This document shows positions 1 through 64,000 of a DNA stretch of 64,000 nt, piece after piece. Position 1 is the first letter of the stretch; each line of letters opens with the position of its first letter. The notes beneath the pieces are model-generated. The model saw nothing but the letters and a program-made list of their open reading frames with translations. It did no database searches and had not been told where the DNA came from. This DNA is from Micromonospora sp. NBC_01813 (GTDB taxonomy: Bacteria; Actinomycetota; Actinomycetes; Mycobacteriales; Micromonosporaceae). The position numbers and the translations under genes were made by a program. The stretch is taken from NCBI RefSeq assembly GCF_035917335.1, contig NZ_CP109067.1, positions 994,501 to 1,058,500 on the forward strand, given 5' to 3'.

Positions 1-858
1 CTCTACCGCGATCCGGTGGTGCACGCCGAACACAGCCGGTATCAGGAGATCGTCGTCACCCGGGCGGTGTCGCCGGTCGCGGGTGATCCGGACCTGCGGC
101 TCTACCTCAACGGCGATCTTCAGTTCAGCTCGGTCGACGAATACCGTTACCACGAGGCGCTGGTCCACCCGGCGCTGGCGGGGGAGCGCGACCGGGTGCT
201 GGTGCTCGGCGGCGGTGACGGGCTGGCGCTGCGGGAGGTGCTGCGCTACCCGGACGTGTCCTCGGTGACCGTGGTCGAACTCGATCCGGCGGTGGTGACG
301 CTGGCCCGCACCGACCCACAGATCCGGACGCTCAACGCGGGCGCCTTCGACGACCCCCGGGTACGCCTGGTGCACGCCGACGCGTTCACCTGGTTGAGAG
401 CGGCGCCGGGCACCTTCGACGCGGTGATCGTCGACCTGCCCGACCCGGACCAGACCGCGACCGCCAAGCTGTATTCGGTGGAGTTCTACGGTCTGCTGCG
501 CCGGGTGCTCGGGCCGTCGTCCCGGCTGGTGGTGCAGGCGGGGTCGCCGTACTTCGCGCCGCGGGCGTACTGGTGCATCGACGCCTCGATTCGGCATGCC
601 GGCCTGGCCACCCGGCCGTACCACGTGGACGTGCCGTCGTTCGGTGACTGGGGTTTCCTGATGGCCGTACCCGCCGGTGGCGGCGCGCCGGCGCTGCGGG
701 TTCCGGCGGACGCCCCGCCGCTGCGGTTCCTTCGCCCTGAGGTGCTCCGGGCGGCCGAGGTCTTCCCGCCGGACCGTGGGCCGTTGGCGGTGGCGCCGTC
801 GACGCTGCTGGAGCCACGGGTGCTGGAGTACAGCCGGGAGGGGTGGCGCGGCTACTGA
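1..858 (+). CDS. Spermidine synthase-like aminopropyltransferase, C-terminal part
   Basis: The reading frame is open from the first base (LYRDPVVHAEHSRYQ), so the gene begins before the window; a GTG at 16 is only internal. The visible 285 residues form the methyltransferase-like fold of polyamine aminopropyltransferases: an SRYQEIVVTR entry strand, LYLNGDLQFS, the DEYRYHEALVHPAL segment, the cofactor-binding VLVLGGGDGLALREVL, VELDPAVV, and a VIVDLPDP motif. In actinobacteria this C-terminal block usually follows a multi-pass membrane domain, which would lie upstream; that is family knowledge, not seen here. It ends 114 bp before the next gene and carries no KstR2-type box, so it is probably not part of the catabolic island. 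Whether it makes spermidine or another polyamine cannot be told. Confidence 0.85.
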   Translation, partial: LYRDPVVHAEHSRYQEIVVTRAVSPVAGDPDLRLYLNGDLQFSSVDEYRYHEALVHPALAGERDRVLVLGGGDGLALREVLRYPDVSSVTVVELDPAVVTLARTDPQIRTLNAGAFDDPRVRLVHADAFTWLRAAPGTFDAVIVDLPDPDQTATAKLYSVEFYGLLRRVLGPSSRLVVQAGSPYFAPRAYWCIDASIRHAGLATRPYHVDVPSFGDWGFLMAVPAGGGAPALRVPADAPPLRFLRPEVLRAAEVFPPDRGPLAVAPSTLLEPRVLEYSREGWRGY

Positions 859-971
859 CGGCGGATGGCGCTGTGGCCACGATCACCGGGCGGTGGTCGC
901 GACCCTACCCGGTAGCCAAGCAAGCGACCGGTATGGTCGGTGGCTGGTGGGTCAGCACGAGGGGGTGCCCG

Positions 972-1997
972 ATGGCCACGACGTCGGACTGGATGACGCC
1001 CGGGGTCTTCCCGGTGGCGGACGGGGTCCACCGGATTCCGCTGCCGATGCCCGACGACGGTCTGCGAGCGGTGAACGTCTACGCGATCGAGGACGACGCC
1101 GGACTGGTGCTGATCGACGCCGGGTGGGCGGTGCCGGCCGCGCGGGCGGCGCTGGAGGCCGCGTTGCGTGAGCTCGGGCACGACCTGGGCGGGATCCGGC
1201 GGTTTCTGGTCACTCACATCCATCAGGATCACTACTCTCAGGCGGTCTCGATCCGCCGGGAGACGGGCGTGCCGGTGGCGCTGGGCATCGGCGAGCGGCC
1301 CAGCCTGGAGTTCATCGCCGCCGGCACGAACGATCCGTACGCGGCTTCGCTGGCCCAGTTGCACACGGCCGGCGCGGGTGACCTTGTCGACGAGGTGCGT
1401 CGGCTGATCCGGCAGCCGGGTCAGCCGGAGCTCGACTGGCAGCCGCCCGACGAGTGGCTGTCCGGCGAGCGGGAGGTGGCCCTGTCGGGGCGAGCGCTCC
1501 GCGCGTTGCCGACACCGGGGCACACCGCCGGGCACTACGTCTTCCGTGACCCCACCGCCGGACTGCTCTTCGCTGGGGACCACGTGCTGCCGGGCATCAC
1601 CCCGTCGGTCGGCTTCGAGGCGGTGGCGGCACACCGTCCGCTCGGCCGCTACCTCGATTCGCTGCGGGCGGTACGGGCGTTGCCGGACGCGCTGCTGCTG
1701 CCGGCGCACGGCCCGGTGACGGACAGCGTCCACCGCCGGGTGGACGAACTGCTCGCCCACCACGACGAGCGGTTGGCCGAGATCGGTGCGGCGGTCGTCG
1801 CCGGAGCGGGAACCGCGTACCAGGTGGCGCTGACCCTGCCGTGGACGCGCCACCGGCGCAAGCTCGACGATCTGGCGCCGTACCACCGGATGCTCGCGGT
1901 CAACGAGACGGCGCTGCACCTCGAACTGCTGGTCGAGCGCGGGCTGCTGACCGTGAATCGGGTGGACGGCGTGGCGACCCACCGGTCGGCTGACTGA
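972..1997 (+). CDS. MBL-fold metallo-hydrolase
   Basis: A 341-residue metallo-beta-lactamase-fold hydrolase. Metal ligands are plain: H82-x-H84-x-D86-H87 in THIHQDHYSQ, a histidine in PTPGHTAGHYVF, an aspartate in LLFAGDHVLPG and a late histidine in LLPAHGPV. The C-terminal 100 residues form a helical, winged-helix-like extension (HHDERLAEI to HLELLVERGLLTV), as in glyoxalase-II-like and LACTB2-like members. I chose the ATG at 972 because GAGGGGG stands just upstream; the frame is open from 843, and an ATG at 933 is possible. The substrate is unknown. The stop is 82 bp from the first KstR2-type box, which points away from this gene, so membership of the regulon is unlikely. Confidence 0.85.
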   Translation: MATTSDWMTPGVFPVADGVHRIPLPMPDDGLRAVNVYAIEDDAGLVLIDAGWAVPAARAALEAALRELGHDLGGIRRFLVTHIHQDHYSQAVSIRRETGVPVALGIGERPSLEFIAAGTNDPYAASLAQLHTAGAGDLVDEVRRLIRQPGQPELDWQPPDEWLSGEREVALSGRALRALPTPGHTAGHYVFRDPTAGLLFAGDHVLPGITPSVGFEAVAAHRPLGRYLDSLRAVRALPDALLLPAHGPVTDSVHRRVDELLAHHDERLAEIGAAVVAGAGTAYQVALTLPWTRHRRKLDDLAPYHRMLAVNETALHLELLVERGLLTVNRVDGVATHRSAD

Positions 1998-2079
1998 TCG
2001 TCGGGTCGGGGAGATCCGGTCGAGGCGGGGCACCGTGGTGGGTTCCGTGGCGGGCCGGGTTGCGGTATCGTCCTCACCA

Positions 2080-2093
2080 AGCAAGCGCTTGTG
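2080..2093. promoter_or_regulatory. KstR2-type operator, box 1
   Basis: AGCAAGCGCTTGTG contains the perfect palindrome CAAGCGCTTG and fits the KstR2 consensus AnCAAGnnCTTGnT except at the last base. It lies 45 bp before the aldehyde dehydrogenase start and probably governs the operon 2139-7936. Confidence 0.75.
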
Positions 2094-2138
2094 AGGTGAA
2101 GCTGTGCAGTTGCCGTCGTCCAGCCAGACACCGATCCG

Positions 2139-3629
2139 ATGCCCCGGCGACCTGCGATGGCGGTGATCACCCGGCCCGACGACCCGACCGACCTGCTCCG
2201 ACCCGGCATCCTGATCGGCGGGCAGTGGCGGCACACCGGCACCGGCGGCCAACGCGAGCACGTCGATCCCGGTACCGGGCGGGTCCAGCAGACCTTCGCC
2301 CTCGCCGACGCGGCCGAGGTCGACGACGCTGTCGCCGCCGCCCGGGCCGCGCTGCCCGAGTGGCGACGCTGGCCGACCGACCGACGCCGGGAGGTCCTGA
2401 CCCGGCTCGGTGACCTGATCCGGGCCAACGCCGCTGAGCTCGCCGCGATCAACGCCCTGGAGGTCGGCACCCCGGCCGCGCTGTCACATGGTCGTTACAC
2501 CACCGGGCAGACCTTCTTCGACTACTACGCCGGCTGGCTGGACAAGGCGACCGGCGACTCGCTGCGGATGCCCGGCGCGCTCGACCTGACCCTGCTGGAA
2601 CCGGTCGGAGTGGTCGGCGCCATCCTCACCTGGAACCATCCGCTGGCCAACATGCAGACCACGGTGGCCCCGGCGCTGGCGGCCGGCTGCACGGTGATCG
2701 TCAAGCCACCGGAGCAGGCCCCGTTCGCCGCGCTGCGGTTCGGCCGGTTGTGCGCCGAGGCCGGCCTGCCGCCCGGAGTGGTCAACGTGCTGCCCGGCGG
2801 TCCGGCGGTCGGCGACGCCCTGGTCCGGCACCCCGACATCGACAAGATCGGCTTCGTCGGCGGCCCGGCGACCGCGAGCCGCATCCAGGCGGCCGCGGCC
2901 CCGACCCTCAAACCACTGCTGCTGGAACTCGGCGGCAAGAGCGCGTCGCTGGTCTTCCCGGACGCCGACCTCGACCGGGCCTGCCGGTTGGCGCTGCTGA
3001 TCACCGCGAACAGCGGCCAGGGCTGCACCATCCCGACCCGGATGTTCGTCCACGACGACGTGTACGACCAGGTACTCGACCGGCTGGTCGGCGGAATCGG
3101 CGCGGTCACCGTCGGCGATCCGTTCGACCCGACCGTCCAGATGGGGCCGCTGATCGACGCGGCCGCCCGCGACCGGGTCGTCGAGGTCATCGACCGGGCC
3201 CGCCGCGACGGTGCCGGCGACCTGGTGCTCGGCGGGCATCGGCTCGGCGGCGAACTCGCCGACGGGTGCTACGTCGCACCGACGGTCTTCTCCGACGTGG
3301 ACCCGCACAGCGAGCTCGCCACCGAGGAGATCTTCGGGCCGGTGCTGTCGGTCTGCCGGTTCCACGACGAGGCCGAGGCCGTCGAAGCGGCCAACGCCAG
3401 CCGGTACGGCCTCGCCGGCTACGTCCACACCCGCGACGTCGACCGGGCGCTGCGGATCGCCTCGGCGCTTGACGTCGGCAACGTCGGCGTCAACGGGGCC
3501 GGTGCGCCCGCCGGACCGTTCGCCCCGTTCGGCGGGGTGAAACAGAGCGGCTACGGCAAGGTCGGCGGGCTCGCCGGGCTACTGGAGTTCAGCCGGATCA
3601 AGAACGTACTACTGGCGGTCGACGAATGA
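2139..3629 (+). CDS. Aldehyde dehydrogenase (NAD(P)+), box-1 operon
   Basis: A 496-residue aldehyde dehydrogenase of normal family length. Visible elements are the TWNHPLAN segment of the cofactor fold, the general base in LELGGKSASL (E263), the catalytic cysteine in NSGQGCTIPTR (C296), EEIFGPVLSV and the C-terminal FGGVKQSGYGK. It should oxidise an aldehyde to an acid; the substrate is not evident. It is the first gene of a run with an SDR, an Old Yellow Enzyme and a flavoprotein, all downstream of box 1, so a role in the early catabolic steps is inferred. An internal ATG at 2157 (MAVITRPDD) is an equally possible start; neither has a strong ribosome binding site. Confidence 0.9.
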   Translation: MPRRPAMAVITRPDDPTDLLRPGILIGGQWRHTGTGGQREHVDPGTGRVQQTFALADAAEVDDAVAAARAALPEWRRWPTDRRREVLTRLGDLIRANAAELAAINALEVGTPAALSHGRYTTGQTFFDYYAGWLDKATGDSLRMPGALDLTLLEPVGVVGAILTWNHPLANMQTTVAPALAAGCTVIVKPPEQAPFAALRFGRLCAEAGLPPGVVNVLPGGPAVGDALVRHPDIDKIGFVGGPATASRIQAAAAPTLKPLLLELGGKSASLVFPDADLDRACRLALLITANSGQGCTIPTRMFVHDDVYDQVLDRLVGGIGAVTVGDPFDPTVQMGPLIDAAARDRVVEVIDRARRDGAGDLVLGGHRLGGELADGCYVAPTVFSDVDPHSELATEEIFGPVLSVCRFHDEAEAVEAANASRYGLAGYVHTRDVDRALRIASALDVGNVGVNGAGAPAGPFAPFGGVKQSGYGKVGGLAGLLEFSRIKNVLLAVDE

Positions 3630-3672
3630 GCCCGCCCGGCGGAGCACCGGGCGGCAGTGGGGAGAGCGTGCG

Positions 3673-4443
3673 ATGACACGACTGGTGGATGGCGCGGTGC
3701 TGGTCACCGGCGCCGGATCGGGAATCGGGGCGGCGATCGCCCGGGAGGTCGCCGCGGCCGGTGCGGCGGTGGCCGTCAACGACCTGGACCCGGCCGCCGC
3801 GCGGGCCACCGCCGACTCGGTCGTCGCGGCCGGCGGCACCGCGTACCCGGTCCCGGGGGACGTGGCCGACCCACAGGCCGCCGCCCGGGTCGTCGGCACC
3901 GCCGGTGAACTGCTCGGCCGGCTCACCGGACTGGTCAACAACGTCGGGGTGGTGCGCGGCGCGCCGCTGCGCTCGATCGGCGCGGACGACTGGGACGCGA
4001 TCATGCGCATCGACTGCGCCAGCGCGCTCTACTGCAGCCAGGCGGCACTGCCCGCGCTGGCCGCCGGCACCGGCGCGATCGTCAACCTCTCCTCGCTCTG
4101 CGGCATCCACGCCGCCCCCGGCGCCGGCGCCTACAACGCGGCCAAGGCGGCGGTCATCTCGCTGACCCGGCAGATGGCGCTGGAGTGGGGACCGGACGGG
4201 ATCCGGGTCAATGCCATCGCCCCGGGCATCGTCAGCGGCACGAACTTCTCGGCCAGCAGCCGCGATCCGCAGGCCGCCAAGCGTCGCGGCGCCGCCGTCC
4301 CGCTCGGGCGTACCGGATCGGCGGCGGACATCGCCCCGGTCGCGGTGTTCCTGCTCGGCGACGCCGCCCGGTACGTCACCGGCCAGGTGATCGCCGTCGA
4401 CGGCGGGCTGGGCGTCGCCCTGCAGACGCTGCTGCCGGCGTGA
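3673..4443 (+). CDS. SDR-family oxidoreductase
   Basis: A 256-residue classical short-chain dehydrogenase/reductase. The nucleotide-binding TGAGSGIGAAIA is at the N-terminus, followed by NNVGVV, a catalytic serine in NLSSLCGIH and YNAAK (YxxxK). The end VTGQVIAVDGGLGV is typical of the family. It lies 43 bp after the aldehyde dehydrogenase, and its stop overlaps the GTG of the next gene by 3 bp, so translation is probably coupled. The aspartate-type acidic residue after the second strand (NDLDP) suggests NAD(H) preference. A hydroxy/keto interconversion on the island's substrate is inferred only from context. Confidence 0.88.
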   Translation: MTRLVDGAVLVTGAGSGIGAAIAREVAAAGAAVAVNDLDPAAARATADSVVAAGGTAYPVPGDVADPQAAARVVGTAGELLGRLTGLVNNVGVVRGAPLRSIGADDWDAIMRIDCASALYCSQAALPALAAGTGAIVNLSSLCGIHAAPGAGAYNAAKAAVISLTRQMALEWGPDGIRVNAIAPGIVSGTNFSASSRDPQAAKRRGAAVPLGRTGSAADIAPVAVFLLGDAARYVTGQVIAVDGGLGVALQTLLPA

Positions 4444-6548
4444 CCGGCGGGCAGACCAGCGAGCTGAGTGGCCGCGCCGGAAATCGACCGGAGCCGATCG
4501 GCGATCCGTTGGCAGCGCCGATCCTGCTGCGCCGCCACCGGCTACGCAACCGGATGGTGATGACGCCGCACCTCGGCCGGCTGCCACCTCGGCGGCTGCT
4601 GCGGTACGTCGCCGAGCGCGCCGCCGGTGGAGTCGCGATGATCGTGCTGCCCGCCGGTCAGGGGGTGTACGCCAACCCGGTCTACCCGGCGCAGGCGTGT
4701 GCCGGCGACCCGGACGGCTACACCGACCCCGACGCGGTCTCGTTCCACGTCCGCGACCCCCGGCACCGGGACCTGCTGCTCGCCGGCGCGCACGACCAGT
4801 TGGCCAGGCTCGCGGCGGCGGTACACAGCGGCGGCGCGGTCGCCGTCGGCCAGATCCATCACCCCGGCGCCGAACGTGGCTGGGACAACTTCCAACCGAC
4901 GGTGGCGCCGTCCGAGGTACGCGCCGACGACACCGGCGCCGTACCGCACGAACTCACCGCCACCGAGATCGACGACCTGGTGTACGGCTACGACGGCACC
5001 GCCGCGGCCATCGTCGCCGCCGGATTCGACGGCGTCGAACTGCACGCCGGTCACGGCTATCTGCTGAACCGGTTCCTGTCGCCGCACTACAACCGCCGCA
5101 CCGACCGGTACGGCGGATCGCTGGCGGGCCGGCTGCGGCTGATCCGCCGGATCCTGCGGTCGATCCGCGGCACCGTGGGAGACGGCGCGCTGCTCGGCAT
5201 CCGGCTCACTGCCGGTGAGGAGCTACCGGCCGGGATCGACCCGACCGGTGCGGCCGAGGTCGCCGCCGGGCTGGCCGACCTCGTCGACTACGTCAACCTG
5301 TCCCTGGGCAACCATGACGGGCTGCGCGCCGGCCGGCCGGCCACCGCGTACACCGGTCCGTGGTTGGTGCCACCGGCGCCGGCCGCGGCGGCCGCCCGGC
5401 TGGTCCGCGCCGCCGTCGGCGTCCCGGTCGTGGTCACCGGCCGGATCACCGACCCGGCCCTCGCCCGCGAGCTGGTCGCCGACGGGACGGCCGACCTGGT
5501 CGGCCTGGCCCGGGCGCTGATCGCGGATCCCGCCTTCGCCCGGCAGGCGATCAGCGGGGACGCGGCCCGGATCACGCGCTGCGTCGGCTGCAACGAGTGC
5601 GTACGGGTGCCGTTCTCCTGCCCGGCGAACCCGCGCGCCGGGCGGGAAGCCGAGTTCGACCCGCCACCCGCCGCCGCCCGCCGCCCCGATCGCCGGGGCG
5701 TCGACCGGAGCCAGCCGGCCCGCCGCCGGATCGCGGTGGTCGGCGCGGGGCCCGCCGGCCTGGAGGTGGCGATCGGCGCGGCACGCGGCGGAGCCGACGT
5801 CACCCTGATCGAGGCAGCCGACTCGGTCGGCGGGGTGCTGCGCCACCTGGTCGGCTCGCCGCTGCTCGCCGCCTGGACGCCGCTGCTGCACCGGCTGGAG
5901 CGACGGCTGCGAGCGCTGGTGGACCGGCCCGACCCGGCCGGTGGGCGGATCACGCTGCGGACCGGGTCGGCCGCCACCGCCGCCGACCTGGTCGCGCTGG
6001 ACGCGGAGCTGGTGGTGCTGGCCACCGGTAGCCGTGCCCGGCCGACGGATTTCCCGAGCTACCACCCGCCGCTGACCACACTGGACCTGCTTGCTGGCCG
6101 CCGGCCGCCGGCGGGCGCGCCGGTCGTGTTGGTCGGCGGCGCCGAGCGTCACCTCGAGCCGTTTCTCGCCGCCGACCTGCTGGCTGGTGCCGGCTGGCCG
6201 GTACGGCTGGTCACCGAGTGCGTCGACATCGGACCCGACCTCGAACCACGGACCCGGTCCGCGCTGCTGCGTCGGCTGTTCGCCGGGTCGGTGGTGATCA
6301 CGCCGATGACGCGGGTGTGCCGGTGGGTCGGCGACACGGTCGAGGTCGAGCAGTTGTTCAGCGGGCACCGGTCCACCGTTGCCGCCGGCGCGGTGGTGCT
6401 CGCGCACGGCCGGGCGGCGGCGGCCGACCTGCGTACGGCCCTGCCGGCGCAGCTGCGATGCCAGCTGGTCGGCGACGCGCTGGCGCCGCGCCGGTTGACC
6501 CACGCGGTGCTGGAAGGAGCCCGGTTCGGCCATGGACTGTCCCCGTGA
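4440..6548 (+). CDS. Old Yellow Enzyme with Fe-S and FAD/NAD modules (FadH/BaiH type)
   Basis: A 702-residue three-module reductase resembling 2,4-dienoyl-CoA reductase and the bile-acid enzymes BaiCD/BaiH. Residues 25-370 form the FMN barrel, with the active-site stretch ELHAGHGYLLNRFLSP and NRRTDRYGGSLAGRLR. A cysteine cluster C381-x2-C384-x2-C387-x6-C394 follows for a 4Fe-4S centre; its spacing is shorter than in E. coli FadH. From about residue 425, RIAVVGAGPAGLEVAIG opens the pyridine-nucleotide/FAD module. The GTG start at 4440 overlaps the SDR stop. The expected chemistry is NAD(P)H-driven reduction of a conjugated C=C, or the reverse. The exact substrate is unknown; its place in a KstR2-type regulon suggests a steroid-like enone. 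Confidence 0.85.
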   Translation: MTGGQTSELSGRAGNRPEPIGDPLAAPILLRRHRLRNRMVMTPHLGRLPPRRLLRYVAERAAGGVAMIVLPAGQGVYANPVYPAQACAGDPDGYTDPDAVSFHVRDPRHRDLLLAGAHDQLARLAAAVHSGGAVAVGQIHHPGAERGWDNFQPTVAPSEVRADDTGAVPHELTATEIDDLVYGYDGTAAAIVAAGFDGVELHAGHGYLLNRFLSPHYNRRTDRYGGSLAGRLRLIRRILRSIRGTVGDGALLGIRLTAGEELPAGIDPTGAAEVAAGLADLVDYVNLSLGNHDGLRAGRPATAYTGPWLVPPAPAAAAARLVRAAVGVPVVVTGRITDPALARELVADGTADLVGLARALIADPAFARQAISGDAARITRCVGCNECVRVPFSCPANPRAGREAEFDPPPAAARRPDRRGVDRSQPARRRIAVVGAGPAGLEVAIGAARGGADVTLIEAADSVGGVLRHLVGSPLLAAWTPLLHRLERRLRALVDRPDPAGGRITLRTGSAATAADLVALDAELVVLATGSRARPTDFPSYHPPLTTLDLLAGRRPPAGAPVVLVGGAERHLEPFLAADLLAGAGWPVRLVTECVDIGPDLEPRTRSALLRRLFAGSVVITPMTRVCRWVGDTVEVEQLFSGHRSTVAAGAVVLAHGRAAAADLRTALPAQLRCQLVGDALAPRRLTHAVLEGARFGHGLSP

Positions 6549-7936
6549 CCGCGGCCGGTGACCCCACGCCGACCGTGGACGTGCTGGTGGTCGGCGGCGG
6601 TCTCGCCGGCTGGTGCGCGGCCGTCCGCGCCCAGCAGGCCGGCGCCACGGTCGTCGTGGTCGAGCGGGCACGCCGGCGACCCGGCTGGGGCAACTCGGTG
6701 CTCTCCGGCGGCGCGCTGCACGCCGCGTTGCGCGATCCACGGACCGACCCCGGGCAGCTACGGGCGGCGGTGCGCGAGCTGACCGACGGCCGGGCCGACG
6801 AGGCGGTGCTGCGGACCTGGAGCGAACGCCTGCGGCCGACCCTGGAGTGGCTCACCGCCCACGGGGCCCACCTGGTCACCGATGGTGACGCCGCGCATCG
6901 GGCGCGGGTGTTCGCCCCGGTACGGCGGACCGAACCGGGGCGGCGGTACGCCGGCTTCGGCGTGCGGCAGTTCCTGAGCGGACTCGCCCGCGAGTTCATC
7001 GGCGCCGGTGGCACCGTGCGTCAGCCCGCCCGGGCCCGTCGGCTGCGACCCGGGCCCAGCGGCGGATGGCTGGTCGGACTGGACCTGCCGACCGCGGCGA
7101 CCGAGTGGATCCCGACCCGTACGGTGGTGCTCGCCGACGGCGGTTTCCAGGCCGACCCGGTGCTGCTGCGCCGCGGTCTGGGCACCGACCAGGTGCTGCT
7201 GCGCGGTGCCGGCACCGCGACTGGCGACGGGCTGCGGATGGGGTTGTCGGCGGGCGGGGTGCTGGTCGAGGGCGCCGGCTTCTACGGACACCTGCTGGCC
7301 AGGCAGGCCCGGTGGGACCGGCGACTGTGGCCGTATCCGATCCTGGACCCGCTGGCATCGGTCGGGATCGTCGTCGGGCCGGACGGCCGCCGGCTGGTCG
7401 ACGAGAGCCAGCACGGGGTGACGACGACGAACGCGGTCGCCAGGTCCGGCCACCCCGACCGGTGCTGGTTGATCTTCGACGACGTCGCCTGGCGGACCGA
7501 CGGCCTGATCGGTGCGCCGGCACCCAACCCGTACCTGCTCGACTGCGACGCCACCGTGCTGGTCGCGGAGGACCCCGAGACGTTGGCCGGCCTGGCCGGC
7601 CTCGATCCGGCCGGCCTCGCCGCGACGCTGACCGAGGTGACGGCGGCACCGGGCGGCGCGTCGCCGCCACGCGGCGGGCGGCCGAAGGTGGTCGCGCCGC
7701 CGCTGCGGGCGGTGCCGTTGGTCGCCGGTGTCACGTTCACCCTCGGCGGGCTGCAGGTCGACGGCCGGGCCCGGCTGCGCGACGCGGCCGGCGAGGCGAT
7801 CGGCGGACTGTACGCCGCCGGCGGCACGATGGGCGGGCTGCACGGTGGCCCACGTGCCGGCTACGCGGGCGGGCTGCTGGAAGCCGCCGTCTTCGGCCTG
7901 GTCGCTGGTGAGACAGCGGCCGGGCCGGCTGGCTGA
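6545..7936 (+). CDS. FAD-dependent dehydrogenase, TcuA/fumarate reductase-like
   Basis: A 463-residue single-subunit flavoprotein of the succinate dehydrogenase/fumarate reductase flavoprotein class, closest in length and layout to tricarballylate dehydrogenase (TcuA). VDVLVVGGGLAGWCAAVRA binds FAD; NSVLSGGALHAAL is the second FAD contact, and the C-terminus has GLYAAGGTMGGLHGGPRAGYAGG, where the family ends with its FAD-capping loop. The GTG at 6545 overlaps the stop of the Old Yellow Enzyme, so it is the fourth gene of the box-1 operon. It probably introduces or removes a C=C with flavin. No secretion signal or heme motif is present, so the electron acceptor is unclear. An 18-bp perfect palindrome (7929-7946) overlaps its stop codon. 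Confidence 0.82.
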   Translation: MTAAGDPTPTVDVLVVGGGLAGWCAAVRAQQAGATVVVVERARRRPGWGNSVLSGGALHAALRDPRTDPGQLRAAVRELTDGRADEAVLRTWSERLRPTLEWLTAHGAHLVTDGDAAHRARVFAPVRRTEPGRRYAGFGVRQFLSGLAREFIGAGGTVRQPARARRLRPGPSGGWLVGLDLPTAATEWIPTRTVVLADGGFQADPVLLRRGLGTDQVLLRGAGTATGDGLRMGLSAGGVLVEGAGFYGHLLARQARWDRRLWPYPILDPLASVGIVVGPDGRRLVDESQHGVTTTNAVARSGHPDRCWLIFDDVAWRTDGLIGAPAPNPYLLDCDATVLVAEDPETLAGLAGLDPAGLAATLTEVTAAPGGASPPRGGRPKVVAPPLRAVPLVAGVTFTLGGLQVDGRARLRDAAGEAIGGLYAAGGTMGGLHGGPRAGYAGGLLEAAVFGLVAGETAAGPAG

Positions 7937-7981
7937 CGTCAGCCAGAACCCGCGCGCTGTCTCACCCGTCGGTGTGCGACG

Positions 7982-10015
7982 TCACCGGTGCAGATGGCAG
8001 GCCGACCAGCCGCCCCCGGGGATCGGCACCGGCTTCGGGGTCACCTCGGCGCAGATCTGCATGACGGACGGGCAGCGGGTGCGGAACCGGCAGCCCGACG
8101 GTGGGTCGATCGGGCTGGGAATCTCGCCGGTCGGCGTCGTGCGGCCGGCGAGGCCATGGCTGGCCGGCGTCAACATCGAGGCCAGCAGCGTCTTGGTGTA
8201 CGGGTGCGCGGGCTCGGCGTACACCCGGCTGGCCGGTCCGCTCTCCACCACCCGGCCCAGGTACATCACCGCGAGTTCGTGGCTGAGGTGATGCACCAGG
8301 GCAAGGTCGTGGGCGATGAAGAGGAAGGCGATCCCCTCGGACTCCTGAATGTCCTGGATGAGGTTCACGATCTGCGATCGGGTGGAGACGTCGAGCGCGC
8401 TCACCGGCTCGTCACAGATGATCAGTTGTGGTTCCAACGCCAACGCCCGGGCGAACGAGATCCGCTGGCGCTGGCCGCCGGAGAGCGAGCGCGGCGACCG
8501 GCGGGCCAGCGACGGGTCCAGCCCGACCCGTTCCAGCAGCCGTCCGATCCGGGAGCGACGCTCGGCCGGGGTGAGGCGGGAGTGCACCACCAGCGGCTCG
8601 GCTATGCTCTGGCCGACCGTCATCGAGGGATCCAGCGAGGCGTACGGGTCCTGGAAGACCATCTGCATGCCGCGTCGGTGGGACCGTAGCTCACCGCGGC
8701 TCATCGCGGCCAGGTCCCGGCCGAGGAACGTGACCTCCCCGCTGGTGGGTTCGATCAGCCGCAGAGCGAGTCGGCCGACGGTCGACTTGCCCGAGCCGCT
8801 CTCACCGACCAGACCGAGGGTGCGACCGCGCCGTACCGTCAGATCGACCCCGTCGACGGCGTGCACCACGACCCGGCGCAGCCCCAGCACGCCGCGGCGG
8901 ACCGGGAACTGCTTGCCGAGGTCGCGGATCCGCAGCACCGTGTCGGCGTCGGCGTCGGTGCGGGGATCGGCCGGATCGGCCGGCGGGCCGGGATCCGGCA
9001 CCGCGCCGGTGCCGGGCAGGTCGAGCTCGGCGTGCCGGCCGCAGCGGGTGCCCCGGGCGCCGTCGGCCAGCACGGTCCATGGTGGATCCTGGCGTTCCCA
9101 CTGCGGGAGTACGTGCGCGCACCGGTTGGCGAACCGACAGCCGGCGGCGGGGAAGCTGCCCGGTCGGGGCACCTGGCCGGGGATCACCGGCAGCCGCCGC
9201 GACTTCGCCGCGACGTCGGCGCTCGACGCGATGAGCGCGCTGGTGTACGGATGCCGGGGCGCGGCGAAGACATCACCGACCGGTCCGGATTCGACGACCT
9301 GTCCGGCGTACATGACGCTGAGCTGTTGCGCCATGGTGGAGATGACGCCGAGATCGTGCGAGATCAGCAGCAACGCCATGTCGAGCGCGTCGCGCAACTC
9401 GCCGAGCAACTGGAGGATCTGCAACTGCACCGTCACGTCCAGCGCGGTGGTGGGCTCGTCGGCGATCAGCAGTTCCGGCTCACCGGCGATGGCCATCGCG
9501 ATCAGCGCCCGCTGGGCCATCCCGCCGGACATCTCGTGCGGATAGCTGGCCGCCCGTTGCCGGGGATCCGGGATCCGGACCAGGTCCAGCAGTTCCACCG
9601 CGCGCTCGTTGGCCTGTCGTCGGGTCATCGGGGTGTGCCGGCGCAGGCTCTCGACGATCTGGTTGCCGACCGTGAACGCCGGGTTGAGACTGCTCAGCGC
9701 CTCCTGGAAGACCATGCCGATCCGGCTGCCCCGGAACCGGGTCAGTTCGGCGGCGGAGCGGCCGGTCAGCTCCTCACCGGCGAACCGGATCGAGCCGCCG
9801 GTGACCCGGGCTCCCTGGGGCAGCAGCCCGGCCAGCGCCAGGCAGGTGATGCTCTTGCCGGACCCGCTCTCGCCGACCAGCCCGAGGGTCTGGCCGGCGG
9901 CGACGGTCAGGTCCACCTGCTCGACCAGGTGGACCGCGTCGCGGCCGGAGCCGACGCTCACGGTCAGCCCGCTGACCTCCAGTAATGGGCGGGTCGTCGT
10001 CGTGGTGGAGGTCAA
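7982..10015 (-). CDS. ABC importer A: fused double ATPase (DppD-DppF type)
   Basis: One 677-residue protein carries two complete oligopeptide-type ABC ATPase domains. Domain 1 has Walker A GLVGESGSGKSITC, an MSGGMAQRALIAMA signature and Walker B LLIADEPTTALDV. Domain 2 has GESGSGKSTVGRL, LSGGQRQRISFARAL and ICDEPVSALDVS. Each ends in the cysteine-bearing oligopeptide tail (CRFANRCAHV; CRFRTRCPSV). In most bacteria these are two proteins. The frame is open further upstream, but the TTG at 10015 overlaps the permease stop (TTGA) and has GGAG six bases before it, so I chose it. It powers the permeases 10012-11897 with binding protein 12135-13778. It converges with the box-1 operon. Confidence 0.9.
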   Translation of the reverse strand: MTSTTTTTRPLLEVSGLTVSVGSGRDAVHLVEQVDLTVAAGQTLGLVGESGSGKSITCLALAGLLPQGARVTGGSIRFAGEELTGRSAAELTRFRGSRIGMVFQEALSSLNPAFTVGNQIVESLRRHTPMTRRQANERAVELLDLVRIPDPRQRAASYPHEMSGGMAQRALIAMAIAGEPELLIADEPTTALDVTVQLQILQLLGELRDALDMALLLISHDLGVISTMAQQLSVMYAGQVVESGPVGDVFAAPRHPYTSALIASSADVAAKSRRLPVIPGQVPRPGSFPAAGCRFANRCAHVLPQWERQDPPWTVLADGARGTRCGRHAELDLPGTGAVPDPGPPADPADPRTDADADTVLRIRDLGKQFPVRRGVLGLRRVVVHAVDGVDLTVRRGRTLGLVGESGSGKSTVGRLALRLIEPTSGEVTFLGRDLAAMSRGELRSHRRGMQMVFQDPYASLDPSMTVGQSIAEPLVVHSRLTPAERRSRIGRLLERVGLDPSLARRSPRSLSGGQRQRISFARALALEPQLIICDEPVSALDVSTRSQIVNLIQDIQESEGIAFLFIAHDLALVHHLSHELAVMYLGRVVESGPASRVYAEPAHPYTKTLLASMLTPASHGLAGRTTPTGEIPSPIDPPSGCRFRTRCPSVMQICAEVTPKPVPIPGGGWSACHLHR

Positions 10016-10956
10016 CGTGCTCCTGCCTTCCGCTGGTGCCCGCCGGACAGGGCCTGGCTGAGTCCGTCGCCGAGCACCTGGAAGGCGACGACAGTCAGGG
10101 TGATGGTCAGGCCTGGGATGAAGATCAACCAGGGTGCGATGGCGACCGACGAGAACGCTCGCTGCAGCAGGTTGCCCCAGCTCGCCTCCGGCGGTTGGAT
10201 GCTCAGCCCGAGATAGCTCATGGCGCCTTCGGCGACGATCGCCACGGCCATGGTGATGAAGATCTGGACGACCAGTGGGCCGGCGATGTTGGGCAGCACG
10301 TGGCGTAGCACCGACCTCAGGTGCGACACGCCGATCGAGCGGGCCGCCTCGAGGTAGGTCTCCTCGCGTACGGCCAGCGCCTGGATGCGGCTCAACCGGG
10401 CGAAGATCGGCACGAAGATGACCGCGAGGGCGAACATGGCGTTGCGCAGCCCGGGGCCGAGCACGCCGACGATCGACATCGCCAGCAGCAGGCCGGGGAC
10501 GCTGAGGACGGCGTCGACCAGCGTCATCACCAGCCGGTCCACCCACCCGCCGAAGTAGCCGGCGGTCACGCCGAGCAGCACCCCGCCGAGCAGGCCGAGG
10601 CCGACCGCCTGCAGGCAGGCCAGCAGGGAGGCGCGGGAGGCGTAGAGCAGTCGGCTGAGCATGTCCCGACCGAGGTCGTCGGTGCCCAGCCAGTGCTGTG
10701 CGGTGGGTGGTTCCAGGATCGCCCGGAAGTCGGTGGCGTACGGGTCGTACGGGCTGACCAGCGGGGCGGCGACGGCCAGCAGGCAGAGCAGCGCCAGGTA
10801 GCCGAGGGCGACCAGGGTCATCGGCTGACGGGCGACCCGGGCGGCCAGGGTGTCCCCGCGGACCCGGCGGTCCAGGCCGGCTGTCTCCAGCCCGCCACCG
10901 GGGACGCGGTCGGCGGCGCCCGACGGGACGCCGTGGGGAGCGACTGGTCGGCTCAT
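10012..10956 (-). CDS. ABC importer A: permease (DppC type)
   Basis: A 314-residue inner-membrane permease with the DppC pattern: an N-terminal cytosolic stretch, a first membrane helix (MTLVALGYLALLCLLAVAAP), a periplasmic loop containing HWLGTDDLGRDMLSR, then five further helices. The cytoplasmic coupling loop is EEAARSIG-like (EETYLEAARSIGVSHLRSVLRHVLPN). It ends AFQVLGDGLSQAL, typical for the family. Its ATG overlaps the stop of the upstream DppB-type permease by 4 bp (ATGA), and its stop overlaps the TTG of the fused ATPase. The transported substrate is unknown; regulation through box 2 suggests the island's growth substrate. Confidence 0.92.
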   Translation of the reverse strand: MSRPVAPHGVPSGAADRVPGGGLETAGLDRRVRGDTLAARVARQPMTLVALGYLALLCLLAVAAPLVSPYDPYATDFRAILEPPTAQHWLGTDDLGRDMLSRLLYASRASLLACLQAVGLGLLGGVLLGVTAGYFGGWVDRLVMTLVDAVLSVPGLLLAMSIVGVLGPGLRNAMFALAVIFVPIFARLSRIQALAVREETYLEAARSIGVSHLRSVLRHVLPNIAGPLVVQIFITMAVAIVAEGAMSYLGLSIQPPEASWGNLLQRAFSSVAIAPWLIFIPGLTITLTVVAFQVLGDGLSQALSGGHQRKAGAR

Positions 10957-11897
10957 GTGATCCGCACCTTGGGGTTGAGGAGGCCGTACGCGATGTCGAC
11001 GAGCAGGTTCGCGGTCAGCACCACCCCCGCAGACACCAGCACCACGGCCTGCACGACCGGGAAGTCCCGGTTGATGATCGCGTCGATGGCGAACTTGCCG
11101 AGCCCCGGCATGCCGAAGATCGACTCGACGATCACCGCGCCGGACAGCAGATGGCCGAGTCGGATGCCGAGCACGGTGATCGCCGGTGCCGCGGCGTTCT
11201 TCAGCGCGTGCTTGCCGATGACGGTGCGGGCCGGCAGGCCTTTCGACCAGGCGGTGCGGATGTAGGGCTGGTCGTACGCGGTGAGGAATCCGCTGCGCAA
11301 CTGCCGGGCCAGTTCAGCGGCGGTGAACACGCCGAGGGTGATCGACGGCATGATCAGGTTCTGGGCCCACGGGAGGACTCCCTCGCTCAGCGGGGTGTAG
11401 CCGGTGGCCGGCAGCCAGCGCAGCTGCACCGCGAAGACGGCGATCAGCATGGTCGCCAGCCAGAAGTTCGGTATGGCCAGACCGATGGCGCTGCCGAGCA
11501 GGCCGAGCCGGTCGACGGCGCGTCCGGCGTAGACCCCTTGCAGGAGTCCGGTCGGTACCCCGATCAGCAGGACGACGACGAGGGTGCCCAGGGCGATGCT
11601 CGCGGTCAGCGGTGCGCGGCGCAGGATCTCGTCGCTGATCGCCCGGCCGGTGACCACCGAGTCGCCCAGGTCGCCCTGGGCGATGCCGCCGAGCCAGTGG
11701 GCGTAGCGGACCAGGAAGGGGTCGTCGAGGCGTAGCTGCTGGCGCAGCGCGGCCAGCTGTTCCGGGGTGGCGTGTTCGCCGGCGATCGCCGTCGCCTGGT
11801 CGCCGGGTAGCAGGGCGACCAGGGAGAAGGCGCCGAGGGAAACGATCAGCAGCAGCGGGATCGCCGACAGGAGTCGCCGGAGGATGAGTGAGGCCAT
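10953..11897 (-). CDS. ABC importer A: permease (DppB type)
   Basis: A 314-residue permease with the DppB layout: helix 1 at the N-terminus (SAIPLLLIVSLGAFSLVALL), the periplasmic LLPGDQATAIAG stretch, the coupling-loop RTAWSKGLPARTVIGKHALKNAA, and LSGAVIVESIFGMPGLGKFAIDAI near the end, which is a hallmark of the subfamily. The ATG at 11897 is the first gene of the 11897-7982 transcript. KstR2-type box 2 lies 69-82 bp upstream, so this operon is probably repressed by the TetR protein at 21942-22583. The binding-protein gene is on the same strand further upstream, separated by a strong terminator-like hairpin and box 2. Confidence 0.92.
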   Translation of the reverse strand: MASLILRRLLSAIPLLLIVSLGAFSLVALLPGDQATAIAGEHATPEQLAALRQQLRLDDPFLVRYAHWLGGIAQGDLGDSVVTGRAISDEILRRAPLTASIALGTLVVVLLIGVPTGLLQGVYAGRAVDRLGLLGSAIGLAIPNFWLATMLIAVFAVQLRWLPATGYTPLSEGVLPWAQNLIMPSITLGVFTAAELARQLRSGFLTAYDQPYIRTAWSKGLPARTVIGKHALKNAAAPAITVLGIRLGHLLSGAVIVESIFGMPGLGKFAIDAIINRDFPVVQAVVLVSAGVVLTANLLVDIAYGLLNPKVRIT

Positions 11898-11965
11898 CTG
11901 TGCGCAGTCCTTTGGCCGCCGGAACGCTGTGTTGACCAGCGTCTGACTGTCCGGGCAACGTACCT

Positions 11966-11979
11966 AACGAGCGCTTGTT
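11966..11979. promoter_or_regulatory. KstR2-type operator, box 2
   Basis: AACGAGCGCTTGTT differs from AnCAAGnnCTTGnT by one base in the left arm. It lies between the binding protein's terminator and the permease start at 11897, so it should control importer A permeases and ATPase separately from the binding protein. Confidence 0.65.
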
Positions 11980-12057
11980 CGTCAACGGTCGGCCGGCGGT
12001 GCGCGGGCGTCGGCACCGACCTGCCACCAGTGCGCGGGCACCACGGCACCACGCACG

Positions 12058-12094
12058 CCGCGCCGTGGGATCCGGTGCGGATCCCACGGCGCGG
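12058..12094 (-). terminator. Strong hairpin terminator after binding protein A
   Basis: A perfect 16-bp stem (12058-12073 with 12079-12094) closes a 5-base loop (GGTGC). It lies 41 bp past the stop of the minus-strand binding protein. No T-tract follows, which is common for actinobacterial terminators. It would keep binding-protein transcripts from running into the permease genes, or only attenuate them. Confidence 0.65.
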
Positions 12095-12134
12095 ACGGTC
12101 GTTCGTTTCCGGCGGTGGCCCGCCGGGGCCGGTG

Positions 12135-13778
12135 TCAGGCCACCGGCACCCTGCCCTCGGTGATGTACAGCCCGTCGAAGGTCATGTTCGACCTGGTGGA
12201 ACCGCGTTGCACCCCGCCGACGTATGCGCCCATCGCGGTGTGCCCGGCGACGAAGAACAGCGGCACCCCGGCACCGGCCTCCGCGGAGGCCAGGGCGGCG
12301 GCCTGGCGGAGCAGGTCGGCCCGTTCGTCCGGGTCGACGGCGGCGTCGGCCCCGACGACCAGGTCCCGAAGTCCCGGGATCGTCTCGCCGGACGGGTTGT
12401 ACCGACCGTCTTCGAAGAACCGTTCGCGGAACCGGTTGGACGGTGACCGGGCCGGCGCCATCGCCAGCGGTGCCGCGGCGATCTGCGGTGGTGAGTCGGC
12501 CGTGCCGTAGAGGCGGGCGAGCATCTGCGCCGCGTCGATCAGCTGTAGGTCCATGGTGAACCCGGCCTGCTGCAGCTGCGCCTGTACCAGCTCACCCATC
12601 CGCACGTACGCGGTGAAGGTGCCGCCGATCTCGGCGGTGAACGTCACCCCGTCCGGATAGCCGGCTTCGGCGAGCAGCTCCCTGGCCCGCTCCGGATCGT
12701 ACGGATAGGCGTCGGCCAGCTCCGCCGAGTAGGCGACCGAGCCCTCCGGGAACCACTGGGTGGCTGCCTCGGACCGTCCGTCGGTCAACGCCTCGGCGAT
12801 CGCCTCGCGATCGAGGGCGTGCCGCAGCGCCTGGCGCACCCGTACGTCGTCGAACGGCTCGATGGCCTGGTTGATCAGCAGTGCGCGGATCTCGTTGGTC
12901 GACGACGACATCACCCGCAGTCGGTCGTCGTCGCAGGCCGCGCCGACCTTGTCGTCCTCGATGTACTGCACGTCGAGATCCCCGGCCTGCAGCGCGCCGA
13001 GGCTGGCGTCGGTCGAGGTTTCGATGAAGTCGATCCCGCCGAGCAGGCGTTCCTCGGCGTTCCAGTAGCCGTCCCAGGCTCGGACGTTGACCCGCTCGCG
13101 CGAGTACCAGGCCCCCTCGACGACGTATGGTCCGGCTCCGACCGGTGCGTCGCTGAACGCGGTGGAGGAGCCGGCGGCGCGGACCGCGTCGGGCGAGGCC
13201 ATCAGTCCGGGACGGTCGGACAGGATGATCGGGAAGGCGGCCGGGTTCGGCGGGTCCAGTTCGAACCGTACGGTGTGTTCGTCGACGACCTCGACGGCCT
13301 GGACGTTGGCGAGTTCGGCCTTGATGTTCGACTCGTCGTCGTTCATCGCCCGGTCGATGTTGAAGCGCACGGCCTCGGCGTCGAACGGGGTGCCGTCGGA
13401 GAAGACGACGTCCTCGCGGAGGGTGAACTCCATGACGCCGTCGTCGACGACGGACCACTCGGTGGCCAGGCCGGGTACGGGTTGGTCGTTGGCGTCGAGT
13501 TTGACCAGCGGGTCGAAGATCGTCTGCAGCACGGTGATCTCGTTCGCCTCGACCATCCGGATCGGGTCGAGCGAGCTGGCCGGAACGCTGCCGTACTTGA
13601 GGATGGCGGTCGGGTCGTGGGCCACCGAGCCGGAGGGTGTCGCTGGCGGACAGCCGTTCGCGTTGACGTCGGTGTTGGGGTCGGAGTCGGGGTCCGGGTC
13701 GGAACTGTTGCTACAAGCGGCGAGCGGTAGCAGGGACAACGCCAGCAACGGCGCGAGGGTGCGATGTGCGTGTCTCAC
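12135..13778 (-). CDS. ABC importer A: substrate-binding lipoprotein (family 5)
   Basis: A 547-residue extracellular solute-binding protein of the oligopeptide/nickel family 5. The N-terminus has a signal peptide with a lipobox (ALSLLPLAAC) giving a lipid-anchored cysteine, then an Asp/Asn-rich linker (SSDPDPDSDPN). Family marks are SLDPIRMVEANEITVLQTIFDPL, TEWSVVDDGVMEFTLREDVVFSDGTPFDAEAVRFNIDRA-type sequence and late NRFRERFFEDGRYN. It should capture the substrate outside the membrane and deliver it to permeases 10012-11897. Box 3 lies 89-102 bp upstream of its ATG. Many family-5 proteins carry ligands other than peptides, and the regulon context suggests a hydrophobic acid or glycoside here; that is inference. 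Confidence 0.92.
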   Translation of the reverse strand: MRHAHRTLAPLLALSLLPLAACSNSSDPDPDSDPNTDVNANGCPPATPSGSVAHDPTAILKYGSVPASSLDPIRMVEANEITVLQTIFDPLVKLDANDQPVPGLATEWSVVDDGVMEFTLREDVVFSDGTPFDAEAVRFNIDRAMNDDESNIKAELANVQAVEVVDEHTVRFELDPPNPAAFPIILSDRPGLMASPDAVRAAGSSTAFSDAPVGAGPYVVEGAWYSRERVNVRAWDGYWNAEERLLGGIDFIETSTDASLGALQAGDLDVQYIEDDKVGAACDDDRLRVMSSSTNEIRALLINQAIEPFDDVRVRQALRHALDREAIAEALTDGRSEAATQWFPEGSVAYSAELADAYPYDPERARELLAEAGYPDGVTFTAEIGGTFTAYVRMGELVQAQLQQAGFTMDLQLIDAAQMLARLYGTADSPPQIAAAPLAMAPARSPSNRFRERFFEDGRYNPSGETIPGLRDLVVGADAAVDPDERADLLRQAAALASAEAGAGVPLFFVAGHTAMGAYVGGVQRGSTRSNMTFDGLYITEGRVPVA

Positions 13779-13866
13779 TTCGTGGTCCCACCTTCGGTAG
13801 GCGGCAGATGCTCTACCGGCGGTGCGGCACGGCGCGACGCCGGCGAGAGTAGCGAGGAAGCTACCA

Positions 13867-13880
13867 ACAAAGCGCTTGCT
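13867..13880. promoter_or_regulatory. KstR2-type operator, box 3
   Basis: ACAAAGCGCTTGCT keeps the AGCGCT core and CTTGnT right arm; the left arm has AAAG instead of CAAG. It lies upstream of the minus-strand binding protein 12135-13778 and downstream of the IclR gene's stop. Confidence 0.6.
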
Positions 13881-13949
13881 TCGTCAACGGCGTGTTGCGG
13901 CGATGTTGCGGCCAGCGGCACGCGGCGGTACGGCGGTCGCCCGGCCGCC

Positions 13950-14001
13950 CCGTGCCGGCCGGCCGGTCAGCCGTCGCCGTGCCGGCCGGCCGGTCAGCCG
14001 G
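13950..14001. repeat. 24-bp direct repeat, two copies, over the IclR stop codon
   Basis: Two identical 24-bp copies (13950-13973 and 13978-14001) start CCGTGCCGGCCGGCCGG and end TCAGCCG, four bases apart. The second copy contains the stop codon of the minus-strand IclR gene (13994-13996). The CCGGCCGGCCGG core is self-complementary, so the repeats may serve as a terminator or have arisen by slippage. Confidence 0.7.
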
Positions 14002-14758
14002 TACCGAGTTCGGCCGTGATCAGGCCGGCTGCGGTGAGCAGCGCCGCCGCCACCTCGGGAATCCGGGTGTTCGGGCAACGGGCGGTCGGCATGCCGGCGG
14101 CCAGGGCGCCGCGCACCCGGCCGGCCGCGTCGCGCAGACAGACCCCGATCCCGGTGATGCCCCGCTCGCTCTCCTCGCGGTTCACCGCGTACCCGAGTCG
14201 ACGCGCGGTGGCCAGCTGGCGACGCAGGGCGGCGAGATCCTCCACCGCCGGTCCGTACGCCGCAGGCAACCCGCGTGGATAGAGGACCTCCAACTCCGCC
14301 GGCGAGAGCTGGGCGAGCAGGACCTTGCCGCCCGAGGTGCAGTGCGCCGACATCGACATCCCGGCCCGGGAACCGACCCGAAGGCCGTGGGTCGCCTCCA
14401 CGCCGTCGAGAAACCGGACCGCGGTGCCCTGCAGCACCGCCAGGTGCACGGTCTCCTGCAGTGTGCCGCTGAGCCGCTCCAGATGCGGGCGCACCACGCT
14501 GCGCAGATCCGGGCCCGGTCGCCCGGCGACCAGGCCCAGCTCCGCGAAGACCGGCCCGGGCAGGTACGCGCGTCGACCGTCCTGCACGGCGAAGCCGTGA
14601 TGCTTCAACATGCCGAGCAGCCGGTGCGCCGTCGACGGCGCCACCCCGAGGTGGCGGGCGGCCTCGGCCACGCCGAGCCGGGACCGCTCGCGCAGCAGCA
14701 GGATCAGGCGTAGGGCGTTGTCGACGGACTCGATCGGGTACGGCACGGCGTTCTGCAC
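13994..14758 (-). CDS. IclR-family transcriptional regulator of the gentisate operon
   Basis: A 254-residue IclR-type regulator. The N-terminal winged helix-turn-helix spans SVDNALRLILLLRERSRLGVAEAARHLGVAPSTAHRLLGML-like sequence in about residues 10-55, and the C-terminal effector domain contains VHLAVLQGTAVRFLDG and SAHCTSGGKVLLAQL. It starts with GTG at 14758. It is divergent from the gentisate dioxygenase gene, with only 57 bp between the two starts, so it almost certainly controls the 14816-17471 operon, and probably itself. IclR proteins of aromatic pathways commonly bind a pathway compound. No KstR2-type box is in the shared intergenic space, so this module appears to have its own control. 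Confidence 0.9.
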   Translation of the reverse strand: MQNAVPYPIESVDNALRLILLLRERSRLGVAEAARHLGVAPSTAHRLLGMLKHHGFAVQDGRRAYLPGPVFAELGLVAGRPGPDLRSVVRPHLERLSGTLQETVHLAVLQGTAVRFLDGVEATHGLRVGSRAGMSMSAHCTSGGKVLLAQLSPAELEVLYPRGLPAAYGPAVEDLAALRRQLATARRLGYAVNREESERGITGIGVCLRDAAGRVRGALAAGMPTARCPNTRIPEVAAALLTAAGLITAELGTG

Positions 14759-14815
14759 GGGAGAATTATGACCACGCGATCATTCCGTCGTAAAGAAGGT
14801 TCCTAGCCTGGCCGC
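14759..14815. promoter_or_regulatory. Divergent promoter region, IclR gene / gentisate operon
   Basis: This 57-bp stretch separates two divergent starts. It is much more AT-rich than its surroundings, and a loose inverted repeat (ATGA at 14768-14771 against TCAT at 14780-14783) could be the IclR site. I cannot assign -35/-10 boxes with confidence. Confidence 0.4.
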
Positions 14816-15907
14816 ATGGTTGACGTGGACTCCAAGGGCGCTGCCGAGACGGTGCAGGACCGCGCTCTGCAGCAGCTCTACACCGACTTCGACGCCGCCG
14901 GGCTCAAGCCGCTCTGGACCGTACGGGCCGGCTTGATGCCGGTCGCCCCGACGCCCCGCGCCGTGCCGCACGTCTGGCCGTGGGACCGGCTGCTGCCGCT
15001 CGCCGCCCGCGCCGGCGACCTGGTCCCGGTCGGCCGGGGCGGTGAACGCCGGGCCATCGCGTTGGCCAACCCCGGCCTGCCCGGCGACCCGTTCGCCACC
15101 GCGACGCTGTGGGCGGCGGTGCAGTACCTCGGCCCCCGGGAGGTCGCGCCCGCCCACCGGCACAGTCAGAACGCGTTCCGCTTCGTTCTCGAGGGAGAGG
15201 GCGTCTGGACCGTGGTCGACGGTGACCCCGTCGCCATGCGCCGCGGCGACCTGCTGCTCACCCCGGGATGGGCCTGGCACGAGCACCACAACACCGCCGA
15301 CGCCCCGATGGTCTGGCTGGACGGGCTCGACATTCCGCTGAACGCCCAACTCGACGCGGGCTTCTTCGAGTTCGGCCCGGACGAGCTCACCGACACCTCG
15401 ACCCCGGCGGTCTCCCGGGGCGAGCGGCTCTGGGCGCATCCGGGGCTACGGCCGTTGGCGATCGACCGGGACACCGTCAACTCGCCGCTGCCGGCGTACC
15501 GCTGGGCACACACCGATGCGGCGCTCGCCGCCCAACTGGAACTCGCCGGCGAAGGACATCCGTGCCTGGTCGAACCCGGCCACGCCGCGGTGCGCTTCGT
15601 CAATCCGACCACCGGCCGCGACGCCCTGGCGACGTTGCGGCTGGAGATGCACCGGTTGACCGCCGGAACCCGTACCGCCCTGCGGCGGGAGGTCGGCTCA
15701 TCGGTCTGGCAGGTCTTCAGCGGGCACGCCACCGTCGTGCTCGGTGACGAGGAACGGGAACTCGGCGTCGGCGACCTGTTCGCCGTGCCGTCATGGTGCC
15801 CGGTCAGCGTGCGGACCGACGCCGGCGCGGACCTGTTCCGGTTCAGTGACGCGCCCACTTACGAGGCGCTGCACCTGGCACGACACGAGCAGGAGGATCC
15901 GGCATGA
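14816..15907 (+). CDS. Gentisate 1,2-dioxygenase-like double-cupin enzyme
   Basis: A 363-residue bicupin dioxygenase. It should open the ring of gentisate (2,5-dihydroxybenzoate) with O2 and Fe(II) to give maleylpyruvate. The first cupin carries the metal histidines in PAHRHSQNAFRFVLEGEG, followed by RRGDLLLTPGWAWHEHHN and the conserved VWLDGLDIPL. The second, weaker cupin (about residues 270-350) ends GDLFAVPSWCPVSV. Length is near the usual for GtdA/NagI enzymes. Its stop overlaps the ATG of the next gene (ATGA). The three-gene run dioxygenase, hydrolase and isomerase is the whole lower gentisate pathway. 1-Hydroxy-2-naphthoate dioxygenase is a close relative and cannot be excluded from sequence alone. 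Confidence 0.85.
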   Translation: MVDVDSKGAAETVQDRALQQLYTDFDAAGLKPLWTVRAGLMPVAPTPRAVPHVWPWDRLLPLAARAGDLVPVGRGGERRAIALANPGLPGDPFATATLWAAVQYLGPREVAPAHRHSQNAFRFVLEGEGVWTVVDGDPVAMRRGDLLLTPGWAWHEHHNTADAPMVWLDGLDIPLNAQLDAGFFEFGPDELTDTSTPAVSRGERLWAHPGLRPLAIDRDTVNSPLPAYRWAHTDAALAAQLELAGEGHPCLVEPGHAAVRFVNPTTGRDALATLRLEMHRLTAGTRTALRREVGSSVWQVFSGHATVVLGDEERELGVGDLFAVPSWCPVSVRTDAGADLFRFSDAPTYEALHLARHEQEDPA

Positions 15908-16734
15908 GGCTGGCGACCATCCGCACCGCGACCGGGACCGCCGCGGTGCGGCTCGACCCCGAGGCAGCCGTCGAACTCGGGGTGGCCGACGTCGGGGAAC
16001 TGCTGACCGATCCGGGGTGGGCCGACCGCGCCGCCGCGGCCGACGGTGCCCGACACCCGCTCGACGGTCTCGACCACGCGCCGCTGATCACCCGACCCGA
16101 GAAGATCGTCTGCGTCGGGCTCAACTACCGGCGGCACATCCTGGAGATGGGGCGGGAGCTTCCCGAGTATCCGACGATCTTCGCCAAGTACCCGTCGGCG
16201 CTGATCGGTGCCGGCGACCCGGTCATCCTGCCGGCTGCCTCGGGCGCCATGGACTGGGAGGTCGAACTGGCCGTCGTCATCGGCACCCCGGTCCGGCACG
16301 CCACCGACGCCCAGGCGGCCGCCGCCATCGCCGGCTACACGGTGCTCAACGACGTCACCGCCCGGGACTGGCAGTACCGCACCCCGCAGTGGCTGGCCGG
16401 CAAGACGTTCGAGGCGACCACACCGTTGGGCCCCTGCCTGGTCACCCCGGACGAGTTGGACCTCGACGCCGGACTCGCCGTCGAGTGCCTGGTCAACGGC
16501 GAGGTCGTGCAGCGGTCGGACAGCACCGAGCTGGTCTTCGGCCCGGCGCGGCTGGTGTCGTACCTGTCGACCATCTTCACCCTTCGGCCCGGCGACGTGA
16601 TCGCCACCGGCACGCCCGGCGGCGTCGGCCACGCCCGCAAACCACCCCGCTACCTCGCCGACGGCGACCTGCTGGTCACCCGGATCGGCGGCATCGGGGA
16701 ATGCCGCAACACCTGCCGGTCGGAGCGGCGATGA
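15904..16734 (+). CDS. Fumarylpyruvate hydrolase-type enzyme (FAH family)
   Basis: A 276-residue fumarylacetoacetate hydrolase-family protein. The catalytic domain starts about residue 60 (ITRPEKIVCVGLNYRRHILEM) and has FAKYPSALIGAGDP, the metal-binding MDWEVELAVVIG, VLNDVTARDWQ and DVIATGTPGGVG. In the gentisate pathway this family hydrolyses fumarylpyruvate to fumarate and pyruvate. The ATG overlaps the dioxygenase stop by 4 bp, and its own stop overlaps the isomerase start, so all three should be made together. The glutathione-independent, mycothiol-type isomerase next door fits the fumarylpyruvate route over direct maleylpyruvate cleavage. Confidence 0.87.
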   Translation: MRLATIRTATGTAAVRLDPEAAVELGVADVGELLTDPGWADRAAAADGARHPLDGLDHAPLITRPEKIVCVGLNYRRHILEMGRELPEYPTIFAKYPSALIGAGDPVILPAASGAMDWEVELAVVIGTPVRHATDAQAAAAIAGYTVLNDVTARDWQYRTPQWLAGKTFEATTPLGPCLVTPDELDLDAGLAVECLVNGEVVQRSDSTELVFGPARLVSYLSTIFTLRPGDVIATGTPGGVGHARKPPRYLADGDLLVTRIGGIGECRNTCRSERR

Positions 16735-17471
16735 CCGCTGACCTGGCCGACGCCACCGCAGACTGGCTGACGACCGGCGAACGGCGGTGCCAGGAACTCG
16801 TCGCCGGGCTGTCGGACGCCAACGCGGTGGCACCGAGTCGACTGCCCGGCTGGACCCGCGCCCACCTCGTCACCCACCTGGCCCGCAACGCCGACGCCCT
16901 GGTGAACCTGCTGACCTGGGCGCGGACTGGGGTCCCCACCCCGATGTACGCCGACGCCGAGCAGCGGACCGTCGCCATCGACGCCGGAGCCGGGCGTGGC
17001 GCCGCCGAGCTGCGGGCGGACCTGGCGGCGGCGACCCAGCGGCTGGAAAGCGCGATCGAGGCGATGCCGGTCGACGCCTGGTCGGCGCTCGTGCGGACCG
17101 GCCAGGGGCGCGAGGTACCCGCGAGGCAGGTGCGTTGGCTGCGGGTACGCGAGGTCTGGGTGCACGCGGCGGATCTCGACCTCGGCGGCAGCCTCGCGGA
17201 CCTGCCCGATCCGCTGACCGACGCGCTGCTGGACGAGGTGACGGCGACCATCACCGGCCGTCACCCCGACCTCGCGGTGCGGTTGCGGGCCGTCGACCGG
17301 GCCCGCCAATGGCAGCTCGGCGGGACGGGTGGGACCGGCCTCGGTCGGTCGGTGGAGTTGTCCGGGCCCGGCTGGAGCCTGCTCGGCTGGCTGATCGGGC
17401 GAGAGCCGGCGGACCGTCTGACGGTGCGTCCGGCCGGGGTCGTACCCCCGCAACCGCCGCCGTGGATCTGA
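16731..17471 (+). CDS. Mycothiol-dependent maleylpyruvate isomerase
   Basis: A 246-residue DinB-fold protein of the mycothiol-dependent maleylpyruvate isomerase family. It contains SRLPGWTRAHLVTHLARNADALVNLLTWARTG, the characteristic N-terminal helix with the histidine pair, MYADAEQR, and RVREVWVHAADLDLG, which supplies another metal histidine. It should convert maleylpyruvate to fumarylpyruvate using mycothiol, the actinobacterial low-molecular-weight thiol. ATG at 16731 overlaps the hydrolase stop. It closes the operon that begins at 14816. A 103-bp gap with no visible KstR2-type box separates it from the next flavoprotein gene. Confidence 0.88.
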   Translation: MTADLADATADWLTTGERRCQELVAGLSDANAVAPSRLPGWTRAHLVTHLARNADALVNLLTWARTGVPTPMYADAEQRTVAIDAGAGRGAAELRADLAAATQRLESAIEAMPVDAWSALVRTGQGREVPARQVRWLRVREVWVHAADLDLGGSLADLPDPLTDALLDEVTATITGRHPDLAVRLRAVDRARQWQLGGTGGTGLGRSVELSGPGWSLLGWLIGREPADRLTVRPAGVVPPQPPPWI

Positions 17472-17574
17472 CCCGGCCGGTCGTGGGACCCCTGCTGAAC
17501 AGGCACGATGACATGATCGATTTCTGGTGGACGTCCGGTTGCGGCCGGCCACCGACGATAGGAGGGAGGCACCG

Positions 17575-19338
17575 GTGGACGGAAACGTGATCGAGTCCGA
17601 CGTACTCGTCATCGGTGGGGGAATCGCGGGATGCGTGGCGGCGGTGCGCGCTGCGGAGGCGGGTGCCTCGGTGGTGCTGATCGACAAGACCCGGTCGGTA
17701 CGCCGATCCGGCGACGCCGGTCGCGGACTGGCCTTCCTCACCACCTACCTGGACCTCGGCGAGGACTGGGACACCCCGGAGGTCTTCGCCAAGTGGTACT
17801 GCGACATCGCCCTGGGCCTGGTCGACATGGACGTGGCCGGGCCGCTGGGCATCGAACCGCTGCCAGCGGTCTGCCGGTTCCTCGAGGAGTCGGGCGTGCC
17901 GTTGCGCAACGCCGACGGCGGCTACGACCGGGTCGGCAGGATGTGGACACCAGGGCCGATCGTGCTCAAGTTCGACGGCGCCGACATCAAGCCCAGACTG
18001 GCCGAACGGGCTGCGGCCACCGACCGGGTACGGATCATCGGCGGCGTGCACGCCACCAGCGTGCAGCTCGACGGCACCGGCCGCGCGGTCGGCGCGACCG
18101 GCTTCGACATCCGGTCCTGCGAGTTCCTCACCTTCCGGGCCGGGGCCGTGATCGTCGCCACCGGCAACGCGGAACGGGTCATCTTCAACTCGCCCCGCCG
18201 CGACGCCTTCCACACGTACCACCGGCCATACCACGCCACCACCGGATTCGCGCTCGCCGCCCGCGCCGGTGCGGTTGCCGCCAACATCGAGTTCCTCGGG
18301 ACCTTCCTCTTCCCCCGTGGCTTCGCCACCGGTGCGATGGGCAACCTGCTCGAGGCCGGCGGCCGACTGGTCAACGGAAACGGCCAACTCATCGCCGACC
18401 TGCCCGACATCGAGGGGGAACGTCGGTTCGGCTTCGGCATCGTCGGCAAGGCCGCTGGCGAGGTACTCGCCGGCCGTGGACCGGTCTACATCGACTGCAC
18501 CCATCTGCCGCCCGCCGAGATCGCCGCGATCAGCGACTACATCTCCTACGACGCCCCACTGTTCCTGGAGTTCCTGGAGCAGTCCGGCATCGACCTGGCC
18601 CGCCATCCGGTCGAGTTCGAGCTGTTCAACGGCGCCTGGTCGGCCACCGGGTCACCCAAGGGAGTGGTGGTCGGTGCCGACGGGCAGACCCGGGTGCCCG
18701 GGCTGTTCGCCGCCGGCGACCTGGCCACCCCGGCGTACGCCCTGGCCGGGTCGCTGGCCACCGGTTACGTCATCGGTCGCACCGCCGCCGAATTCGCCCG
18801 CTCCGCCGGGGCACCGACCCTCGACCCGGCGGCGGTCGCCGCCGAGCGGCAGCGGACCCTGGCTCCACTGAACCGCACCAGCGGGATCGGCTGGCGTGAG
18901 TACGAGCATCAACTGCAGGACCTGATGACCAAGTACGTGGGGATGGACCGCAACCAGATCGGGTTGCGGCAGGCCGCCGAGTATCTGCGCGGGTACGCGG
19001 TGGCGGCCGATACTGTCCGGGCGGCCGGCGGGCATGAGCTGATGCGCGCACACGAAGCGTTCGACCTGCGGTTGTTCGACGAGATGATGACCGCCGTCGC
19101 CCTGGAACGGGACGAGAGCCGGTTCAGCTTCCTGATGGGTCACTACCGCACCGACCGACCGGCACCCGACGACCAGCGGTGGCTCGGCGTGTCGATCCTC
19201 GCCGGCCACGACGGTGACCGGCCGGTGCTGGAGCACACCGTGCCGACGCCGGCCTGGCGTACGGCGCAGCTGGCGAACCGGTCGGTCGTGGAACTGGTCG
19301 GTGAACGGGGAGCGCGGCTCGCCGGGAAGGTGGGATAG
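17575..19338 (+). CDS. FAD-dependent dehydrogenase, AprA/SdhA-like, paired with ferredoxin
   Basis: A 587-residue flavoprotein of the fumarate reductase/adenylylsulfate reductase class. IESDVLVIGGGIAGCVAAVRA and DKTRSVRRSGDAGRGLAF bind FAD; VIVATGNAERVIF and VPGLFAAGDLATPAYALAGSLATGYVIG follow, and the C-terminal 150 residues form the helical domain of the class. The GTG at 17575 has GGAGGGAGG upstream, so it is preferred to an earlier in-frame ATG region at 17527. A two-cluster ferredoxin gene begins two bases after its stop, as AprB follows AprA. True AprA is a sulfur enzyme, but no sulfur genes are here, and a carbon-skeleton dehydrogenase passing electrons to the ferredoxin is more likely. 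The substrate is unknown. Confidence 0.8.
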   Translation: MDGNVIESDVLVIGGGIAGCVAAVRAAEAGASVVLIDKTRSVRRSGDAGRGLAFLTTYLDLGEDWDTPEVFAKWYCDIALGLVDMDVAGPLGIEPLPAVCRFLEESGVPLRNADGGYDRVGRMWTPGPIVLKFDGADIKPRLAERAAATDRVRIIGGVHATSVQLDGTGRAVGATGFDIRSCEFLTFRAGAVIVATGNAERVIFNSPRRDAFHTYHRPYHATTGFALAARAGAVAANIEFLGTFLFPRGFATGAMGNLLEAGGRLVNGNGQLIADLPDIEGERRFGFGIVGKAAGEVLAGRGPVYIDCTHLPPAEIAAISDYISYDAPLFLEFLEQSGIDLARHPVEFELFNGAWSATGSPKGVVVGADGQTRVPGLFAAGDLATPAYALAGSLATGYVIGRTAAEFARSAGAPTLDPAAVAAERQRTLAPLNRTSGIGWREYEHQLQDLMTKYVGMDRNQIGLRQAAEYLRGYAVAADTVRAAGGHELMRAHEAFDLRLFDEMMTAVALERDESRFSFLMGHYRTDRPAPDDQRWLGVSILAGHDGDRPVLEHTVPTPAWRTAQLANRSVVELVGERGARLAGKVG

Positions 19339-19340
19339 AG

Positions 19341-19577
19341 ATGGCACCACGGATCAACGAGAACCTCTGCAACCTCTGTGGGATCTGCCAGGACGTCTGT
19401 CCCGGCGACATCCTGCACATCGATCGCGGGGTGACGGAGATCGTCCGCTACCCGGACGAGTGCAGCTACTGCGACGTCTGCCGGGTCGAGTGCCCGGCCG
19501 GAGCCATCGACATCGACTTCACCTGGAGCATGCGGCAGCAGCCGATCTCCATCCTGCCGGGCCGGCCCGAGTCATGA
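19341..19577 (+). CDS. Two-cluster 4Fe-4S ferredoxin-like subunit
   Basis: A 78-residue ferredoxin with two cysteine motifs: CNLCGICQDVCP and CSYCDVCRVECP. Each follows the C-x2-C-x2-C-x3-C-P pattern for a 4Fe-4S cluster, making a bacterial 2[4Fe-4S] or AprB-like iron-sulfur protein. It starts two bases after the flavoprotein gene and overlaps the next gene by 4 bp, so it is probably the electron-transfer partner of 17575-19338. The C-terminal tail (FTWSMRQQPISILPG) is longer than in plain ferredoxins and may dock on the flavoprotein, as the AprB tail does on AprA; that is inference. Confidence 0.87.
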   Translation: MAPRINENLCNLCGICQDVCPGDILHIDRGVTEIVRYPDECSYCDVCRVECPAGAIDIDFTWSMRQQPISILPGRPES

Positions 19578-20290
19578 TCGAGGCGAGCTACACGCTGGAG
19601 ATCGACGTCGGCGTAGACGAGGTGTGGTCGTTCGTCGAGGTGATCCCGAACTGGGCGCACCTGCTGGTCGGCTTCCGCAAACTCGACGTCGTCGACGACC
19701 GGCGGTCGGTCTGGACGCTCCGCGGCGACGTGGGGATCCTTGCCCGCGAGGTCGAGCTGCAGGCGGACATCACCGTGTGGGAGCCGGGCCGCCGGGCGGA
19801 GTTCACCATCACCGGTCTGACCGAGCGGATCACCGGACAGGGCAGCTTCGAACTCGAATCCGCCGAGCCGGCGTCTGCACCGTCCGCCGCCGCCGCCGCC
19901 GCCACCGCCGCCGCCGACGCGGCGCAACCGGCTCCGTCGGCGTCCGGCCGGACCGAGGCGGCCGAAGCGCGCGGCGACCGGGCCCGGCCGGGCCTGCTGC
20001 GCCGGATCCGGTTCGCCGTGGCCGGACGCCTGCTGCGCTGGCTGAACCGCCGCCGCACGACCGGTCCGCAGCAGGTCGGGCCGCCGCCGGTCGGCCCGGC
20101 CCCGGTCGACCACCCGCCGACCGGGTCGGCGCCCGGCCGCTCCCGACTGCGTTTCCACCTGCAGCTCACCCCGGGCGGACCGATGGCACCCATGATCGAG
20201 CTGTTGATGGGGCCGATGGTGGAGCCGACCGCCGAGGACTTCCTACGCAACATCCGCCAGGCCCTCGAGGGCCGGCGGACCAGCGCCTGA
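19574..20290 (+). CDS. SRPBCC/CoxG-like protein with large internal low-complexity insert
   Basis: A 238-residue SRPBCC (START-like) protein resembling CoxG. Residues 1-96 hold the first half of the fold (YTLEIDVGVDEVWSFVEVIPNWAHLLVG, WEPGRRAEFTITGLTERITGQGSF), and residues 190-238 the final strand and long helix (LRFHLQLTPGG to FLRNIRQALEG). Between them is a 93-residue Ala/Pro-rich insert. Its middle (136-161) is a cationic amphipathic stretch (LLRRIRFAVAGRLLRWLNRR) that could touch membrane or RNA. SRPBCC domains bind hydrophobic ligands, and CoxG anchors CO dehydrogenase to the membrane, so a tethering role for the flavoprotein-ferredoxin pair is a reasonable guess. The ATG overlaps the ferredoxin stop. 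Confidence 0.75.
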   Translation: MIEASYTLEIDVGVDEVWSFVEVIPNWAHLLVGFRKLDVVDDRRSVWTLRGDVGILAREVELQADITVWEPGRRAEFTITGLTERITGQGSFELESAEPASAPSAAAAAATAAADAAQPAPSASGRTEAAEARGDRARPGLLRRIRFAVAGRLLRWLNRRRTTGPQQVGPPPVGPAPVDHPPTGSAPGRSRLRFHLQLTPGGPMAPMIELLMGPMVEPTAEDFLRNIRQALEGRRTSA

Positions 20291-20309
20291 CGAAGGGGAG
20301 GGACCAGCC

Positions 20310-21932
20310 ATGCACGAGTTGCCACGGCGTACCGATGTGGTGGTGGCCGGCACCGGCGCCGCCGGGTTGACCGCGGCGTTGGCCGCCGCCGCGTCCGGTC
20401 TGCGGGTCACGATCCTGGAGAAGGCGCCGGTGATCGGCGGCACCACCGTGGTCTCCGGCGGCTCCATCTGGGCACCGGCGAACCGCTGGCTGGCCGAGGC
20501 GGGCGTGCCGGACAGCCGCGACGACGCGTTGACCTACCTGCGTCGACTGGCCCTGGGCAGGGTTCCCGACCAGCTGATCGAGACGTTCGTCGACCAGGTC
20601 AACCCGATGTTGGACCTGGTGGTCGAGCACACCGGCCTGCGCTTCACCCCGAACCTGGAACACCCCGACTATCAGCCGGACCTGCCCGGTGCGCACCCCG
20701 GCGGTCGGACCCTGCAGAGCGATCTGTTCGACGCGACACTCCTCGGTGAGCTGCGCGGCAGACTTCGACCGACGCACAGCACGGTCCCGGTGACCAAGCT
20801 CGAACTGGACCAGTGGGGGATGGACACCCTGGACCGGTGGGACTGGGCGCTGATCGCCGAACGTACCGCCAAGGGCGTGGTCGGCATGGGCGCGGCCCTG
20901 GTCGGCGAGCTGCTGCACGGCTGCCTGCGGCTCGGCGCGACGGTGCACACCCAGGCGCGGGCGGTCCGGCTGCACCGTACCGGTGGCCGGGTCGACGGCG
21001 TCACCGTGACGACGCCGGACGGGGATGTCGAGATCGCCGCGCAGCGCGGGGTGGTGCTCGCCTCCGGCGGATTCGAGTGGGATCCGGCGATGGTCGGGCG
21101 GTTCCTCGGCGTACCGATGGACGCTCCGGCCAGCCCGCCCGCGAACGCCGGTGACGGTCTGCGGATGGTGATGGAGGTCGGCGCGGCGCTCGGCAACATG
21201 AGTGAGGCCTGGTGGGGGCCGATGGTGTACGCGGCCGGTGACACCTACGACGGCGAGCCGCTGTTCCGCCCGACCTCCGGGCTGCGGGCGTTGCCCGGCG
21301 GGATCATCGTCAACCGACATGGCCGGCGGTTCTCGAACGAGGCGATGAACTACAACGACCTGGGCAAGGCGATGGCGGCGTTCGACCCGATCCGCTACGA
21401 GTACGGCAACCTGCCGTGCTGGCTGGTGTTCGACGACCGGTTCCGCTCGTCGTACTCGGTGGCGACCGCCACCCCCGACGCGCCCACACCCGGGTGGATG
21501 GCGACCGCGCCGAGCCTCGCGGAACTGGCCGCCGAGGTCGGCATCGATCCGACCGGGTTGGCCGATCAGGTCGCCGAGTTCAACCGGCATGCCGAACAGG
21601 GCCAGGATCCACAGTTCGGACGCGGAGCGACGGTGTACGACCGGTACCGGGGCGACCCGACCGTGACGCCGCACCGTAACCTTCGTCCGCTCGGGGCGGG
21701 TCCCTACTACGCGGTGCGGCTGCACCTCGGATGCCTGGGCACCAAGGGCGGCCCGGTCTGCGACGAGCACGGTCAGGTGCGGGACGTTGCCGGCGACCTG
21801 ATCGCCGGCCTGTACGCCTGCGGGAACGTGGCGGCCAGTCCGTTCGGGCCGGGCTATCCGGGTGCCGGGGCGACGCTGGCGGCCGGTATGACCTACGGAT
21901 TCCTCAGCGGCCGGTCACTCGCCGCCGGATGA
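20310..21932 (+). CDS. FAD-binding dehydrogenase, 3-ketosteroid dehydrogenase-like
   Basis: A 540-residue flavoprotein of the 3-ketosteroid delta-1/delta-4 dehydrogenase branch. TDVVVAGTGAAGLTAALAAA opens the FAD fold, EKAPVIGGTTVVSGGSIWAP is the second FAD contact, and the C-terminus has the family signature CGNVAASPFGPGYPGAGATLAAGMTYGFLSG-like, with YPGAGATL. GAGGG sits before the ATG at 20310. The gene lies 20 bp after the SRPBCC gene, closing a four-gene run. Known KstD and KshD-type relatives introduce a double bond into ring A of 3-ketosteroids; the tyrosine pair needed for catalysis cannot be assigned by eye, so the exact regiochemistry is not claimed. Other relatives act on non-steroid enones. 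Confidence 0.82.
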   Translation: MHELPRRTDVVVAGTGAAGLTAALAAAASGLRVTILEKAPVIGGTTVVSGGSIWAPANRWLAEAGVPDSRDDALTYLRRLALGRVPDQLIETFVDQVNPMLDLVVEHTGLRFTPNLEHPDYQPDLPGAHPGGRTLQSDLFDATLLGELRGRLRPTHSTVPVTKLELDQWGMDTLDRWDWALIAERTAKGVVGMGAALVGELLHGCLRLGATVHTQARAVRLHRTGGRVDGVTVTTPDGDVEIAAQRGVVLASGGFEWDPAMVGRFLGVPMDAPASPPANAGDGLRMVMEVGAALGNMSEAWWGPMVYAAGDTYDGEPLFRPTSGLRALPGGIIVNRHGRRFSNEAMNYNDLGKAMAAFDPIRYEYGNLPCWLVFDDRFRSSYSVATATPDAPTPGWMATAPSLAELAAEVGIDPTGLADQVAEFNRHAEQGQDPQFGRGATVYDRYRGDPTVTPHRNLRPLGAGPYYAVRLHLGCLGTKGGPVCDEHGQVRDVAGDLIAGLYACGNVAASPFGPGYPGAGATLAAGMTYGFLSGRSLAAG

Positions 21933-21941
21933 GTGGCCCGG

Positions 21942-22583
21942 TCAGCCCGCTGCGACCGGCGCGGGCTCGGTCGTGTCGGCCCGGTCGGGCGCGGCGGCCC
22001 GCCGGTCGGCCAGCCCGTCGAGGAAGATCGCGGTGCACTGGTCGGCGAGCCGGCTGGTGGGGTACTCGGGGGTGGGGTGGAACCAGCGTACGGACAGCCA
22101 CACCGCGTCGCGGATGAAACGGTAGAAGACCCGGGTGTCGATGTCGGTGCGGAACGCCCCGCTGTCGACGCCGGCCTCGATCACGCTGAGCCAGGCGCTC
22201 TGAACCTCTCGGGCGACGTCCTTGAGGTAGTGGAACCGGGCCAGCCCGCGCAGGTAGTTGACGTCGTTCTGGTAGATCTCCGTGGCGTGCGGGTGCGCCG
22301 CGGCGGTCTCCAGCGAGGCGCGCACCAGGTTGCGCAGCCGGGTGGCCGGGTCGCTGTCCCCGGTGAGCACCTCGGCGTACCGGCGGCGCAGGTCCTCGAG
22401 GTAGGGGCCGAGGATCGCCTCGACGATCGCTTCCTTGGAGTCGAAGTGGTGGTACAGGCTGCCGGACAGGATGCCGACCTCGTCGGCGATCTGGCGCACC
22501 GTGGTGGCGGCCACCCCGCGGCTGGCGAAGGAGGCCGCGGCGGCGCCGATGATCTGCTGTCGTCGATCCAGCGACTCTGCCAC
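21942..22583 (-). CDS. kstR2: TetR-family repressor, KstR2-like
   Basis: A 213-residue TetR regulator. The N-terminal helix-turn-helix is GVAATTVRQIADEVGILSGSLYHHFDSKEAIV, near-identical in pattern to KstR2 of mycobacteria, and the ligand domain keeps EIYQNDVNYL, VFYRFIRDAVWLSVRWF and CTAIFLDGL, which are also KstR2-like. The frame is open to 22745, but the GTG at 22583 has AAAGAGG upstream and places both operators outside the coding region, so I prefer it. Mycobacterial KstR2 represses the HIP (ring C/D) genes and releases DNA on binding HIP-CoA. The eight boxes in this window match its known AnCAAGnnCTTGnT site. It is divergent from importer B. Confidence 0.85.
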   Translation of the reverse strand: MAESLDRRQQIIGAAAASFASRGVAATTVRQIADEVGILSGSLYHHFDSKEAIVEAILGPYLEDLRRRYAEVLTGDSDPATRLRNLVRASLETAAAHPHATEIYQNDVNYLRGLARFHYLKDVAREVQSAWLSVIEAGVDSGAFRTDIDTRVFYRFIRDAVWLSVRWFHPTPEYPTSRLADQCTAIFLDGLADRRAAAPDRADTTEPAPVAAG

Positions 22584-22640
22584 GGTGCCTCTTTCGGGTC
22601 TGCGGTGCGACTGGGCGGGCGCCAGCATAGCAGAGCGGCA

Positions 22641-22654
22641 ATCAAGCGCTTGGT
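22641..22654. promoter_or_regulatory. KstR2-type operator, box 4
   Basis: ATCAAGCGCTTGGT matches AnCAAGnnCTTGnT in every fixed position. It lies 58-71 bp upstream of the repressor's GTG and probably mediates autoregulation. Confidence 0.8.
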
Positions 22655-22744
22655 GCGACCCGGATCGGCACCCGTCGGTGGGGCTGGCGGTCGGTCGGGG
22701 TCGCGCCGCAGGCGGTCCAGGTGGCGCTCGGGTAACAATATCCA

Positions 22745-22758
22745 AGCGAGCGCTTGAT
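22745..22758. promoter_or_regulatory. KstR2-type operator, box 5
   Basis: AGCGAGCGCTTGAT fits the consensus except for one base in the left arm. It lies 73-86 bp before the importer B binding-protein ATG and 90 bp from box 4, so each divergent gene has its own site. The AT-rich stretch just after it (TTTACATGCAGTTCACACAG) is likely promoter. Confidence 0.7.
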
Positions 22759-22830
22759 TGGCGGCCGGGACGCAGCTAGTTTACATGCAGTTCACACAGC
22801 ATCGGGCTTCACGGCTACCAGGAGAAGCAG

Positions 22831-24468
22831 ATGGCAACTGGTCGGAAATACAAGTGGAACGGGGCGTCCGCCCGCGTCGCGGTGGCCGGACTGCTGCTCG
22901 CCACCGTCGCCGCGTGCGGCGACGACGGTGAGACCAGCGAGACCGGTGGCACGATCACGATGGCCACCTGGTCCGCCACCCAGTCCCTCGACCCGGTCCA
23001 GGTGGCCGGCACCGGAAACTCCGGCGGCGCCGAACTGGCCGCCCTCTACGACACGATCATGCGGTACGACCCGGACGGCGGCACCTTCGAGCCGAACACC
23101 GCCGAGTCGCTGACCCCCAACGACGACTTCACCCAGTGGACGCTCACCCTGCGTTCCGGGATCACCTTCAGCGACGGGGCGCCGTACGACTCGGCGGCGG
23201 TCGTGGCCAATCTGCAGCGGCACACCGAAGCCCGGTCCAACGCCAGCTCACTGGTCGCACCGATCACCGACTACGCCACCCCCGACGACCGTACGGTCGT
23301 CTTCACCCTCGCCTTCCCGTGGAACAACTTCCCGTTCGCCCTCGCCGGCACCCCCGGCATGGTGGTCAACCCGGCCGCGGTGGCCGAGCAGGGCGACGCC
23401 TTCGGCACCAACCCGGTAGGCGGTGGCGCGGGACCGTTCATCCTTGACGAGTTCCGGGCCGACGAGTCGTTGACGCTGACCCGCAACCCCGACTACTGGG
23501 GCGGTGAGGTACCGCTCGACGGGGTGCGCTTCATTCACGCCGGCGACGGACCGCAGACCTACGAGGCGTTCCGGGCCGGCAGCGTCGACCTGGCCTTCCT
23601 GCGCGATGCCGGGGCGATCGCGGATGCCGAGGCGGACGGAGCCGCCGGCATCCGGGTGCAGTACTCCGCCAACGACACCATGATCATGAACAACGGTTTC
23701 CCGATCACCTGCCAGGAGGGGGAACCGGCGCCGCGCTGCGACGGCCAGCCCGACGGCACCCAGCTGGAATCCACCGCACCGACCGCGGACAAGCGGGTCC
23801 GCCAGGCGGTCGCCGCCGCCATCGACCCGGAGACGCTCAAACAACGGGTGTACGGCGGCGCCGGCAGCATGTCCAGCGCGTTGATCTCCGAAGAGTCCCG
23901 CTGGTACGACGGCGTCGAAGGACCTGCGTACGACATCGACCGGGCCCGGGAGCTGGTCGAGCAGGTCAAGGCCGACGGCTGGGACGGACGGATCCGGGTC
24001 AGCTGCCACACCGGGCTGCCGACCTGGGGAACAGCGGTCCAGGGCATGCTGGAGGCGGCCGGAATGCAGGTCGAGCTGACCGACCAGCAGGAGATCGCCG
24101 CGAACACCTCGGCGGTCATCGTCCGCAAGGACTTCGACCTGGCCTGCTTCGGCTCGTCGATCTCCGACGCCGAGCCGTTCTTCGCCCTCAACCGGGACTT
24201 CAACTCCACCTACGTCACCACCGGTGGCGGCAACTTCTCCGGATACGTCAACCCGACCGTCGACGAGGCGATCGCCGCCGGCCGGGCCGCCGGCAGCGAG
24301 GCCGAGGTGAAGGCCGCGATCACCACCATCGCCCGGGCCTACGCCGAGGACGCGCCGTTCCTCGCGCTGACCGCCCAGCCGGAGGTGGTGCTCATCTCCG
24401 AGGAGGTTGGCGACGTCTTGCAGAGCGTCAACACCGTGATGCTGCTCGGCAAGGCGACCCGGGGATGA
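22831..24468 (+). CDS. ABC importer B: substrate-binding lipoprotein (family 5)
   Basis: A 545-residue family-5 solute-binding lipoprotein. The signal peptide ends in the lipobox LLLATVAAC, followed by the polar linker GDDGETSETGG. Family features include SLDPVQVAGTGNSGG, WTLTLRSGITFSDGAPYDSAAV, GAGPFILDEFRADESLTLTRNPDYWG and the late NFSGYVNPTVDEAIAAG. It differs clearly from binding protein A, so the two importers may take different compounds. GGAGAAG precedes the ATG at 22831. Box 5 lies upstream, so KstR2-like control is expected. Its stop overlaps the start of an SDR gene (ATGA), which is an unusual insertion between a binding protein and its permeases. Confidence 0.92.
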   Translation: MATGRKYKWNGASARVAVAGLLLATVAACGDDGETSETGGTITMATWSATQSLDPVQVAGTGNSGGAELAALYDTIMRYDPDGGTFEPNTAESLTPNDDFTQWTLTLRSGITFSDGAPYDSAAVVANLQRHTEARSNASSLVAPITDYATPDDRTVVFTLAFPWNNFPFALAGTPGMVVNPAAVAEQGDAFGTNPVGGGAGPFILDEFRADESLTLTRNPDYWGGEVPLDGVRFIHAGDGPQTYEAFRAGSVDLAFLRDAGAIADAEADGAAGIRVQYSANDTMIMNNGFPITCQEGEPAPRCDGQPDGTQLESTAPTADKRVRQAVAAAIDPETLKQRVYGGAGSMSSALISEESRWYDGVEGPAYDIDRARELVEQVKADGWDGRIRVSCHTGLPTWGTAVQGMLEAAGMQVELTDQQEIAANTSAVIVRKDFDLACFGSSISDAEPFFALNRDFNSTYVTTGGGNFSGYVNPTVDEAIAAGRAAGSEAEVKAAITTIARAYAEDAPFLALTAQPEVVLISEEVGDVLQSVNTVMLLGKATRG

Positions 24469-25283
24469 CCGGACGACCCGCGACCGACGCCGCTGACCCG
24501 TCGGCGCGGGTCACCGGGCGGGGTGGTGCCGGCGCGACCGGCACCACCCCGGCTTCCCCGGTGGCCCTGATCACCGCCGCCGCACACGGCATCGGGGCGG
24601 CCACCGCCAGATCCTTCGCCGAGGCCGGCTACCGGCTGGTGCTGGCCGACGTCGACGCCGAGGGCCTGGCCGGCACCGCCGCCGAGATCGGCGGACCGGC
24701 GACCACGGTGATCGCCGACGTGACCACCGAAGCGGGTGCCGCCGCCGCGGTCGACGCGGCCGTGACCGGGTACGCACGGCTGGACACGTTGATCAACGTG
24801 GTGGGTGGCAGCCGGCCCGGCCGAACCGTGCTCGACCTCGAGCTGGCCGAGTGGGACAGCTGGCTGTCGCTCAACCTGACCTCGGTGTTCCTGATGTGCC
24901 GCGCCGCGTTGCCGCGACTGGCGGCCGTCGGCGGTTCGATCGTGAACGTCTCCTCCGGCGCCGGCCTGCGCGGCATGCGGGCCAACCCGGCCTACTGTGC
25001 CGCCAAGGCAGGCGTCGTCGGCCTGACCCGGGCGCTGGCCATCGACCACGGTGCCGCCGGGGTCCGGGTCAACTGCGTCGCGCCCGGTCCGATCCGTACC
25101 CCGTTGATGGAGCGCAACCGCAGCGCCGCCGAGATCGACGCGATGGGCCGGATCGCCGTACTGGGCCGCATCGGTGAGCCCACCGAGATCGCTGCGGCGA
25201 TCCGCTGGCTGGCCAGTGACGCCGCGTCGTACCTGACCGGCCAGACCATCGAGGTCGACGGCGGCCCGGCCCCGCTGGTCTGA
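24465..25283 (+). CDS. SDR-family oxidoreductase embedded in importer B operon
   Basis: A 272-residue short-chain dehydrogenase. About 27 extra Ala/Gly/Thr-rich residues precede the core, which starts VALITAAAHGIGAATARSFA. LADVDAEG suggests NAD(H) use; NVVGGS, INVSSGAGL and YCAAK (YxxxK) complete the active site, and GQTIEVDGGPAPLV closes the chain. The usual TGxxxGxG glycine motif reads TAAAHGIG, a variant also seen in some steroid-type SDRs. It overlaps the binding-protein stop by 4 bp and lies 25 bp before the permease, so it is co-transcribed with the importer. This suggests the imported compound is oxidised immediately. Confidence 0.87.
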   Translation: MTGRPATDAADPSARVTGRGGAGATGTTPASPVALITAAAHGIGAATARSFAEAGYRLVLADVDAEGLAGTAAEIGGPATTVIADVTTEAGAAAAVDAAVTGYARLDTLINVVGGSRPGRTVLDLELAEWDSWLSLNLTSVFLMCRAALPRLAAVGGSIVNVSSGAGLRGMRANPAYCAAKAGVVGLTRALAIDHGAAGVRVNCVAPGPIRTPLMERNRSAAEIDAMGRIAVLGRIGEPTEIAAAIRWLASDAASYLTGQTIEVDGGPAPLV

Positions 25284-25308
25284 CCCGGGCGACGAGAGAG
25301 GAACGCTG

Positions 25309-26265
25309 ATGCTGCGGACCGTGGCCATCAAACTGGCCCTGCTCGTCCCGGTGCTGTTCCTGGTGAGCGTGGGGACGTTCGTCCTGCTCCAGCTGGGGCC
25401 CGGTGACCCCGCCGCTCAGGTACTCGGCAACACCGGCACGGCCGCCGACTACCAGCGGATCCGCGCCGAGATGGGCTTGGACCAGCCACCGGTGCAGCGC
25501 TACTTCGAGTGGCTCGGTGGGGTGCTGCGCGGCGACCTCGGGCAGAACCTGGTGCCACCGGTCGAGAACGTCTCGGACCGGTTGCTGCGGGCCTTCCCGG
25601 TGAACCTGCAACTCGCCGCGATGGCGATCGTCCTGGCCCTGCTGATCGCGATCCCCCTGGCGATGTGGTCGGCGTACCGGGCCGGCGGGCTGGTCGACCG
25701 GTGGATCTCGGCCGGCACCATCGGCGTCATCTCGGTCCCACCGTTTCTGGTCGGCCTGCTCCTGCTGCTGATGTTCGCCATCTACCTCGGCTGGTTCCCG
25801 CTCGGGCAGTGGGCCCGCCCGTCCGACTCGGGCTGGGGGCAGAACCTGTGGCACGCCTTCCTGCCCGCGCTGACCCTGGCGCTGGCCGAAGCGCCGGTCT
25901 TCGCCCGGCTGCTGCGCAGCGATCTGGTGGCCACCCTGCAGGAGGACTTCATCCTCGCCGCCCGGGCCAAGGGCATGCCCGGCTGGCACATCATGCTCCG
26001 TGAGGCGCTGCGCCCGTCGTCGTTCTCGTTGATCACCCTGGCCGGAGTCAGCGCCGGCCGGCTGCTGGGCGGCACCATCATCGTCGAAGCGGTCTTCGCG
26101 CTGCCCGGCGTGGGCAGCGTGATCATCAAGGCGGCGCAGGGCAACGACTTCAAGCTCGTGCAGGGTGGCGTGCTGCTGATCGCGGTGATCTACCTGCTGC
26201 TCAATCTCGTGGTCGACGTGCTGTACGGCTACCTGGACCCACGGATCCGGAGGCGGCATGCCTGA
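25309..26265 (+). CDS. ABC importer B: permease (DppB type)
   Basis: A 318-residue inner-membrane permease. It opens with a hydrophobic helix (LALLVPVLFLVSVGTFVLLQL), then PGDPAAQVLGNTG, as DppB proteins do. The coupling loop is ILAARAKGMPGWHIMLREALRPS, and the end has LGGTIIVEAVFALPGVGSVIIKAAQGNDF, which is a family hallmark. AGAGAGGA precedes the ATG. It overlaps the next permease by 8 bp. With 26258-27184 it forms the membrane channel of importer B; the ATPases are probably 30341-32574. Confidence 0.92.
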   Translation: MLRTVAIKLALLVPVLFLVSVGTFVLLQLGPGDPAAQVLGNTGTAADYQRIRAEMGLDQPPVQRYFEWLGGVLRGDLGQNLVPPVENVSDRLLRAFPVNLQLAAMAIVLALLIAIPLAMWSAYRAGGLVDRWISAGTIGVISVPPFLVGLLLLLMFAIYLGWFPLGQWARPSDSGWGQNLWHAFLPALTLALAEAPVFARLLRSDLVATLQEDFILAARAKGMPGWHIMLREALRPSSFSLITLAGVSAGRLLGGTIIVEAVFALPGVGSVIIKAAQGNDFKLVQGGVLLIAVIYLLLNLVVDVLYGYLDPRIRRRHA

Positions 26266-27184
26266 CCTCAGCCCACCCGCGGCCGCGCCGGCCGTCGCGC
26301 CGGCCGCCGACCGGTCACCACGGTCCACCGGGCGTCGTCGGGTGGATGTCGCCTTCTGGCTCAGCGTCTGCTGGCTGGTGGGACTCGCCGCCTGCGCGCT
26401 GCTCGCCGATCTGCTGCCGCTGGGCAACGCCGACGACACCACCGCGACCATCGGGGTCGCCGGCTACGCCCGACCGGACCTGTTCTCGGCCAACCCACTG
26501 GGCACCAACGGCTTCGGCCTCGACCTGCTGGCACGTTCCATCTACGGAGCGCGGGTGAGCCTGCTGACCGTGGGCTGCACCGTCGTGGTCAGCCTGCTGA
26601 TCGGTGGCCTGATCGGCATGGTCGCCGGCTACTTCCGGGGCTGGGTCGACGTGGTGATCGGGATCTTCGCCGACGCCACGCTGGTGATCCCCGCGCTCGT
26701 GCTGCTGATCGCCTTCGCGGCGGTCCTCGGCCCACCCCGGACCGTCCCGGAGGCGGTGCTCAAGAGCGGACTGGCGCTCGCCGTGGTCGGCATCCCGACG
26801 ATGATCCGGCTGGCCCGGGCCAACACGCTGCTCTTCGCGCAACGGGAGTTCGTCACCGCCAGCCGGGCGATGGGCGCCACCCACGCCCGGATCCTGGTCC
26901 GCGAACTGTTGCCCAACGTGGCGCTGCCGCTGGTCTCGTACGCCTTCATCGTCGCCGCGGTGCTGATCGTCGCGGAAGGATCGTTGGCCTTCCTCGGCCT
27001 CGGTCTGCAACAGCCCGCCCCGTCCTGGGGAAACATGATCGCCGAAGGTGGACTGCGGGAGCTACGCCGTCATCCGCACGTGCCGCTGATCCCCGGCGTC
27101 TTCATGTTCCTCACCGTGTTCAGTCTCAACATCGTCGGCGAGCGTGCCCGGGCCCGGTGGGACCCCCGGGACTCCCAGGTCTGA
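26258..27184 (+). CDS. ABC importer B: permease (DppC type)
   Basis: A 308-residue permease with an Ala/Pro-rich cytosolic N-terminus (about 28 residues), then five to six membrane helices beginning VAFWLSVCWLVGLAACALLADLL. NPLGTNGFGLDLLARSIYGARVSLLTVG is the conserved DppC periplasmic segment, and VTASRAMGATHARILVRELLPN is the coupling loop that contacts the ATPase. The end FSLNIVGERARARWDPRD is typical. It overlaps the DppB-type gene by 8 bp and is the last gene of the importer B run on this strand; a 77-bp gap with a tandem repeat follows. Confidence 0.92.
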   Translation: MPDLSPPAAAPAVAPAADRSPRSTGRRRVDVAFWLSVCWLVGLAACALLADLLPLGNADDTTATIGVAGYARPDLFSANPLGTNGFGLDLLARSIYGARVSLLTVGCTVVVSLLIGGLIGMVAGYFRGWVDVVIGIFADATLVIPALVLLIAFAAVLGPPRTVPEAVLKSGLALAVVGIPTMIRLARANTLLFAQREFVTASRAMGATHARILVRELLPNVALPLVSYAFIVAAVLIVAEGSLAFLGLGLQQPAPSWGNMIAEGGLRELRRHPHVPLIPGVFMFLTVFSLNIVGERARARWDPRDSQV

Positions 27185-27206
27185 CCGTCCGGAACGGGTC
27201 GGCGGG

Positions 27207-27246
27207 AGCTGTTCCGGTTGGCAAGTAGCTGTTCCGGTTGGCAAGT
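27207..27246. repeat. 20-bp tandem duplication upstream of an SDR gene
   Basis: AGCTGTTCCGGTTGGCAAGT occurs twice, head to tail with no gap (27207-27226 and 27227-27246). The second copy ends just before the ribosome binding site of the SDR at 27262. It may be a recent slippage event or a paired regulator site. Confidence 0.9.
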
Positions 27247-27261
27247 AGAAGGAGGTCCGCC

Positions 27262-28065
27262 ATGAGAACGGACGAGTCGGTGTTTCGGCTGGACGGCCGG
27301 GTCGCCGCGGTGACCGGTGCCGGCAGCGGGATCGGCCGGGCGGTCGCACAGACCCTGGCCGGTGTCGGGGCAAGTGTCGTCGTCGCCGACATCGATGCTG
27401 ATCGTGGAGCCGAGACGGTTGCCGCCATCACCGACGCCGGCGGGCAGGCCAGCTTCCAGCGTACCGACGTCAGCCGTCGACCCGACCTGGACGCGTTGGT
27501 GAGCGCGGCGGTGGACCGCTACGGCGGGCTGGACATCCAGTGCAACATCGCCGGCGTTCCGTCGTTGGTGCGGGACCTGACCGAGGTCACCGGGGCCGAC
27601 CTCGACGCCGAGTTCGCGATCAGCGTCAAAGGCGTGCTGTACGGCTGCCAGGCGGCCGCCGAGGTGATGGCCCGTCGGGGCGCCGGCACGATCGTCAACA
27701 TCTCCTCGACCGCCGCCGATCTGCCCGCAGCCGGCTACGGCCTCTACCACCTCGGCAAACTGGCCGTCGTCGGGATGACCCGGACGCTCGCCCTGGAGCT
27801 CGGGCCGAAGGGGATCCGGGTCAACGCGATCGCCCCCGGTGCGACGTTGACCAACTTCAGCGCCCGCAACTTCACCAATCCGGACGGCAGCGTCGACGAG
27901 GAGCGCAAACGGCAGTGGCTGGCCGGCATGGCCGCCCGGTCACCGATGAACGTCGTCGGTGATCCGCAGGATCAGGCGCTGCTGGTGCTCTACCTGGTGT
28001 CCGACGCGGCCCGATTCGTCACCGGACAGCTGATCCGGGCCAACGGCGGATGGTCGATGGGGTGA
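27262..28065 (+). CDS. SDR-family oxidoreductase
   Basis: A 267-residue classical short-chain dehydrogenase with VTGAGSGIGRAVAQTLA at the N-terminus, VVADIDADRG (NAD-type acidic residue), CNIAGVPS where most members have NNAG, an active-site serine in NISSTAAD and YHLGK in the YxxxK position. AGAAGGAGG stands before the ATG at 27262, so the longer open frame from 27238 is not needed. It ends FVTGQLIRANGGWSMG. The next gene overlaps its stop (GTGA), which couples it to an aminotransferase. Confidence 0.87.
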   Translation: MRTDESVFRLDGRVAAVTGAGSGIGRAVAQTLAGVGASVVVADIDADRGAETVAAITDAGGQASFQRTDVSRRPDLDALVSAAVDRYGGLDIQCNIAGVPSLVRDLTEVTGADLDAEFAISVKGVLYGCQAAAEVMARRGAGTIVNISSTAADLPAAGYGLYHLGKLAVVGMTRTLALELGPKGIRVNAIAPGATLTNFSARNFTNPDGSVDEERKRQWLAGMAARSPMNVVGDPQDQALLVLYLVSDAARFVTGQLIRANGGWSMG

Positions 28066-29276
28066 CGGTGCGACCCGATCTTGCCGCCCGTACCGCCGGG
28101 ATGCGTCCGTCGAAGCTGCGGGAGTTGGTCGCCGCGGCGGCCGGGCCGCCGCCGGCGGGCGGGCTGATGTCGCTGGGCGGCGGGTTGCCGCCGGCCGAGG
28201 CGTTCCCGGTGGCGGCGGTGTCGGCGGCGGCCGGCCGGGTGCTGAGCACCGCCGCCACCGCCGCGCTGCAGTACTCACCCACCGAGGGAGATCCGGCGCT
28301 GCTCGATCTGATCGGCGCGGATCTCGCCGGCCGGCTGCGGCTGCCCGATCCGGCCGGCCGGCTGCTGGTCACCACCGGGTCGCAGCAGGCGCTCGACCTG
28401 ATCGGCAAGGTGCTGCTGGACCCCGGGGACGTGGCGGTCGTCGAGTCCCCGGCCTACGTGGGGGCCTTACGGGCGCTGGCCGCGTACCAGCCACGGATCG
28501 TCGAGGTGCCGGTCGACGACGACGGGATGGACGTCGACCGGCTCGCCCAGCAGCTGCAGGCCGGCTTGCGGCCCAAACTGTGCTATCTGGTGGCGAACTT
28601 CTCCAACCCGAGCGGCCGAACCCTCGCCGTCGGACGGCGTACCCAGCTGGCGGCCCTGGCGGCCCGGTACGGCTTCCTGATCGTCGAGGACGACCCGTAC
28701 GGTCAGCTGCGGTTCACCGGAGCCGACCTGCCGCCGATCGCGTCGTCCGGCACCGAGCACGTGGTCTATCTCGGCAGCTTCTCGAAGCTGGTGGCCCCCG
28801 GCCTGCGGATCGGCTACCTGGCGGCGCCGCACTGGCTGCACCGGCGGTTGGTGGTGGCGAAGCAGGCGACCGACCTGAACTCGGCGGCGTTCAGCCAGCG
28901 GTTGCTCGTCGAGTTGCTGACCACGCCGGACTGGTTCGCTGGTCACCTGGCCGGCCTGCGCGTGCTGTACCGGCAGCGGGCGCAGGCGTTGACCGGTGCG
29001 TTGCGCGACCGACTGGCCGGCCGGTTGGTCGGCGCGGCGCCGGAGGGCGGGATGTTCGTCTGGGTCACCGTGCAGGCCGCTGGGATCGATGCGTTGGCGC
29101 TGGCCCGGGCGGCGATGCGCCGAGGGGTCTCGGTCGTGCCCGGTGACGAGTTCTCACTGGTCGACGCCTTCCCCCGGCAGCTGCGGTTGTCGTTCAGCAT
29201 GCTGGATCCGGCGGGTCTGGTGACCGCGGTGGACCGGATCGGGCAGGCTTTCGACGACCTGGGAGCGCCCGGGTGA
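28062..29276 (+). CDS. PLP-dependent aminotransferase (class I, 2-aminoadipate type)
   Basis: A 404-residue fold-type I aminotransferase resembling the catalytic part of MocR proteins and 2-aminoadipate transaminases, but with no DNA-binding domain. MSLGGGLPPAEAFPV, LQYSPTEGDPALLDLI and LLVTTGSQQALDLIGKVLLDPGD are family signatures, NFSNPSGRT and EDDPYGQLRF contact PLP, and the lysine that forms the Schiff base is in YLGSFSKLVAPGLRIGYL. The GTG at 28062 overlaps the SDR stop. An amino transfer step is not part of known ring C/D catabolism, so either the substrate has nitrogen or the enzyme recycles amino groups; both are inference. Confidence 0.88.
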   Translation: MTVRPDLAARTAGMRPSKLRELVAAAAGPPPAGGLMSLGGGLPPAEAFPVAAVSAAAGRVLSTAATAALQYSPTEGDPALLDLIGADLAGRLRLPDPAGRLLVTTGSQQALDLIGKVLLDPGDVAVVESPAYVGALRALAAYQPRIVEVPVDDDGMDVDRLAQQLQAGLRPKLCYLVANFSNPSGRTLAVGRRTQLAALAARYGFLIVEDDPYGQLRFTGADLPPIASSGTEHVVYLGSFSKLVAPGLRIGYLAAPHWLHRRLVVAKQATDLNSAAFSQRLLVELLTTPDWFAGHLAGLRVLYRQRAQALTGALRDRLAGRLVGAAPEGGMFVWVTVQAAGIDALALARAAMRRGVSVVPGDEFSLVDAFPRQLRLSFSMLDPAGLVTAVDRIGQAFDDLGAPG

Positions 29277-29335
29277 GTCCGGCGGCCGCAGCGTGGCCGG
29301 ACCCGCCCGGACGTGTCCGGGGAGAAGCCGGCAGG

Positions 29336-29803
29336 TCAGCTCGCAGGCTGCGGTTGCGGTGTGGTGGTGAAGCGCGGCACCGGCCAGGTGGTCGGCGTGC
29401 TGGTGCTCCACAGCACCTGATGGACGCGCTCACTGATCCGCCAGCCGTCTCCGGTGCGGACCAGCCGGTCCGCGTAGTGCAGGCCCCGGTGCACCACCTC
29501 GTGGCCGTCGTCGACCGGCCGTACCAGGTGGGCAACCGTGTACGAGCTGGCGGTGGCGTGGTCGCCAACCACCTCGACCGTGACCGAGCCGACCACGTGC
29601 TGGCTCGCGGCGAGTCTGGCCAGTGGTGCCATGTGGGCGACGATGTGCCGTACTCCGCGTGGCAACCGCTTGCCGGAGTACTCCGCCTGGGCGTCGTCGG
29701 TGAAGCAGTCGCCGACGGCGTCGAACTCACGCCGGTCGCAACACTGCGCGTACCGGCTCATCAACTCGACGATGGCCGCGCGGTCATCGGCGTACTCGGG
29801 CAT
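29336..29803 (-). CDS. SnoaL/NTF2-fold protein 1
   Basis: A 155-residue member of the nuclear transport factor 2/SnoaL superfamily. The N-terminal helix DDRAAIVELMSRYAQCCDRREFDAVGDCFTDDAQAEY is the family entry motif, and HVVGSVTVEVVGDHATASSYTVAHLV and LHYADRLVRTGDGWRISERVHQVLW form the sheet. The ATG at 29803 has AAAGGGG upstream; the open frame to 29986 is not needed. Relatives include ketosteroid isomerases, SnoaL cyclases and bile-acid dehydratase BaiE, so an isomerase or dehydratase role is possible. It is divergent from a second member at 29871, the two starts being 67 bp apart. Confidence 0.78.
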   Translation of the reverse strand: MPEYADDRAAIVELMSRYAQCCDRREFDAVGDCFTDDAQAEYSGKRLPRGVRHIVAHMAPLARLAASQHVVGSVTVEVVGDHATASSYTVAHLVRPVDDGHEVVHRGLHYADRLVRTGDGWRISERVHQVLWSTSTPTTWPVPRFTTTPQPQPAS

Positions 29804-29870
29804 GGTGAACCCCTTTCGATTCCGGCGGCGCACGCGCCGCCGGTCATGGACGGAAATCGAGGTCAAGATC

Positions 29871-30332
29871 ATGCAGACCGCTGACCGGCTGGCTGTCGCG
29901 GACGTGGTGAACCGGTACTTCATGGCGATCGACCGCCGGGACTGGGCCCGGTTGCGCAGTTGCTTCACCGACGACGTGGAAGGCATCTACGAAGGCGTAC
30001 GGGTGGCGGGCGGGGTCGACCAGATCATGGCGTTCTTCACCGGCCGCTCGTCGTTCCGCTTCCCGCTGGAGATCGTCGACCTGCGCGCGTCGATGCACTT
30101 CATCGGCAACCACCACGCCGAGGTGACCGGGGACCGGGCGGTCGCCGAGACGTACGCCCTGGCGCACCTGATCGACCGGCCAGCAGGCGTACCCCGGATG
30201 CGGACCCGGGGTCTGCGCTATCTCGACGAGTTGGTCCGGGTCGACGGCCGTTGGCTGATCAGCCGACGGGAGCACGTGCTTGAGTGGATGCGCCACGACG
30301 ACCTGCTGGAGGCTCCGGCGGCCGCTGGCTGA
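29871..30332 (+). CDS. SnoaL/NTF2-fold protein 2
   Basis: A 153-residue SnoaL/NTF2-fold protein related to its divergent neighbour. ADVVNRYFMAIDRRDWARLRSCFTDDVEGIYEG is the entry helix with the usual aspartates, then SMHFIGNHHAEVTGDRAVAETYALAHLI and LRYLDELVRVDGRWLISRREHVLEWMR. The start at 29871 follows GAGG at a fair distance. The conserved histidine-aspartate pattern (HFIGNHHAEV, ISRREHVLEW) is like that of dehydratase-type members such as BaiE. It converges, eight bases apart, with the importer ATPase gene on the other strand. Confidence 0.78.
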   Translation: MQTADRLAVADVVNRYFMAIDRRDWARLRSCFTDDVEGIYEGVRVAGGVDQIMAFFTGRSSFRFPLEIVDLRASMHFIGNHHAEVTGDRAVAETYALAHLIDRPAGVPRMRTRGLRYLDELVRVDGRWLISRREHVLEWMRHDDLLEAPAAAG

Positions 30333-30340
30333 GCCTGGCG

Positions 30341-31365
<1,025 letters not shown>

Positions 31366-31366
<1 letters not shown>

Positions 31367-32574
31367 CAATTCACCGCCCGATCGAGTACAGAGTGGTCGA
31401 CGTCCCGGCCGGCGGTGACCGCCCGCAGGTCCAGCCCGGTCCCGGTCCGCCCTTCGGCGAGGTTGTCGGCGAGTGCCCGGTCGCCGGCGGCGGTGCCGAT
31501 CGGATAGAAGCAGGCGTACCGGTGCGGGTGGTCGGGGGGCGCGTCGGCCGCCGGTTCGGACGCACCGCCAGCGTGGTCGTCGGTCCCCGGGCTGTCGGTG
31601 CCCAGCGGGGGATCGGTGCCCAGCGGGGGATCGGTGACCAGCGGGGGATCGGCGAGCTGGCACTGCGGCCGGGCATGCCGGCAGCGCGGCGCGAAGCGGC
31701 ACCCGGCAGGCGGCTCGACCAGGTCGGGAGCGGTGCCGGGGATCACCTCCAGCGGCGTGTGGCTGGGTTCGTCGATGCGAGGTGTCGACCGGAGCAGCGC
31801 GGCGGTGTACGGGTGCCTGGTGTGCCGGAACAGGTCGGCGGTCGGACCGATCTCGGCCATCCGGCCGGCGTACATCACCAGGGTTCGATCGGTGCGGCCG
31901 GCGACGACCGCCAGGTCGTGACTGATCAGGATCATCGCCATCCTGAGCTCGGTACGCAGCCGGGCGAGCAGGTCGAGAATCTCCTTCTGCACCGTGACGT
32001 CGAGCGCGGTGGTCGGCTCGTCGGCGATGAGCAGTTTGGGGGAGCAGGACAGGGCGATGCCGATCATGACGCGTTGCCGCATCCCGCCGGAGAGCTCGTG
32101 GGGGTACTGCGTCAGCCGGCGACCGGGCTCGTTGATGCCGACCTCGGCGAGTAGCTCGGCGGCCCGGGTGTTGGCCGCCCGCCGGCCGAGTCCGAGGTGG
32201 TGGCGCATCGGATCGGTGAGTTGCCGCCCGATGGTGCGCACCGGGTTGAGCGAGGTCATCGGGTCCTGGAAGACCATCGCCACCTCGGCTCCCCAGAAGT
32301 GGCGGGCGGCGGCGCCTCGGCGGTCCCGTACGTCGGCACCTTCGAACAGGATCCGGCTTCGCGGCGATATCTGCGCCTGCCGAGGCAGGATGTTCATGAT
32401 GGTGCGGACCAGTACCGACTTTCCCGACCCGGACTCGCCGACCACGCCGAGCGCCTCGCTCGGGGCGAGGGTGAAGGAGACCCCGTCGACCGCGCGCAGC
32501 GCGCCGCGCGGTGTCGGGAAGCTCGTGGCGAGGTCCTCCACGGCGAGCAACGGGGCCGGTTCATCGGATTGCAC
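31366..32574 (-). CDS. ABC importer B: ATPase (DppD type) with repeat-rich tail
   Basis: A 402-residue oligopeptide-type ABC ATPase, longer than the usual 330. Walker A GVVGESGSGKSVLVRTIM, signature LSGGMRQRVMIGIAL and Walker B LLIADEPTTALDV are intact, as is the tail GCRFAPRCRHARPQC. After it comes an extra segment with three copies of a DPPL(G/V)T repeat, encoded by the 18-bp tandem array at 31597-31650, and a Gly/Asp/Ala-rich linker before a final HRYACFYPIG segment. It starts 12 bp from box 6. The insertion should be surface-exposed and probably does not affect catalysis. Confidence 0.9.
31597..31650. repeat. 18-bp tandem repeat, three copies, inside the DppD-type gene
   Basis: GGTGCCCAGCGGGGGATC occurs at 31597-31614 and 31615-31632 and, with one change (C to A), at 31633-31650. 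On the coding strand it gives DPPLGT, DPPLGT and DPPLVT. Because the unit is a multiple of three, copy number can change without breaking the frame. Confidence 0.92.
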
Positions 32575-32585
32575 GTTGCCAGCCT

Positions 32586-32599
32586 AACAAGCGCTTGGT
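32586..32599. promoter_or_regulatory. KstR2-type operator, box 6
   Basis: AACAAGCGCTTGGT matches AnCAAGnnCTTGnT fully. It lies in the 69-bp gap between the divergent ATPase pair (start 32574) and the SnoaL-like gene (start 32644), so one site may control both directions. Confidence 0.8.
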
Positions 32600-32643
32600 A
32601 CTTTGGGCGAGCCCTCGTTACCTGCCTGAAACGTGGAGATCCG

Positions 32644-33207
32644 ATGACTGACGACGAACTCGACGAACTGATCGCCGTGGTGGAGCTGCCCGAACGGGAG
32701 CCCGGCACGATCGAGGAACGGGTCGCCCTCGCCGAGGACCACCGGCGGATCACCGACCTGGTGATGCTCTACGGCTGGCTGTGCGACCGCCGCCGCTGGG
32801 ACGATCTGCTCGCCTACTACACCGACGATTTCGAACGCCAACTCCGTGGCACCCTCAACGAGACGGTGAAGGGCAAGGACAAACTTCGTGAACTGTACTT
32901 CCGCCCGGTCCTGCCGCGCTCCGGCGACGCCGACGGCCCGCCATCGGCCGACGTGATCAACACCTACGAACTGCGTCACCTCATCCACCCTCCGGTGATC
33001 CGGGTCGCCGCCGACGGCGCCACCGCCTCGGTCGCCGCCGTGTACAGCCTGGTCGCGACCAGCGGCGACGGCCCGCAGTTCCGTCGTGGCGAGCACGAGG
33101 GCGCGTACCTGTTCGGCATGCGGCGGGAGCCCGGCGTCGGCTGGCGCTTCGCCACCATGGTCGTGATCAGCGAAAACGCCCGCAACCCCCTGTTCCAGAA
33201 AGGCTGA
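32644..33207 (+). CDS. SnoaL/NTF2-fold protein 3 (possible dehydratase/isomerase)
   Basis: A 187-residue SnoaL/NTF2-fold protein with a longer N-terminus than the other two. RRITDLVMLYGWLCDRRRWDDLLAYYTDDFERQLRG is the entry motif; NTYELRHLIHPPVIRVAADGATASVAAVYSLVAT and GWRFATMVVISENARNPLF follow. The histidine-rich LRHLIHPP segment sits where this fold places catalytic residues. The ATG at 32644 has GGAG upstream. It is the first gene after box 6 and lies 4 bp before an SDR, so dehydratase (or isomerase) and dehydrogenase are probably made together. The general arrangement recalls BaiE/BaiA of bile-acid metabolism; similarity at the residue level is not strong enough to name it. Confidence 0.77.
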   Translation: MTDDELDELIAVVELPEREPGTIEERVALAEDHRRITDLVMLYGWLCDRRRWDDLLAYYTDDFERQLRGTLNETVKGKDKLRELYFRPVLPRSGDADGPPSADVINTYELRHLIHPPVIRVAADGATASVAAVYSLVATSGDGPQFRRGEHEGAYLFGMRREPGVGWRFATMVVISENARNPLFQKG

Positions 33208-33211
33208 CCGG

Positions 33212-33973
33212 ATGGCCGCGAGGTTCACCGGAAAGGTTGCCCTGGTCACCGGGGCCGGCCGGGGCATCGGCCGGGCGACCGCGCTACGCCTCGCCGCCGA
33301 GGAAGCGACGGTGATCATCAACGACATCAACCCGGACGGCATCGCCGAGACCCTGGCCGCGGCCGCCGACCTGCCGGGTCGAGCGGTCGCCGGCCGGGCC
33401 GACATCACGTCGGCGGACCAGGTTGCCGGCCTGGTCGCCGAGGTGGCCGACCGGCATGGTCCGATCGACATCCTGGTCAACAACGCCGGGGGTGCCCTGC
33501 CCGGGGCCCAGTGGGCGGCGGTCGCCGACGCGACCCTCGACGACTGGACCGGATTCCTCACCCTCAACCTCACCTCGGCGTTTCTCTGTGCCCGGGCCGT
33601 GCTGCCGGGCATGCTGGCCGCCGGTCGCGGCCACGTCGTCGGCGTCGGTTCGATCTCCGGCACCAACGGTCAGGTCGGCGGGGCCGCGTACGCCGCGGCC
33701 AAGGCCGGGATGAGCGCCCTGGTGGCCTCGATCGCCAAGGAGTACGCGGCGCGCGGCGTCTCGTCGAACGGGATCATCGTGGGCAACGCGCCGTTTCCCC
33801 ACCGATCCCCGCAGCGCCAGGACCATCTGGACCGCGCGGTCCACCTGGGCAGGGTCGGGGGATACCACGAATTCGCCGCCGCCATCGCCTTCCTCTGCGC
33901 GGAAGACTCCTCGTACCTGTCCGGGGTGATGATCCCGGTCGATGGTGGATTCCACCGATCCAACCTGTTGTGA
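33212..33973 (+). CDS. SDR-family oxidoreductase
   Basis: A 253-residue classical short-chain dehydrogenase: VTGAGRGIGRATALRLA at the N-terminus, NDINPDG after strand 2, NNAGGA, VGSISGTNGQ with the catalytic serine, and YAAAK in the YxxxK position. The end SYLSGVMIPVDGGFHRS is typical. The loop after the active site (NAPFPHRSPQRQDHLDRAV) is rich in histidine and arginine, which may suit an anionic or CoA-linked substrate. It lies 4 bp after the SnoaL-like gene under box 6. The C-terminal end runs close to the GGDEF-EAL gene, 118 bp away. Confidence 0.88.
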   Translation: MAARFTGKVALVTGAGRGIGRATALRLAAEEATVIINDINPDGIAETLAAAADLPGRAVAGRADITSADQVAGLVAEVADRHGPIDILVNNAGGALPGAQWAAVADATLDDWTGFLTLNLTSAFLCARAVLPGMLAAGRGHVVGVGSISGTNGQVGGAAYAAAKAGMSALVASIAKEYAARGVSSNGIIVGNAPFPHRSPQRQDHLDRAVHLGRVGGYHEFAAAIAFLCAEDSSYLSGVMIPVDGGFHRSNLL

Positions 33974-34091
33974 GAACGCGTACCGTCGCCGAGTAACGGC
34001 TCAGCGACATCAACCGATCAGTCCAAGAGGGACGCCGAACGTTGGAGTGTCGGCGGCCCCGGCCGTAGTCGCACGTCGTAGTCTGGCGAGC

Positions 34092-36302
34092 ATGGCCCTG
34101 GGGCGTGATGCGGGTTCATGGGCGTCATGGTCCGCGCTGCGTTCCTGGGCAAAGGTCGGCGCCAACCAGCCGCTGTTGCCGGTGGTGCGGCGGGCCTTCC
34201 TGGCCTTCCTGCTGGTGTGCCTGGCGATCGTCGTCGCACAGTGGGCGATCACCCCGGTGGTGCCGCGGGACAGGTCCTGGCCGGCGTTGCTGGCCGTCGC
34301 CGGCCTGGCGGTGCTCGCGGTGCTGCTCTTCCGGCGGGAACGGCCGACGATCGTGCGCGACCTGTTCACCGCCGTCGGCGTCGGTGTGGTCATCTGGGCG
34401 GTCGGCGCACTGCCCGCAGGCGGGGTGCTCTTCGTGGGCACCTCCCTGCGGGCACTCTACGGTGGCCTGCCCGGAGCACTGCTGTCGGTCGGGCTGACGC
34501 TGACCGCGATGACCACCGGTGTGCTGACCGCCGGCGGTTCGTTCAGCGACGTGCAACTTGCCCAGTACGGCCCAGGACTGCTGCTGTCTTCCCTGGCGCT
34601 GCGCCTGGTGCTGTTCGCGGTGCGCCGGTACGAGACCGGCACGGCGGCCAGGTTCGAGGCGGTCGTCCGGTCGTCGCGCGACGTCATCGTCGTCACCGAC
34701 GCCGACACGGCCGCCAGCTACCTGAGCCCGGCCGTGGTGGCTGTCTTCCGGCTGACCACCGGGCTGCCCGGCAACCGGCTGCTCGACTGGATCGTCGACG
34801 CGGACCGGCCGGCGGCGGCCGCCTGGCTGGCGCGGCTGCTGGCCGAGCCGGGCGCGGCGGCGACGACGCAGTGCCGGGTCCCGATCCCGGACGACGACCG
34901 ACCGGCCACGGTGGAGATCAGCGGGCAGAATCTCCTGCACGACCCGAACGTACGCGGGTTGTTGTTCGCCGTGCGGGACGTCACCGACCGGGTGCTGCTC
35001 ACCGAACGCCTGCGCCACCAGGCATACCACGACCCACTCACCGGGCTGGCCAACCGGGCCCTGCTGCGGGAGCGACTGGCGGGCGCGCTCGGCGCGACCA
35101 CCGACGTTGGCCTGCTGCTGCTCGACATCGATTCGTTCACTGTGGTCAACGACGTTCTCGGCCACCTGGCCGGTGACGAGCTGCTGATCCAGGTCGCCGG
35201 CCTGCTCCAGCGGCGACTGGCGCCGGACGACCTGCTGGCCAGCCTCGGTGGCGACGAGTTCGCCGTGTTGCTGGTGGCCGGGCGGTCCACGGCGCGCGAG
35301 GCGGAACGGACCGCCGACGATCTACTCGCGGTCTTCGACCGGCCGATCGAAGTCGCCGGCGACCTCCGGCTGGTGTCGGCGCGCGTCGGCATCGCGGTCA
35401 GTGACGGCGACGCGGACGCGGACCGGCTGATGCGCGAGGCGGACATCGCCCTGCGGATAGCGAAGGGCGCCGGCCGGGCCCGCCGGGTGCGCTACCGTAC
35501 CGAGCTGCACCAGCACGCCGTCGATCGGGAACGGCTGCAAGTGGACGCCCAGGGCGCGCTGTCGCGCAGCGAGTTCGTGCTCCACTACCAGCCGATCCAC
35601 ACCCTGGCCGACGGCGCGGTGCGGGGAGTGGAGGCACTGGTCCGGTGGCGCCACCCGCAGCGTGGGACCGTCCCACCGGACCAGTTCATCCCGATGGCCG
35701 AGGGCAGTGGCCTGATCGTCCCGTTGGGCCGCTGGATTCTGCGGCAGGCGTGCGTCAGCGGGGTCGCCTGGCAGCGGCTCATCAACCAGCCGCTGCAGAT
35801 CAACGTCAATGTCAGTGTGCGCCAGTTCGTGCTGGGCGACGTCGTCGCCGACGTGCTGGCCGCGTTGGAACACTCCGGTCTGCCCCCGGGCACCCTCACC
35901 CTGGAGATCACCGAGAGCGTCCTGGCCACCGAACACGACGCGATCGAGTCCCAACTGTCCACGCTGCGGCGGCTCGGCGTACGGATCGCGCTGGACGACT
36001 TCGGCACCGGTTTCAGCTCCCTCGGCCACCTGCACCGCTACCCGATCGATGAGCTCAAGATCGACAAGATGTTCGTGGCCCGCATCGGCGGCGACGATCC
36101 GACCTGCCTGCCGGTGGTCCGCGCCATCATGGCGATGAGCCACGGGCTGCAGTTGAGCACGGTCGCCGAGGGCATCGAGAACGACGGCCAACGCGCCGAA
36201 CTGACCGCGATGGGCTGCGAGTTCGGCCAGGGGTTCGGCCTGTCCCGACCGCTGGAGGGTGCGGCGATGCGGGCGGCGCTGCTGCGGTCGGCAGTCCGGT
36301 AG
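34092..36302 (+). CDS. Membrane GGDEF-EAL protein (cyclic di-GMP turnover)
   Basis: A 736-residue bifunctional cyclic di-GMP protein. The first 180 residues contain five to six hydrophobic helices, starting FLAFLLVCLAIVVAQWAI, so a membrane sensor is likely. A PAS-like stretch follows (ARFEAVVRSSRDVIVVTDADT to VRDVTDR, about 185-305). The GGDEF domain has an intact active-site motif at 386-390, and the EAL domain has EAL at 514-516 with DDFGTGFSSLGHL later. Both look catalytically complete, so it may make or break cyclic di-GMP depending on signal. I chose ATG 34092; the frame is open from 33942, which would overlap the SDR. It has no KstR2-type box and may be a bystander. Confidence 0.88.
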   Translation: MALGRDAGSWASWSALRSWAKVGANQPLLPVVRRAFLAFLLVCLAIVVAQWAITPVVPRDRSWPALLAVAGLAVLAVLLFRRERPTIVRDLFTAVGVGVVIWAVGALPAGGVLFVGTSLRALYGGLPGALLSVGLTLTAMTTGVLTAGGSFSDVQLAQYGPGLLLSSLALRLVLFAVRRYETGTAARFEAVVRSSRDVIVVTDADTAASYLSPAVVAVFRLTTGLPGNRLLDWIVDADRPAAAAWLARLLAEPGAAATTQCRVPIPDDDRPATVEISGQNLLHDPNVRGLLFAVRDVTDRVLLTERLRHQAYHDPLTGLANRALLRERLAGALGATTDVGLLLLDIDSFTVVNDVLGHLAGDELLIQVAGLLQRRLAPDDLLASLGGDEFAVLLVAGRSTAREAERTADDLLAVFDRPIEVAGDLRLVSARVGIAVSDGDADADRLMREADIALRIAKGAGRARRVRYRTELHQHAVDRERLQVDAQGALSRSEFVLHYQPIHTLADGAVRGVEALVRWRHPQRGTVPPDQFIPMAEGSGLIVPLGRWILRQACVSGVAWQRLINQPLQINVNVSVRQFVLGDVVADVLAALEHSGLPPGTLTLEITESVLATEHDAIESQLSTLRRLGVRIALDDFGTGFSSLGHLHRYPIDELKIDKMFVARIGGDDPTCLPVVRAIMAMSHGLQLSTVAEGIENDGQRAELTAMGCEFGQGFGLSRPLEGAAMRAALLRSAVR

Positions 36303-36328
36303 CCCGGCCGCGGGTGGCGCGCCGACGG

Positions 36329-37330
36329 TCAGATCAACGTGTCGGCGAGCGTCTCCGGCGCGAACAACTCCGCCGGATCCAGCAGCCGACCGGCCAGCCC
36401 TTGTTCGTGTGAGTAGCGCAGGAACGTCTCCAGCACGGTCCGGTTGGGCTCGACCCCGTACGGCCAGAAATCGTCGCCGAGCAGCGCCGCCGCCTCCTCC
36501 GCGGCCGGCACCACCCACGGCAGGCTCACCTTCAGCGCGGTCACCTCCCGCAACTGCTCGTAGACCTGGTCCTTGGCCTCGGTGAAGGCGTCCAGCAGCG
36601 CCCTGGCCAGCCAACGGTCGCGCTCGTACACGTCGCGGCGCAGCACCACCGTGTGCATGATCGGGAAGATGCCGGTGTCCCGCAGGTACGCCCGTTCGGC
36701 GGTCGCCGGGTCGGGGAACAGCCGGTGCACCCCGTCGCGGCCGGCCGCCGGGTCGAACGAACGTGGCGCCCGCGCGGTGTACAGCGCGTCGATCGCGCCG
36801 GTACGCAGCAGTCCGTCGAGGGTCTCGCCGTCGCCGATCGCCCGCACGTCGAACCGGGACGGCAGATCCAACCGCAGCTTCTCCTGCCGGCCGGGGGAGT
36901 GCAGCCCACCGGTGCGGTAGCCGACCGCCTCCACCGGTAGTCCGTGGTGTTCGGCCAGGATGCCGCGGATCCAGACGGCGGCGGTCATCTGGTATTCCGG
37001 GATGCCGACGGTCCGGCCGACCAGATCGGCCGGACCGGTGACCGTCGACCCGGGGGCCAGGTAGATCGACCCGTGCCGGAAGACCCGCGACGGGAAGACC
37101 GGGATCGCCACGAACGGCGGTTCGTCGGCGAACAACGACAACACGTACGACGACAGGGACATCTCGGCGACGTCGAACTCCTGCCAGCGCAACATCCGGA
37201 AGAACGTCTCCTCCGGTGCCAACGGCAGATAGGTCAGGTCGACCCCGGCCGGGCGGACGGTCGCCTCCCGCAGCGCCCGGGTCCGGTCGTAGTCCCAGCA
37301 GGCCAGGCTGATGGGCAGCCGGTGCGCCAT
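36329..37330 (-). CDS. 4,5-dihydroxyphthalate decarboxylase-like / NMT1-like protein
   Basis: A 333-residue protein of the family that contains 4,5-dihydroxyphthalate decarboxylase (Pht5) and NMT1/TauA-like binding proteins. The opening ISLACWDYDRTRALREATVRPAGVDLTYLPL and FFRMLRWQEFDVAEMSLSSYVLSL are characteristic, followed by FRHGSIYLAPGS and GRTVGIPEYQMTAAVWIRGIL. There is no signal peptide, which favours an enzyme over a binding protein. GGAGG precedes the ATG at 37330. It is the last gene of the minus-strand run 42642-36329, which includes a 3-hydroxybenzoate hydroxylase-like enzyme, so decarboxylation of a hydroxyphthalate-like compound to a hydroxybenzoate is plausible. Confidence 0.75.
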   Translation of the reverse strand: MAHRLPISLACWDYDRTRALREATVRPAGVDLTYLPLAPEETFFRMLRWQEFDVAEMSLSSYVLSLFADEPPFVAIPVFPSRVFRHGSIYLAPGSTVTGPADLVGRTVGIPEYQMTAAVWIRGILAEHHGLPVEAVGYRTGGLHSPGRQEKLRLDLPSRFDVRAIGDGETLDGLLRTGAIDALYTARAPRSFDPAAGRDGVHRLFPDPATAERAYLRDTGIFPIMHTVVLRRDVYERDRWLARALLDAFTEAKDQVYEQLREVTALKVSLPWVVPAAEEAAALLGDDFWPYGVEPNRTVLETFLRYSHEQGLAGRLLDPAELFAPETLADTLI

Positions 37331-37403
37331 GATTCCTCCAGGTGTTTCGGGCGATGCCGGGTGCGTCGTCGAAGCGGTGCGGCCGCCCGGCGGTACGCGG
37401 TGT

Positions 37404-38207
37404 TCAGTGGAAGGCCGCGCCACCGTCGACGTTGACCGTCTGTCCGGTGATGAAGTCGCTGTCCGGCCCGGCGAGAAAGGCGACCACCCCGACCAGGTCG
37501 GCCGGAACCTGTCGGCGTTTGATCGCCTGACCCGCGACGATCGCCTGTTCCTGCTCGGGGGTGACGGTGGCGCGGGGGATCTCGGTCCGGGTGGCACCGG
37601 GGGTGACCGCGTTGACCCGGATGCCGGCCGGCCCCAACTCGGTGGCCAGCGCCCGGGTCATCCCGATCAGCGCGGCCTTGGAGGTCACGTAGTGCAGATA
37701 GTGCGGCCGACCGATCCAGACCGTTGCCGACGAGATGTTCACGATCTTGCCGTAGCCGGCCCGGCGCATCACCGTTGCCACCGCTCGGCTACACAGGAAC
37801 GGTCCACGGACGTTGACCGCCATCACCTGATCCCACTCGGCCGGGTCGATTTCCTCGAACGGGCGCATGGCCAGCGTGGAGAAGATCGCGGCGTTGTTGA
37901 CCAGGACGTCGATGCCGCCGAACGCGTCGGTGGTCCGCGCCGTCATCGCCGCCACGCTGTCCGGATCGGCGACGTCGACAGCGACCGCCAGCGCGTCGGG
38001 GCCGATCTCGGCGGCGACGGCGGTGGCGGCGTCGACGTTGCGGTCGGCCACCACCACCCGTGCGCCGTCGGCGGCCAGCCGGTGCGCGAACGCCCGACCG
38101 AGGCCCTGCGCCGCGCCGGTCACGACCGCCACCCGGCCGGCCAGGCGGTGCGACGCCGCCGGCCCGGTCCCGACCGACGTCCGGTCCGCCTCGCGTGGCT
38201 CAGCCAT
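37404..38207 (-). CDS. SDR-family oxidoreductase
   Basis: A 267-residue classical short-chain dehydrogenase: VTGAAQGLGRAFAHRLA, VVADRNVDA, NNAAIF, NISSATVWIG with the catalytic serine, and YVTSK in the YxxxK position. It ends FITGQTVNVDGGAAFH. About 22 extra residues precede the core. Its ATG overlaps the stop of the upstream CrtI-like gene by 8 bp. The acidic residue after strand 2 suggests NAD(H). It is probably part of the same transcript as the aldehyde dehydrogenase and the flavin hydroxylase upstream. Confidence 0.88.
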   Translation of the reverse strand: MAEPREADRTSVGTGPAASHRLAGRVAVVTGAAQGLGRAFAHRLAADGARVVVADRNVDAATAVAAEIGPDALAVAVDVADPDSVAAMTARTTDAFGGIDVLVNNAAIFSTLAMRPFEEIDPAEWDQVMAVNVRGPFLCSRAVATVMRRAGYGKIVNISSATVWIGRPHYLHYVTSKAALIGMTRALATELGPAGIRVNAVTPGATRTEIPRATVTPEQEQAIVAGQAIKRRQVPADLVGVVAFLAGPDSDFITGQTVNVDGGAAFH

Positions 38208-39828
38208 CGCCGAGCCTGGCCAGTTCGGTACGGGCGTCCATCGGCTGCCACCACGGGGTGACCCCGAGGTCGCGGGCGATCACCCCGGCGGCGATGTAGC
38301 CGGCGCCGCCGCTGATCGCCCCGTTGGGGTGGGTGGCCGAACCGGCCAGGTAGAGGTTCGGCAGCGGGGTGCGGTACCCGAAGTGGTTGTGCAGCACCTG
38401 GTCGGCGCTGAGCGCACCCATGAAGATGTCGCCCTGACGCATGTTGATCAGCTCCTGGGCGTATTCGTACGCGGTGTAGGTGTAGGAGCCCAGCACGCTG
38501 GCGTCGGTCAGGTTGGGCGCGTACTGGCGCCACTTGTCCATGATCGACCGGGCCATGTCGCCCTGCATGGTGCGCAGGTTCTCGTGGTCGCCGTCCGGTG
38601 CCCACGGCACCACGTGCCAGGCGTACGCGGTGTGTTTGCCCGGCGGCGCCTGGCTCGGATCGAGCACGCTCAGCGCGCCGGCACCGAACTGGACGTTGGC
38701 CGGCACCCGGCCGGCGTCGACATCGTCGTGCGCGGCGATCAGGCTGGCGATCGTCTCCGAGCCGATGTTGTACTTCAGCGCTTGGTTCACGTGGGGGTCG
38801 AAGGCCGCCGAGGTGTACGCCGGGGGCTCGTCGAGCGCCAGGTGCAGCCCGAACAGCGTCCATCCGGTGTAGTGGAAGCGGTCCAGCTTGGCCAGGTAGT
38901 CGGCGGGTAGCTGGTCCCGGCCGACCAGCGTCTCCAGGGTCTGGTGCAGATCCAACGTGCTGGCCACGAACTGCCGGGCGCGCATTGTCCGCCCGTCGGC
39001 GAGTTCGATACCGGTGGCCCGACCGCCCTCGACGACGATCCGTTCGACGTGGGCCTGGTTGGCGTAGTGACCACCAGCGGCGATGAACTCCTCCATCAGC
39101 CCGCGGGCCAGGTTCCAACTGCCGCCGACGCACAACTCGTAGCCGGTGGTCAGGTCGAAGGCGCGGATCAGCGAGCCGAGCGGGCTGTGCGTGCCGAGCG
39201 TCTCGTGCAGCACCGTGCCGAACAACGACAGCTTGAACAGGAACAGCACCTTGACCCGCTCGTCGGTGAAGAGCTCCTCGACCACTTCGCCGGGCTGCCG
39301 CCGGGTCAACGCGAGGAATTCCCGGCCGAGCTCGCTGCGGCCGAGCAGTTCGTCGCGGTCGGCCGGGCTCAGCGGCTCGCTGAACCGTTCACGGAGGAAG
39401 ATCTGCTGGGTCATCTCCTCGGCCTTGGCGTTCCATTCCCGGAACGTGTCGGCGTCGGCCTTGCTGAACCGGGCGATGCTGGCCAGCGTCTCGTCGAGAT
39501 CACGGGAGAAAACCAACGCGCTGCCGTCGCGGTGTGGCTGGGCGAACTCGTAGCGCGGCGTCAGGTACCGCACCCGGGCGGACAGGCCGAGGTCGCGGAA
39601 CCAGGGGGTCGAGGTGATGCTGAAGTGGTTGATCGAGTGCAGGTTGTGCTGGAACCCGGGCAGGGTGCGTTCCTCGGTGCTCAATCCGCCGCCGTGGCGC
39701 AGCCGTCGCTCGACCAGCAGCACCCGCAGCCCGGCCCGGGCCAGGTAGGTGCCGAGGATCAGGCCGTGCTGGCCGGCCCCGATGATGATGCCGTCGTACG
39801 TGCCGGCCGGGTCGTCAGTGGTCGCCAC
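38200..39828 (-). CDS. FAD-dependent oxidoreductase, phytoene desaturase-like
   Basis: A 542-residue flavoprotein of the CrtI/amine oxidase-like family. DGIIIGAGQHGLILGTYLARAG and VLLVERRLRHGGGLSTEE bind FAD, with the HNLHSINHFSI stretch after it; the C-terminus has LYLAGSATHPNGAISGGAGYIAAGVIA, as carotenoid desaturases and ketolases do. GTG at 39828 is preferred because AAGGAGG lies five bases before it. There are no carotenoid genes nearby, so the enzyme more likely desaturates or oxidises a polycyclic substrate of the island. It overlaps the aldehyde dehydrogenase stop by 14 bp. Confidence 0.82.
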   Translation of the reverse strand: MATTDDPAGTYDGIIIGAGQHGLILGTYLARAGLRVLLVERRLRHGGGLSTEERTLPGFQHNLHSINHFSITSTPWFRDLGLSARVRYLTPRYEFAQPHRDGSALVFSRDLDETLASIARFSKADADTFREWNAKAEEMTQQIFLRERFSEPLSPADRDELLGRSELGREFLALTRRQPGEVVEELFTDERVKVLFLFKLSLFGTVLHETLGTHSPLGSLIRAFDLTTGYELCVGGSWNLARGLMEEFIAAGGHYANQAHVERIVVEGGRATGIELADGRTMRARQFVASTLDLHQTLETLVGRDQLPADYLAKLDRFHYTGWTLFGLHLALDEPPAYTSAAFDPHVNQALKYNIGSETIASLIAAHDDVDAGRVPANVQFGAGALSVLDPSQAPPGKHTAYAWHVVPWAPDGDHENLRTMQGDMARSIMDKWRQYAPNLTDASVLGSYTYTAYEYAQELINMRQGDIFMGALSADQVLHNHFGYRTPLPNLYLAGSATHPNGAISGGAGYIAAGVIARDLGVTPWWQPMDARTELARLGDG

Positions 39829-41302
39829 GGTCGCCTCCTTGCTGCTGATCTGTCGGTCCCAGGTGGACGGTGACCGACTTGGGCTGGGTGAACGAGTGCA
39901 GTTCCTCGACGCTTTCCTCGCTGCCGAGACCGGAGTCCTTGACCCCGCCGAACGGCAGCCCAGCGAAGTGCCGGGACGCGGTGTTGATCCAGACGTAGCC
40001 GGCGTCGACCGCCCGCGCCCAGCGGTGCGCCCGCCCGACGTCGGCGGTCCAGACGCTCGCGGTCAGGCCGTACGGTGAGTCGTTGACCAGCCGCAGCGCC
40101 TCCCGTTCGTCGTCGAACGGGGTGACGCAGAGCACCGGGCCGAAGATCTCCTCGCGGGCGAGCGGTGCGTCCGGCGGGACGTCGAGGAACACGGTGGGCT
40201 CCAGGTAGGCGCCGGGCCCGGCGGGGACCCCGCCGCCGGTGCCGAGCTTCAGTCCGGCGGCGCGTCCCTGGCGCAGGTATCCGGCGATCCGGTCCCGGTG
40301 CGCGGCGGAGACCATGGTGCCCATCTCGGTGGCCGGGTCCAGCGGGTCACCGACCCGGACCGCTCGGGCTCCGGCGACCACCCGTTCGACCACCTCGTCG
40401 ACGATCGAGCGGTGTACGAGCAGCCGGGACGTGGAACCGCAGGACTGCCCGCCGGTCCAGTGGAAGTTCATCCCGGCGACCGCGCCGGCCCCGGCGGCTG
40501 CCACGTCCGCGTCGTCGAGGATCACCATCGGGTTCTTGCCGCCGAGCTCCAGGGACACCTGCTTGATCCCGTGCGCGGCGGCGGTGCGCAGCACGGCCTG
40601 GCCGGTACGGGTGCTGCCGGTGAAGGCGATCCGGCGGACGAGCGGGTGACCGACCAACGCCGGACCGACGCTGGCGCCGTCGCCGGTCAGCACCGCCAGC
40701 ACACCGGCCGGCAGCAGGTCCGCGACGAGTTCGCCGAAGCGCAGCGCGGACAGCGGGGTCTGGTCCGGAGCCTTCAGCACGACCGAGTTGCCGGCCAGCA
40801 GCGGCGCCGCGATCCGCGACGCGGCGAACATGATCGGATGGTTGTAGGGCACGATCCGGGCGACCACGCCGTACGGTCGCCGGGTGGTGTAGTGCAGGTG
40901 GTCGTCGTCGCCGGGCAGGGTGCGGCCGCCGAGCTGGTCGGCCCAGTCGGCGAAGCGTTCCAGCAGTTCGGCGGCGAGGTCGACGTCGGCGGTCATCGCG
41001 GTCACCGGGTTGCCGCCGTCGGCGGCGTCCAGCCGGCCGAGTTCGGCGCGGTGCGCACGGAGCACACCGGCCACCTGTCGCAGCACGCCGGCCCGCTGCC
41101 TGGGCGGCGTCGCGGCCCACTGTGGTTGGGCGGCGTGTGCGGCGGCGACTGCGCGGTCGACATCGGCGAGGGTGGCGGCGGGGGCCCGACCGATCACCGT
41201 GTCGGTGGCCGGCGACCGGGTCTCCACCAGGCCACCGTCACTGGCCGGGACGAGTTGTCCGTCGATGAGCATCCGCCAGTCGCGGCCGGGGTCCGGCGTC
41301 AT
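39815..41302 (-). CDS. Aldehyde dehydrogenase (NAD(P)+), minus-strand operon
   Basis: A 495-residue aldehyde dehydrogenase. VPYNHPIMFAASRIAAPLLAGN, the base-containing LELGGKNPMVIL, the catalytic cysteine in WTGGQSCGSTSRLL, EEIFGPVLCV and FGGVKDSGLGSEES are all visible. The ATG at 41302 shares a base with the stop of the upstream hydroxylase (TGATG), and the frame's further extension is only a shadow of that gene. It is distinct from the enzyme at 2139 (for example N in place of S after LGGK). The substrate may be an aromatic or alicyclic aldehyde. Confidence 0.9.
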   Translation of the reverse strand: MTPDPGRDWRMLIDGQLVPASDGGLVETRSPATDTVIGRAPAATLADVDRAVAAAHAAQPQWAATPPRQRAGVLRQVAGVLRAHRAELGRLDAADGGNPVTAMTADVDLAAELLERFADWADQLGGRTLPGDDDHLHYTTRRPYGVVARIVPYNHPIMFAASRIAAPLLAGNSVVLKAPDQTPLSALRFGELVADLLPAGVLAVLTGDGASVGPALVGHPLVRRIAFTGSTRTGQAVLRTAAAHGIKQVSLELGGKNPMVILDDADVAAAGAGAVAGMNFHWTGGQSCGSTSRLLVHRSIVDEVVERVVAGARAVRVGDPLDPATEMGTMVSAAHRDRIAGYLRQGRAAGLKLGTGGGVPAGPGAYLEPTVFLDVPPDAPLAREEIFGPVLCVTPFDDEREALRLVNDSPYGLTASVWTADVGRAHRWARAVDAGYVWINTASRHFAGLPFGGVKDSGLGSEESVEELHSFTQPKSVTVHLGPTDQQQGGDRGDH

Positions 41303-42642
41303 CAGATACCTTCCGTGTTCGTCGCCGTGGGATCCGTCGCAGTCGGAGTCGCGGCGGTGGCGGGTGGCGCGGCGGTCGCGGGTGGCGCGACGGCCTCGGC
41401 GGTCGCGGCGGTCGCGACCGGGGAGGAGCCGCGTTGGGCGGGGGTGTGGCCGAAGACCCAGTCGGTGGCCCGGTAGTCGGTCGGGCCGCGGTGCGCCAGC
41501 GCGTCGTCGCGCAGCGCGGCCGCGATGCCGTCGACATGCCAGATGTCCCCCCAGGTACGGGCGTTGCGCTGCACCCGGGCGGTGCGTGGGGCGCGTTCCC
41601 GGGCGAACTCCTCGAGCGCGGTCCACACCGGTGCGTCGGCGCCGAGCGGGCCGGGGGGCAGCTGCCGCGCGACGGCGTCGGCGAGTGCCGCGGCGTCCTC
41701 CAACGCCTGGCAGGCACCCTGGGCCAGGTACTGCAGCATGGGGTGGGCGGCGTCACCGAGCAGGGTGACCCGGCCGCCCAGCACCCAGTTGTCGATCGGC
41801 ACCCGGTCGTACATCGGCCACCGTTGGTCGGTGCGGATCGTCCGTGCGGCGGTGCGCACGTGCGGGCAGGCCCGGGAGAACGTCTCGTGTAGTTCGTCGG
41901 GGCCGCCCCACTCCTCGGCGCCCTGCTGGTACCGGTCGCTGCGGAAGACCGCGACCTGGTTGTAGTAGCTGCCGCCGCGCAGGGCGTACTGCACGAAGTG
42001 CATTCCCGGGCCGATGAAGGCGACCACGTCGTCCAAGTCGGCGAGCTGGCTGGCCTGGCCGATCGGGATGGCGCCCCGATAGGCGACGTAGCCGCTGCAG
42101 ATCGGTTGGTCGTCGCTGACCATCGCCCGGAACCGGGAGTGCAGACCATCGGCGGCGATCACCGCCCGGGCCCGGTACCGCTGCCCGTCGGCGCAGTCGA
42201 TGTCGACGGCGTCCGGTCCCGGCCGGATGTCGACCACCTCGCGGTCGGGTTCCAGCACCGCACCGGCCTCGGCGGCGGCGGCGAGCAGCAGGTCGAGCAG
42301 ATCGCGGCGGTGGGCGACGACGTACGGGGCCAGGTAGCGCTCGGTGAAGGGCCCGCTGAGATCGAGCCGGTGCAGCTCACGGCCGGTCCGGGCGTCGGCG
42401 AGAACCAGATGTCGGGGGGCCAGGCCGACGGCGATCAGCCGGTCGAGCAGCCCCCATTCGCGCAGCAGTCGGGTGGCGTTGGGGGCGAGTTGGATGCCGG
42501 CGCCGACCTCGCCGAAGACGGCGGCGCGCTCCAACACCCGTACCTGTCGGCCGGCACGGGCGAGGGCGAGGGCGGTGCCGAGCCCCCCGATGCCGCCACC
42601 GACCACGATGAATTCGTCGGTCTGCCCGTTGGTGGCCGTCAT
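41302..42642 (-). CDS. 3-Hydroxybenzoate 6-hydroxylase-like FAD monooxygenase
   Basis: A 446-residue class A flavin monooxygenase. FIVVGGGIGGLGTALALARAG binds FAD; RVLERAAVFGEVGAGIQLAPNATR, ADGLHSRFR (DG motif) and LLGDAAHPMLQYLAQGA (GD motif) follow. GYVAYRGAIP, FIGPGMHFVQYALRGGSYYNQVAVF, WGGPDEL, PMYDRVPIDNW and TWGDIWHVDG parallel 3-hydroxybenzoate 6-hydroxylase of Rhodococcus, which makes gentisate, so the gentisate operon at 14816-17471 would be its natural sink. After about residue 405 comes a 40-residue Ala/Thr/Pro-rich tail absent from the relative I recall. Salicylate hydroxylase is the main alternative. It leads the minus-strand operon, with box 7 upstream. Confidence 0.82.
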   Translation of the reverse strand: MTATNGQTDEFIVVGGGIGGLGTALALARAGRQVRVLERAAVFGEVGAGIQLAPNATRLLREWGLLDRLIAVGLAPRHLVLADARTGRELHRLDLSGPFTERYLAPYVVAHRRDLLDLLLAAAAEAGAVLEPDREVVDIRPGPDAVDIDCADGQRYRARAVIAADGLHSRFRAMVSDDQPICSGYVAYRGAIPIGQASQLADLDDVVAFIGPGMHFVQYALRGGSYYNQVAVFRSDRYQQGAEEWGGPDELHETFSRACPHVRTAARTIRTDQRWPMYDRVPIDNWVLGGRVTLLGDAAHPMLQYLAQGACQALEDAAALADAVARQLPPGPLGADAPVWTALEEFARERAPRTARVQRNARTWGDIWHVDGIAAALRDDALAHRGPTDYRATDWVFGHTPAQRGSSPVATAATAEAVAPPATAAPPATAATPTATDPTATNTEGI

Positions 42643-42874
42643 CGCGCCTCCTGTTGGTGGAGCCGGCGACCGGAGGTCGCCGGGCCGGGTCTGGGTTGCC
42701 CGACGCTAACCTTCCTTCTGCTGCGAAGAATCTCCGAGAACCGGCGTTTCTGGTCAGCAGAACAGTGGCCGGATGGCGACCGCCGGTGGCGCGACCGTCG
42801 GCGGCGGGTGCCGGACGTCCGCTGATCAGTGGCGGCCCGGGTGACCCGTACCGCTTTCGACCTGGAGGGTGTGA

Positions 42875-42888
42875 ACCAAGCGCTTGTT
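42875..42888. promoter_or_regulatory. KstR2-type operator, box 7
   Basis: ACCAAGCGCTTGTT matches AnCAAGnnCTTGnT fully. It sits 17 bp before the thiolase ATG and 233 bp before the divergent hydroxylase start. A box so near the ATG should block initiation of the thiolase; control of the leftward operon is possible but less certain. Confidence 0.8.
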
Positions 42889-42905
42889 CGGGTACGCTGC
42901 CTGGC

Positions 42906-44147
42906 ATGTCACCCCGAAACTCCACCACCCCCGAGGCCGTGATCGTCGCCGCCGCCCGGTCGCCGATCGGGCGGGCACGTAAGGGTTCGCTGGCCACGAT
43001 GCGCCCCGACGACCTCGCCGTGGACATCACTCGGGCCGCGTTGGCGCAGGTGCCCGCGCTCGATCCCGCGCAGGTGCAGGACGTCCTGCTCGGTTGCGCC
43101 CAGCCGGCGGGCGAACACGGCTACAACCTCGCCCGGATGGTCGCCGTCGGGCTTGGGCTCGACGGCACGGCCGGCACGACGGTGCAGCGGTACTGTGCCT
43201 CCTCGGTGCAGACGACCAGGATGGCCTTCCATGCCATCCGGGCCGGTGAGGGTGACATCTTCGTCTCCGCCGGGGTCGAGATGGTCTCGCGGTACGAATT
43301 CGGCAAATCGGACAATCTGCCCGGCACCCGCAACGAGCGGTACGCGTCCGCCGACGAGCGCACGACGGCGCGGTCCGTCGGCGGGTCGGGGCCGTGGCAG
43401 GACCCCCGCGACGTCGGCCTCGTGCCGGATCCGTACATCGCGATGGGGGAGACCGCCGAGAACGTCGCGCAGCTGTCCGGGGTGAGCCGGGCCGAGCAGG
43501 ACGAGTTCGCGGTACGCAGCCAGAACCTGGCGGAGCAGGCGATCGCGGACGGGTTCTACGCCCGCGACATCACCCCGGTGACCCTGCCCGACGGTACGGT
43601 CGTCGACCGGGACGACGGCCCGCGGGCCGGGGTCCGGCTGGCATCGGTGGCCGCGCTGCAGCCGGTGTTCCGTCCGGACGGGACGGTCACCGCCGGCAAC
43701 TGCTGCCCGCTCAACGACGGGGCCGCCGCGTTGGTGGTGATGAGTGCCACCCGGGCCGCCGAGCTGGACATCACCCCGCTGGCCCGGATCGTCGCCACCG
43801 GCGTCTCGGCGCTCAGCCCGGAGATCATGGGCCTCGGTCCGGTGGAAGCGACCGCCCGGGCACTGCGGCACGCCGGGCTGGGCATCGGCGACATCGACCT
43901 GGTGGAGATCAACGAAGCCTTCGCCGCCCAGGTGCTGCCCTGTGTACGGACGCTCGGCGTCGACCTCGACCGGGTGAACGTGCACGGTGGCGCGATCGCC
44001 GTCGGGCACCCGTTCGGCTCCACCGGGGCGCGGATCACCACCAGTCTGATCCGCGCACTGCGCGAGCGGGACCGGCAGCTCGGTCTGGTGACCATGTGCG
44101 CCGCCGGCGGCCAGGGGATGGCCATGGTGATCGAGCGAATGAGCTGA
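42906..44147 (+). CDS. Thiolase (acetyl-CoA acyltransferase), FadA6-like role
   Basis: A 413-residue degradative thiolase. The nucleophile is C97 in TVQRYCASSVQ, the catalytic histidine is in GHPFGSTGARI and the second cysteine is C398 in MCAAGGQGMAMVIE. EINEAFAAQVL is also conserved. It cleaves a 3-ketoacyl-CoA with CoA. In ring C/D catabolism the thiolase FadA6 removes acetyl-CoA after IpdAB opens the ring; this gene's place between box 7 and the ipdAB operon fits that role, but it is not obviously the closest FadA6 sequence, so no symbol is given. Confidence 0.88.
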   Translation: MSPRNSTTPEAVIVAAARSPIGRARKGSLATMRPDDLAVDITRAALAQVPALDPAQVQDVLLGCAQPAGEHGYNLARMVAVGLGLDGTAGTTVQRYCASSVQTTRMAFHAIRAGEGDIFVSAGVEMVSRYEFGKSDNLPGTRNERYASADERTTARSVGGSGPWQDPRDVGLVPDPYIAMGETAENVAQLSGVSRAEQDEFAVRSQNLAEQAIADGFYARDITPVTLPDGTVVDRDDGPRAGVRLASVAALQPVFRPDGTVTAGNCCPLNDGAAALVVMSATRAAELDITPLARIVATGVSALSPEIMGLGPVEATARALRHAGLGIGDIDLVEINEAFAAQVLPCVRTLGVDLDRVNVHGGAIAVGHPFGSTGARITTSLIRALRERDRQLGLVTMCAAGGQGMAMVIERMS

Positions 44148-44164
44148 CCGGGCTAGCTTGACCA

Positions 44165-44178
44165 ATCAAGCGCTTGGT
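44165..44178. promoter_or_regulatory. KstR2-type operator, box 8
   Basis: ATCAAGCGCTTGGT matches AnCAAGnnCTTGnT fully and is identical to box 4. It lies 66-79 bp upstream of the ipdA ATG, so the long run 44244-54236 has its own KstR2-type promoter. Confidence 0.82.
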
Positions 44179-44243
44179 ACGCTGCCGAAGCGCCGGTTCC
44201 GGCGTACCGCAACCCGGAAACGACCAGGATCGAGAAGGTGGGA

Positions 44244-45104
44244 ATGACCGACAAACGGATGACCGCGGAGCAGGTCGTCAGCGAGCTGCGCTCCGGGATG
44301 ACCATCGGCATCGGTGGCTGGGGCTCGCGCCGCAAGCCGATGTCGCTGGTCCGGGCGATCCTGCGGTCGGACCTCGACGACCTGACCATCGTCAGCTACG
44401 GCGGCCCGGACGTCGGCCTGCTGCTCGCCGCCGGCAAGGTCCGCCGGCTGGTGTACGGCTTCGTGTCGCTCGACTCGATCCCGCTGGAGCCACACTTTCG
44501 GGCCGCCCGCCAGGCCGGCGCCATCGAGGCGGTCGAGTACGACGAGGGCATGCTCTACCTGGGCCTGTACGCCGCCGCCTGCCGGCTGCCGTTCCTGCCC
44601 ACCCGGGTCGGCCTCGGCTCGGACGTGCTGCGGATCAACCCGCTACTGCGCACCGTGCGTTCCCCGTACGACGACGAGGAACTGGTCGCCGTCCCGGCGC
44701 TGCGGCTGGACGCCGCCCTGGTCCACCTGCACCGCGCCGACGTGCACGGCAACGCGCTCTGCCTCGGCCCCGACCCGTACTTCGACGATCTGTACTGCGC
44801 GGCCGCCGACCGCGCGTACGTCTCCTGCGAGCGGATCGTGCCCACCGAGGAACTCGCCCCGGCGGCCTCGGTGCTCATCCGCCGGCACCAGGTCCGCGGC
44901 GTGGTCCCCGCCGCCCACGGCGCCCACTTCACCTCCTGCGAGCCCGACTACCCCCGCGACGAGCAGTTCCAGCGGGAGTACGCCGCCGCCGCGGCCACGC
45001 CCGAGCGGTGGGTCGACTTCCACCGCCGCTACCTCGACACCGACGAAGCCGGATACCAACGCGCGGTCGCCGACCGCGACCAGCAGCTGGAGGTGGCCCG
45101 GTGA
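44244..45104 (+). CDS. ipdA: IpdA, CoA-transferase-fold ring hydrolase, alpha subunit
   Basis: A 286-residue CoA-transferase-family alpha subunit. The sequence from MTIGIGGWGSRRKPMSLVRAILRSD through YGGPDVGLLLAAGKV, YGFVSLDSIP and DPYFDDLY closely parallels mycobacterial IpdA. In that system IpdAB is not a transferase but a hydrolase that opens the last steroid ring (ring C) of COCHEA-CoA. The glutamate in DEGM (E101) probably corresponds to the catalytic glutamate described for IpdA. ATG 44244 is preferred to GTG 44238 because GAGAAGG is well spaced for it. The stop overlaps the ipdB GTG. Confidence 0.9.
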   Translation: MTDKRMTAEQVVSELRSGMTIGIGGWGSRRKPMSLVRAILRSDLDDLTIVSYGGPDVGLLLAAGKVRRLVYGFVSLDSIPLEPHFRAARQAGAIEAVEYDEGMLYLGLYAAACRLPFLPTRVGLGSDVLRINPLLRTVRSPYDDEELVAVPALRLDAALVHLHRADVHGNALCLGPDPYFDDLYCAAADRAYVSCERIVPTEELAPAASVLIRRHQVRGVVPAAHGAHFTSCEPDYPRDEQFQREYAAAAATPERWVDFHRRYLDTDEAGYQRAVADRDQQLEVAR

Positions 45105-45865
45105 GCGAGGTGACCGCACCGACGCGGGCCGAGGTCTGCGTGGTCGCCTGCGCCGAGGCCTGGCGCGGTGACGGCGAGATCCTGGCCAGCCCGATCGGGC
45201 TGGTCCCGACGGTCGGGGCCCGGCTGGCCCGGGCGACCTTCTCCCCGGACCTGTTGCTCACCGACGGTGAGGCCTCGCTCGGCGTGGGCACCTGGCCGGT
45301 CGGCGAGTCGCCGGCACAGGTCGAGGGAGTACTCCCGTTCCGGCAGATCTTCGAGCTGATCTGGTCCGGCCGGCGGCACGTGATGATGGGCCCAGGCCAG
45401 ATCGACCGCTACGGCAACGTCAACATCTCGGCGATCGGCGACTTCCACCGGCCCAAGGTGGCGCTGCTCGGCGTGCGGGGCGCACCCGGCAACACGGTGA
45501 GCCACCCGTGCAGCTACTGGGTGCCCCGGCACAGCCGACGGATCTTCGTCGAGCGCGTCGACCTGGTCTGCGGAATCGGCTACGACCGGGCGGCGGCGGC
45601 CGGTCCGTCCGCGTCGCGCTACCACCAGCTGCGCCGGGTGGTGAGCAACCTCGGGGTGTTCGACTTCCCCGGTCCGGATCACCGGATGCGGCTCGTCTCG
45701 GTGCATCCCGGGGCCACCGTCGACCAGATCCGCGAGGCGACCGGATTCGACCTGCAGGTCGGCGCCGACGTGCCGCAGACCCGGCTGCCGACGCCGGCGG
45801 AGCTGCGGTTGATCCGTACCGTCATCGACCCCGCCGGCCACCGGGACGCGGAGGTGCCGCGATGA
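45101..45865 (+). CDS. ipdB: IpdB, CoA-transferase-fold ring hydrolase, beta subunit
   Basis: A 254-residue beta subunit that pairs with IpdA. VCVVACAEAWRGDGEILASPIGLVPTVGARLARATFSPDLLLTDGE is the beta-subunit opening; RHVMMGPGQIDRYGNVNISAIGDF and GAPGNTVSHPCSYWVPRHSRRIFVERVD are strongly IpdB-like. The GTG at 45101 overlaps the ipdA stop (GTGA), and the stop overlaps the ipdC ATG, so stoichiometric synthesis is likely. The pair acts as a heterotetramer in characterised systems. An earlier in-frame extension is only a shadow of ipdA. Confidence 0.9.
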   Translation: MSEVTAPTRAEVCVVACAEAWRGDGEILASPIGLVPTVGARLARATFSPDLLLTDGEASLGVGTWPVGESPAQVEGVLPFRQIFELIWSGRRHVMMGPGQIDRYGNVNISAIGDFHRPKVALLGVRGAPGNTVSHPCSYWVPRHSRRIFVERVDLVCGIGYDRAAAAGPSASRYHQLRRVVSNLGVFDFPGPDHRMRLVSVHPGATVDQIREATGFDLQVGADVPQTRLPTPAELRLIRTVIDPAGHRDAEVPR

Positions 45866-46983
45866 ACACCGGTGCCGGCTCCACCGCCGCGGACGCTGCC
45901 CGGACGTACCCGGCGCTGCGTACCCGGATCTGCGAGCTGTTCGGGGTACGGCATCCGATCGTGCAGACCGGCATGGGCTTCGTGTCCGGGCCACGGCTCG
46001 TGGCCGCCACCGCCAACGCCGGTGGTCTCGGCATCCTCGCCGGCGCCACCCTCGACCTGGCCGAGCTGGCCACCGCGATCGCCGAGATCCGCCAGCACAC
46101 GACGCAGCCGTTCGGGGTGAACCTGCGCGCCGACGCCACCGACGCCGGGCAGCGGGTCGACCTGCTGATCCGCGAACAGGTCCGGGTCGCCTCGTTCGCC
46201 CTGGCCCCCCGACCCGACCTGATCGCCCGGCTCAAGGAGGCCGGGGTGCTGGTGGTGCCCTCGGTCGGTGCCCGCCGGCACGCCGAGAAGGTCGCCGGCT
46301 GGGGCGCCGACGCGGTGATCGTGCAGGGCTCCGAAGGCGGCGGCCACACCGGTGCGGTGCCGACCACCCTGCTGGTGCCGCAGGTCGTCGACGCGGTCGA
46401 CATCCCGGTGATCGCCGCTGGCGGGTTCTTCGACGGCCGTGGTCTGGTCGCCGCGCTCGCCTACGGTGCCGCCGGCGTGGCGATGGGCACCCGCTTCCTG
46501 CTGACCCGCGACACCACGATCAGCCCCGAGGTGCAGCGCCGCTACCTCGAGGCCGGGGTGGACGGCACGGTCGTCACCAGCGCGCTCGACGGCGTGCCGC
46601 AGCGACTGCTGCGTACCGAGTTCATCGACCGGCTGGAACGCTCCGGGCCGCTGCGCCGGCTGGCTCGCTCGGCGCGCAGCGCCGCCCGGTTCCGGCGGCT
46701 GACCGGCACACCCTGGTCCCGGTTGCTCGCCGATGGGCGGGCGATGCGGCACAGCCGGGAGCTGACCTGGGGGCAGGTGCTGCTCGCCGCGAACACCCCG
46801 ATGCTGCTCAAGGCGGCCATGGTGGACGGCCGCGCCGACCTCGGGGTGATGGCGACCGGACAGGTCACCGGACTCATCGACGACCTGCCCAGCTGCGCCG
46901 AGCTGATCGACCGGATCATCGCGCAGGCGCAGACGGTGCTGGACGATCTGCAGGGGAGAGGACCCGATGGCGACCGCCGTTGA
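45862..46983 (+). CDS. ipdC: IpdC, FMN-dependent (nitronate monooxygenase-like) oxidoreductase
   Basis: A 373-residue FMN enzyme of the nitronate monooxygenase/2-nitropropane dioxygenase fold. PIVQTGMGFVSGPRLVAATANAGGLGILAG, PSVGARRHAEKVAGWGADAVIVQGSEGGGHTG and IPVIAAGGFFDGRGLVAALAYGAAGVAMGTRFLL are the phosphate- and flavin-binding segments. In mycobacteria IpdC dehydrogenates 5-OH-HIC-CoA during ring C/D degradation. About 20 N-terminal residues precede the usual start. The ATG overlaps the ipdB stop, and the 3' end overlaps ipdF by 17 bp. Gene order ipdA-ipdB-ipdC is the same as in Mycobacterium. Confidence 0.88.
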   Translation: MNTGAGSTAADAARTYPALRTRICELFGVRHPIVQTGMGFVSGPRLVAATANAGGLGILAGATLDLAELATAIAEIRQHTTQPFGVNLRADATDAGQRVDLLIREQVRVASFALAPRPDLIARLKEAGVLVVPSVGARRHAEKVAGWGADAVIVQGSEGGGHTGAVPTTLLVPQVVDAVDIPVIAAGGFFDGRGLVAALAYGAAGVAMGTRFLLTRDTTISPEVQRRYLEAGVDGTVVTSALDGVPQRLLRTEFIDRLERSGPLRRLARSARSAARFRRLTGTPWSRLLADGRAMRHSRELTWGQVLLAANTPMLLKAAMVDGRADLGVMATGQVTGLIDDLPSCAELIDRIIAQAQTVLDDLQGRGPDGDRR

Positions 46984-47746
46984 ACCACCGTCCGGGCACG
47001 GACTGCTCGTCGGCCGCACCGTCCTGGTGACGGCGGCCGCCGGCACCGGCATCGGATCGGCTACCGCGCTGCGCTGCGCGCAGGAGGGCGCCCGGGTGGC
47101 GATCAGCGACCGGCACGAGCGTCGGCTGCGGGCGACGGCCGCCGAACTCGCCGCCGCCACCGGGGTCGAACCCCTCGCCGTCGTCTGCGACGTGACCGTC
47201 GAAGAGCAGGTCCAGGCCATGATCGACCGGGTCGTCGCCGACTACGGCCAGCTCGACGTGCTGGTCAACAACGCCGGACTCGGTGGCACCGCCCGGGTCA
47301 CCGAGATGACCGACGAGCAGTGGCACCGGGTCATCGACGTCACCCTCACCGGCACCTTCCGGTGCACCCGGGCCGCGCTGCGGCACATGACGCCGCGCCG
47401 CCGGGGCGTGATCGTCAACAACGCGTCCGTGCTCGGCTGGCGTGCGCAGCAGGGACAGGCGCACTACGCCGCCGCGAAGGCCGGGGTGATGGCGTTGACC
47501 CGCTGCGCCGCCGTCGAGGCCGCCGAAGCCGGGGTACGCGTCAACGCGGTCGCGCCGAGCCTCGCCATGCACGCCAACCTCGCCAAGGTCACCGACGACG
47601 ATCTGCTGGCCGCGCTCGCCGGCCGGGAGGCGTTCGGCCGGGCAGCCGAGCCATGGGAGGTGGCCAACGTCATCGTCTTCCTGGCCAGCGACTACGCCTC
47701 GTACCTGGCGGGCGAGGTGCTCTCGGTCAGCAGCCAACACCCGTGA
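46967..47746 (+). CDS. ipdF: IpdF, SDR acting on the hydrindane CoA ester
   Basis: A 259-residue SDR strongly like mycobacterial IpdF (Rv3559c). The variant nucleotide motif TAAAGTGIGSATALRCA, the ISDRHERRL stretch, NNAGLGG, NNASVLGWRAQQGQAHYAAAKAGVMALTRC and the end EAFGRAAEPWEVANVIVFLASDYASYLAGEVLSV with no VDGG are all shared. IpdF oxidises the 5-hydroxyl group of the CoA-linked hydrindane intermediate. GGGGAGAGG precedes the ATG at 46967, which lies inside ipdC. The atypical C-terminus is a useful marker that separates it from the six general SDRs of this window. Confidence 0.9.
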   Translation: MATAVEPPSGHGLLVGRTVLVTAAAGTGIGSATALRCAQEGARVAISDRHERRLRATAAELAAATGVEPLAVVCDVTVEEQVQAMIDRVVADYGQLDVLVNNAGLGGTARVTEMTDEQWHRVIDVTLTGTFRCTRAALRHMTPRRRGVIVNNASVLGWRAQQGQAHYAAAKAGVMALTRCAAVEAAEAGVRVNAVAPSLAMHANLAKVTDDDLLAALAGREAFGRAAEPWEVANVIVFLASDYASYLAGEVLSVSSQHP

Positions 47747-47756
47747 GGACCCGACC

Positions 47757-48539
47757 ATGACATCCACAGCAGACAGCGCGATGGTGACCACCAGCACCGA
47801 CGACGAGGGAGTGGTCGAGGTCGTGGTGGACCGGCCACCGGTCAACGCCCTGCCGGTCGCCGGCTGGCACCGCCTCGCCGAGGCGATCACCGCCGCCGGT
47901 GCCGACCCGGCGACCCGGGTGGTGGTGCTGCGGGCGCAGGGCCGAGGCTTCAACGCCGGGGTCGACATCAAGGAGATCCAGGCCGATCCGGGCCACGACA
48001 AGCTGATCGGCGCGAACCGGGGCTGCTTCGCCGCGTTCGCCGCCGTCTACGACTGCCCGGTGCCGGTGATCGCCGCCGTACAGGGCTTCTGCCTCGGTGG
48101 CGGCATCGGCCTGGCCGGCAATGCCGACATCATCGTGGCCAGCGAGGACGCCACGTTCGGCCTGCCCGAGGTGGACCGGGGCGCGCTGGGGGCGGCGACC
48201 CACCTGTCCCGGCTGGTGCCGGCGCACCGGGCCCGCGCGATGCTCTACACCGCCGCCACCGCGACCGCCGCCGAACTGCACCACTACGGGTCGGTGCTGG
48301 CGGTGGTGGCGGCGGCCGACCTGCGGGCCACGGCGTTGACACTCGCCCGGCAGATCGCGGCGAAGGATCCGACCGTGATCCGGGCGGCGAAGGAGTCCCT
48401 CAACGGCATCGACCCGTGGGACGTCAAACGCAGCTACCGGTACGAGCAGGGCTTCACCTTCGAACTCAACCTCTCCGGTGTCGCCGACCGGGTCCGCGAC
48501 GGCTTCGGCGGGTCGACCGGCGCGAGTCGGGAGGGCTGA
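47757..48539 (+). CDS. echA20: EchA20, crotonase-fold ring-opening hydrolase
   Basis: A 260-residue crotonase-family protein. GRGFNAGVDIKEIQ, ANRGCFAAFAAVYDCPVPVIAAVQGFCLGGGIGLAGNADIIVASEDATFGLPEVDRGALGAATHLSRLVP and the end EQGFTFELNLSGVADRVRD follow mycobacterial EchA20. That enzyme hydrolyses the bicyclic diketone CoA ester (ring D opening) to give the IpdAB substrate. The oxyanion-hole glycines (GGGIG) are present. It starts 11 bp after ipdF and ends 4 bp before an acyl-CoA dehydrogenase. A short extra N-terminus (about 10 residues) is seen here. Confidence 0.9.
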   Translation: MTSTADSAMVTTSTDDEGVVEVVVDRPPVNALPVAGWHRLAEAITAAGADPATRVVVLRAQGRGFNAGVDIKEIQADPGHDKLIGANRGCFAAFAAVYDCPVPVIAAVQGFCLGGGIGLAGNADIIVASEDATFGLPEVDRGALGAATHLSRLVPAHRARAMLYTAATATAAELHHYGSVLAVVAAADLRATALTLARQIAAKDPTVIRAAKESLNGIDPWDVKRSYRYEQGFTFELNLSGVADRVRDGFGGSTGASREG

Positions 48540-48542
48540 GGC

Positions 48543-49682
48543 ATGGATCTGCGTCCAGACCCGGTGGACGAGCAGTTCCGCGCCGAGGCCCGCGACTGGC
48601 TGCGTACCCACCGGCCGGCCCGACCGCTGCCCTCCGGCGACACCCGCGACGGCTTCGCCGCCCACCTCGACTGGGAACGCCAACTCTTCGACGCCGGCTG
48701 GGCGGTGGTCTCCTGGCCGCGCCGCTACGGCGGCCGGGAGGCCTCCCTCTGGCAGTGGCTGATCTTCGAAGAGGAGTACGCCGCCGCCGGTGCCCCACAG
48801 CGGGTCACCCAGAACGGCATCTTCCTGCTCGCCCCGACGCTGTTCGAGTTCGGCACCGACGAGCAGCGCGACCGGATCCTGCCGGCGATGGCCGCCGCGT
48901 CTCAACTGTGGTGCCAGGGCTGGTCCGAGCCGGGCGCCGGCAGCGACCTGGCCGCGTTGACCAGCCGGGCGGTCCGCGACGAAGCGGCCGGCGGTTGGCG
49001 GCTGACCGGGCACAAGACCTGGACCACCCGGGGCGCGTTCTGCACCCACCTGTTCGGCCTGTTCCGCACCGACCCGCAGCAGCGGCGGCACCGTGGGTTG
49101 AGCTACTTCCTGGTGCCGTTGGACGCCCCCGGCGTGACCGTACGCGGCTTCGGTCGCTTCGACGGCGACGAGGGTTTCGCCGACGTCTTCCTCGACGACG
49201 TCTTCGTCCCCGACGCCGACGTGATCGGCGAGGTCGGAGCCGGCTGGCGGGTCGCGATGGCCACCACCGGCTCCGAACGTGGCCTCACGCTGCGCCCGCC
49301 GGGCCGGTTCACCGCGGCCGCCGCCCGGCTGGTCGAGCTCGCCGCCGCCCGGCCGGACCGGCTCACCGGCCGGCTCCGCGAGCAGGTGGTACGGGCGTGG
49401 CTCGGCGCCCGGGCGTACCACCTGTTCACCCTGGCCCAGGTGACCCGGATGCTCGACGGCGACCCGCCGGGCGCGGCGTCCAGCCTCAACAAGATTCACT
49501 GGTCCGAGCTGGACATCGCGTTGCACCGCACCGCCCTCGAACTGCTCGGGCCCGACGCCGAACTCGACGCCGGCTGGACCCGCGGCTTCCAGTTCTCCCT
49601 GGCCGGCCCGATCTACGCCGGCACCAACGAGATCCAACGCGGCATCGTCGCCGAGCGACTGCTCGGCCTGCCCCGACGCTGA
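48543..49682 (+). CDS. Acyl-CoA dehydrogenase, large-type subunit (FadE30/31-like)
   Basis: A 379-residue acyl-CoA dehydrogenase. WCQGWSEPGAGSDLAALTSRA is the FAD/substrate loop, HKTWTTRGAF and GWRVAMATTGSERG follow, and it ends with the family signature YAGTNEIQRGIVAERLLGLPR. FadE enzymes of steroid degradation are often heteromers of a catalytic and a partner chain, and a second, shorter gene begins 13 bp downstream, so these two probably assemble. In the KstR2 regulon FadE30 acts on HIP-CoA and FadE31-33 on later intermediates; which step this one takes cannot be decided by eye. Confidence 0.87.
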   Translation: MDLRPDPVDEQFRAEARDWLRTHRPARPLPSGDTRDGFAAHLDWERQLFDAGWAVVSWPRRYGGREASLWQWLIFEEEYAAAGAPQRVTQNGIFLLAPTLFEFGTDEQRDRILPAMAAASQLWCQGWSEPGAGSDLAALTSRAVRDEAAGGWRLTGHKTWTTRGAFCTHLFGLFRTDPQQRRHRGLSYFLVPLDAPGVTVRGFGRFDGDEGFADVFLDDVFVPDADVIGEVGAGWRVAMATTGSERGLTLRPPGRFTAAAARLVELAAARPDRLTGRLREQVVRAWLGARAYHLFTLAQVTRMLDGDPPGAASSLNKIHWSELDIALHRTALELLGPDAELDAGWTRGFQFSLAGPIYAGTNEIQRGIVAERLLGLPRR

Positions 49683-49694
49683 GAAGGGAGCGGT

Positions 49695-50741
49695 GTGCGG
49701 TTCGCCCTCACCGACGACCAGATCACCCTCCGCGACGCGGTCGGTGACCTGCTCGCCGCCGAATGTCCGCCGGCGGTGGTCCGCGCCGCCTGGCCCGGCG
49801 GCGACCAGGAGCCGGTGGACCGGCTCTGGACCGCCCTCGCCGAGATGGGCGTGCTCGCCGCCATGGTGCCCGAGTCCGCCGGCGGACTCGGACTGACCGA
49901 GGTGGACCTGGTGCCGGTGCTCACCGCCGCCGGGTACGCGGCGGTGCCACTGCCACTGGCCGAGACCGCCGCCGTCGCCGGCCCGCTGCTCGCCGCCCTC
50001 GACGACCCGGGCGGACACCTCGCGGCGCTCACCGAAGGCCGCTGCCGGATCGCCCTCGCCGGCCCGACCGCGCTCGTCCCGTACGGGCAACGGGCCGACC
50101 TGGCCCTGTCGACGCACGGTCCGGACGGACCCCGGCTGATCCGGCTTGCCGCGGCCACGACCGCTCCGGTGCCGACAGTCGATGGATCGCGGGCCGCGCT
50201 GCGGCTCGTCGACCAGACTGCCGCCGGCCCGTCCGCCGGCACCCGGCTTGACATCGGCGACGACCTGCTGGCGCTGACCGCCGACCGGGCCACCCTGGCG
50301 GCGGCGGCGCACCTGGTCGGTCTGGGTCGCCGGCTGCTCGACCTCACGGTCGCGCACGTCGGCACCCGCCACCAGTTCGGTGCGCCGATCGGGAGCTTCC
50401 AGGCGGTCAAGCACCAGCTCGCCGACGCCCTGTTGGGCCTGGAACTCGCCGCGCCGATGGTGCTCGCCGCCGCCTGGGCCACCGCGACCGGTGCCGCCAC
50501 CCGGGCCGCCGACGTGTCGGCCGGCTACCTGCTCGCCGCCGACGCCGCCGAGCGGGCTGCCCGGGTCGCGCTGCAGTGCCACGGCGCGATCGGCTACACC
50601 GTCGAGTACGACCTGCACCTGTACGCGAAGCGGGTCTGGGCGACGACCGCGGCGACCGCCGGCACCGACGCCCACCTCGACCGGCTCGGCACCGCACTCG
50701 GACTACCCGCCGCCACCACCGACCCAGGAGGACGACCGTGA
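49695..50741 (+). CDS. Acyl-CoA dehydrogenase, short partner subunit
   Basis: A 348-residue acyl-CoA dehydrogenase-family protein. FALTDDQITLRDAVGDLLAAECPP at the N-terminus, HVGTRHQFGAPIGSFQAVKHQLADALLGLELA in the FAD-contact helix and LQCHGAIGYTVEYDLHLYAKRVW near the end are conserved, but the middle domain is shortened and lacks the SEPGAGSD loop of its neighbour. This is the pattern of the non-catalytic partner in alpha2beta2 steroid acyl-CoA dehydrogenases. The start is GTG at 49695 after AAGGGAG. The stop overlaps the GTG of the next gene. Confidence 0.85.
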   Translation: MRFALTDDQITLRDAVGDLLAAECPPAVVRAAWPGGDQEPVDRLWTALAEMGVLAAMVPESAGGLGLTEVDLVPVLTAAGYAAVPLPLAETAAVAGPLLAALDDPGGHLAALTEGRCRIALAGPTALVPYGQRADLALSTHGPDGPRLIRLAAATTAPVPTVDGSRAALRLVDQTAAGPSAGTRLDIGDDLLALTADRATLAAAAHLVGLGRRLLDLTVAHVGTRHQFGAPIGSFQAVKHQLADALLGLELAAPMVLAAAWATATGAATRAADVSAGYLLAADAAERAARVALQCHGAIGYTVEYDLHLYAKRVWATTAATAGTDAHLDRLGTALGLPAATTDPGGRP

Positions 50742-51634
50742 CCGACGACGCCACGAGTCCACCACCCGCCGACGACCGGCCGGAGCCCGCCGACGAGGTG
50801 GTCCGGTACACCACCGACGGGCCGGTGGCGGTCGTCACCATGAACCGCCCCCGCTACGCCAACGCCCAGAACTCGGCGATGACCTACGCCCTGGACGACG
50901 CGTTCGCCCGGGCGGCCGACGACGACGATGTCCGGGTCGTCGTGCTCGCCGGAGCCGGCAGACACTTCTCCGCCGGCCACGACATCGGCACCCCGGGCCG
51001 CGACATCGACCGGAGCTTCCCCCGCCGGGCCGGGCTGTGGTGGGACCACGTCGGCAAGGCCGGCGCGGAGAGCCGCTTCGCCCGCGAGTCCGAGGTGTAC
51101 CTCGGTATGTGCCGGCGCTGGCGGGAACTCCCCAAGCCGACCATCGCGATGGTGCAGGGCGCATGTATCGCCGGCGGCCTGATGCTCGCCTGGTCCTGCG
51201 ACCTTATCGTCGCCGCCGACGACGCCCAGTTCGCCGACCCGGTGGTCCGGATGGGAATCCCGGGCGTCGAGTACTTCGCCCACCCGTGGGTGATGGGACC
51301 CCGCTTCGCCAAGGAGTTCCTGTACCTCGGCGAACGCGTCGACGCCGGGCGGGCGTTGGCGCTCGGCATGGTCAACCGGGTGGTGCCCCGCGCGGAGCTG
51401 CAACCATTCACGATGGACATGGCGGGTCGGATCGCCACCATGCCCCGGCTCGGGCTGGCGTTGACCAAGAAGGCGGTCAACCAGGCCGAGGATCTGATGG
51501 GCCTGCGCGCCGGCATGGACTCGGTCTTCGGGCTGCACCACGTCGCCCACGCGCACAACGCCGAGGTCGGCGCGGACCCGCTGGCCGGGCACGACGCCCG
51601 CAGCATGCGCCAGCGGACGGACGGCACCGACTGA
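50738..51634 (+). CDS. Enoyl-CoA hydratase/isomerase family protein
   Basis: A 298-residue crotonase-family protein. VAVVTMNRPRYANAQNSAM, GRHFSAGHDIGTPGRD, PTIAMVQGACIAGGLMLAWSCDLIVAADDAQFADPVVRMG and LTKKAVNQAEDLMGLRAGMDSVF are present. The long charged insert after the first oxyanion residue (about residues 90-125, WWDHVGKAGAESRFARE) sets it apart from short-chain hydratases and suggests a bulky substrate. GTG 50738 overlaps the dehydrogenase stop; the frame's upstream extension lies only in that gene. It would hydrate the enoyl-CoA product of the FadE pair. Confidence 0.87.
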   Translation: MTDDATSPPPADDRPEPADEVVRYTTDGPVAVVTMNRPRYANAQNSAMTYALDDAFARAADDDDVRVVVLAGAGRHFSAGHDIGTPGRDIDRSFPRRAGLWWDHVGKAGAESRFARESEVYLGMCRRWRELPKPTIAMVQGACIAGGLMLAWSCDLIVAADDAQFADPVVRMGIPGVEYFAHPWVMGPRFAKEFLYLGERVDAGRALALGMVNRVVPRAELQPFTMDMAGRIATMPRLGLALTKKAVNQAEDLMGLRAGMDSVFGLHHVAHAHNAEVGADPLAGHDARSMRQRTDGTD

Positions 51635-52539
51635 TGCGCTTCGACCTGCAACTGTTCGGGCTGCCGGCACCGGAGTACGCACCGCTCGCGGTCCGCGCCG
51701 AGCAGCTCGGCTTCGACACCGTGTGGCTTGCCGACCATGTGGTCACGCCGGCCCACTACGCGCCCACGTACCCGTACCGGGAATCCGGCGACCCCGGTAT
51801 CCGGCCGAGCACCCCGCTGGCCGACGTGACGGTGACGCTCGGACACCTGGCCGCCCGGACCACCCGGATCCGGCTCGGCACCGGCGTGCTGATCCTGCCG
51901 CTGCGGGACCCGTTCCACGTCGCCCGCGCCTGGGCCAGTCTGCAGCAGCTCTCCGCCGGCCGCGCCGTCCTCGGCGTCGGGGTCGGCTGGATGGCCGAGG
52001 AATTCGCCGCCCTCGGCGCCGACTTCGGCACCCGGGGCGCCCGCACCGACGAGATGCTGCGGGTGCTGGACCTGCTCTGGTCCGGTCGCCCGGTCACCCA
52101 CCAGGGGCGGTTCTTCGACTTCTCCACCGTCCACTTCGGTCCGGCACCCGAGCCGGCGGTGCCGTTGGTGGTGGGCGGCCACAGCCGGGCGGCGCTGCGG
52201 CGGGCCGCGCGGCACGGCACCGGCTGGTTCGGCCCGGACGTCGATCTGGCGACCTCGGCCCGGCTGTGTGGCCGGATAGCCGAACTGCGCGACGACTTCG
52301 GCCGGGCCGGCCACGACTTCACCCACCACGTCCGGCTGTCCGGCGAGATCAGCGTCGGTGCCGTCGAGGCGTACCGCGATGCGGGCCTGGACCACCTGGT
52401 CGTCGCGCCCTTCACCCGGCTGCCGCCAACCGTCACCCGGGCGGACCGGTTGGCCGCCCTCGACTCCGTCGCCGAGCGGCTCGCGCCGCTGTGGCCCGAT
52501 CCCGCACCCACCGGCGAACCCCCGGGAGACCACTCATGA
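51634..52539 (+). CDS. LLM-class (F420-type) oxidoreductase
   Basis: A 301-residue luciferase-like monooxygenase-family protein of the F420-dependent branch. RAEQLGFDTVWLADHVV, IRLGTGVLILPLRDPFHVARAWASLQQLSAGR, GVGVGWMAEEFAALG and VPLVVGGHSRAALRRAARHGTGWF are typical. In actinobacteria such enzymes use F420 for hydride transfer to or from C=C or C-OH groups. ATG 51634 shares one base with the hydratase stop (TGATG), and its own stop overlaps the next ATG. Homologues of this kind are not part of the core mycobacterial KstR2 regulon as I recall it, so it may mark a different substrate. The cofactor is inferred from family, not seen. Confidence 0.83.
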   Translation: MRFDLQLFGLPAPEYAPLAVRAEQLGFDTVWLADHVVTPAHYAPTYPYRESGDPGIRPSTPLADVTVTLGHLAARTTRIRLGTGVLILPLRDPFHVARAWASLQQLSAGRAVLGVGVGWMAEEFAALGADFGTRGARTDEMLRVLDLLWSGRPVTHQGRFFDFSTVHFGPAPEPAVPLVVGGHSRAALRRAARHGTGWFGPDVDLATSARLCGRIAELRDDFGRAGHDFTHHVRLSGEISVGAVEAYRDAGLDHLVVAPFTRLPPTVTRADRLAALDSVAERLAPLWPDPAPTGEPPGDHS

Positions 52540-54236
52540 CCGCCGCCACCGATCCTGCCAGCCCTGCCGATCCTGCCGGCTCGACAGTCTTCGACCGGGC
52601 GACCATCGACGAGTACACCCGGGCCGGGCACTGGGACGACGAGACGATCGCCTCGATGGTCGCCCGCCACGCCGCGGACCGCCCCGACGCCCCAGCGTTC
52701 ATCGCCACCGACGCCACCCTGACCTGGTCGGCGTACGACGCGCTCAGCACCCGACTGGCCGGTGGGTACGCGCTGGCCGGCCTGCGACCCGGCGACCGGA
52801 TCGCCACCCTGCTCACCGGCGGCGCGCTGGTCCACGTCGCCTACCTGGCGGCGCAGAAGGCCGGCCTGGTGACGGTCGGCATCGGGCCCCGCGCCGGTAC
52901 GGCGGAGGTCCGGCACCTGGTCCGGCGTACCCGGGCGGCGGTGCTGCTGACCCGTGCGGTGCACCGGGGTCGCGACGCCGCCGAACTGGTCGGCGAACTG
53001 CGGACCGGAGTCGGCGAGGCGGACGGGCCGGCGCATCTCACCGTGGATCTGACCGCCGCCGGGGAACTGACCCTGGTCCGCGACGGCCAGCAGTTGGCGC
53101 TGCCCGACCCGGCCACCGCCGCCGCCGCGATCGCCGGCCGGGGTCTGGGCGCCAACGACCTGTTCTTCCTGAACTCCACGTCGGGCACGACCGGGCTGCC
53201 CAAGTGCGTGATGCAGACGATGAACACCCGGAAGTACTTCGGGCCGCTCGCCGCCGAGGCGGCCCGGTTCGGTCCCGACGAGGTGTTCGCCAGTGTGCTG
53301 CCCGCCCCGTACGGCTTCGGCCAGTGGAGCGCGCACGTGGTACCGACCATGTACGGCTACCCCACCGTGCTGGCGGAGGAGTTCGACGCGGAGCAGACCT
53401 GGAGACTGATCGAGCGGCATCGAGTCACCGTGCTCGCGGCAGTGACCAGCCAGTTCGTCATGATGCTCAACGCCGCCGGATCCGCCGGCCGGGACCTGTC
53501 CTCGCTGCGGGTGCTGTTCACCGGTGGGGAACGGGTGCCCGCCGACCGGGCGGCCCGGTTCGAGCAGGAGACCGGGTGCGCCGTGCTGCAGTTCTACGGT
53601 TCCAACGAGGCCGGACCGATCAGCGTCACCCGGGCCGACGACGACCGGGATCGCAGACTGGGCACGGCCGGACGGGTGATCCCGCAGATGCGGGTACGGC
53701 TGTTCGACGCTGACGGCGCCGACGTGACCGCGTCGGGCGGGCCGGGTCAGTGCGCCGCGCGTGGCCCCGGCCTGACACCCGGTTACTACGACGACGCGCC
53801 CGCCAACCGGCAGCTGTTCCACCCGCAGGGCTGGATGCTCACCGGGGACCTGGTCCGGATCGACCCGGCCGGCTACCTGACGGTGACCGGTCGGGTGGCG
53901 GACTTCATCATCCGTGGCGGGCACAACATCAGCGTGTTGGCGGTCGAGGAGGCGGTGGGCGCGTGCGGGCGGGTCGCCCAGGTCGCGGTGGTGCCGGCCG
54001 CCGACGACGTCCTCGGTGAGCGTGCCTGCGCGTACGTGGTGACGACCGATGGCACCGACCTGACCTTGGACGAACTCCGCGCCGATCTGGCCGGCCGGGG
54101 CATCTCCAAGTACGAGTGGCCGGAGCGGCTGGTCACGATGGACGAGTTGCCGCTGAGCGCGGGTGGCAAGACGGACAAGGCCCGGTTGCGGGCGGACGCC
54201 GCCACCCGGTTCGGCAAGACCCATCCCGCAATGTGA
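52536..54236 (+). CDS. Acyl-CoA synthetase (AMP-forming)
   Basis: A 566-residue ANL-superfamily ligase. The P-loop STSGTTGLPKCV, YGSNEAGP, WMLTGDLVRID, DFIIRGGHNISVLAVEE and the catalytic lysine in the final LSAGGKTDKARL are intact. It should activate a carboxylic acid with ATP and CoA; in this position the FadD3 role (activation of HIP) is expected. However, the sequence is about 60 residues longer than mycobacterial FadD3 and looks more like benzoate/dihydroxybenzoate-type ligases, so I give no symbol. ATG 52536 overlaps the LLM stop. It is the last gene of the ten-gene run under box 8, followed by a hairpin at 54392. Confidence 0.87.
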   Translation: MTAATDPASPADPAGSTVFDRATIDEYTRAGHWDDETIASMVARHAADRPDAPAFIATDATLTWSAYDALSTRLAGGYALAGLRPGDRIATLLTGGALVHVAYLAAQKAGLVTVGIGPRAGTAEVRHLVRRTRAAVLLTRAVHRGRDAAELVGELRTGVGEADGPAHLTVDLTAAGELTLVRDGQQLALPDPATAAAAIAGRGLGANDLFFLNSTSGTTGLPKCVMQTMNTRKYFGPLAAEAARFGPDEVFASVLPAPYGFGQWSAHVVPTMYGYPTVLAEEFDAEQTWRLIERHRVTVLAAVTSQFVMMLNAAGSAGRDLSSLRVLFTGGERVPADRAARFEQETGCAVLQFYGSNEAGPISVTRADDDRDRRLGTAGRVIPQMRVRLFDADGADVTASGGPGQCAARGPGLTPGYYDDAPANRQLFHPQGWMLTGDLVRIDPAGYLTVTGRVADFIIRGGHNISVLAVEEAVGACGRVAQVAVVPAADDVLGERACAYVVTTDGTDLTLDELRADLAGRGISKYEWPERLVTMDELPLSAGGKTDKARLRADAATRFGKTHPAM

Positions 54237-54391
54237 CATACTCGTCGAGGTGCTCTGCCGCGCCCAGCCACGGCTCTGAGTAGATCGACCGGCCATCCGC
54301 AGCCCAAGCTGACGACCGAAGCAGACCCGCTGGGCCGAGGCGTCTACGTCAACATCACACCAGACTGACAGCTATGGCATCGCGTGGGGAA

Positions 54392-54421
54392 GCGGCGGCG
54401 CTACAGCCATTGCGCCGCCGC
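54392..54421. terminator. Bidirectional hairpin at the island's right edge
   Basis: A 10-bp perfect GC stem (54392-54401 with 54412-54421) encloses a 10-base loop. It lies between the convergent acyl-CoA synthetase (stop 54236) and DUF397 gene (stop 54464), so it could end both transcripts. The rest of 54237-54463 shows no gene that I can support. Confidence 0.55.
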
Positions 54422-54463
54422 CCCGTAATGCCTTTCACGGCGGCTATCGCCAACGTCAGGGGA

Positions 54464-54685
54464 TTACTTCCGAAACGTGGATATTCTGGCCACGAAGTGC
54501 TTCCACGAATTGCCGTCGACAGCGAGGACCGGACCGCCGACGTCCTTGCTGTCGCGCACGAGAACCACGCCATGAATGGAGGCAAGACCGTCGGCAACTT
54601 CAACACATGAGCCACTATTGTCGGAGCGGCTGGACTTCCGGAACCGCGCGGACTCGATCGCTTCGCTCGTGAGCGAGTCGTACAT
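54464..54685 (-). CDS. DUF397 protein, partner of WhiJ-like regulator
   Basis: A 73-residue DUF397 protein. The core ARFRKSSRSDNSGSCVEVAD, then VVLVRDSKDVGGPVLAVDGNSWKHFVARI, is the standard domain. The ATG at 54685 is preferred: it begins one base after the stop of the XRE gene, as in WhiJ/Scr1-DUF397 pairs of Streptomyces and Micromonospora. Some of these pairs behave like toxin-antitoxin or signalling switches that affect development; the function of this one is not known. Confidence 0.85.
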   Translation of the reverse strand: MYDSLTSEAIESARFRKSSRSDNSGSCVEVADGLASIHGVVLVRDSKDVGGPVLAVDGNSWKHFVARISTFRK

Positions 54686-54686
54686 G

Positions 54687-55595
54687 TTAGGCACCGGATA
54701 GCTCCTTGGCTCTTTGGTGGATGATCTTCTTGGATGCGGTTTTGTTGAGGGCGCAGCTGCGGATAGCGGTGATGACTGATTCGAATCGGTCGACCTCTGC
54801 CGGCTTGTTGACGAGCAGGTGTCCCATGAATCCATCCACGTAGACGGTCGGTGGCTCGGAGTTGTCGGCGAACCGTAGCATCGCGAACGGCCCGGTCACG
54901 ATTCCCTGGTGTAGTCCCGCTTCGAAGGGGACGACGCACACCGAGACGTTGGGAAGCTCGCTGAGTGTGATGATGTGCAGGAGCTGTTTGGCCATCACTG
55001 CCGGGGAGGCGGTGGGGCGCAGCAGGACCGATTGGCCGACGATCCATTCTATGTGTGTCGGTTCGATTTCTCGGGTTAGAATCTGTTGTCGTCTCATTCG
55101 GACTTGTACGCGGCGTTCGATCTCGGCGTTGTCCCGGATGCGTCCGTCGGTTCCCGGGATGCGTAGCATTTCTCGGGCGTAGTCCTCCGTTTGTAGGAGG
55201 CCGTGTACTCGCTCGGATTCGTAGGCGATGATCGCGGACGCTGCTTGTTCCAGTCCGATGTATATGTCGAAGTTGGTTGGCAGAATGTCGGAGTAGGGAT
55301 GGAACCAACCCTTGACTTTGCTGACCTCCGCGAGCGCCAGGAGCGTGCGTCGTTGCTCGTCGGTGGCGCCGAACAGGTCGCATAGACCCTGGACCTCAAG
55401 TCTTTTGATCACGACGCCGGGCAGGCCGTGTTCCATCTTGTAGTAGGTCGGGCGAGCCCGCTCGATGTGTGCGGCGGCCTGTTCTGCGGTGATCGGGCTG
55501 CCATTCGGGTTCGTCGCCTTGGCGCGGAGGTCGGCGAGCAGCCTTCCGATGCGTCGTCTGGCGACGGCAGCGCCCGCATGATCGTCGACCACCAC
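54687..55595 (-). CDS. WhiJ/Scr1-type XRE regulator (minus copy of inverted repeat)
   Basis: A 302-residue regulator. The N-terminal XRE helix-turn-helix contains ITAEQAAAHIERARPTYYKMEHGLPG; the C-terminal DUF5753 (Scr1) domain contains AIIAYESERVHGLLQTEDYAREML and MRRQQILTREIEPTHIEWIVGQSVL. I prefer GTG 55595 (or 55592), with GAGGGAAG upstream, over the GTG at 55730, which has no ribosome binding site. All but the first few codons and the last residues lie in an 892-bp unit repeated in opposite orientation at 61774-62665. A DUF397 gene follows one base after the stop, so this is the intact copy. Confidence 0.85.
   Translation of the reverse strand: MVVDDHAGAAVARRRIGRLLADLRAKATNPNGSPITAEQAAAHIERARPTYYKMEHGLPGVVIKRLEVQGLCDLFGATDEQRRTLLALAEVSKVKGWFHPYSDILPTNFDIYIGLEQAASAIIAYESERVHGLLQTEDYAREMLRIPGTDGRIRDNAEIERRVQVRMRRQQILTREIEPTHIEWIVGQSVLLRPTASPAVMAKQLLHIITLSELPNVSVCVVPFEAGLHQGIVTGPFAMLRFADNSEPPTVYVDGFMGHLLVNKPAEVDRFESVITAIRSCALNKTASKKIIHQRAKELSGA
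54695..55586 (-). repeat. 892-bp inverted repeat, minus copy
   Basis: This segment equals the reverse complement of 61774-62665 over 892 bp. I found only two differences: one changes Asn to Asp (ATNPNGS/ATNPDGS), the other Glu to Asp (TREIEP/TRDIEP). It includes almost all of a WhiJ-like regulator gene but not its start or its DUF397 partner. Confidence 0.9.
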
Positions 55596-55929
55596 GTCCA
55601 GCTCGCTTCCCTCGAAGACTGCCCCTAGGTCGCGTCCCACTCGCAACGCTCGTTCAATCCAAGATTTAACACTCACCCAGGGCTGCACGCAACGCTCCGT
55701 TACCTGCTTCCCTGCATCGTCAAGATTCACATCGCGTCAGGATGCTACGCCAGAATTTTGAACGTTGCGTTCTGCGTGATGTGATGGTTCACTCAGGCGT
55801 GGCCATTGGTGACTACAGGCCACGCCCCAAGGATTCCCAGGGTTGCCGGATCGCCCCCGCCCTTCCTCAGTAGGCGCGGCGAGGGCTCCGTACTCACAGG
55901 GATCGACAACGTTGACCAGGGAGATCGCT
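55596..55929. other. Intergenic region upstream of the WhiJ-like gene
   Basis: This stretch of 334 bases has no gene I can support if the regulator starts at 55595; an in-frame extension to 55730 lacks a ribosome binding site. It holds the hairpin at 55796-55826 and must contain divergent promoters for the regulator and for the small membrane protein at 55930. Confidence 0.5.
55796..55826. terminator. Hairpin between divergent genes
   Basis: GGCGTGGCC (55796-55804) pairs with GGCCACGCC (55818-55826) across a 13-base loop. It could be a terminator relic or a regulator site; its place between two divergent genes makes a regulatory role as likely as termination. Confidence 0.45.
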
Positions 55930-56076
55930 ATGGATCTGGTCCTTGTAGGTGTGGCAGGTCTCATCGTTGGCCTCGCGGCAGGCTTCTGCTTCGGCAAGGA
56001 AGTCAGCGGCTGGTGCGTGCAGTGTGGACGCCGGGTCCGTGACCACAGCAGGCGCTCTGTCACTGGCCATGCCTAG
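55930..56076 (+). CDS. Small membrane protein with CxxC pair
   Basis: A 48-residue protein. Residues 2-22 form one hydrophobic helix (DLVLVGVAGLIVGLAAGFCF); a CVQCGRRV pair follows in a positively charged tail, which could bind metal or form a disulfide on the cytosolic side. GGGAG stands before the ATG at 55930. It is too short for confident family assignment. Similar one-helix proteins accompany mobile or regulator-rich regions of actinobacteria, but no function is known to me. Confidence 0.6.
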   Translation: MDLVLVGVAGLIVGLAAGFCFGKEVSGWCVQCGRRVRDHSRRSVTGHA

Positions 56077-56077
56077 C

Positions 56078-56112
56078 TCGGCTGTGTCCCCAGAAGTTCG
56101 GCTGTGTCCCCA
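56078..56112. repeat. 15-bp direct repeat, two copies
   Basis: TCGGCTGTGTCCCCA occurs at 56078-56092 and 56098-56112, five bases apart. Sequences ending in TGTGTCCCC are common at ends of actinobacterial insertion sequences, so this may be the scar of a lost element; no matching inner part is seen. Confidence 0.7.
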
Positions 56113-56282
56113 ACCCTCATGAAGCATCACGGGCCGCAGATCAGCTCACGGCTGCGGAGGAATCTTTGACCCTCTCGATATGTGCAGGTGGTCCGGCAGA
56201 GCCCTGCCGTGGCCTTCCGTAACGATGCGGCACGTCTAGCCGCAAGATTGACTCTCGCCCCTGCCTGCCTGTCACTACATCT

Positions 56283-56300
56283 CTTACATAGAAATGTAAG
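56283..56300. promoter_or_regulatory. 18-bp AT-rich palindrome, possible operator
   Basis: CTTACAT-AGAA-ATGTAAG is a perfect 7-bp inverted repeat with a 4-base spacer. It is AT-rich in a GC-rich setting and overlaps the start of the AAGGAGAG ribosome binding site of the gene at 56306, so a protein bound here would block both transcription and translation. Confidence 0.55.
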
Positions 56301-56305
56301 GAGAG

Positions 56306-56662
56306 ATGATGCCCACCCCTGTCATCGACCCGACCGAGCGCCATCCCGACGACATCGCGGACGCCACCGCGTACCAACCTGCCGACGCCGTCTGGGTGTG
56401 GCCACCGCACGCCGGGCAGTGGCGACCTGGCGTCGTGGACACCAACTCACACATCGCGCTGCTCGTGAGGTACCAGCTACCTGGCGGCGGACCAGCGTCG
56501 ACTCTCTACTCCCGCGCAACGTCATGGCCCGTGTGGAGCCCGCAGACCTTGATGGCACCGAGGCCCTTCCAGTCCGACCACGCAACTTCGGCCCCATTCT
56601 CACGAGATCCGCAGCCCCAGTGTGACCAGCCGTTCCTAATGCAGAAGGATGATTGTGGATAG
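56306..56662 (+). CDS. Small hypothetical protein
   Basis: A 118-residue protein of unknown function. AAGGAGAG immediately precedes tandem ATG codons (56306 and 56309), and the end overlaps the next start (56649) by 14 bp, so it is probably a real, translated gene. ADAVWVWPPHAGQWRPGVVDTNSHIALLVRYQLPGG resembles small SH3-like or KOW-like beta folds found near actinobacterial regulators. I see no signal peptide or membrane segment. The 18-bp palindrome lies just upstream. Confidence 0.65.
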   Translation: MMPTPVIDPTERHPDDIADATAYQPADAVWVWPPHAGQWRPGVVDTNSHIALLVRYQLPGGGPASTLYSRATSWPVWSPQTLMAPRPFQSDHATSAPFSRDPQPQCDQPFLMQKDDCG

Positions 56663-56801
56663 TCAGTCTCAACTAACTTCAGAGATCGCCGACGATCCGC
56701 ACCCGGACTGGTGCGAATCGTCCGAGTGCACAGCTAGCGGGCCAAGTGAGTTCCATCCCGAATCGTCACCTCCGGCCCACTGGGGTCGCCGCTACGGTAG
56801 T
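56649..56801 (+). pseudogene. 5' part of a small DUF6907-like gene cut by an IS3 element
   Basis: Reads MIVDSQSQLTSEIADDPHPD followed by WCESSECTASGPSEFHPES and stops making sense at 56802, where the IS3-type end begins. The WCxxxxC...H pattern is that of short actinobacterial proteins (DUF6907-like). The remaining part is at 60146-60426. Its ATG overlaps the upstream small gene. Confidence 0.65.
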
Positions 56802-56808
56802 TGTCAAG

Positions 56809-57590
56809 TCAAACTGAGACGGTTTGTTCCTGCTGGGTTGGCTGGTTGATCCAGGCCTGGTCGGGCAGTTTCGGTGCGCGCGGCCGGCGGGTGAACCGGT
56901 CCGGGTGAGCGGCGTGGGCCGCGTCGAGGGCACGTTGGCGGTGCTCACGGACCTGCTCGGCGGTGCCGTAGTGCACCGACGCCGGGGTGTGCCAGCCGAT
57001 CCCGGAATGCCGATGCTCATGATTGTAGGCGGTGAAGAATCCGTCGCAGAACGCTCTCGCGTCGGCGAGGGACCCGAACCTTGCCGGGAAGTCCGGCACA
57101 TACTTCATCGTCTTGAACTGCGCCTCGGAGTACGGGTTGTCATTCGACGTGCGGGGTCGGGAATGCGACCGGAGGACACCGAGGTCGACGAGCATCTCCG
57201 ACACCGGCTTCGACACCATCGCGCCGCCACGGTCGGCGTGGATGGTGTGCGGCTCGATCCCGTTACGGCCGATCGCGTCGGCCAGGAAGTCACGGGCCAC
57301 GACCGCGTCCTCGGCGGCAGCGACCAGCCAGCCGACGACGTACCGGGAGTAGATGTCGATGACGACGTAACACCGGTACCAGACACCCTTGACGGGCCCC
57401 TTCAACGCGGTGATGTCCCAGGACCACACCTGACCGGGCCCGGTCGCGACCAGTTCCGGACGCACCCGGGGCGGGTGGGTCGCCAGTCGGCGTCGTTCCC
57501 GGCTCTGCCCGGCCGCACGGGCGATCCGGTACATCGTGGACATGGAGCAGTGGTAGCGGCCCGCGTCGAGTTCCCGCGCCCACACCTGAG
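56809..57590 (-). pseudogene. IS3 transposase orfB, distal part (DDE domain)
   Basis: About 260 residues of the retroviral-integrase-like core. The catalytic triad is visible: D in VWSWDITALKGP, D in IHADRGGAMVS and E in DNPYSEAQFKTMKY. The start is missing because the IS1634-type element entered after the codons for ARELDAGRYH. The stop lies within the terminal inverted repeat. The proximal part is at 59358-59690. Confidence 0.85.
57549..57590. repeat. 42-bp target duplication, left copy
   Basis: These 42 bp (starting AGTGGTAGCGGCCCGCGTCG) recur exactly at 59358-59399. The two copies border the IS1634-type element, and both encode the same piece of IS3 orfB, so they are its target-site duplication. 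Confidence 0.9.
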
Positions 57591-59357
57591 CCCGAGTTGG
57601 CTCAAGTTTCGCGGATCTTGAGGGCGGCCAGGCTGTGACCTGCGGCGATGTTCGCGGTCGGGGTTGTTTTCACGCACTAAGGGATGTCTCGTAGGGTCGT
57701 GGGATGGCGTTCGTGCGGAGGGTGCGGACGGCTTCGGGGGCCACGGCGGTGCAGATCGCCGAGTACGTGGCGGGTCGTCAGCGGATCGTGGCGCACGTCG
57801 GGTCGGCGCATACCGAGGTCGAGCTGGGGGTGCTGCTCGAACGGGCTCGTGAGCTGTTGGCCGATCCCGCTCAGGGTGTGTTGTTCGCTGTGGAGGCTGC
57901 GCCGCGGGTCACGCCGCTGGCCAAGCCTGCCGAGGCGACACCCGGGTTGTTCGACGAGCCGCGCCCGCGGGTAGGGGTTCGCGACGGCGCGGGCCGAGTG
58001 GTGTCCACGGATTCGCGGGTGCTTTACGACGCCCTTGCCGGCGTCTACGCCGATCTGGGGTTCGGCGTGCTCGGCGACGCGGTGTTCGCCGATCTGGTGA
58101 TCGCACGAGTGGTGGAACCCACCTCGCTGCTCGACGCGGGTCGGGTCCTGACCGACCTGGGGCGGCGTCCCGCCAGCTACGCGACGATGAAACGCACCCT
58201 GACCCGCGCCGGCCCGGACGGTGGTTACCGGGATCGGGTCGCCGAGGCGTGTTTCGCCCACGTCGTCGCTGGCGGGGACATCACCTTGTGCCTCTACGAC
58301 GTCACCACCTTGTACTTCGAGGCGGAGAAGGAGGACGAGCTGCGCAAGGTCGGCTACTCCAAGGAACGGCGGGTCGATCCGCAGATCGTGGTCGGGCTGC
58401 TGGTCGACCGCGGCGGGTTCCCGATGGAAATCGGCTGTTTCGCCGGCAACCAGGCCGAGACCACCACGATCATCCCGATCATCACCGCGTTCCAGGCCCG
58501 CCACGGGGTGGCCGACATGGTCGTGGTCGCCGACGCCGGGATGCTCTCGGCGAGCAACCTGCGCAAGCTCGACGAGGCCGGTCTGCGGTTCATCGTCGGC
58601 TCACGGGTGACCAAGGCCCCGATCGATCTGGCCAGCCACTTCCACTGGCACGGCGACGCGTTCACCGACGGGCAGGTCATCGACACCATCACACCCAAGA
58701 CCGGCCAGCACAACGAGAACAATCAGGCCGTACGCGCCGAACCGCTCTGGAACCCGCACACCCATCCCGGCTCCTGGCGGGCGGTCTGGGCCTACTCCCA
58801 CAAACGGGCCGTGCGCGACCGGCGCACCCTCGCCGCGCAGGAGGAACGGGCCCGCGCCGTCGTCGACGGGCAGAAGGCGGCCCGGACTCCCCGGTTCGTC
58901 AAGACCAGCAACGGATCGCAGACCCTCGACCAGGTTTCGCTGGAGCGCGCCCGCCGCCTGGTCGGCCTGAAGGGCTACGTCACCAACATCGCGGGCAACG
59001 TGATGCCCGCCGACGAAGTCATCAGCTCCTACCACGACCTCTGGCAGGTCGAAGCGTCGTTCCGGATGAGCAAGACCGACCTGGCCGCCCGGCCCATGTT
59101 CCACCGCACCCACGACGCCATCGAGGCGCACCTGACCATCGTGTTCGCCGCACTCGCAGTCTCCCGCGAGGTCCAGAACCGCACCGGACTGTCCATCCGC
59201 AGCGTCGTCCGTCAGCTACGGCCCCTACGGTCCGCGACCATCGCGATCAACGGCACCAGCCACACCCTGCCACCGGCGATCCCCACCGACCAGCAAGCCA
59301 TCCTCGACGCCCTGAACCGGTCGGACGTCACGCACTAACCGAATGAGCCAACTCGGG
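57591..59357 (+). mobile_element. IS1634/IS1549-type insertion sequence
   Basis: A 1767-bp element with perfect 14-bp terminal inverted repeats CCCGAGTTGGCTCA (57591-57604 and 59344-59357), one transposase gene and a 42-bp target duplication. Unusually long duplications are a known trait of IS1634 and IS1549, so structure and family agree. It looks intact and possibly active. Confidence 0.9.
57704..59338 (+). CDS. IS1634-family DDE transposase
   Basis: A 544-residue transposase of the IS4/IS1634 superfamily, of full family length. Candidate catalytic acids are D in ITLCLYDVTTLYFE, D in MVVVADAGMLS and E in SYHDLWQVEASFRMSK, the last being the typical YREK-like region. The frame is unbroken. 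The gene lies wholly inside terminal inverted repeats, ending six bases before the right repeat. It should catalyse cut-and-paste of its own element. Confidence 0.9.
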   Translation: MAFVRRVRTASGATAVQIAEYVAGRQRIVAHVGSAHTEVELGVLLERARELLADPAQGVLFAVEAAPRVTPLAKPAEATPGLFDEPRPRVGVRDGAGRVVSTDSRVLYDALAGVYADLGFGVLGDAVFADLVIARVVEPTSLLDAGRVLTDLGRRPASYATMKRTLTRAGPDGGYRDRVAEACFAHVVAGGDITLCLYDVTTLYFEAEKEDELRKVGYSKERRVDPQIVVGLLVDRGGFPMEIGCFAGNQAETTTIIPIITAFQARHGVADMVVVADAGMLSASNLRKLDEAGLRFIVGSRVTKAPIDLASHFHWHGDAFTDGQVIDTITPKTGQHNENNQAVRAEPLWNPHTHPGSWRAVWAYSHKRAVRDRRTLAAQEERARAVVDGQKAARTPRFVKTSNGSQTLDQVSLERARRLVGLKGYVTNIAGNVMPADEVISSYHDLWQVEASFRMSKTDLAARPMFHRTHDAIEAHLTIVFAALAVSREVQNRTGLSIRSVVRQLRPLRSATIAINGTSHTLPPAIPTDQQAILDALNRSDVTH

Positions 59358-59399
59358 AGTGGTAGCGGCCCGCGTCGAGTTCCCGCGCCCACACCTGAG
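59358..59399. repeat. 42-bp target duplication, right copy
   Basis: Identical to 57549-57590; see that entry. Joining the two flanks at one copy restores IS3 orfB, with AIPQVWARELDAGRYH running on into CSMSTMYRIARAAG. Confidence 0.9.
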
Positions 59400-59690
59400 G
59401 AATCGCCAGATCGGCGTAGGCGGGCGAGTTCAACACGGCCAGGACCCGGTCACGTTCGGCGCTGCTCAGCGCCCCCGGTGGCGGGGTCCGGGGCAGCCAC
59501 GGCCCGTGTCGCGGCCCGACCGGTCGCGCCCGCCGGTAGTAGGTCGCCCGCGAGGTCCCGGTCAGCGCGCACGCCCGCTGGACCGAGACGCCCGCGTCGC
59601 GCAGCTCACCGAACACGGCGGTCAGGATCTCCTCGGCGGGTTGTCGTTGTCCGCGCTCCCGGAGACTTCTTCCAAGAGCGCGTGTGCTTT
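59358..59690 (-). pseudogene. IS3 transposase orfB, proximal part
   Basis: The frame reads PAEEILTAVFGELRDAGVSV, then QRACALTGTSRATYYRRARP and LAIPQVWARELDAGRYH before it meets the inserted element. The upstream limit is approximate, because orfB of IS3 elements is reached by a ribosomal frameshift from orfA in the overlap near 59640-59690. Confidence 0.75.
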
Positions 59691-60077
59691 TCCCATGATG
59701 TCCAACGCCATACGGGTCTTGGTCAGGTCCGCCTGCAGTTTCTCGTTCTGCCGGCGCAGCTTCTCCAACTCGATCTGGTCCGCGGACTTCTTCACCCGCG
59801 ACCCGGCAGCGGCGGGGGTGGCGGTCCCCGCTTTCCCGCCGCCGTCGACCCGGCCGAGGTGTCCGGCGTCGCGGGCCCGTGTCCACTCAATGATGTGCGA
59901 CGAGTACAGGCCTTCCCGGCGCAGGATCGCGCCTTTCTCGCCGTTCGGGGCGTTCTCGTACTCGGCGACGATCGCGAGCTTGTACTCCGGGCTGAAGACC
60001 CGCCGCGACGGCTTCGGCGCCGGGTCAGCCCCGCCGCCGGAGGCCGGTTGCTTGCCAGATGAAGTGGACACGTACAC
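59622..60077 (-). CDS. IS3 transposase orfA (helix-turn-helix part)
   Basis: A 151-residue orfA protein. RRVFSPEYKLAIVAEYENAP opens the DNA-binding helix-turn-helix, SSHIIEWTRARDAGHLG continues it, and IELEKLRRQNEKLQADLTKTRMALDIMGKAHALLEEV is the leucine zipper for dimerisation. The GTG at 60077 (or 60071) is the likely start. It overlaps orfB in a different frame, as IS3 elements do. Confidence 0.85.
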   Translation of the reverse strand: MYVSTSSGKQPASGGGADPAPKPSRRVFSPEYKLAIVAEYENAPNGEKGAILRREGLYSSHIIEWTRARDAGHLGRVDGGGKAGTATPAAAGSRVKKSADQIELEKLRRQNEKLQADLTKTRMALDIMGKAHALLEEVSGSADNDNPPRRS

Positions 60078-60145
60078 AAGGATCTCCGATCCCCGTCCTC
60101 AGGTCAGCACCCCACTCACACGGGGTGTCTCACACCATCTTGACC

Positions 60146-60426
60146 GAGAGGGCTACGCCTGCAACCCGCAGCCGGGGCGGTACCCGACCGAGGTGACCAT
60201 CCAACTCGTCCGGTTTGTCGACGACCCGCCGCGAACCGACTTCATCCGTATCGAGCTGGGGAGTTTTGAGGAGAGGCGGTCGCACTACGTGCGTCTCGTT
60301 CAGGGCGAGGTGATGCACGACGCTCTCGCGGCGGTCCTCGCTCAGAGTCGCCTCACCAACCCGGCGATCGCGACCCCTGGCAGGCAGGCGACAGACCACG
60401 CCCGGCGCACCGAACGTACGGCCTGA
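60146..60426 (+). pseudogene. 3' part of the small DUF6907-like gene
   Basis: Continues the gene cut at 56801: GYACNPQPGRYPTEVTIQLV, then IELGSFEERRSHYVRLVQGEV and DALAAVLAQSRL. It has no start or ribosome binding site of its own because the IS3-type end lies directly before it. The strand-helix pattern and length complete a protein of roughly 140 residues with the 5' part. Confidence 0.6.
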
Positions 60427-60545
60427 AGTCGTCGTGGCCGCTCTCGACAGCGCCATAGCGGCACCGGCGTACCCGATACGCATGCGCTCTAACCGTCGGC
60501 AGCCCTGTCCGACGACCACGGGTCAGCGCTCGCCTCAACCTCTCC

Positions 60546-60743
60546 ATGTCGGCACCTCACACCTACCGAAATGAGGAGACCACCCTGTTGCCCACGATCT
60601 CGCCGTCACAAGTCCGACACACCGCCGCCCGGTACGGCTATCGCCCCTCCCGCCACGCACCGACCTCCGTGCCCGACGGCGGGGCACCACTCTGGCCCAT
60701 GTGGCGACAGCCCTTCACCCGCAACGCCGGGGGCAAATCGTGA
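60546..60743 (+). CDS. Small hypothetical protein ahead of XRE gene
   Basis: A 65-residue open frame (MSAPHTYRNEETTLLPTISP...) whose stop overlaps the GTG of the next regulator gene. It is proline- and arginine-rich with no recognisable domain. The ribosome binding site is weak; a TTG near 60588 preceded by GAGGAGACC would give a 50-residue form. Linkage to the regulator is the main reason to call it. Confidence 0.45.
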   Translation: MSAPHTYRNEETTLLPTISPSQVRHTAARYGYRPSRHAPTSVPDGGAPLWPMWRQPFTRNAGGKS

Positions 60744-61690
60744 CCGCCGGCAGACCAACACCCAGCCTCGATCCGGATGGCGCGTGCCGAGACCTGCTCG
60801 CCGCCTGCTCGCCAAGAACCGCGCCGGTAGCGACGTGGCTAGCCGGTCGCTGCCTCCGGCTCCTGCGAACCGCGAGGAACATCAGCCAAAGCCACGCGGG
60901 ATCCACCGCTGGCTGCAGCATCGCGGTTATCCGCGCCGTCGAGACCGGCACCCGCACCATACGGCCCGCCGAGATGACGGCACTATGCGACGTGTACCAC
61001 CCGGCAGACGACATCAAGGACGGGCTGCAGGCACTCATATCCAATTTCCAACCTGGCTGGTGGGATCAGTTTTCCACCTCAGTACTTTCACCGCCCACCA
61101 GGCTCTACCTCGCCCTGGAAGACGCCTGCACCCAAACCTGGCAGTACCAACCCACCGTTATTCCCGGGCTGCTCCAAACGCCCAACTACGCCGCAGCGGT
61201 GCTCGCCCGCACCAACCTCCCGCCATCAGTGATCGCCGGACGTCTACAGGCACGACTTGAACGGCAGCGGCGGATACTGGCCCAGCGCAGAAGGCCACGC
61301 GTCGACATCACGATCGCCGAATCAGTGCTGATGCGGGGTATCGCAACGCCGGCCGAGATGCGCGAGCAGATCCACTTAATCGCCGATCTGGCCAACTTCG
61401 AAACCGTGCGCGTACGAGTCCTCCCATCGGCTGCCCGTTTACACGAGAACCGGCCGGCGACAATTTTTAGCATCGGGCCGGAGGGCTGCGCTTGGCGTGA
61501 ATCTGGCACCAGCATGGAGCCCGCCAACGACCGCCGCTACGCAGTAATCCGCGACGCCACCGACACTGCCGCTCTCGATGCGGAGTCCTCCCGGAAACTG
61601 ATCCTAGACGCAGCAAGGCATTGGAATTCCAGAAAGGACGTCACCGTGCGCAGTTCTAGGAATGGAGCGACGGTAGGGCGGAGAAGGTGA
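60740..61690 (+). CDS. WhiJ/Scr1-type XRE regulator, second family member
   Basis: A 316-residue regulator with a divergent N-terminal XRE fold (LRLLRTARNISQSHAGSTAGCSIAVIRAVETGTRTIRPAEMTALCDVY) and a DUF5753 (Scr1) domain (YQPTVIPGLLQTPNYAAAVL; QRRILAQRRRPRVDITIAESVLMRG). It is clearly different from the duplicated regulator. I chose GTG 60740, which overlaps the preceding stop. The TGA at 61688 overlaps a GTG that opens the plus copy of the duplicated regulator. No DUF397 gene follows it. Confidence 0.8.
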   Translation: MTAGRPTPSLDPDGACRDLLAACSPRTAPVATWLAGRCLRLLRTARNISQSHAGSTAGCSIAVIRAVETGTRTIRPAEMTALCDVYHPADDIKDGLQALISNFQPGWWDQFSTSVLSPPTRLYLALEDACTQTWQYQPTVIPGLLQTPNYAAAVLARTNLPPSVIAGRLQARLERQRRILAQRRRPRVDITIAESVLMRGIATPAEMREQIHLIADLANFETVRVRVLPSAARLHENRPATIFSIGPEGCAWRESGTSMEPANDRRYAVIRDATDTAALDAESSRKLILDAARHWNSRKDVTVRSSRNGATVGRRR

Positions 61691-62682
61691 TCCGATCGGT
61701 CCGAGAATCCGCCACCAGCACGAACGCGACCGTACCTCGGGTTCGTGCTGGTGGCAGACGTATCGACGCTGTAGACGATCATGCGGGCGCTGCCGTCGCC
61801 AGACGACGCATCGGAAGGCTGCTCGCTGACCTCCGCGCCAAGGCGACGAACCCGGATGGCAGCCCGATCACCGCAGAACAGGCCGCCGCACACATCGAGC
61901 GGGCTCGCCCGACCTACTACAAGATGGAACACGGCCTGCCCGGCGTCGTGATCAAAAGACTTGAGGTCCAGGGTCTATGCGACCTGTTCGGCGCCACCGA
62001 CGAGCAACGACGCACGCTCCTGGCGCTCGCGGAGGTCAGCAAAGTCAAGGGTTGGTTCCATCCCTACTCCGACATTCTGCCAACCAACTTCGACATATAC
62101 ATCGGACTGGAACAAGCAGCGTCCGCGATCATCGCCTACGAATCCGAGCGAGTACACGGCCTCCTACAAACGGAGGACTACGCCCGAGAAATGCTACGCA
62201 TCCCGGGAACCGACGGACGCATCCGGGACAACGCCGAGATCGAACGCCGCGTACAAGTCCGAATGAGACGACAACAGATTCTAACCCGAGACATCGAACC
62301 GACACACATAGAATGGATCGTCGGCCAATCGGTCCTGCTGCGCCCCACCGCCTCCCCGGCAGTGATGGCCAAACAGCTCCTGCACATCATCACACTCAGC
62401 GAGCTTCCCAACGTCTCGGTGTGCGTCGTCCCCTTCGAAGCGGGACTACACCAGGGAATCGTGACCGGGCCGTTCGCGATGCTACGGTTCGCCGACAACT
62501 CCGAGCCACCGACCGTCTACGTGGATGGATTCATGGGACACCTGCTCGTCAACAAGCCGGCAGAGGTCGACCGATTCGAATCAGTCATCACCGCTATCCG
62601 CAGCTGCGCCCTCAACAAAACCGCATCCAAGAAGATCATCCACCAAAGAGCCAAGGAGCTATCCGACTCCCGGGTCGCATGA
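61687..62682 (+). CDS. WhiJ/Scr1-type XRE regulator, plus copy with replaced N-terminus
   Basis: From 61774 to 62665 this is the reverse-complement copy of the regulator at 54687-55595, with Asn-to-Asp and Glu-to-Asp changes. The duplication begins two codons after the likely GTG start of the other copy, so that start is lost. The only in-frame start I see is GTG 61687, which adds 29 unrelated residues (MIRSVRESATSTNATVPRVR...) and overlaps the previous gene's stop. The C-terminus also differs (ELSDSRVA). A 15-bp hairpin lies inside this new N-terminal stretch, and no DUF397 gene follows. It may be a chimera or a pseudogene. Confidence 0.65.
   Translation: MIRSVRESATSTNATVPRVRAGGRRIDAVDDHAGAAVARRRIGRLLADLRAKATNPDGSPITAEQAAAHIERARPTYYKMEHGLPGVVIKRLEVQGLCDLFGATDEQRRTLLALAEVSKVKGWFHPYSDILPTNFDIYIGLEQAASAIIAYESERVHGLLQTEDYAREMLRIPGTDGRIRDNAEIERRVQVRMRRQQILTRDIEPTHIEWIVGQSVLLRPTASPAVMAKQLLHIITLSELPNVSVCVVPFEAGLHQGIVTGPFAMLRFADNSEPPTVYVDGFMGHLLVNKPAEVDRFESVITAIRSCALNKTASKKIIHQRAKELSDSRVA
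61711..61755. terminator. 15-bp perfect hairpin after XRE gene
   Basis: GCCACCAGCACGAAC (61711-61725) pairs perfectly with GTTCGTGCTGGTGGC (61741-61755) around a 15-base loop. It lies 21 bp past the stop of the XRE gene at 61690, so it probably was that gene's terminator before the duplicated copy arrived 18 bp downstream. Confidence 0.6.
61774..62665 (+). repeat. 892-bp inverted repeat, plus copy
   Basis: Reverse complement of 54695-55586 with two substitutions. The repeats enclose about 6.2 kb. No terminal inverted repeats or target duplication were found at the copy's edges, so it is not itself a recognisable transposon. Confidence 0.9.
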
Positions 62683-62866
62683 TTGAGGCGATTTGTTTTC
62701 TCCGGCAGGCCCGTGCTGGCGTCGACGACAGCGGACTCGACCATTAGTATCGATTAACGTCTTGGATCCTCGATACCGCCAAAGTGGGCCGAACTTCCAA
62801 CTGGATGAGGGATATCATGCAGGTGGATAGGGCATGTTCGGCAATCGATGTCGGTGACGCATTGGA

Positions 62867-64000
62867 TCACACAGCAAGAACCTCAGCCAACCATCGTGCG
62901 GCTGGTGCCGAGCGCAGGTTAGCGGGGACGCTACGGTAGAGATCGACGGCGCGGCGGCGGGTAAGGCCTGTTTGGTAGCGGACTGGAATGTCTACGAGGG
63001 TTGCGACCGCAGCCTGACACGCGTCCAGGGTGTGGCCGTCGCGGTGTTGGCAGGTCGCCGCGTCGAGGCGCAGCAAGGTGCGGGTCAAGGTACTGGTAGG
63101 TGCGGAGAGGGCGAGTGCGTGAGCTTGGCTTTCTCGTGCGCGACGCGTCTCGCCGAGGGCAGTCATCGCGTGGGAGAGGTGGACGTGGTGCTTCTGCTCA
63201 CAGTGGCCGAACCAGGTGTCAGCGCGTTGGTCCTCGGGGAGCGTGTCGGCCAGGCGGTCGGCGTCGCGGAGTGCCGCCGTGGCTTCTTCGCGGCGACCGC
63301 TCAGTGCGTAGGCGCGGCCGGTGACGGCGGCGGCGAGAGCTGCGGCGGCGGTAGGAGTCGCTCCGGCTATGTGCCTGGCTTGTTCGGCGAACGCGGCTGC
63401 TGCTTCGGGTGCGCCGAAGTTCAGCGGGACCATGGCTTTGCGGGCGAGTATCCAGGCGTGTAGTTGCCTGTCGCCGGACTCCTGTGCGGAGCGGGCGGCG
63501 GTGGCGAACCAGGCGTTCGCCTCACGCTGGCTGCCGAGGTCGTGCAGGACGACGGCAGCCATGCCGCCGAGTTGGCCCATGATCCGAGTTAGTGCGGTGC
63601 GGGCGGCAGCGGGTTGAGGTCGCTGTAGCAGGGGAACCACGTCGCTGAAGTCGGCGATTAGGTCGGCTAGGACGTCGGTCGGCGCGCGGCCTCCGTAGCC
63701 GTAGCTGTGCTGTTCCGTGGTGGCTTCCAGCCGGGCGATGTCGGCGGGGCCGGCACCGGCCAAGGCGTTGTCGGCTTTGCCCAGCAGATCGGTGAGCTCG
63801 GTGAGTGGGGCGGCGGTCAATCCGGCAGCGAGGGCGGAGCGCAGTAGGTTTCGTCGATGCATGGATTCATCCTCCATCGCTGGGCGTGGTGTGACAGGGG
63901 CGTCACTCTCCCAGGATCGCGCGGCCAGGCCCATCATGGCACCGGGGATGCGTAACCCATCGGCGATGCGCTCGACGGTGTCGAATGCGGTGATCTGTGC
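62867..64000 (-). CDS. XRE-type regulator with helical-repeat C-terminus (partial)
   Basis: The frame is open to the last base of the window (AQITAFDTVERIADGLRIPG reads as the end of an XRE helix-turn-helix), so the gene starts outside. The visible part is 377 residues. After the linker (MHRRNLLRSALAAG) come TPR-like helical repeats: MAAVVLHDLGSQREANAWFATAARSAQE, AAAVTGRAYALSGRREEATAALRDADRL and SHAMTALGETRRARESQAHALAL. Such proteins are common in Streptomyces and Micromonospora, where their targets are mostly unknown. The 184-bp gap before 62683 shows no gene. Confidence 0.8.
   Translation of the reverse strand, partial: AQITAFDTVERIADGLRIPGAMMGLAARSWESDAPVTPRPAMEDESMHRRNLLRSALAAGLTAAPLTELTDLLGKADNALAGAGPADIARLEATTEQHSYGYGGRAPTDVLADLIADFSDVVPLLQRPQPAAARTALTRIMGQLGGMAAVVLHDLGSQREANAWFATAARSAQESGDRQLHAWILARKAMVPLNFGAPEAAAAFAEQARHIAGATPTAAAALAAAVTGRAYALSGRREEATAALRDADRLADTLPEDQRADTWFGHCEQKHHVHLSHAMTALGETRRARESQAHALALSAPTSTLTRTLLRLDAATCQHRDGHTLDACQAAVATLVDIPVRYQTGLTRRRAVDLYRSVPANLRSAPAARWLAEVLAV

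What the first reader, a model, noticed from the sequence alone, without database searches (positions are those of the whole stretch)
2080..54236. A 52-kb regulon marked by eight KstR2-type boxes
Eight palindromes built on (C/A)(A/G)AGCGCTTG lie at 2080, 11966, 13867, 22641, 22745, 32586, 42875 and 44165. Four (22641, 32586, 42875, 44165) fit AnCAAGnnCTTGnT at every fixed base. All sit in intergenic promoter positions, and the KstR2-like repressor is encoded between two transporter groups. Uptake, redox steps and ring cleavage thus appear to be one co-regulated unit, much larger than the mycobacterial KstR2 regulon.
Basis: partly seen in the sequence, partly recalled or inferred. Interest (0 to 1): 0.85.

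Follow-up and report, generated by a model that had tools for sequence, protein, structure and literature searches.

The report
Expanded KstR2 steroid-breakdown regulon, eight boxes
A bacterium, probably an actinobacterium, appears to control about thirty genes for importing and dismantling the last two steroid rings from eight copies of one DNA switch, although the usual enzymes that open the first two rings were not found in its genus, so it may feed on something other than whole steroids or use an undescribed route.

Summary
All eight palindromes are at the stated places and between genes, and the motif is confined to this cluster: the five CAAGCGCTTG and seven ANMRAGCGCTTGNT places of the 7.63-Mb genome all fall in the window. 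All eight boxes recur in order in four of six congeners; 142 of 144 box columns are identical in five genomes, against 367 of 594 flanking columns. The TetR protein is KstR2-like: 49 of 80 relatives have ipd-type genes within the fetched flanks, and 45 of 79 carry the same box upstream. The regulon covers about 30 genes: two Opp-type importers, redox enzymes and the C/D-ring pathway. The gentisate operon has no box and its own IclR gene; the 3-hydroxybenzoate-hydroxylase operon starts 232 bp from a box. So "one co-regulated unit" is only partly right. New here: ipdA occurs in five of seven genus genomes, yet no KshA, HsaC or over-cut-off HsaA was found in any; the four other ipdA-positive genomes of the 41 searched have KshA and HsaA. 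Likely function: uptake and breakdown of C/D-ring (HIP-type) acids. A ring-A route through hydroxyphthalate, 3-hydroxybenzoate and gentisate is possible but unproven.

The parts
2080..2093 (.). KstR2 box 1 (AGCAAGCGCTTGTG)
   Evidence: 45 bp before ALDH start
2139..7936 (+). Box-1 operon: aldehyde dehydrogenase, SDR, FadH/OYE-type reductase (mycofactocin OYE_2/BaiCD-like, below both cut-offs), FAD_binding_2 protein
7982..11897 (-). Importer A: two permeases and a double ATPase (Opp/Dpp type)
11966..11979 (.). KstR2 box 2 (AACGAGCGCTTGTT)
   Evidence: 68 bp before permease start
12135..13778 (-). Importer A substrate-binding protein (SBP_bac_5)
13867..13880 (.). KstR2 box 3 (ACAAAGCGCTTGCT)
   Evidence: 88 bp before SBP start
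13994..14758 (-). IclR-type regulator, no KstR2 box at its promoter
14816..21932 (+). Gentisate operon: gentisate 1,2-dioxygenase, FAA hydrolase, mycothiol maleylpyruvate isomerase, SDH-like flavoprotein, ferredoxin, polyketide-cyclase/CoxG-like protein, KstD/ChcC1-like dehydrogenase; no KstR2 box
21942..22583 (-). KstR2 ortholog (TetR_N, TetR_C_24)
22641..22654 (.). KstR2 box 4 (ATCAAGCGCTTGGT), 57 bp before the kstR2 start
22745..22758 (.). KstR2 box 5 (AGCGAGCGCTTGAT), 72 bp before SBP B start
22831..29276 (+). Importer B SBP, two permeases, two SDRs, aminotransferase class I/II
29871..30332 (+). SnoaL_4 protein; 594-bp gap upstream, so its place in the box-5 operon is uncertain
30341..32541 (-). 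Importer B ATPases
32586..32599 (.). KstR2 box 6 (AACAAGCGCTTGGT), 44 bp from both divergent starts
32644..33973 (+). SnoaL_4 protein and SDR (GGDEF-EAL 34092-36302 may follow)
36329..42642 (-). 4,5-dihydroxyphthalate-decarboxylase-like protein, SDR, phytoene-desaturase-like flavoprotein, ALDH, 3-hydroxybenzoate 6-hydroxylase-like protein; regulation by box 7 doubtful
42875..42888 (.). KstR2 box 7 (ACCAAGCGCTTGTT), 17 bp before fadA6, 232 bp from the 3HB6H start
42906..44147 (+). fadA6-like thiolase (PRK07851 model over its cut-off)
44165..44178 (.). KstR2 box 8 (ATCAAGCGCTTGGT), 65 bp before ipdA
44244..54236 (+). ipdA, ipdB, ipdC, ipdF, echA20, two acyl-CoA dehydrogenases (ipdE1/ipdE2-like), enoyl-CoA hydratase, F420-type LLM oxidoreductase, AMP-binding acyl-CoA ligase

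Best explanation
The eight palindromes are operators of the KstR2-type repressor encoded at 21942-22583. Shown by sequence: the protein is KstR2-like, the boxes sit in promoters, and boxes and gene order are conserved in five species. Inferred: a dimer at each box blocks transcription, including its own; a HIP-CoA-type thioester releases it; this switches on about 30 genes, namely two Opp-type importers, dehydrogenase/reductase operons, and fadA6 plus the ipd operon, which break down steroid rings C and D. Because KshA, HsaC and over-cut-off HsaA were not found in the genus, the regulon most likely serves import and catabolism of perhydroindane (C/D-ring) acids, or of relatives made outside the classical 9,10-seco route, and not of whole sterols.
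For: KstR2 identity: best PDB hits 2ibd E 9.6e-50 and KstR2 4w97/4w1u E 1e-45. Of 80 related loci, 49 have an IpdA-, IpdC-, IpdF- or EchA20-like gene (50% identity or more) within the fetched flanks, IpdA in 41; of the 12 loci at 60% KstR2 identity or more, 8 (Dactylosporangium, Phytohabitans, Virgisporangium) have ipdA, B, C, F and echA20, one has part of the set, one only fadA6, two none. SGSLYHHF in the HTH is kept in 89 of 89 aligned rows, as is the pair RDxxW (that this Arg and Trp touch HIP-CoA is recalled). Boxes: confined to the window genome-wide; CG-centred box within 500 bp upstream of 45 of 79 KstR2 relatives, reversed control 0 of 79; 142/144 against 367/594 identical columns; all intergenic. 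Pathway: IpdA and IpdB match the 6co6 CoA-transferase subunits at 2.6e-99 and 4.4e-88 (that 6co6 is IpdAB of RHA1 is recalled); PRK models that I read as FadA6, IpdF, EchA20 and a further hydratase are over their cut-offs. No classical upper pathway: KshA_C 0 of 7 genus genomes, HsaC 0 of 7, HsaA over cut-off 0 of 7, while IpdA-positive G023, G031, G033 and G036 all have KshA and HsaA.
Against: No binding or expression data. 31 of the 80 related loci show none of the four ipd-type genes within the fetched flanks, some of which are cut short, and 34 of 79 have no CG-centred box in the 500 bp upstream. The acyl-CoA ligase is not FadD3 by NCBIfam (216 bits against a cut-off of 657), and only two acyl-CoA dehydrogenase genes are in the cluster, so the HIP pathway is not shown complete. 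Substrates of the importers are unknown. Sub-cut-off HsaA-like flavin monooxygenases exist in the genome (11 matches, best 234 of 450 bits; all 41 genomes have some). A second KstR2-like protein (61%, G000:C1:1514835) with the same HTH core could bind the same boxes.
Confidence: 0.72

Rival explanations
1. The cluster encodes one complete alternative steroid or secosteroid pathway: ring A leaves as a hydroxyphthalate/3-hydroxybenzoate and is burnt through gentisate, while rings C/D go through the ipd pathway. KstR2 and IclR share the control.
For: Decarboxylase-like, 3HB6H-like, gentisate dioxygenase, maleylpyruvate isomerase and FAA hydrolase together would make a route from a hydroxyphthalate to fumarate and pyruvate; the stretches holding these genes align colinearly between the boxes in all five genomes; KshA and over-cut-off HsaA were not found.
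Against: No KstR2 box at the gentisate operon; the 3HB6H operon is 232 bp from its box; in an Arthrobacter plasmid the same aromatic set stands together and no ipd gene was matched in that 19-kb stretch, so it may be an independent module. No enzyme that would cut the ring system was identified.
Confidence: 0.2
2. A narrower form of the best explanation: an ordinary HIP pathway kept for scavenging steroid scraps released by other bacteria, with unrelated aromatic genes beside it.
For: Two importers under KstR2 boxes; re-uptake of excreted cholate intermediates by CamABCD/CamM in Rhodococcus and cross-feeding are described in a review (PMC8399759, passages).
Against: Colinear retention of the aromatic genes in five species whose aligned blocks differ at about 11-18% of bases suggests a functional link.
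Confidence: 0.4
3. The boxes belong to another TetR regulator, such as the 61% paralog at 1.515 Mb, or to both.
For: Same HTH core.
Against: The paralog has no CAAGNNCTTG at up to one mismatch in the 624 bp upstream, and it is also present in G002, which has no ipdA.
Confidence: 0.1
4. Chance palindromes.
For: Bare AGCGCT is not enriched; the core is not more frequent genome-wide than its reversed control.
Against: Confinement to the cluster, intergenic position and conservation.
Confidence: 0.01

Closest known systems
KstR2 regulon of Mycobacterium and Rhodococcus (Kendall 2010, PMC3068626, passages; pathway roles from PMC5380842, passages)
   Same: TetR repressor, box AnCAAGnnCTTGnT, box at its own promoter, boxes at ipd/fadA6-type genes
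   Different: 3 boxes and 15 genes there; here 8 boxes and about 30 genes with two Opp-type importers; KshA, HsaC and over-cut-off HsaA not found in the genus
Predicted KstR2 regulon of Nocardioides simplex (PMC7807495 and PMC7593942, passages)
   Same: KstR2 sites predicted at many operons (29, of which 10 had raised expression on phytosterol)
   Different: The passages tabulate kstR and hsaF/hsaG for that species and name a 3-ketosteroid 9-alpha-hydroxylase; its bile-acid cluster is said to have no KstR2 sites
CamABCD/CamM re-uptake of cholate metabolites in R. jostii RHA1 (from review PMC8399759, passages; original paper not held)
   Same: Transporters for steroid catabolites with aromatised ring A or perhydroindane structure
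   Different: Whether CamABCD is of the SBP_bac_5 class could not be checked; importers in front of KstR2 boxes were not seen in the passages and listings I saw
Arthrobacter sp. zg-Y820 plasmid gentisate-type cluster
   Same: IclR, cupin (35% to the window dioxygenase), FAD monooxygenase (43%), decarboxylase-like protein (57%), OYE-like reductase (33%), maleylpyruvate isomerase (36%)
   Different: No ipd gene or KstR2 matched in the 19-kb stretch

Membership tests
KstR2 repressor and regulon | TetR protein closest to solved KstR2 | tested here: met
   KstR2 4w97/4w1u E about 1e-45, behind only 2ibd ('possible transcriptional regulator', 9.6e-50); the next hit is 7e-16
KstR2 repressor and regulon | AnCAAGnnCTTGnT box before its own gene | tested here: met
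   22641-22654, 57 bp before the start
KstR2 repressor and regulon | Boxes before ipd/fadA6 genes | tested here: met
   42875 and 44165
KstR2 repressor and regulon | HIP-CoA contact residues Arg-162/Trp-166 (role recalled; no held paper found) | tested here: inconclusive
   Arg and Trp four residues apart kept in 89 of 89 aligned rows, but their equivalence to 162/166 is inferred
KstR2 repressor and regulon | Binds the boxes and releases on HIP-CoA | not testable with these tools
   needs purified protein
HIP (C/D-ring) catabolic pathway | ipdAB, ipdC, ipdF, echA20, fadA6 | tested here: met
   ipdC by a FabK-type hit below cut-off and 57-74% identity to genes beside ipdA/ipdB in other loci
HIP (C/D-ring) catabolic pathway | FadD3 HIP-CoA synthetase | tested here: inconclusive
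   FadD3-family model 216 bits against cut-off 657 for the cluster's ligase; rest of the genome not searched
[quoted passage not shown]
   0 of 7 genus genomes; found in 5 of 41: G023, G031, G033, G036 and, weakly, G040
[quoted passage not shown]
   HsaA over cut-off 0 of 7 genus genomes, 4 of 41 in all, with weaker family members in all 41; HsaC 0 of 7 at E 1e-8, no positive control in that call
Gentisate pathway as part of the KstR2 regulon | KstR2 box at its promoter | tested here: not met
   none between 14758 and 14816

The most novel reading that the evidence does not exclude
A KshA- and HsaABCD-independent aerobic pathway for a steroid or a natural 9,10-secosteroid (vitamin D type): the link between ring A and the C/D part is cut, ring A is aromatised by the KstD/ChcC1-like enzyme and released as 4-hydroxyphthalate or 3-hydroxybenzoate, then decarboxylated, hydroxylated to gentisate and cleaved, while the C/D acid enters the KstR2-controlled ipd pathway. 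The carbon count fits a C6-C7 cut of a secosteroid, but that is my own reasoning from recalled structures and is speculation.
Probability: 0.15. Interest if true: 0.88.

Novelty: new variant of a known kind. Interest (0 to 1): 0.6.

Why it matters
KstR2/ipd genes are normally read as the lower half of sterol degradation through KshA and Hsa enzymes. In the 41 genomes searched (own plus 40 relatives), ipdA goes with KshA and HsaA in four genomes but stands without them in five species of one genus, inside a conserved 52-kb cluster with importers behind the same box. That makes it directly testable whether bacteria live on C/D-ring remnants or use another way into the HIP pathway. Bergstrand 2016 wrote that steroid uptake systems other than Mce4, in other taxa or for other steroids, had not been identified (PMC4810484, passage); two KstR2-boxed importers are concrete candidates.

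Tried and rejected
Bare AGCGCT as the signal: not enriched. Gentisate operon as a KstR2 target: no box. Shared operator between the IclR-gentisate and 3HB6H promoters: no common word of 8, 9 or 10 bases on either strand. Importer substrate from PDB or plasmid neighbours: uninformative. Horizontal transfer of the cluster was not pursued. Literature searches did not show in their listings a KstR2 regulon with Opp-type importers or an ipd-positive, KshA-negative genus; the library lacks most subscription papers and I saw listings or passages only, so this is weak evidence. The secosteroid reading has no direct support beyond gene content. No tool named the genus.

Rows dropped before counts: one of 80 KstR2 loci (L080, under 500 bp upstream) was left out of the upstream-box count (79 used). 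The 89 aligned KstR2 rows come from 88 sources, one of them with two rows. The IpdA count uses E up to 1e-40 and leaves out weaker CoA-transferases, for example 31% at G000:C1:2992940. In one search the listing showed hits of at least 38% identity and half the query length, at least 30%, at least 50%. One search listed only aligned blocks over 1500 bp. In one search the 34 matches of 397 do not include G001 or G004, and the listing does not show whether these two were drawn.
Full report
What was checked. Four match ANCAAGNNCTTGNT at every fixed base; a mean of 0.01 was found in shuffles of the window. The bare centre AGCGCT is not enriched. In the whole 7.63-Mb genome CAAGNNCTTG occurs at 28 places, fewer than its reversed control (123); only five have the centre CG, and all five are in this window. 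The looser ANMRAGCGCTTGNT occurs without mismatch at seven places, all in the window; with up to one mismatch it is at or below the reversed control (47 against 64 strand-rows). The count of the core is not high (5 against 9 for the reversed control): the signal is that all sites fall in one cluster. Only 5.15% of the bases of 2000-54236 are intergenic in my gene model, yet all eight boxes are. The nearest predicted start codons are 17 to 88 bp away, close to the 22 to 82 bp reported for regulated genes in M. smegmatis (PMC3068626, passages).

Conservation. Four of the six congeners held (G001, G003, G004, G006) carry the same eight boxes in the same order; aligned blocks over 1500 bp are 82-89% identical. 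In alignments of about 90 bp around each box, 142 of 144 box columns are identical in all five genomes, against 367 of 594 outside. G001, G003 and G004 have a ninth, related box in front of inserted genes; in G003 these read as a flavin monooxygenase-like protein, an alpha/beta-hydrolase and an SDR, so the regulon gains or loses operons. G002 and G005 lack ipdA; G005 keeps a KstR2 ortholog (85-86%) with one box.

The regulator. The protein at 21942-22583 has TetR_N and TetR_C_24 domains and matches solved KstR2 at about 1e-45, just behind 2ibd, a 'possible transcriptional regulator'. Of 80 related loci with organism names, 49 have an IpdA-, IpdC-, IpdF- or EchA20-like gene within the fetched flanks, IpdA in 41; 31 have none, and some flanks are short. 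Of the 12 closest (60% identity or more), eight from Dactylosporangium, Phytohabitans and Virgisporangium have ipdA, B, C, F and echA20 together. In 45 of 79 loci with enough upstream sequence a CG-centred CAAGCGCTTG lies within 500 bp upstream, against 0 of 79 for the reversed pattern; in the other 34 it does not. SGSLYHHF in the HTH and the Arg/Trp pair RDxxW are kept in 89 of 89 aligned rows; that this pair contacts HIP-CoA is recalled, and I could not find the source paper. A 61% paralog at 1.515 Mb, seen in all 7 genus genomes, shares the HTH core but has no box at up to one mismatch in the 624 bp upstream.

What the boxes serve. Box 2080: ALDH, SDR, OYE-type reductase, FAD protein. Box 11966: two permeases and a double ATPase. 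Box 13867: an SBP_bac_5 binding protein. Boxes 22641 and 22745: kstR2 itself and, divergently, a second SBP, two permeases, two SDRs and an aminotransferase. Box 32586: two ATPases and, divergently, a SnoaL_4 protein and an SDR. Box 42875: fadA6. Box 44165: ipdA to an acyl-CoA ligase, ten genes (families; operons by gene order and gaps). I count 30 genes conservatively and up to 37 if the 29871 SnoaL_4 gene, the GGDEF-EAL gene and the five-gene 3HB6H operon are added. Eight genes, the IclR gene and the seven-gene gentisate-to-KstD-like operon, have no box.

The C/D-ring enzymes. IpdA and IpdB match the two subunits of the 6co6 CoA-transferase at 2.6e-99 and 4.4e-88 (that 6co6 is IpdAB of R. 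jostii is recalled). Four NCBIfam PRK models that I read as the FadA6, IpdF, EchA20 and a further hydratase family are over their cut-offs. IpdC has a FabK-type hit below cut-off, as expected from the report that IpdC shares 30% identity with FabK (PMC5380842, passages). The two acyl-CoA dehydrogenases resemble an IpdE1/IpdE2 pair, below cut-off for IpdE2 (120 of 450 bits). The ligase is not FadD3 by NCBIfam (216 of 657 bits).

The missing upper pathway. KshA_C (PF19298) was found in 5 of 41 genomes, one of them weakly, and in 0 of 7 of this genus (own genome alone). HsaA over its curated cut-off was found in 4 of 41 genomes, none in the genus; weaker members of that flavin-monooxygenase family occur in all 41, in the window's genome 11 with a best of 234 of 450 bits. 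An HsaC from a same-family genome (over the NCBIfam HsaC cut-off) had no match at E 1e-8 in 7 genus genomes, with no positive control inside that call. IpdA at 1e-40 was found in 9 of 41: five in this genus, and G023, G031, G033 and G036, which all have both KshA and HsaA. So in this sample ipdA without KshA/HsaA is peculiar to this genus. A non-homologous 9-alpha-hydroxylase is not excluded, and KshB was not searched.

The aromatic genes. Between the boxes lie a gentisate 1,2-dioxygenase (3nst, 3e-145; 270 of 442 bits for the NCBIfam model), FAA hydrolase and maleylpyruvate isomerase, a 3-hydroxybenzoate 6-hydroxylase-like protein (4bjy, 'probable salicylate monooxygenase', 9e-107; 338 of 459 bits for the NCBIfam 3-hydroxybenzoate 6-monooxygenase model) and a 4,5-dihydroxyphthalate-decarboxylase-like protein (9jp7, 7e-81), whose plasmid relatives are often annotated as ABC substrate-binding proteins. 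Together they would take a hydroxyphthalate to fumarate and pyruvate. An Arthrobacter plasmid has a matching IclR-linked set, and no ipd gene was matched in its 19-kb stretch, so the module can stand alone. Homologs of the decarboxylase are scattered: 34 of 397 genomes of the order at 1e-50, and in the 18 neighbourhoods of other genomes read, no ipdA- or KstR2-type match appeared beside them. The KstD-like protein next to kstR2 scores somewhat higher for 4-oxocyclohexanecarboxylate dehydrogenase (474 of 1000 bits) than for KstD (425 of 789), under both cut-offs.

Interpretation. The regulon is supported by comparative evidence and is KstR2-type. Its mechanism (repression, autoregulation, release by HIP-CoA) is inferred from the mycobacterial case. 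Its biological job is inferred: import and catabolism of C/D-ring acids, or a whole pathway that bypasses KshA and Hsa enzymes. The second would be the exciting case; gene content allows it, and regulation does not clearly support it. Larger predicted KstR2 regulons exist (29 operons in N. simplex, PMC7807495, passages), so size alone is not new; importers behind KstR2 boxes and the absence of the upper pathway are what I did not find described in the searches named in Tried and rejected.

Noticed in passing
G000:C1:1514835-1515410 (L017, L026, L027): A second KstR2-like regulator, 60-62% identical across the genus and present in all 7 genus genomes including G002 without ipdA; no CAAGNNCTTG at up to one mismatch in the 624 bp upstream; an IpdE1-like (40%) match lies about 4 kb away.
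   Followed up: partly
L142-L150 (G001, G003, G004), between importer A permease and SBP: Ninth KstR2-type box before inserted genes (in G003 a flavin monooxygenase-like protein, an alpha/beta-hydrolase and an SDR); in G001 the region also holds a frame that reads to me like a transposase, not scanned.
   Followed up: partly
L156 (G005:C1:1930000-1949999): A KstR2 ortholog (85%) with one box, a divergent SDR and a GGDEF-EAL gene, but no ipdA at 1e-40 in that genome: an apparent remnant or minimal form of the cluster.
   Followed up: partly
window 56809-59338: Integrase-core and DDE transposase genes just beyond the end of the cluster.
   Followed up: no
window 34092-36302: A GGDEF-EAL protein inside the catabolic cluster, within the blocks aligned to four congeners and near KstR2 in G005 (82%).
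   Followed up: no
window 42643-42874: Conserved blocks GGTTGCCCGACGCTAACC and GAAGAATCT in the 3HB6H promoter of five species, suggesting a separate regulator.
   Followed up: partly
L210 (Arthrobacter sp. zg-Y820 plasmid): IclR-linked gentisate-type cluster with a 57% relative of the decarboxylase-like protein and an OYE-like reductase, apparently a hydroxyphthalate-type pathway.
   Followed up: partly
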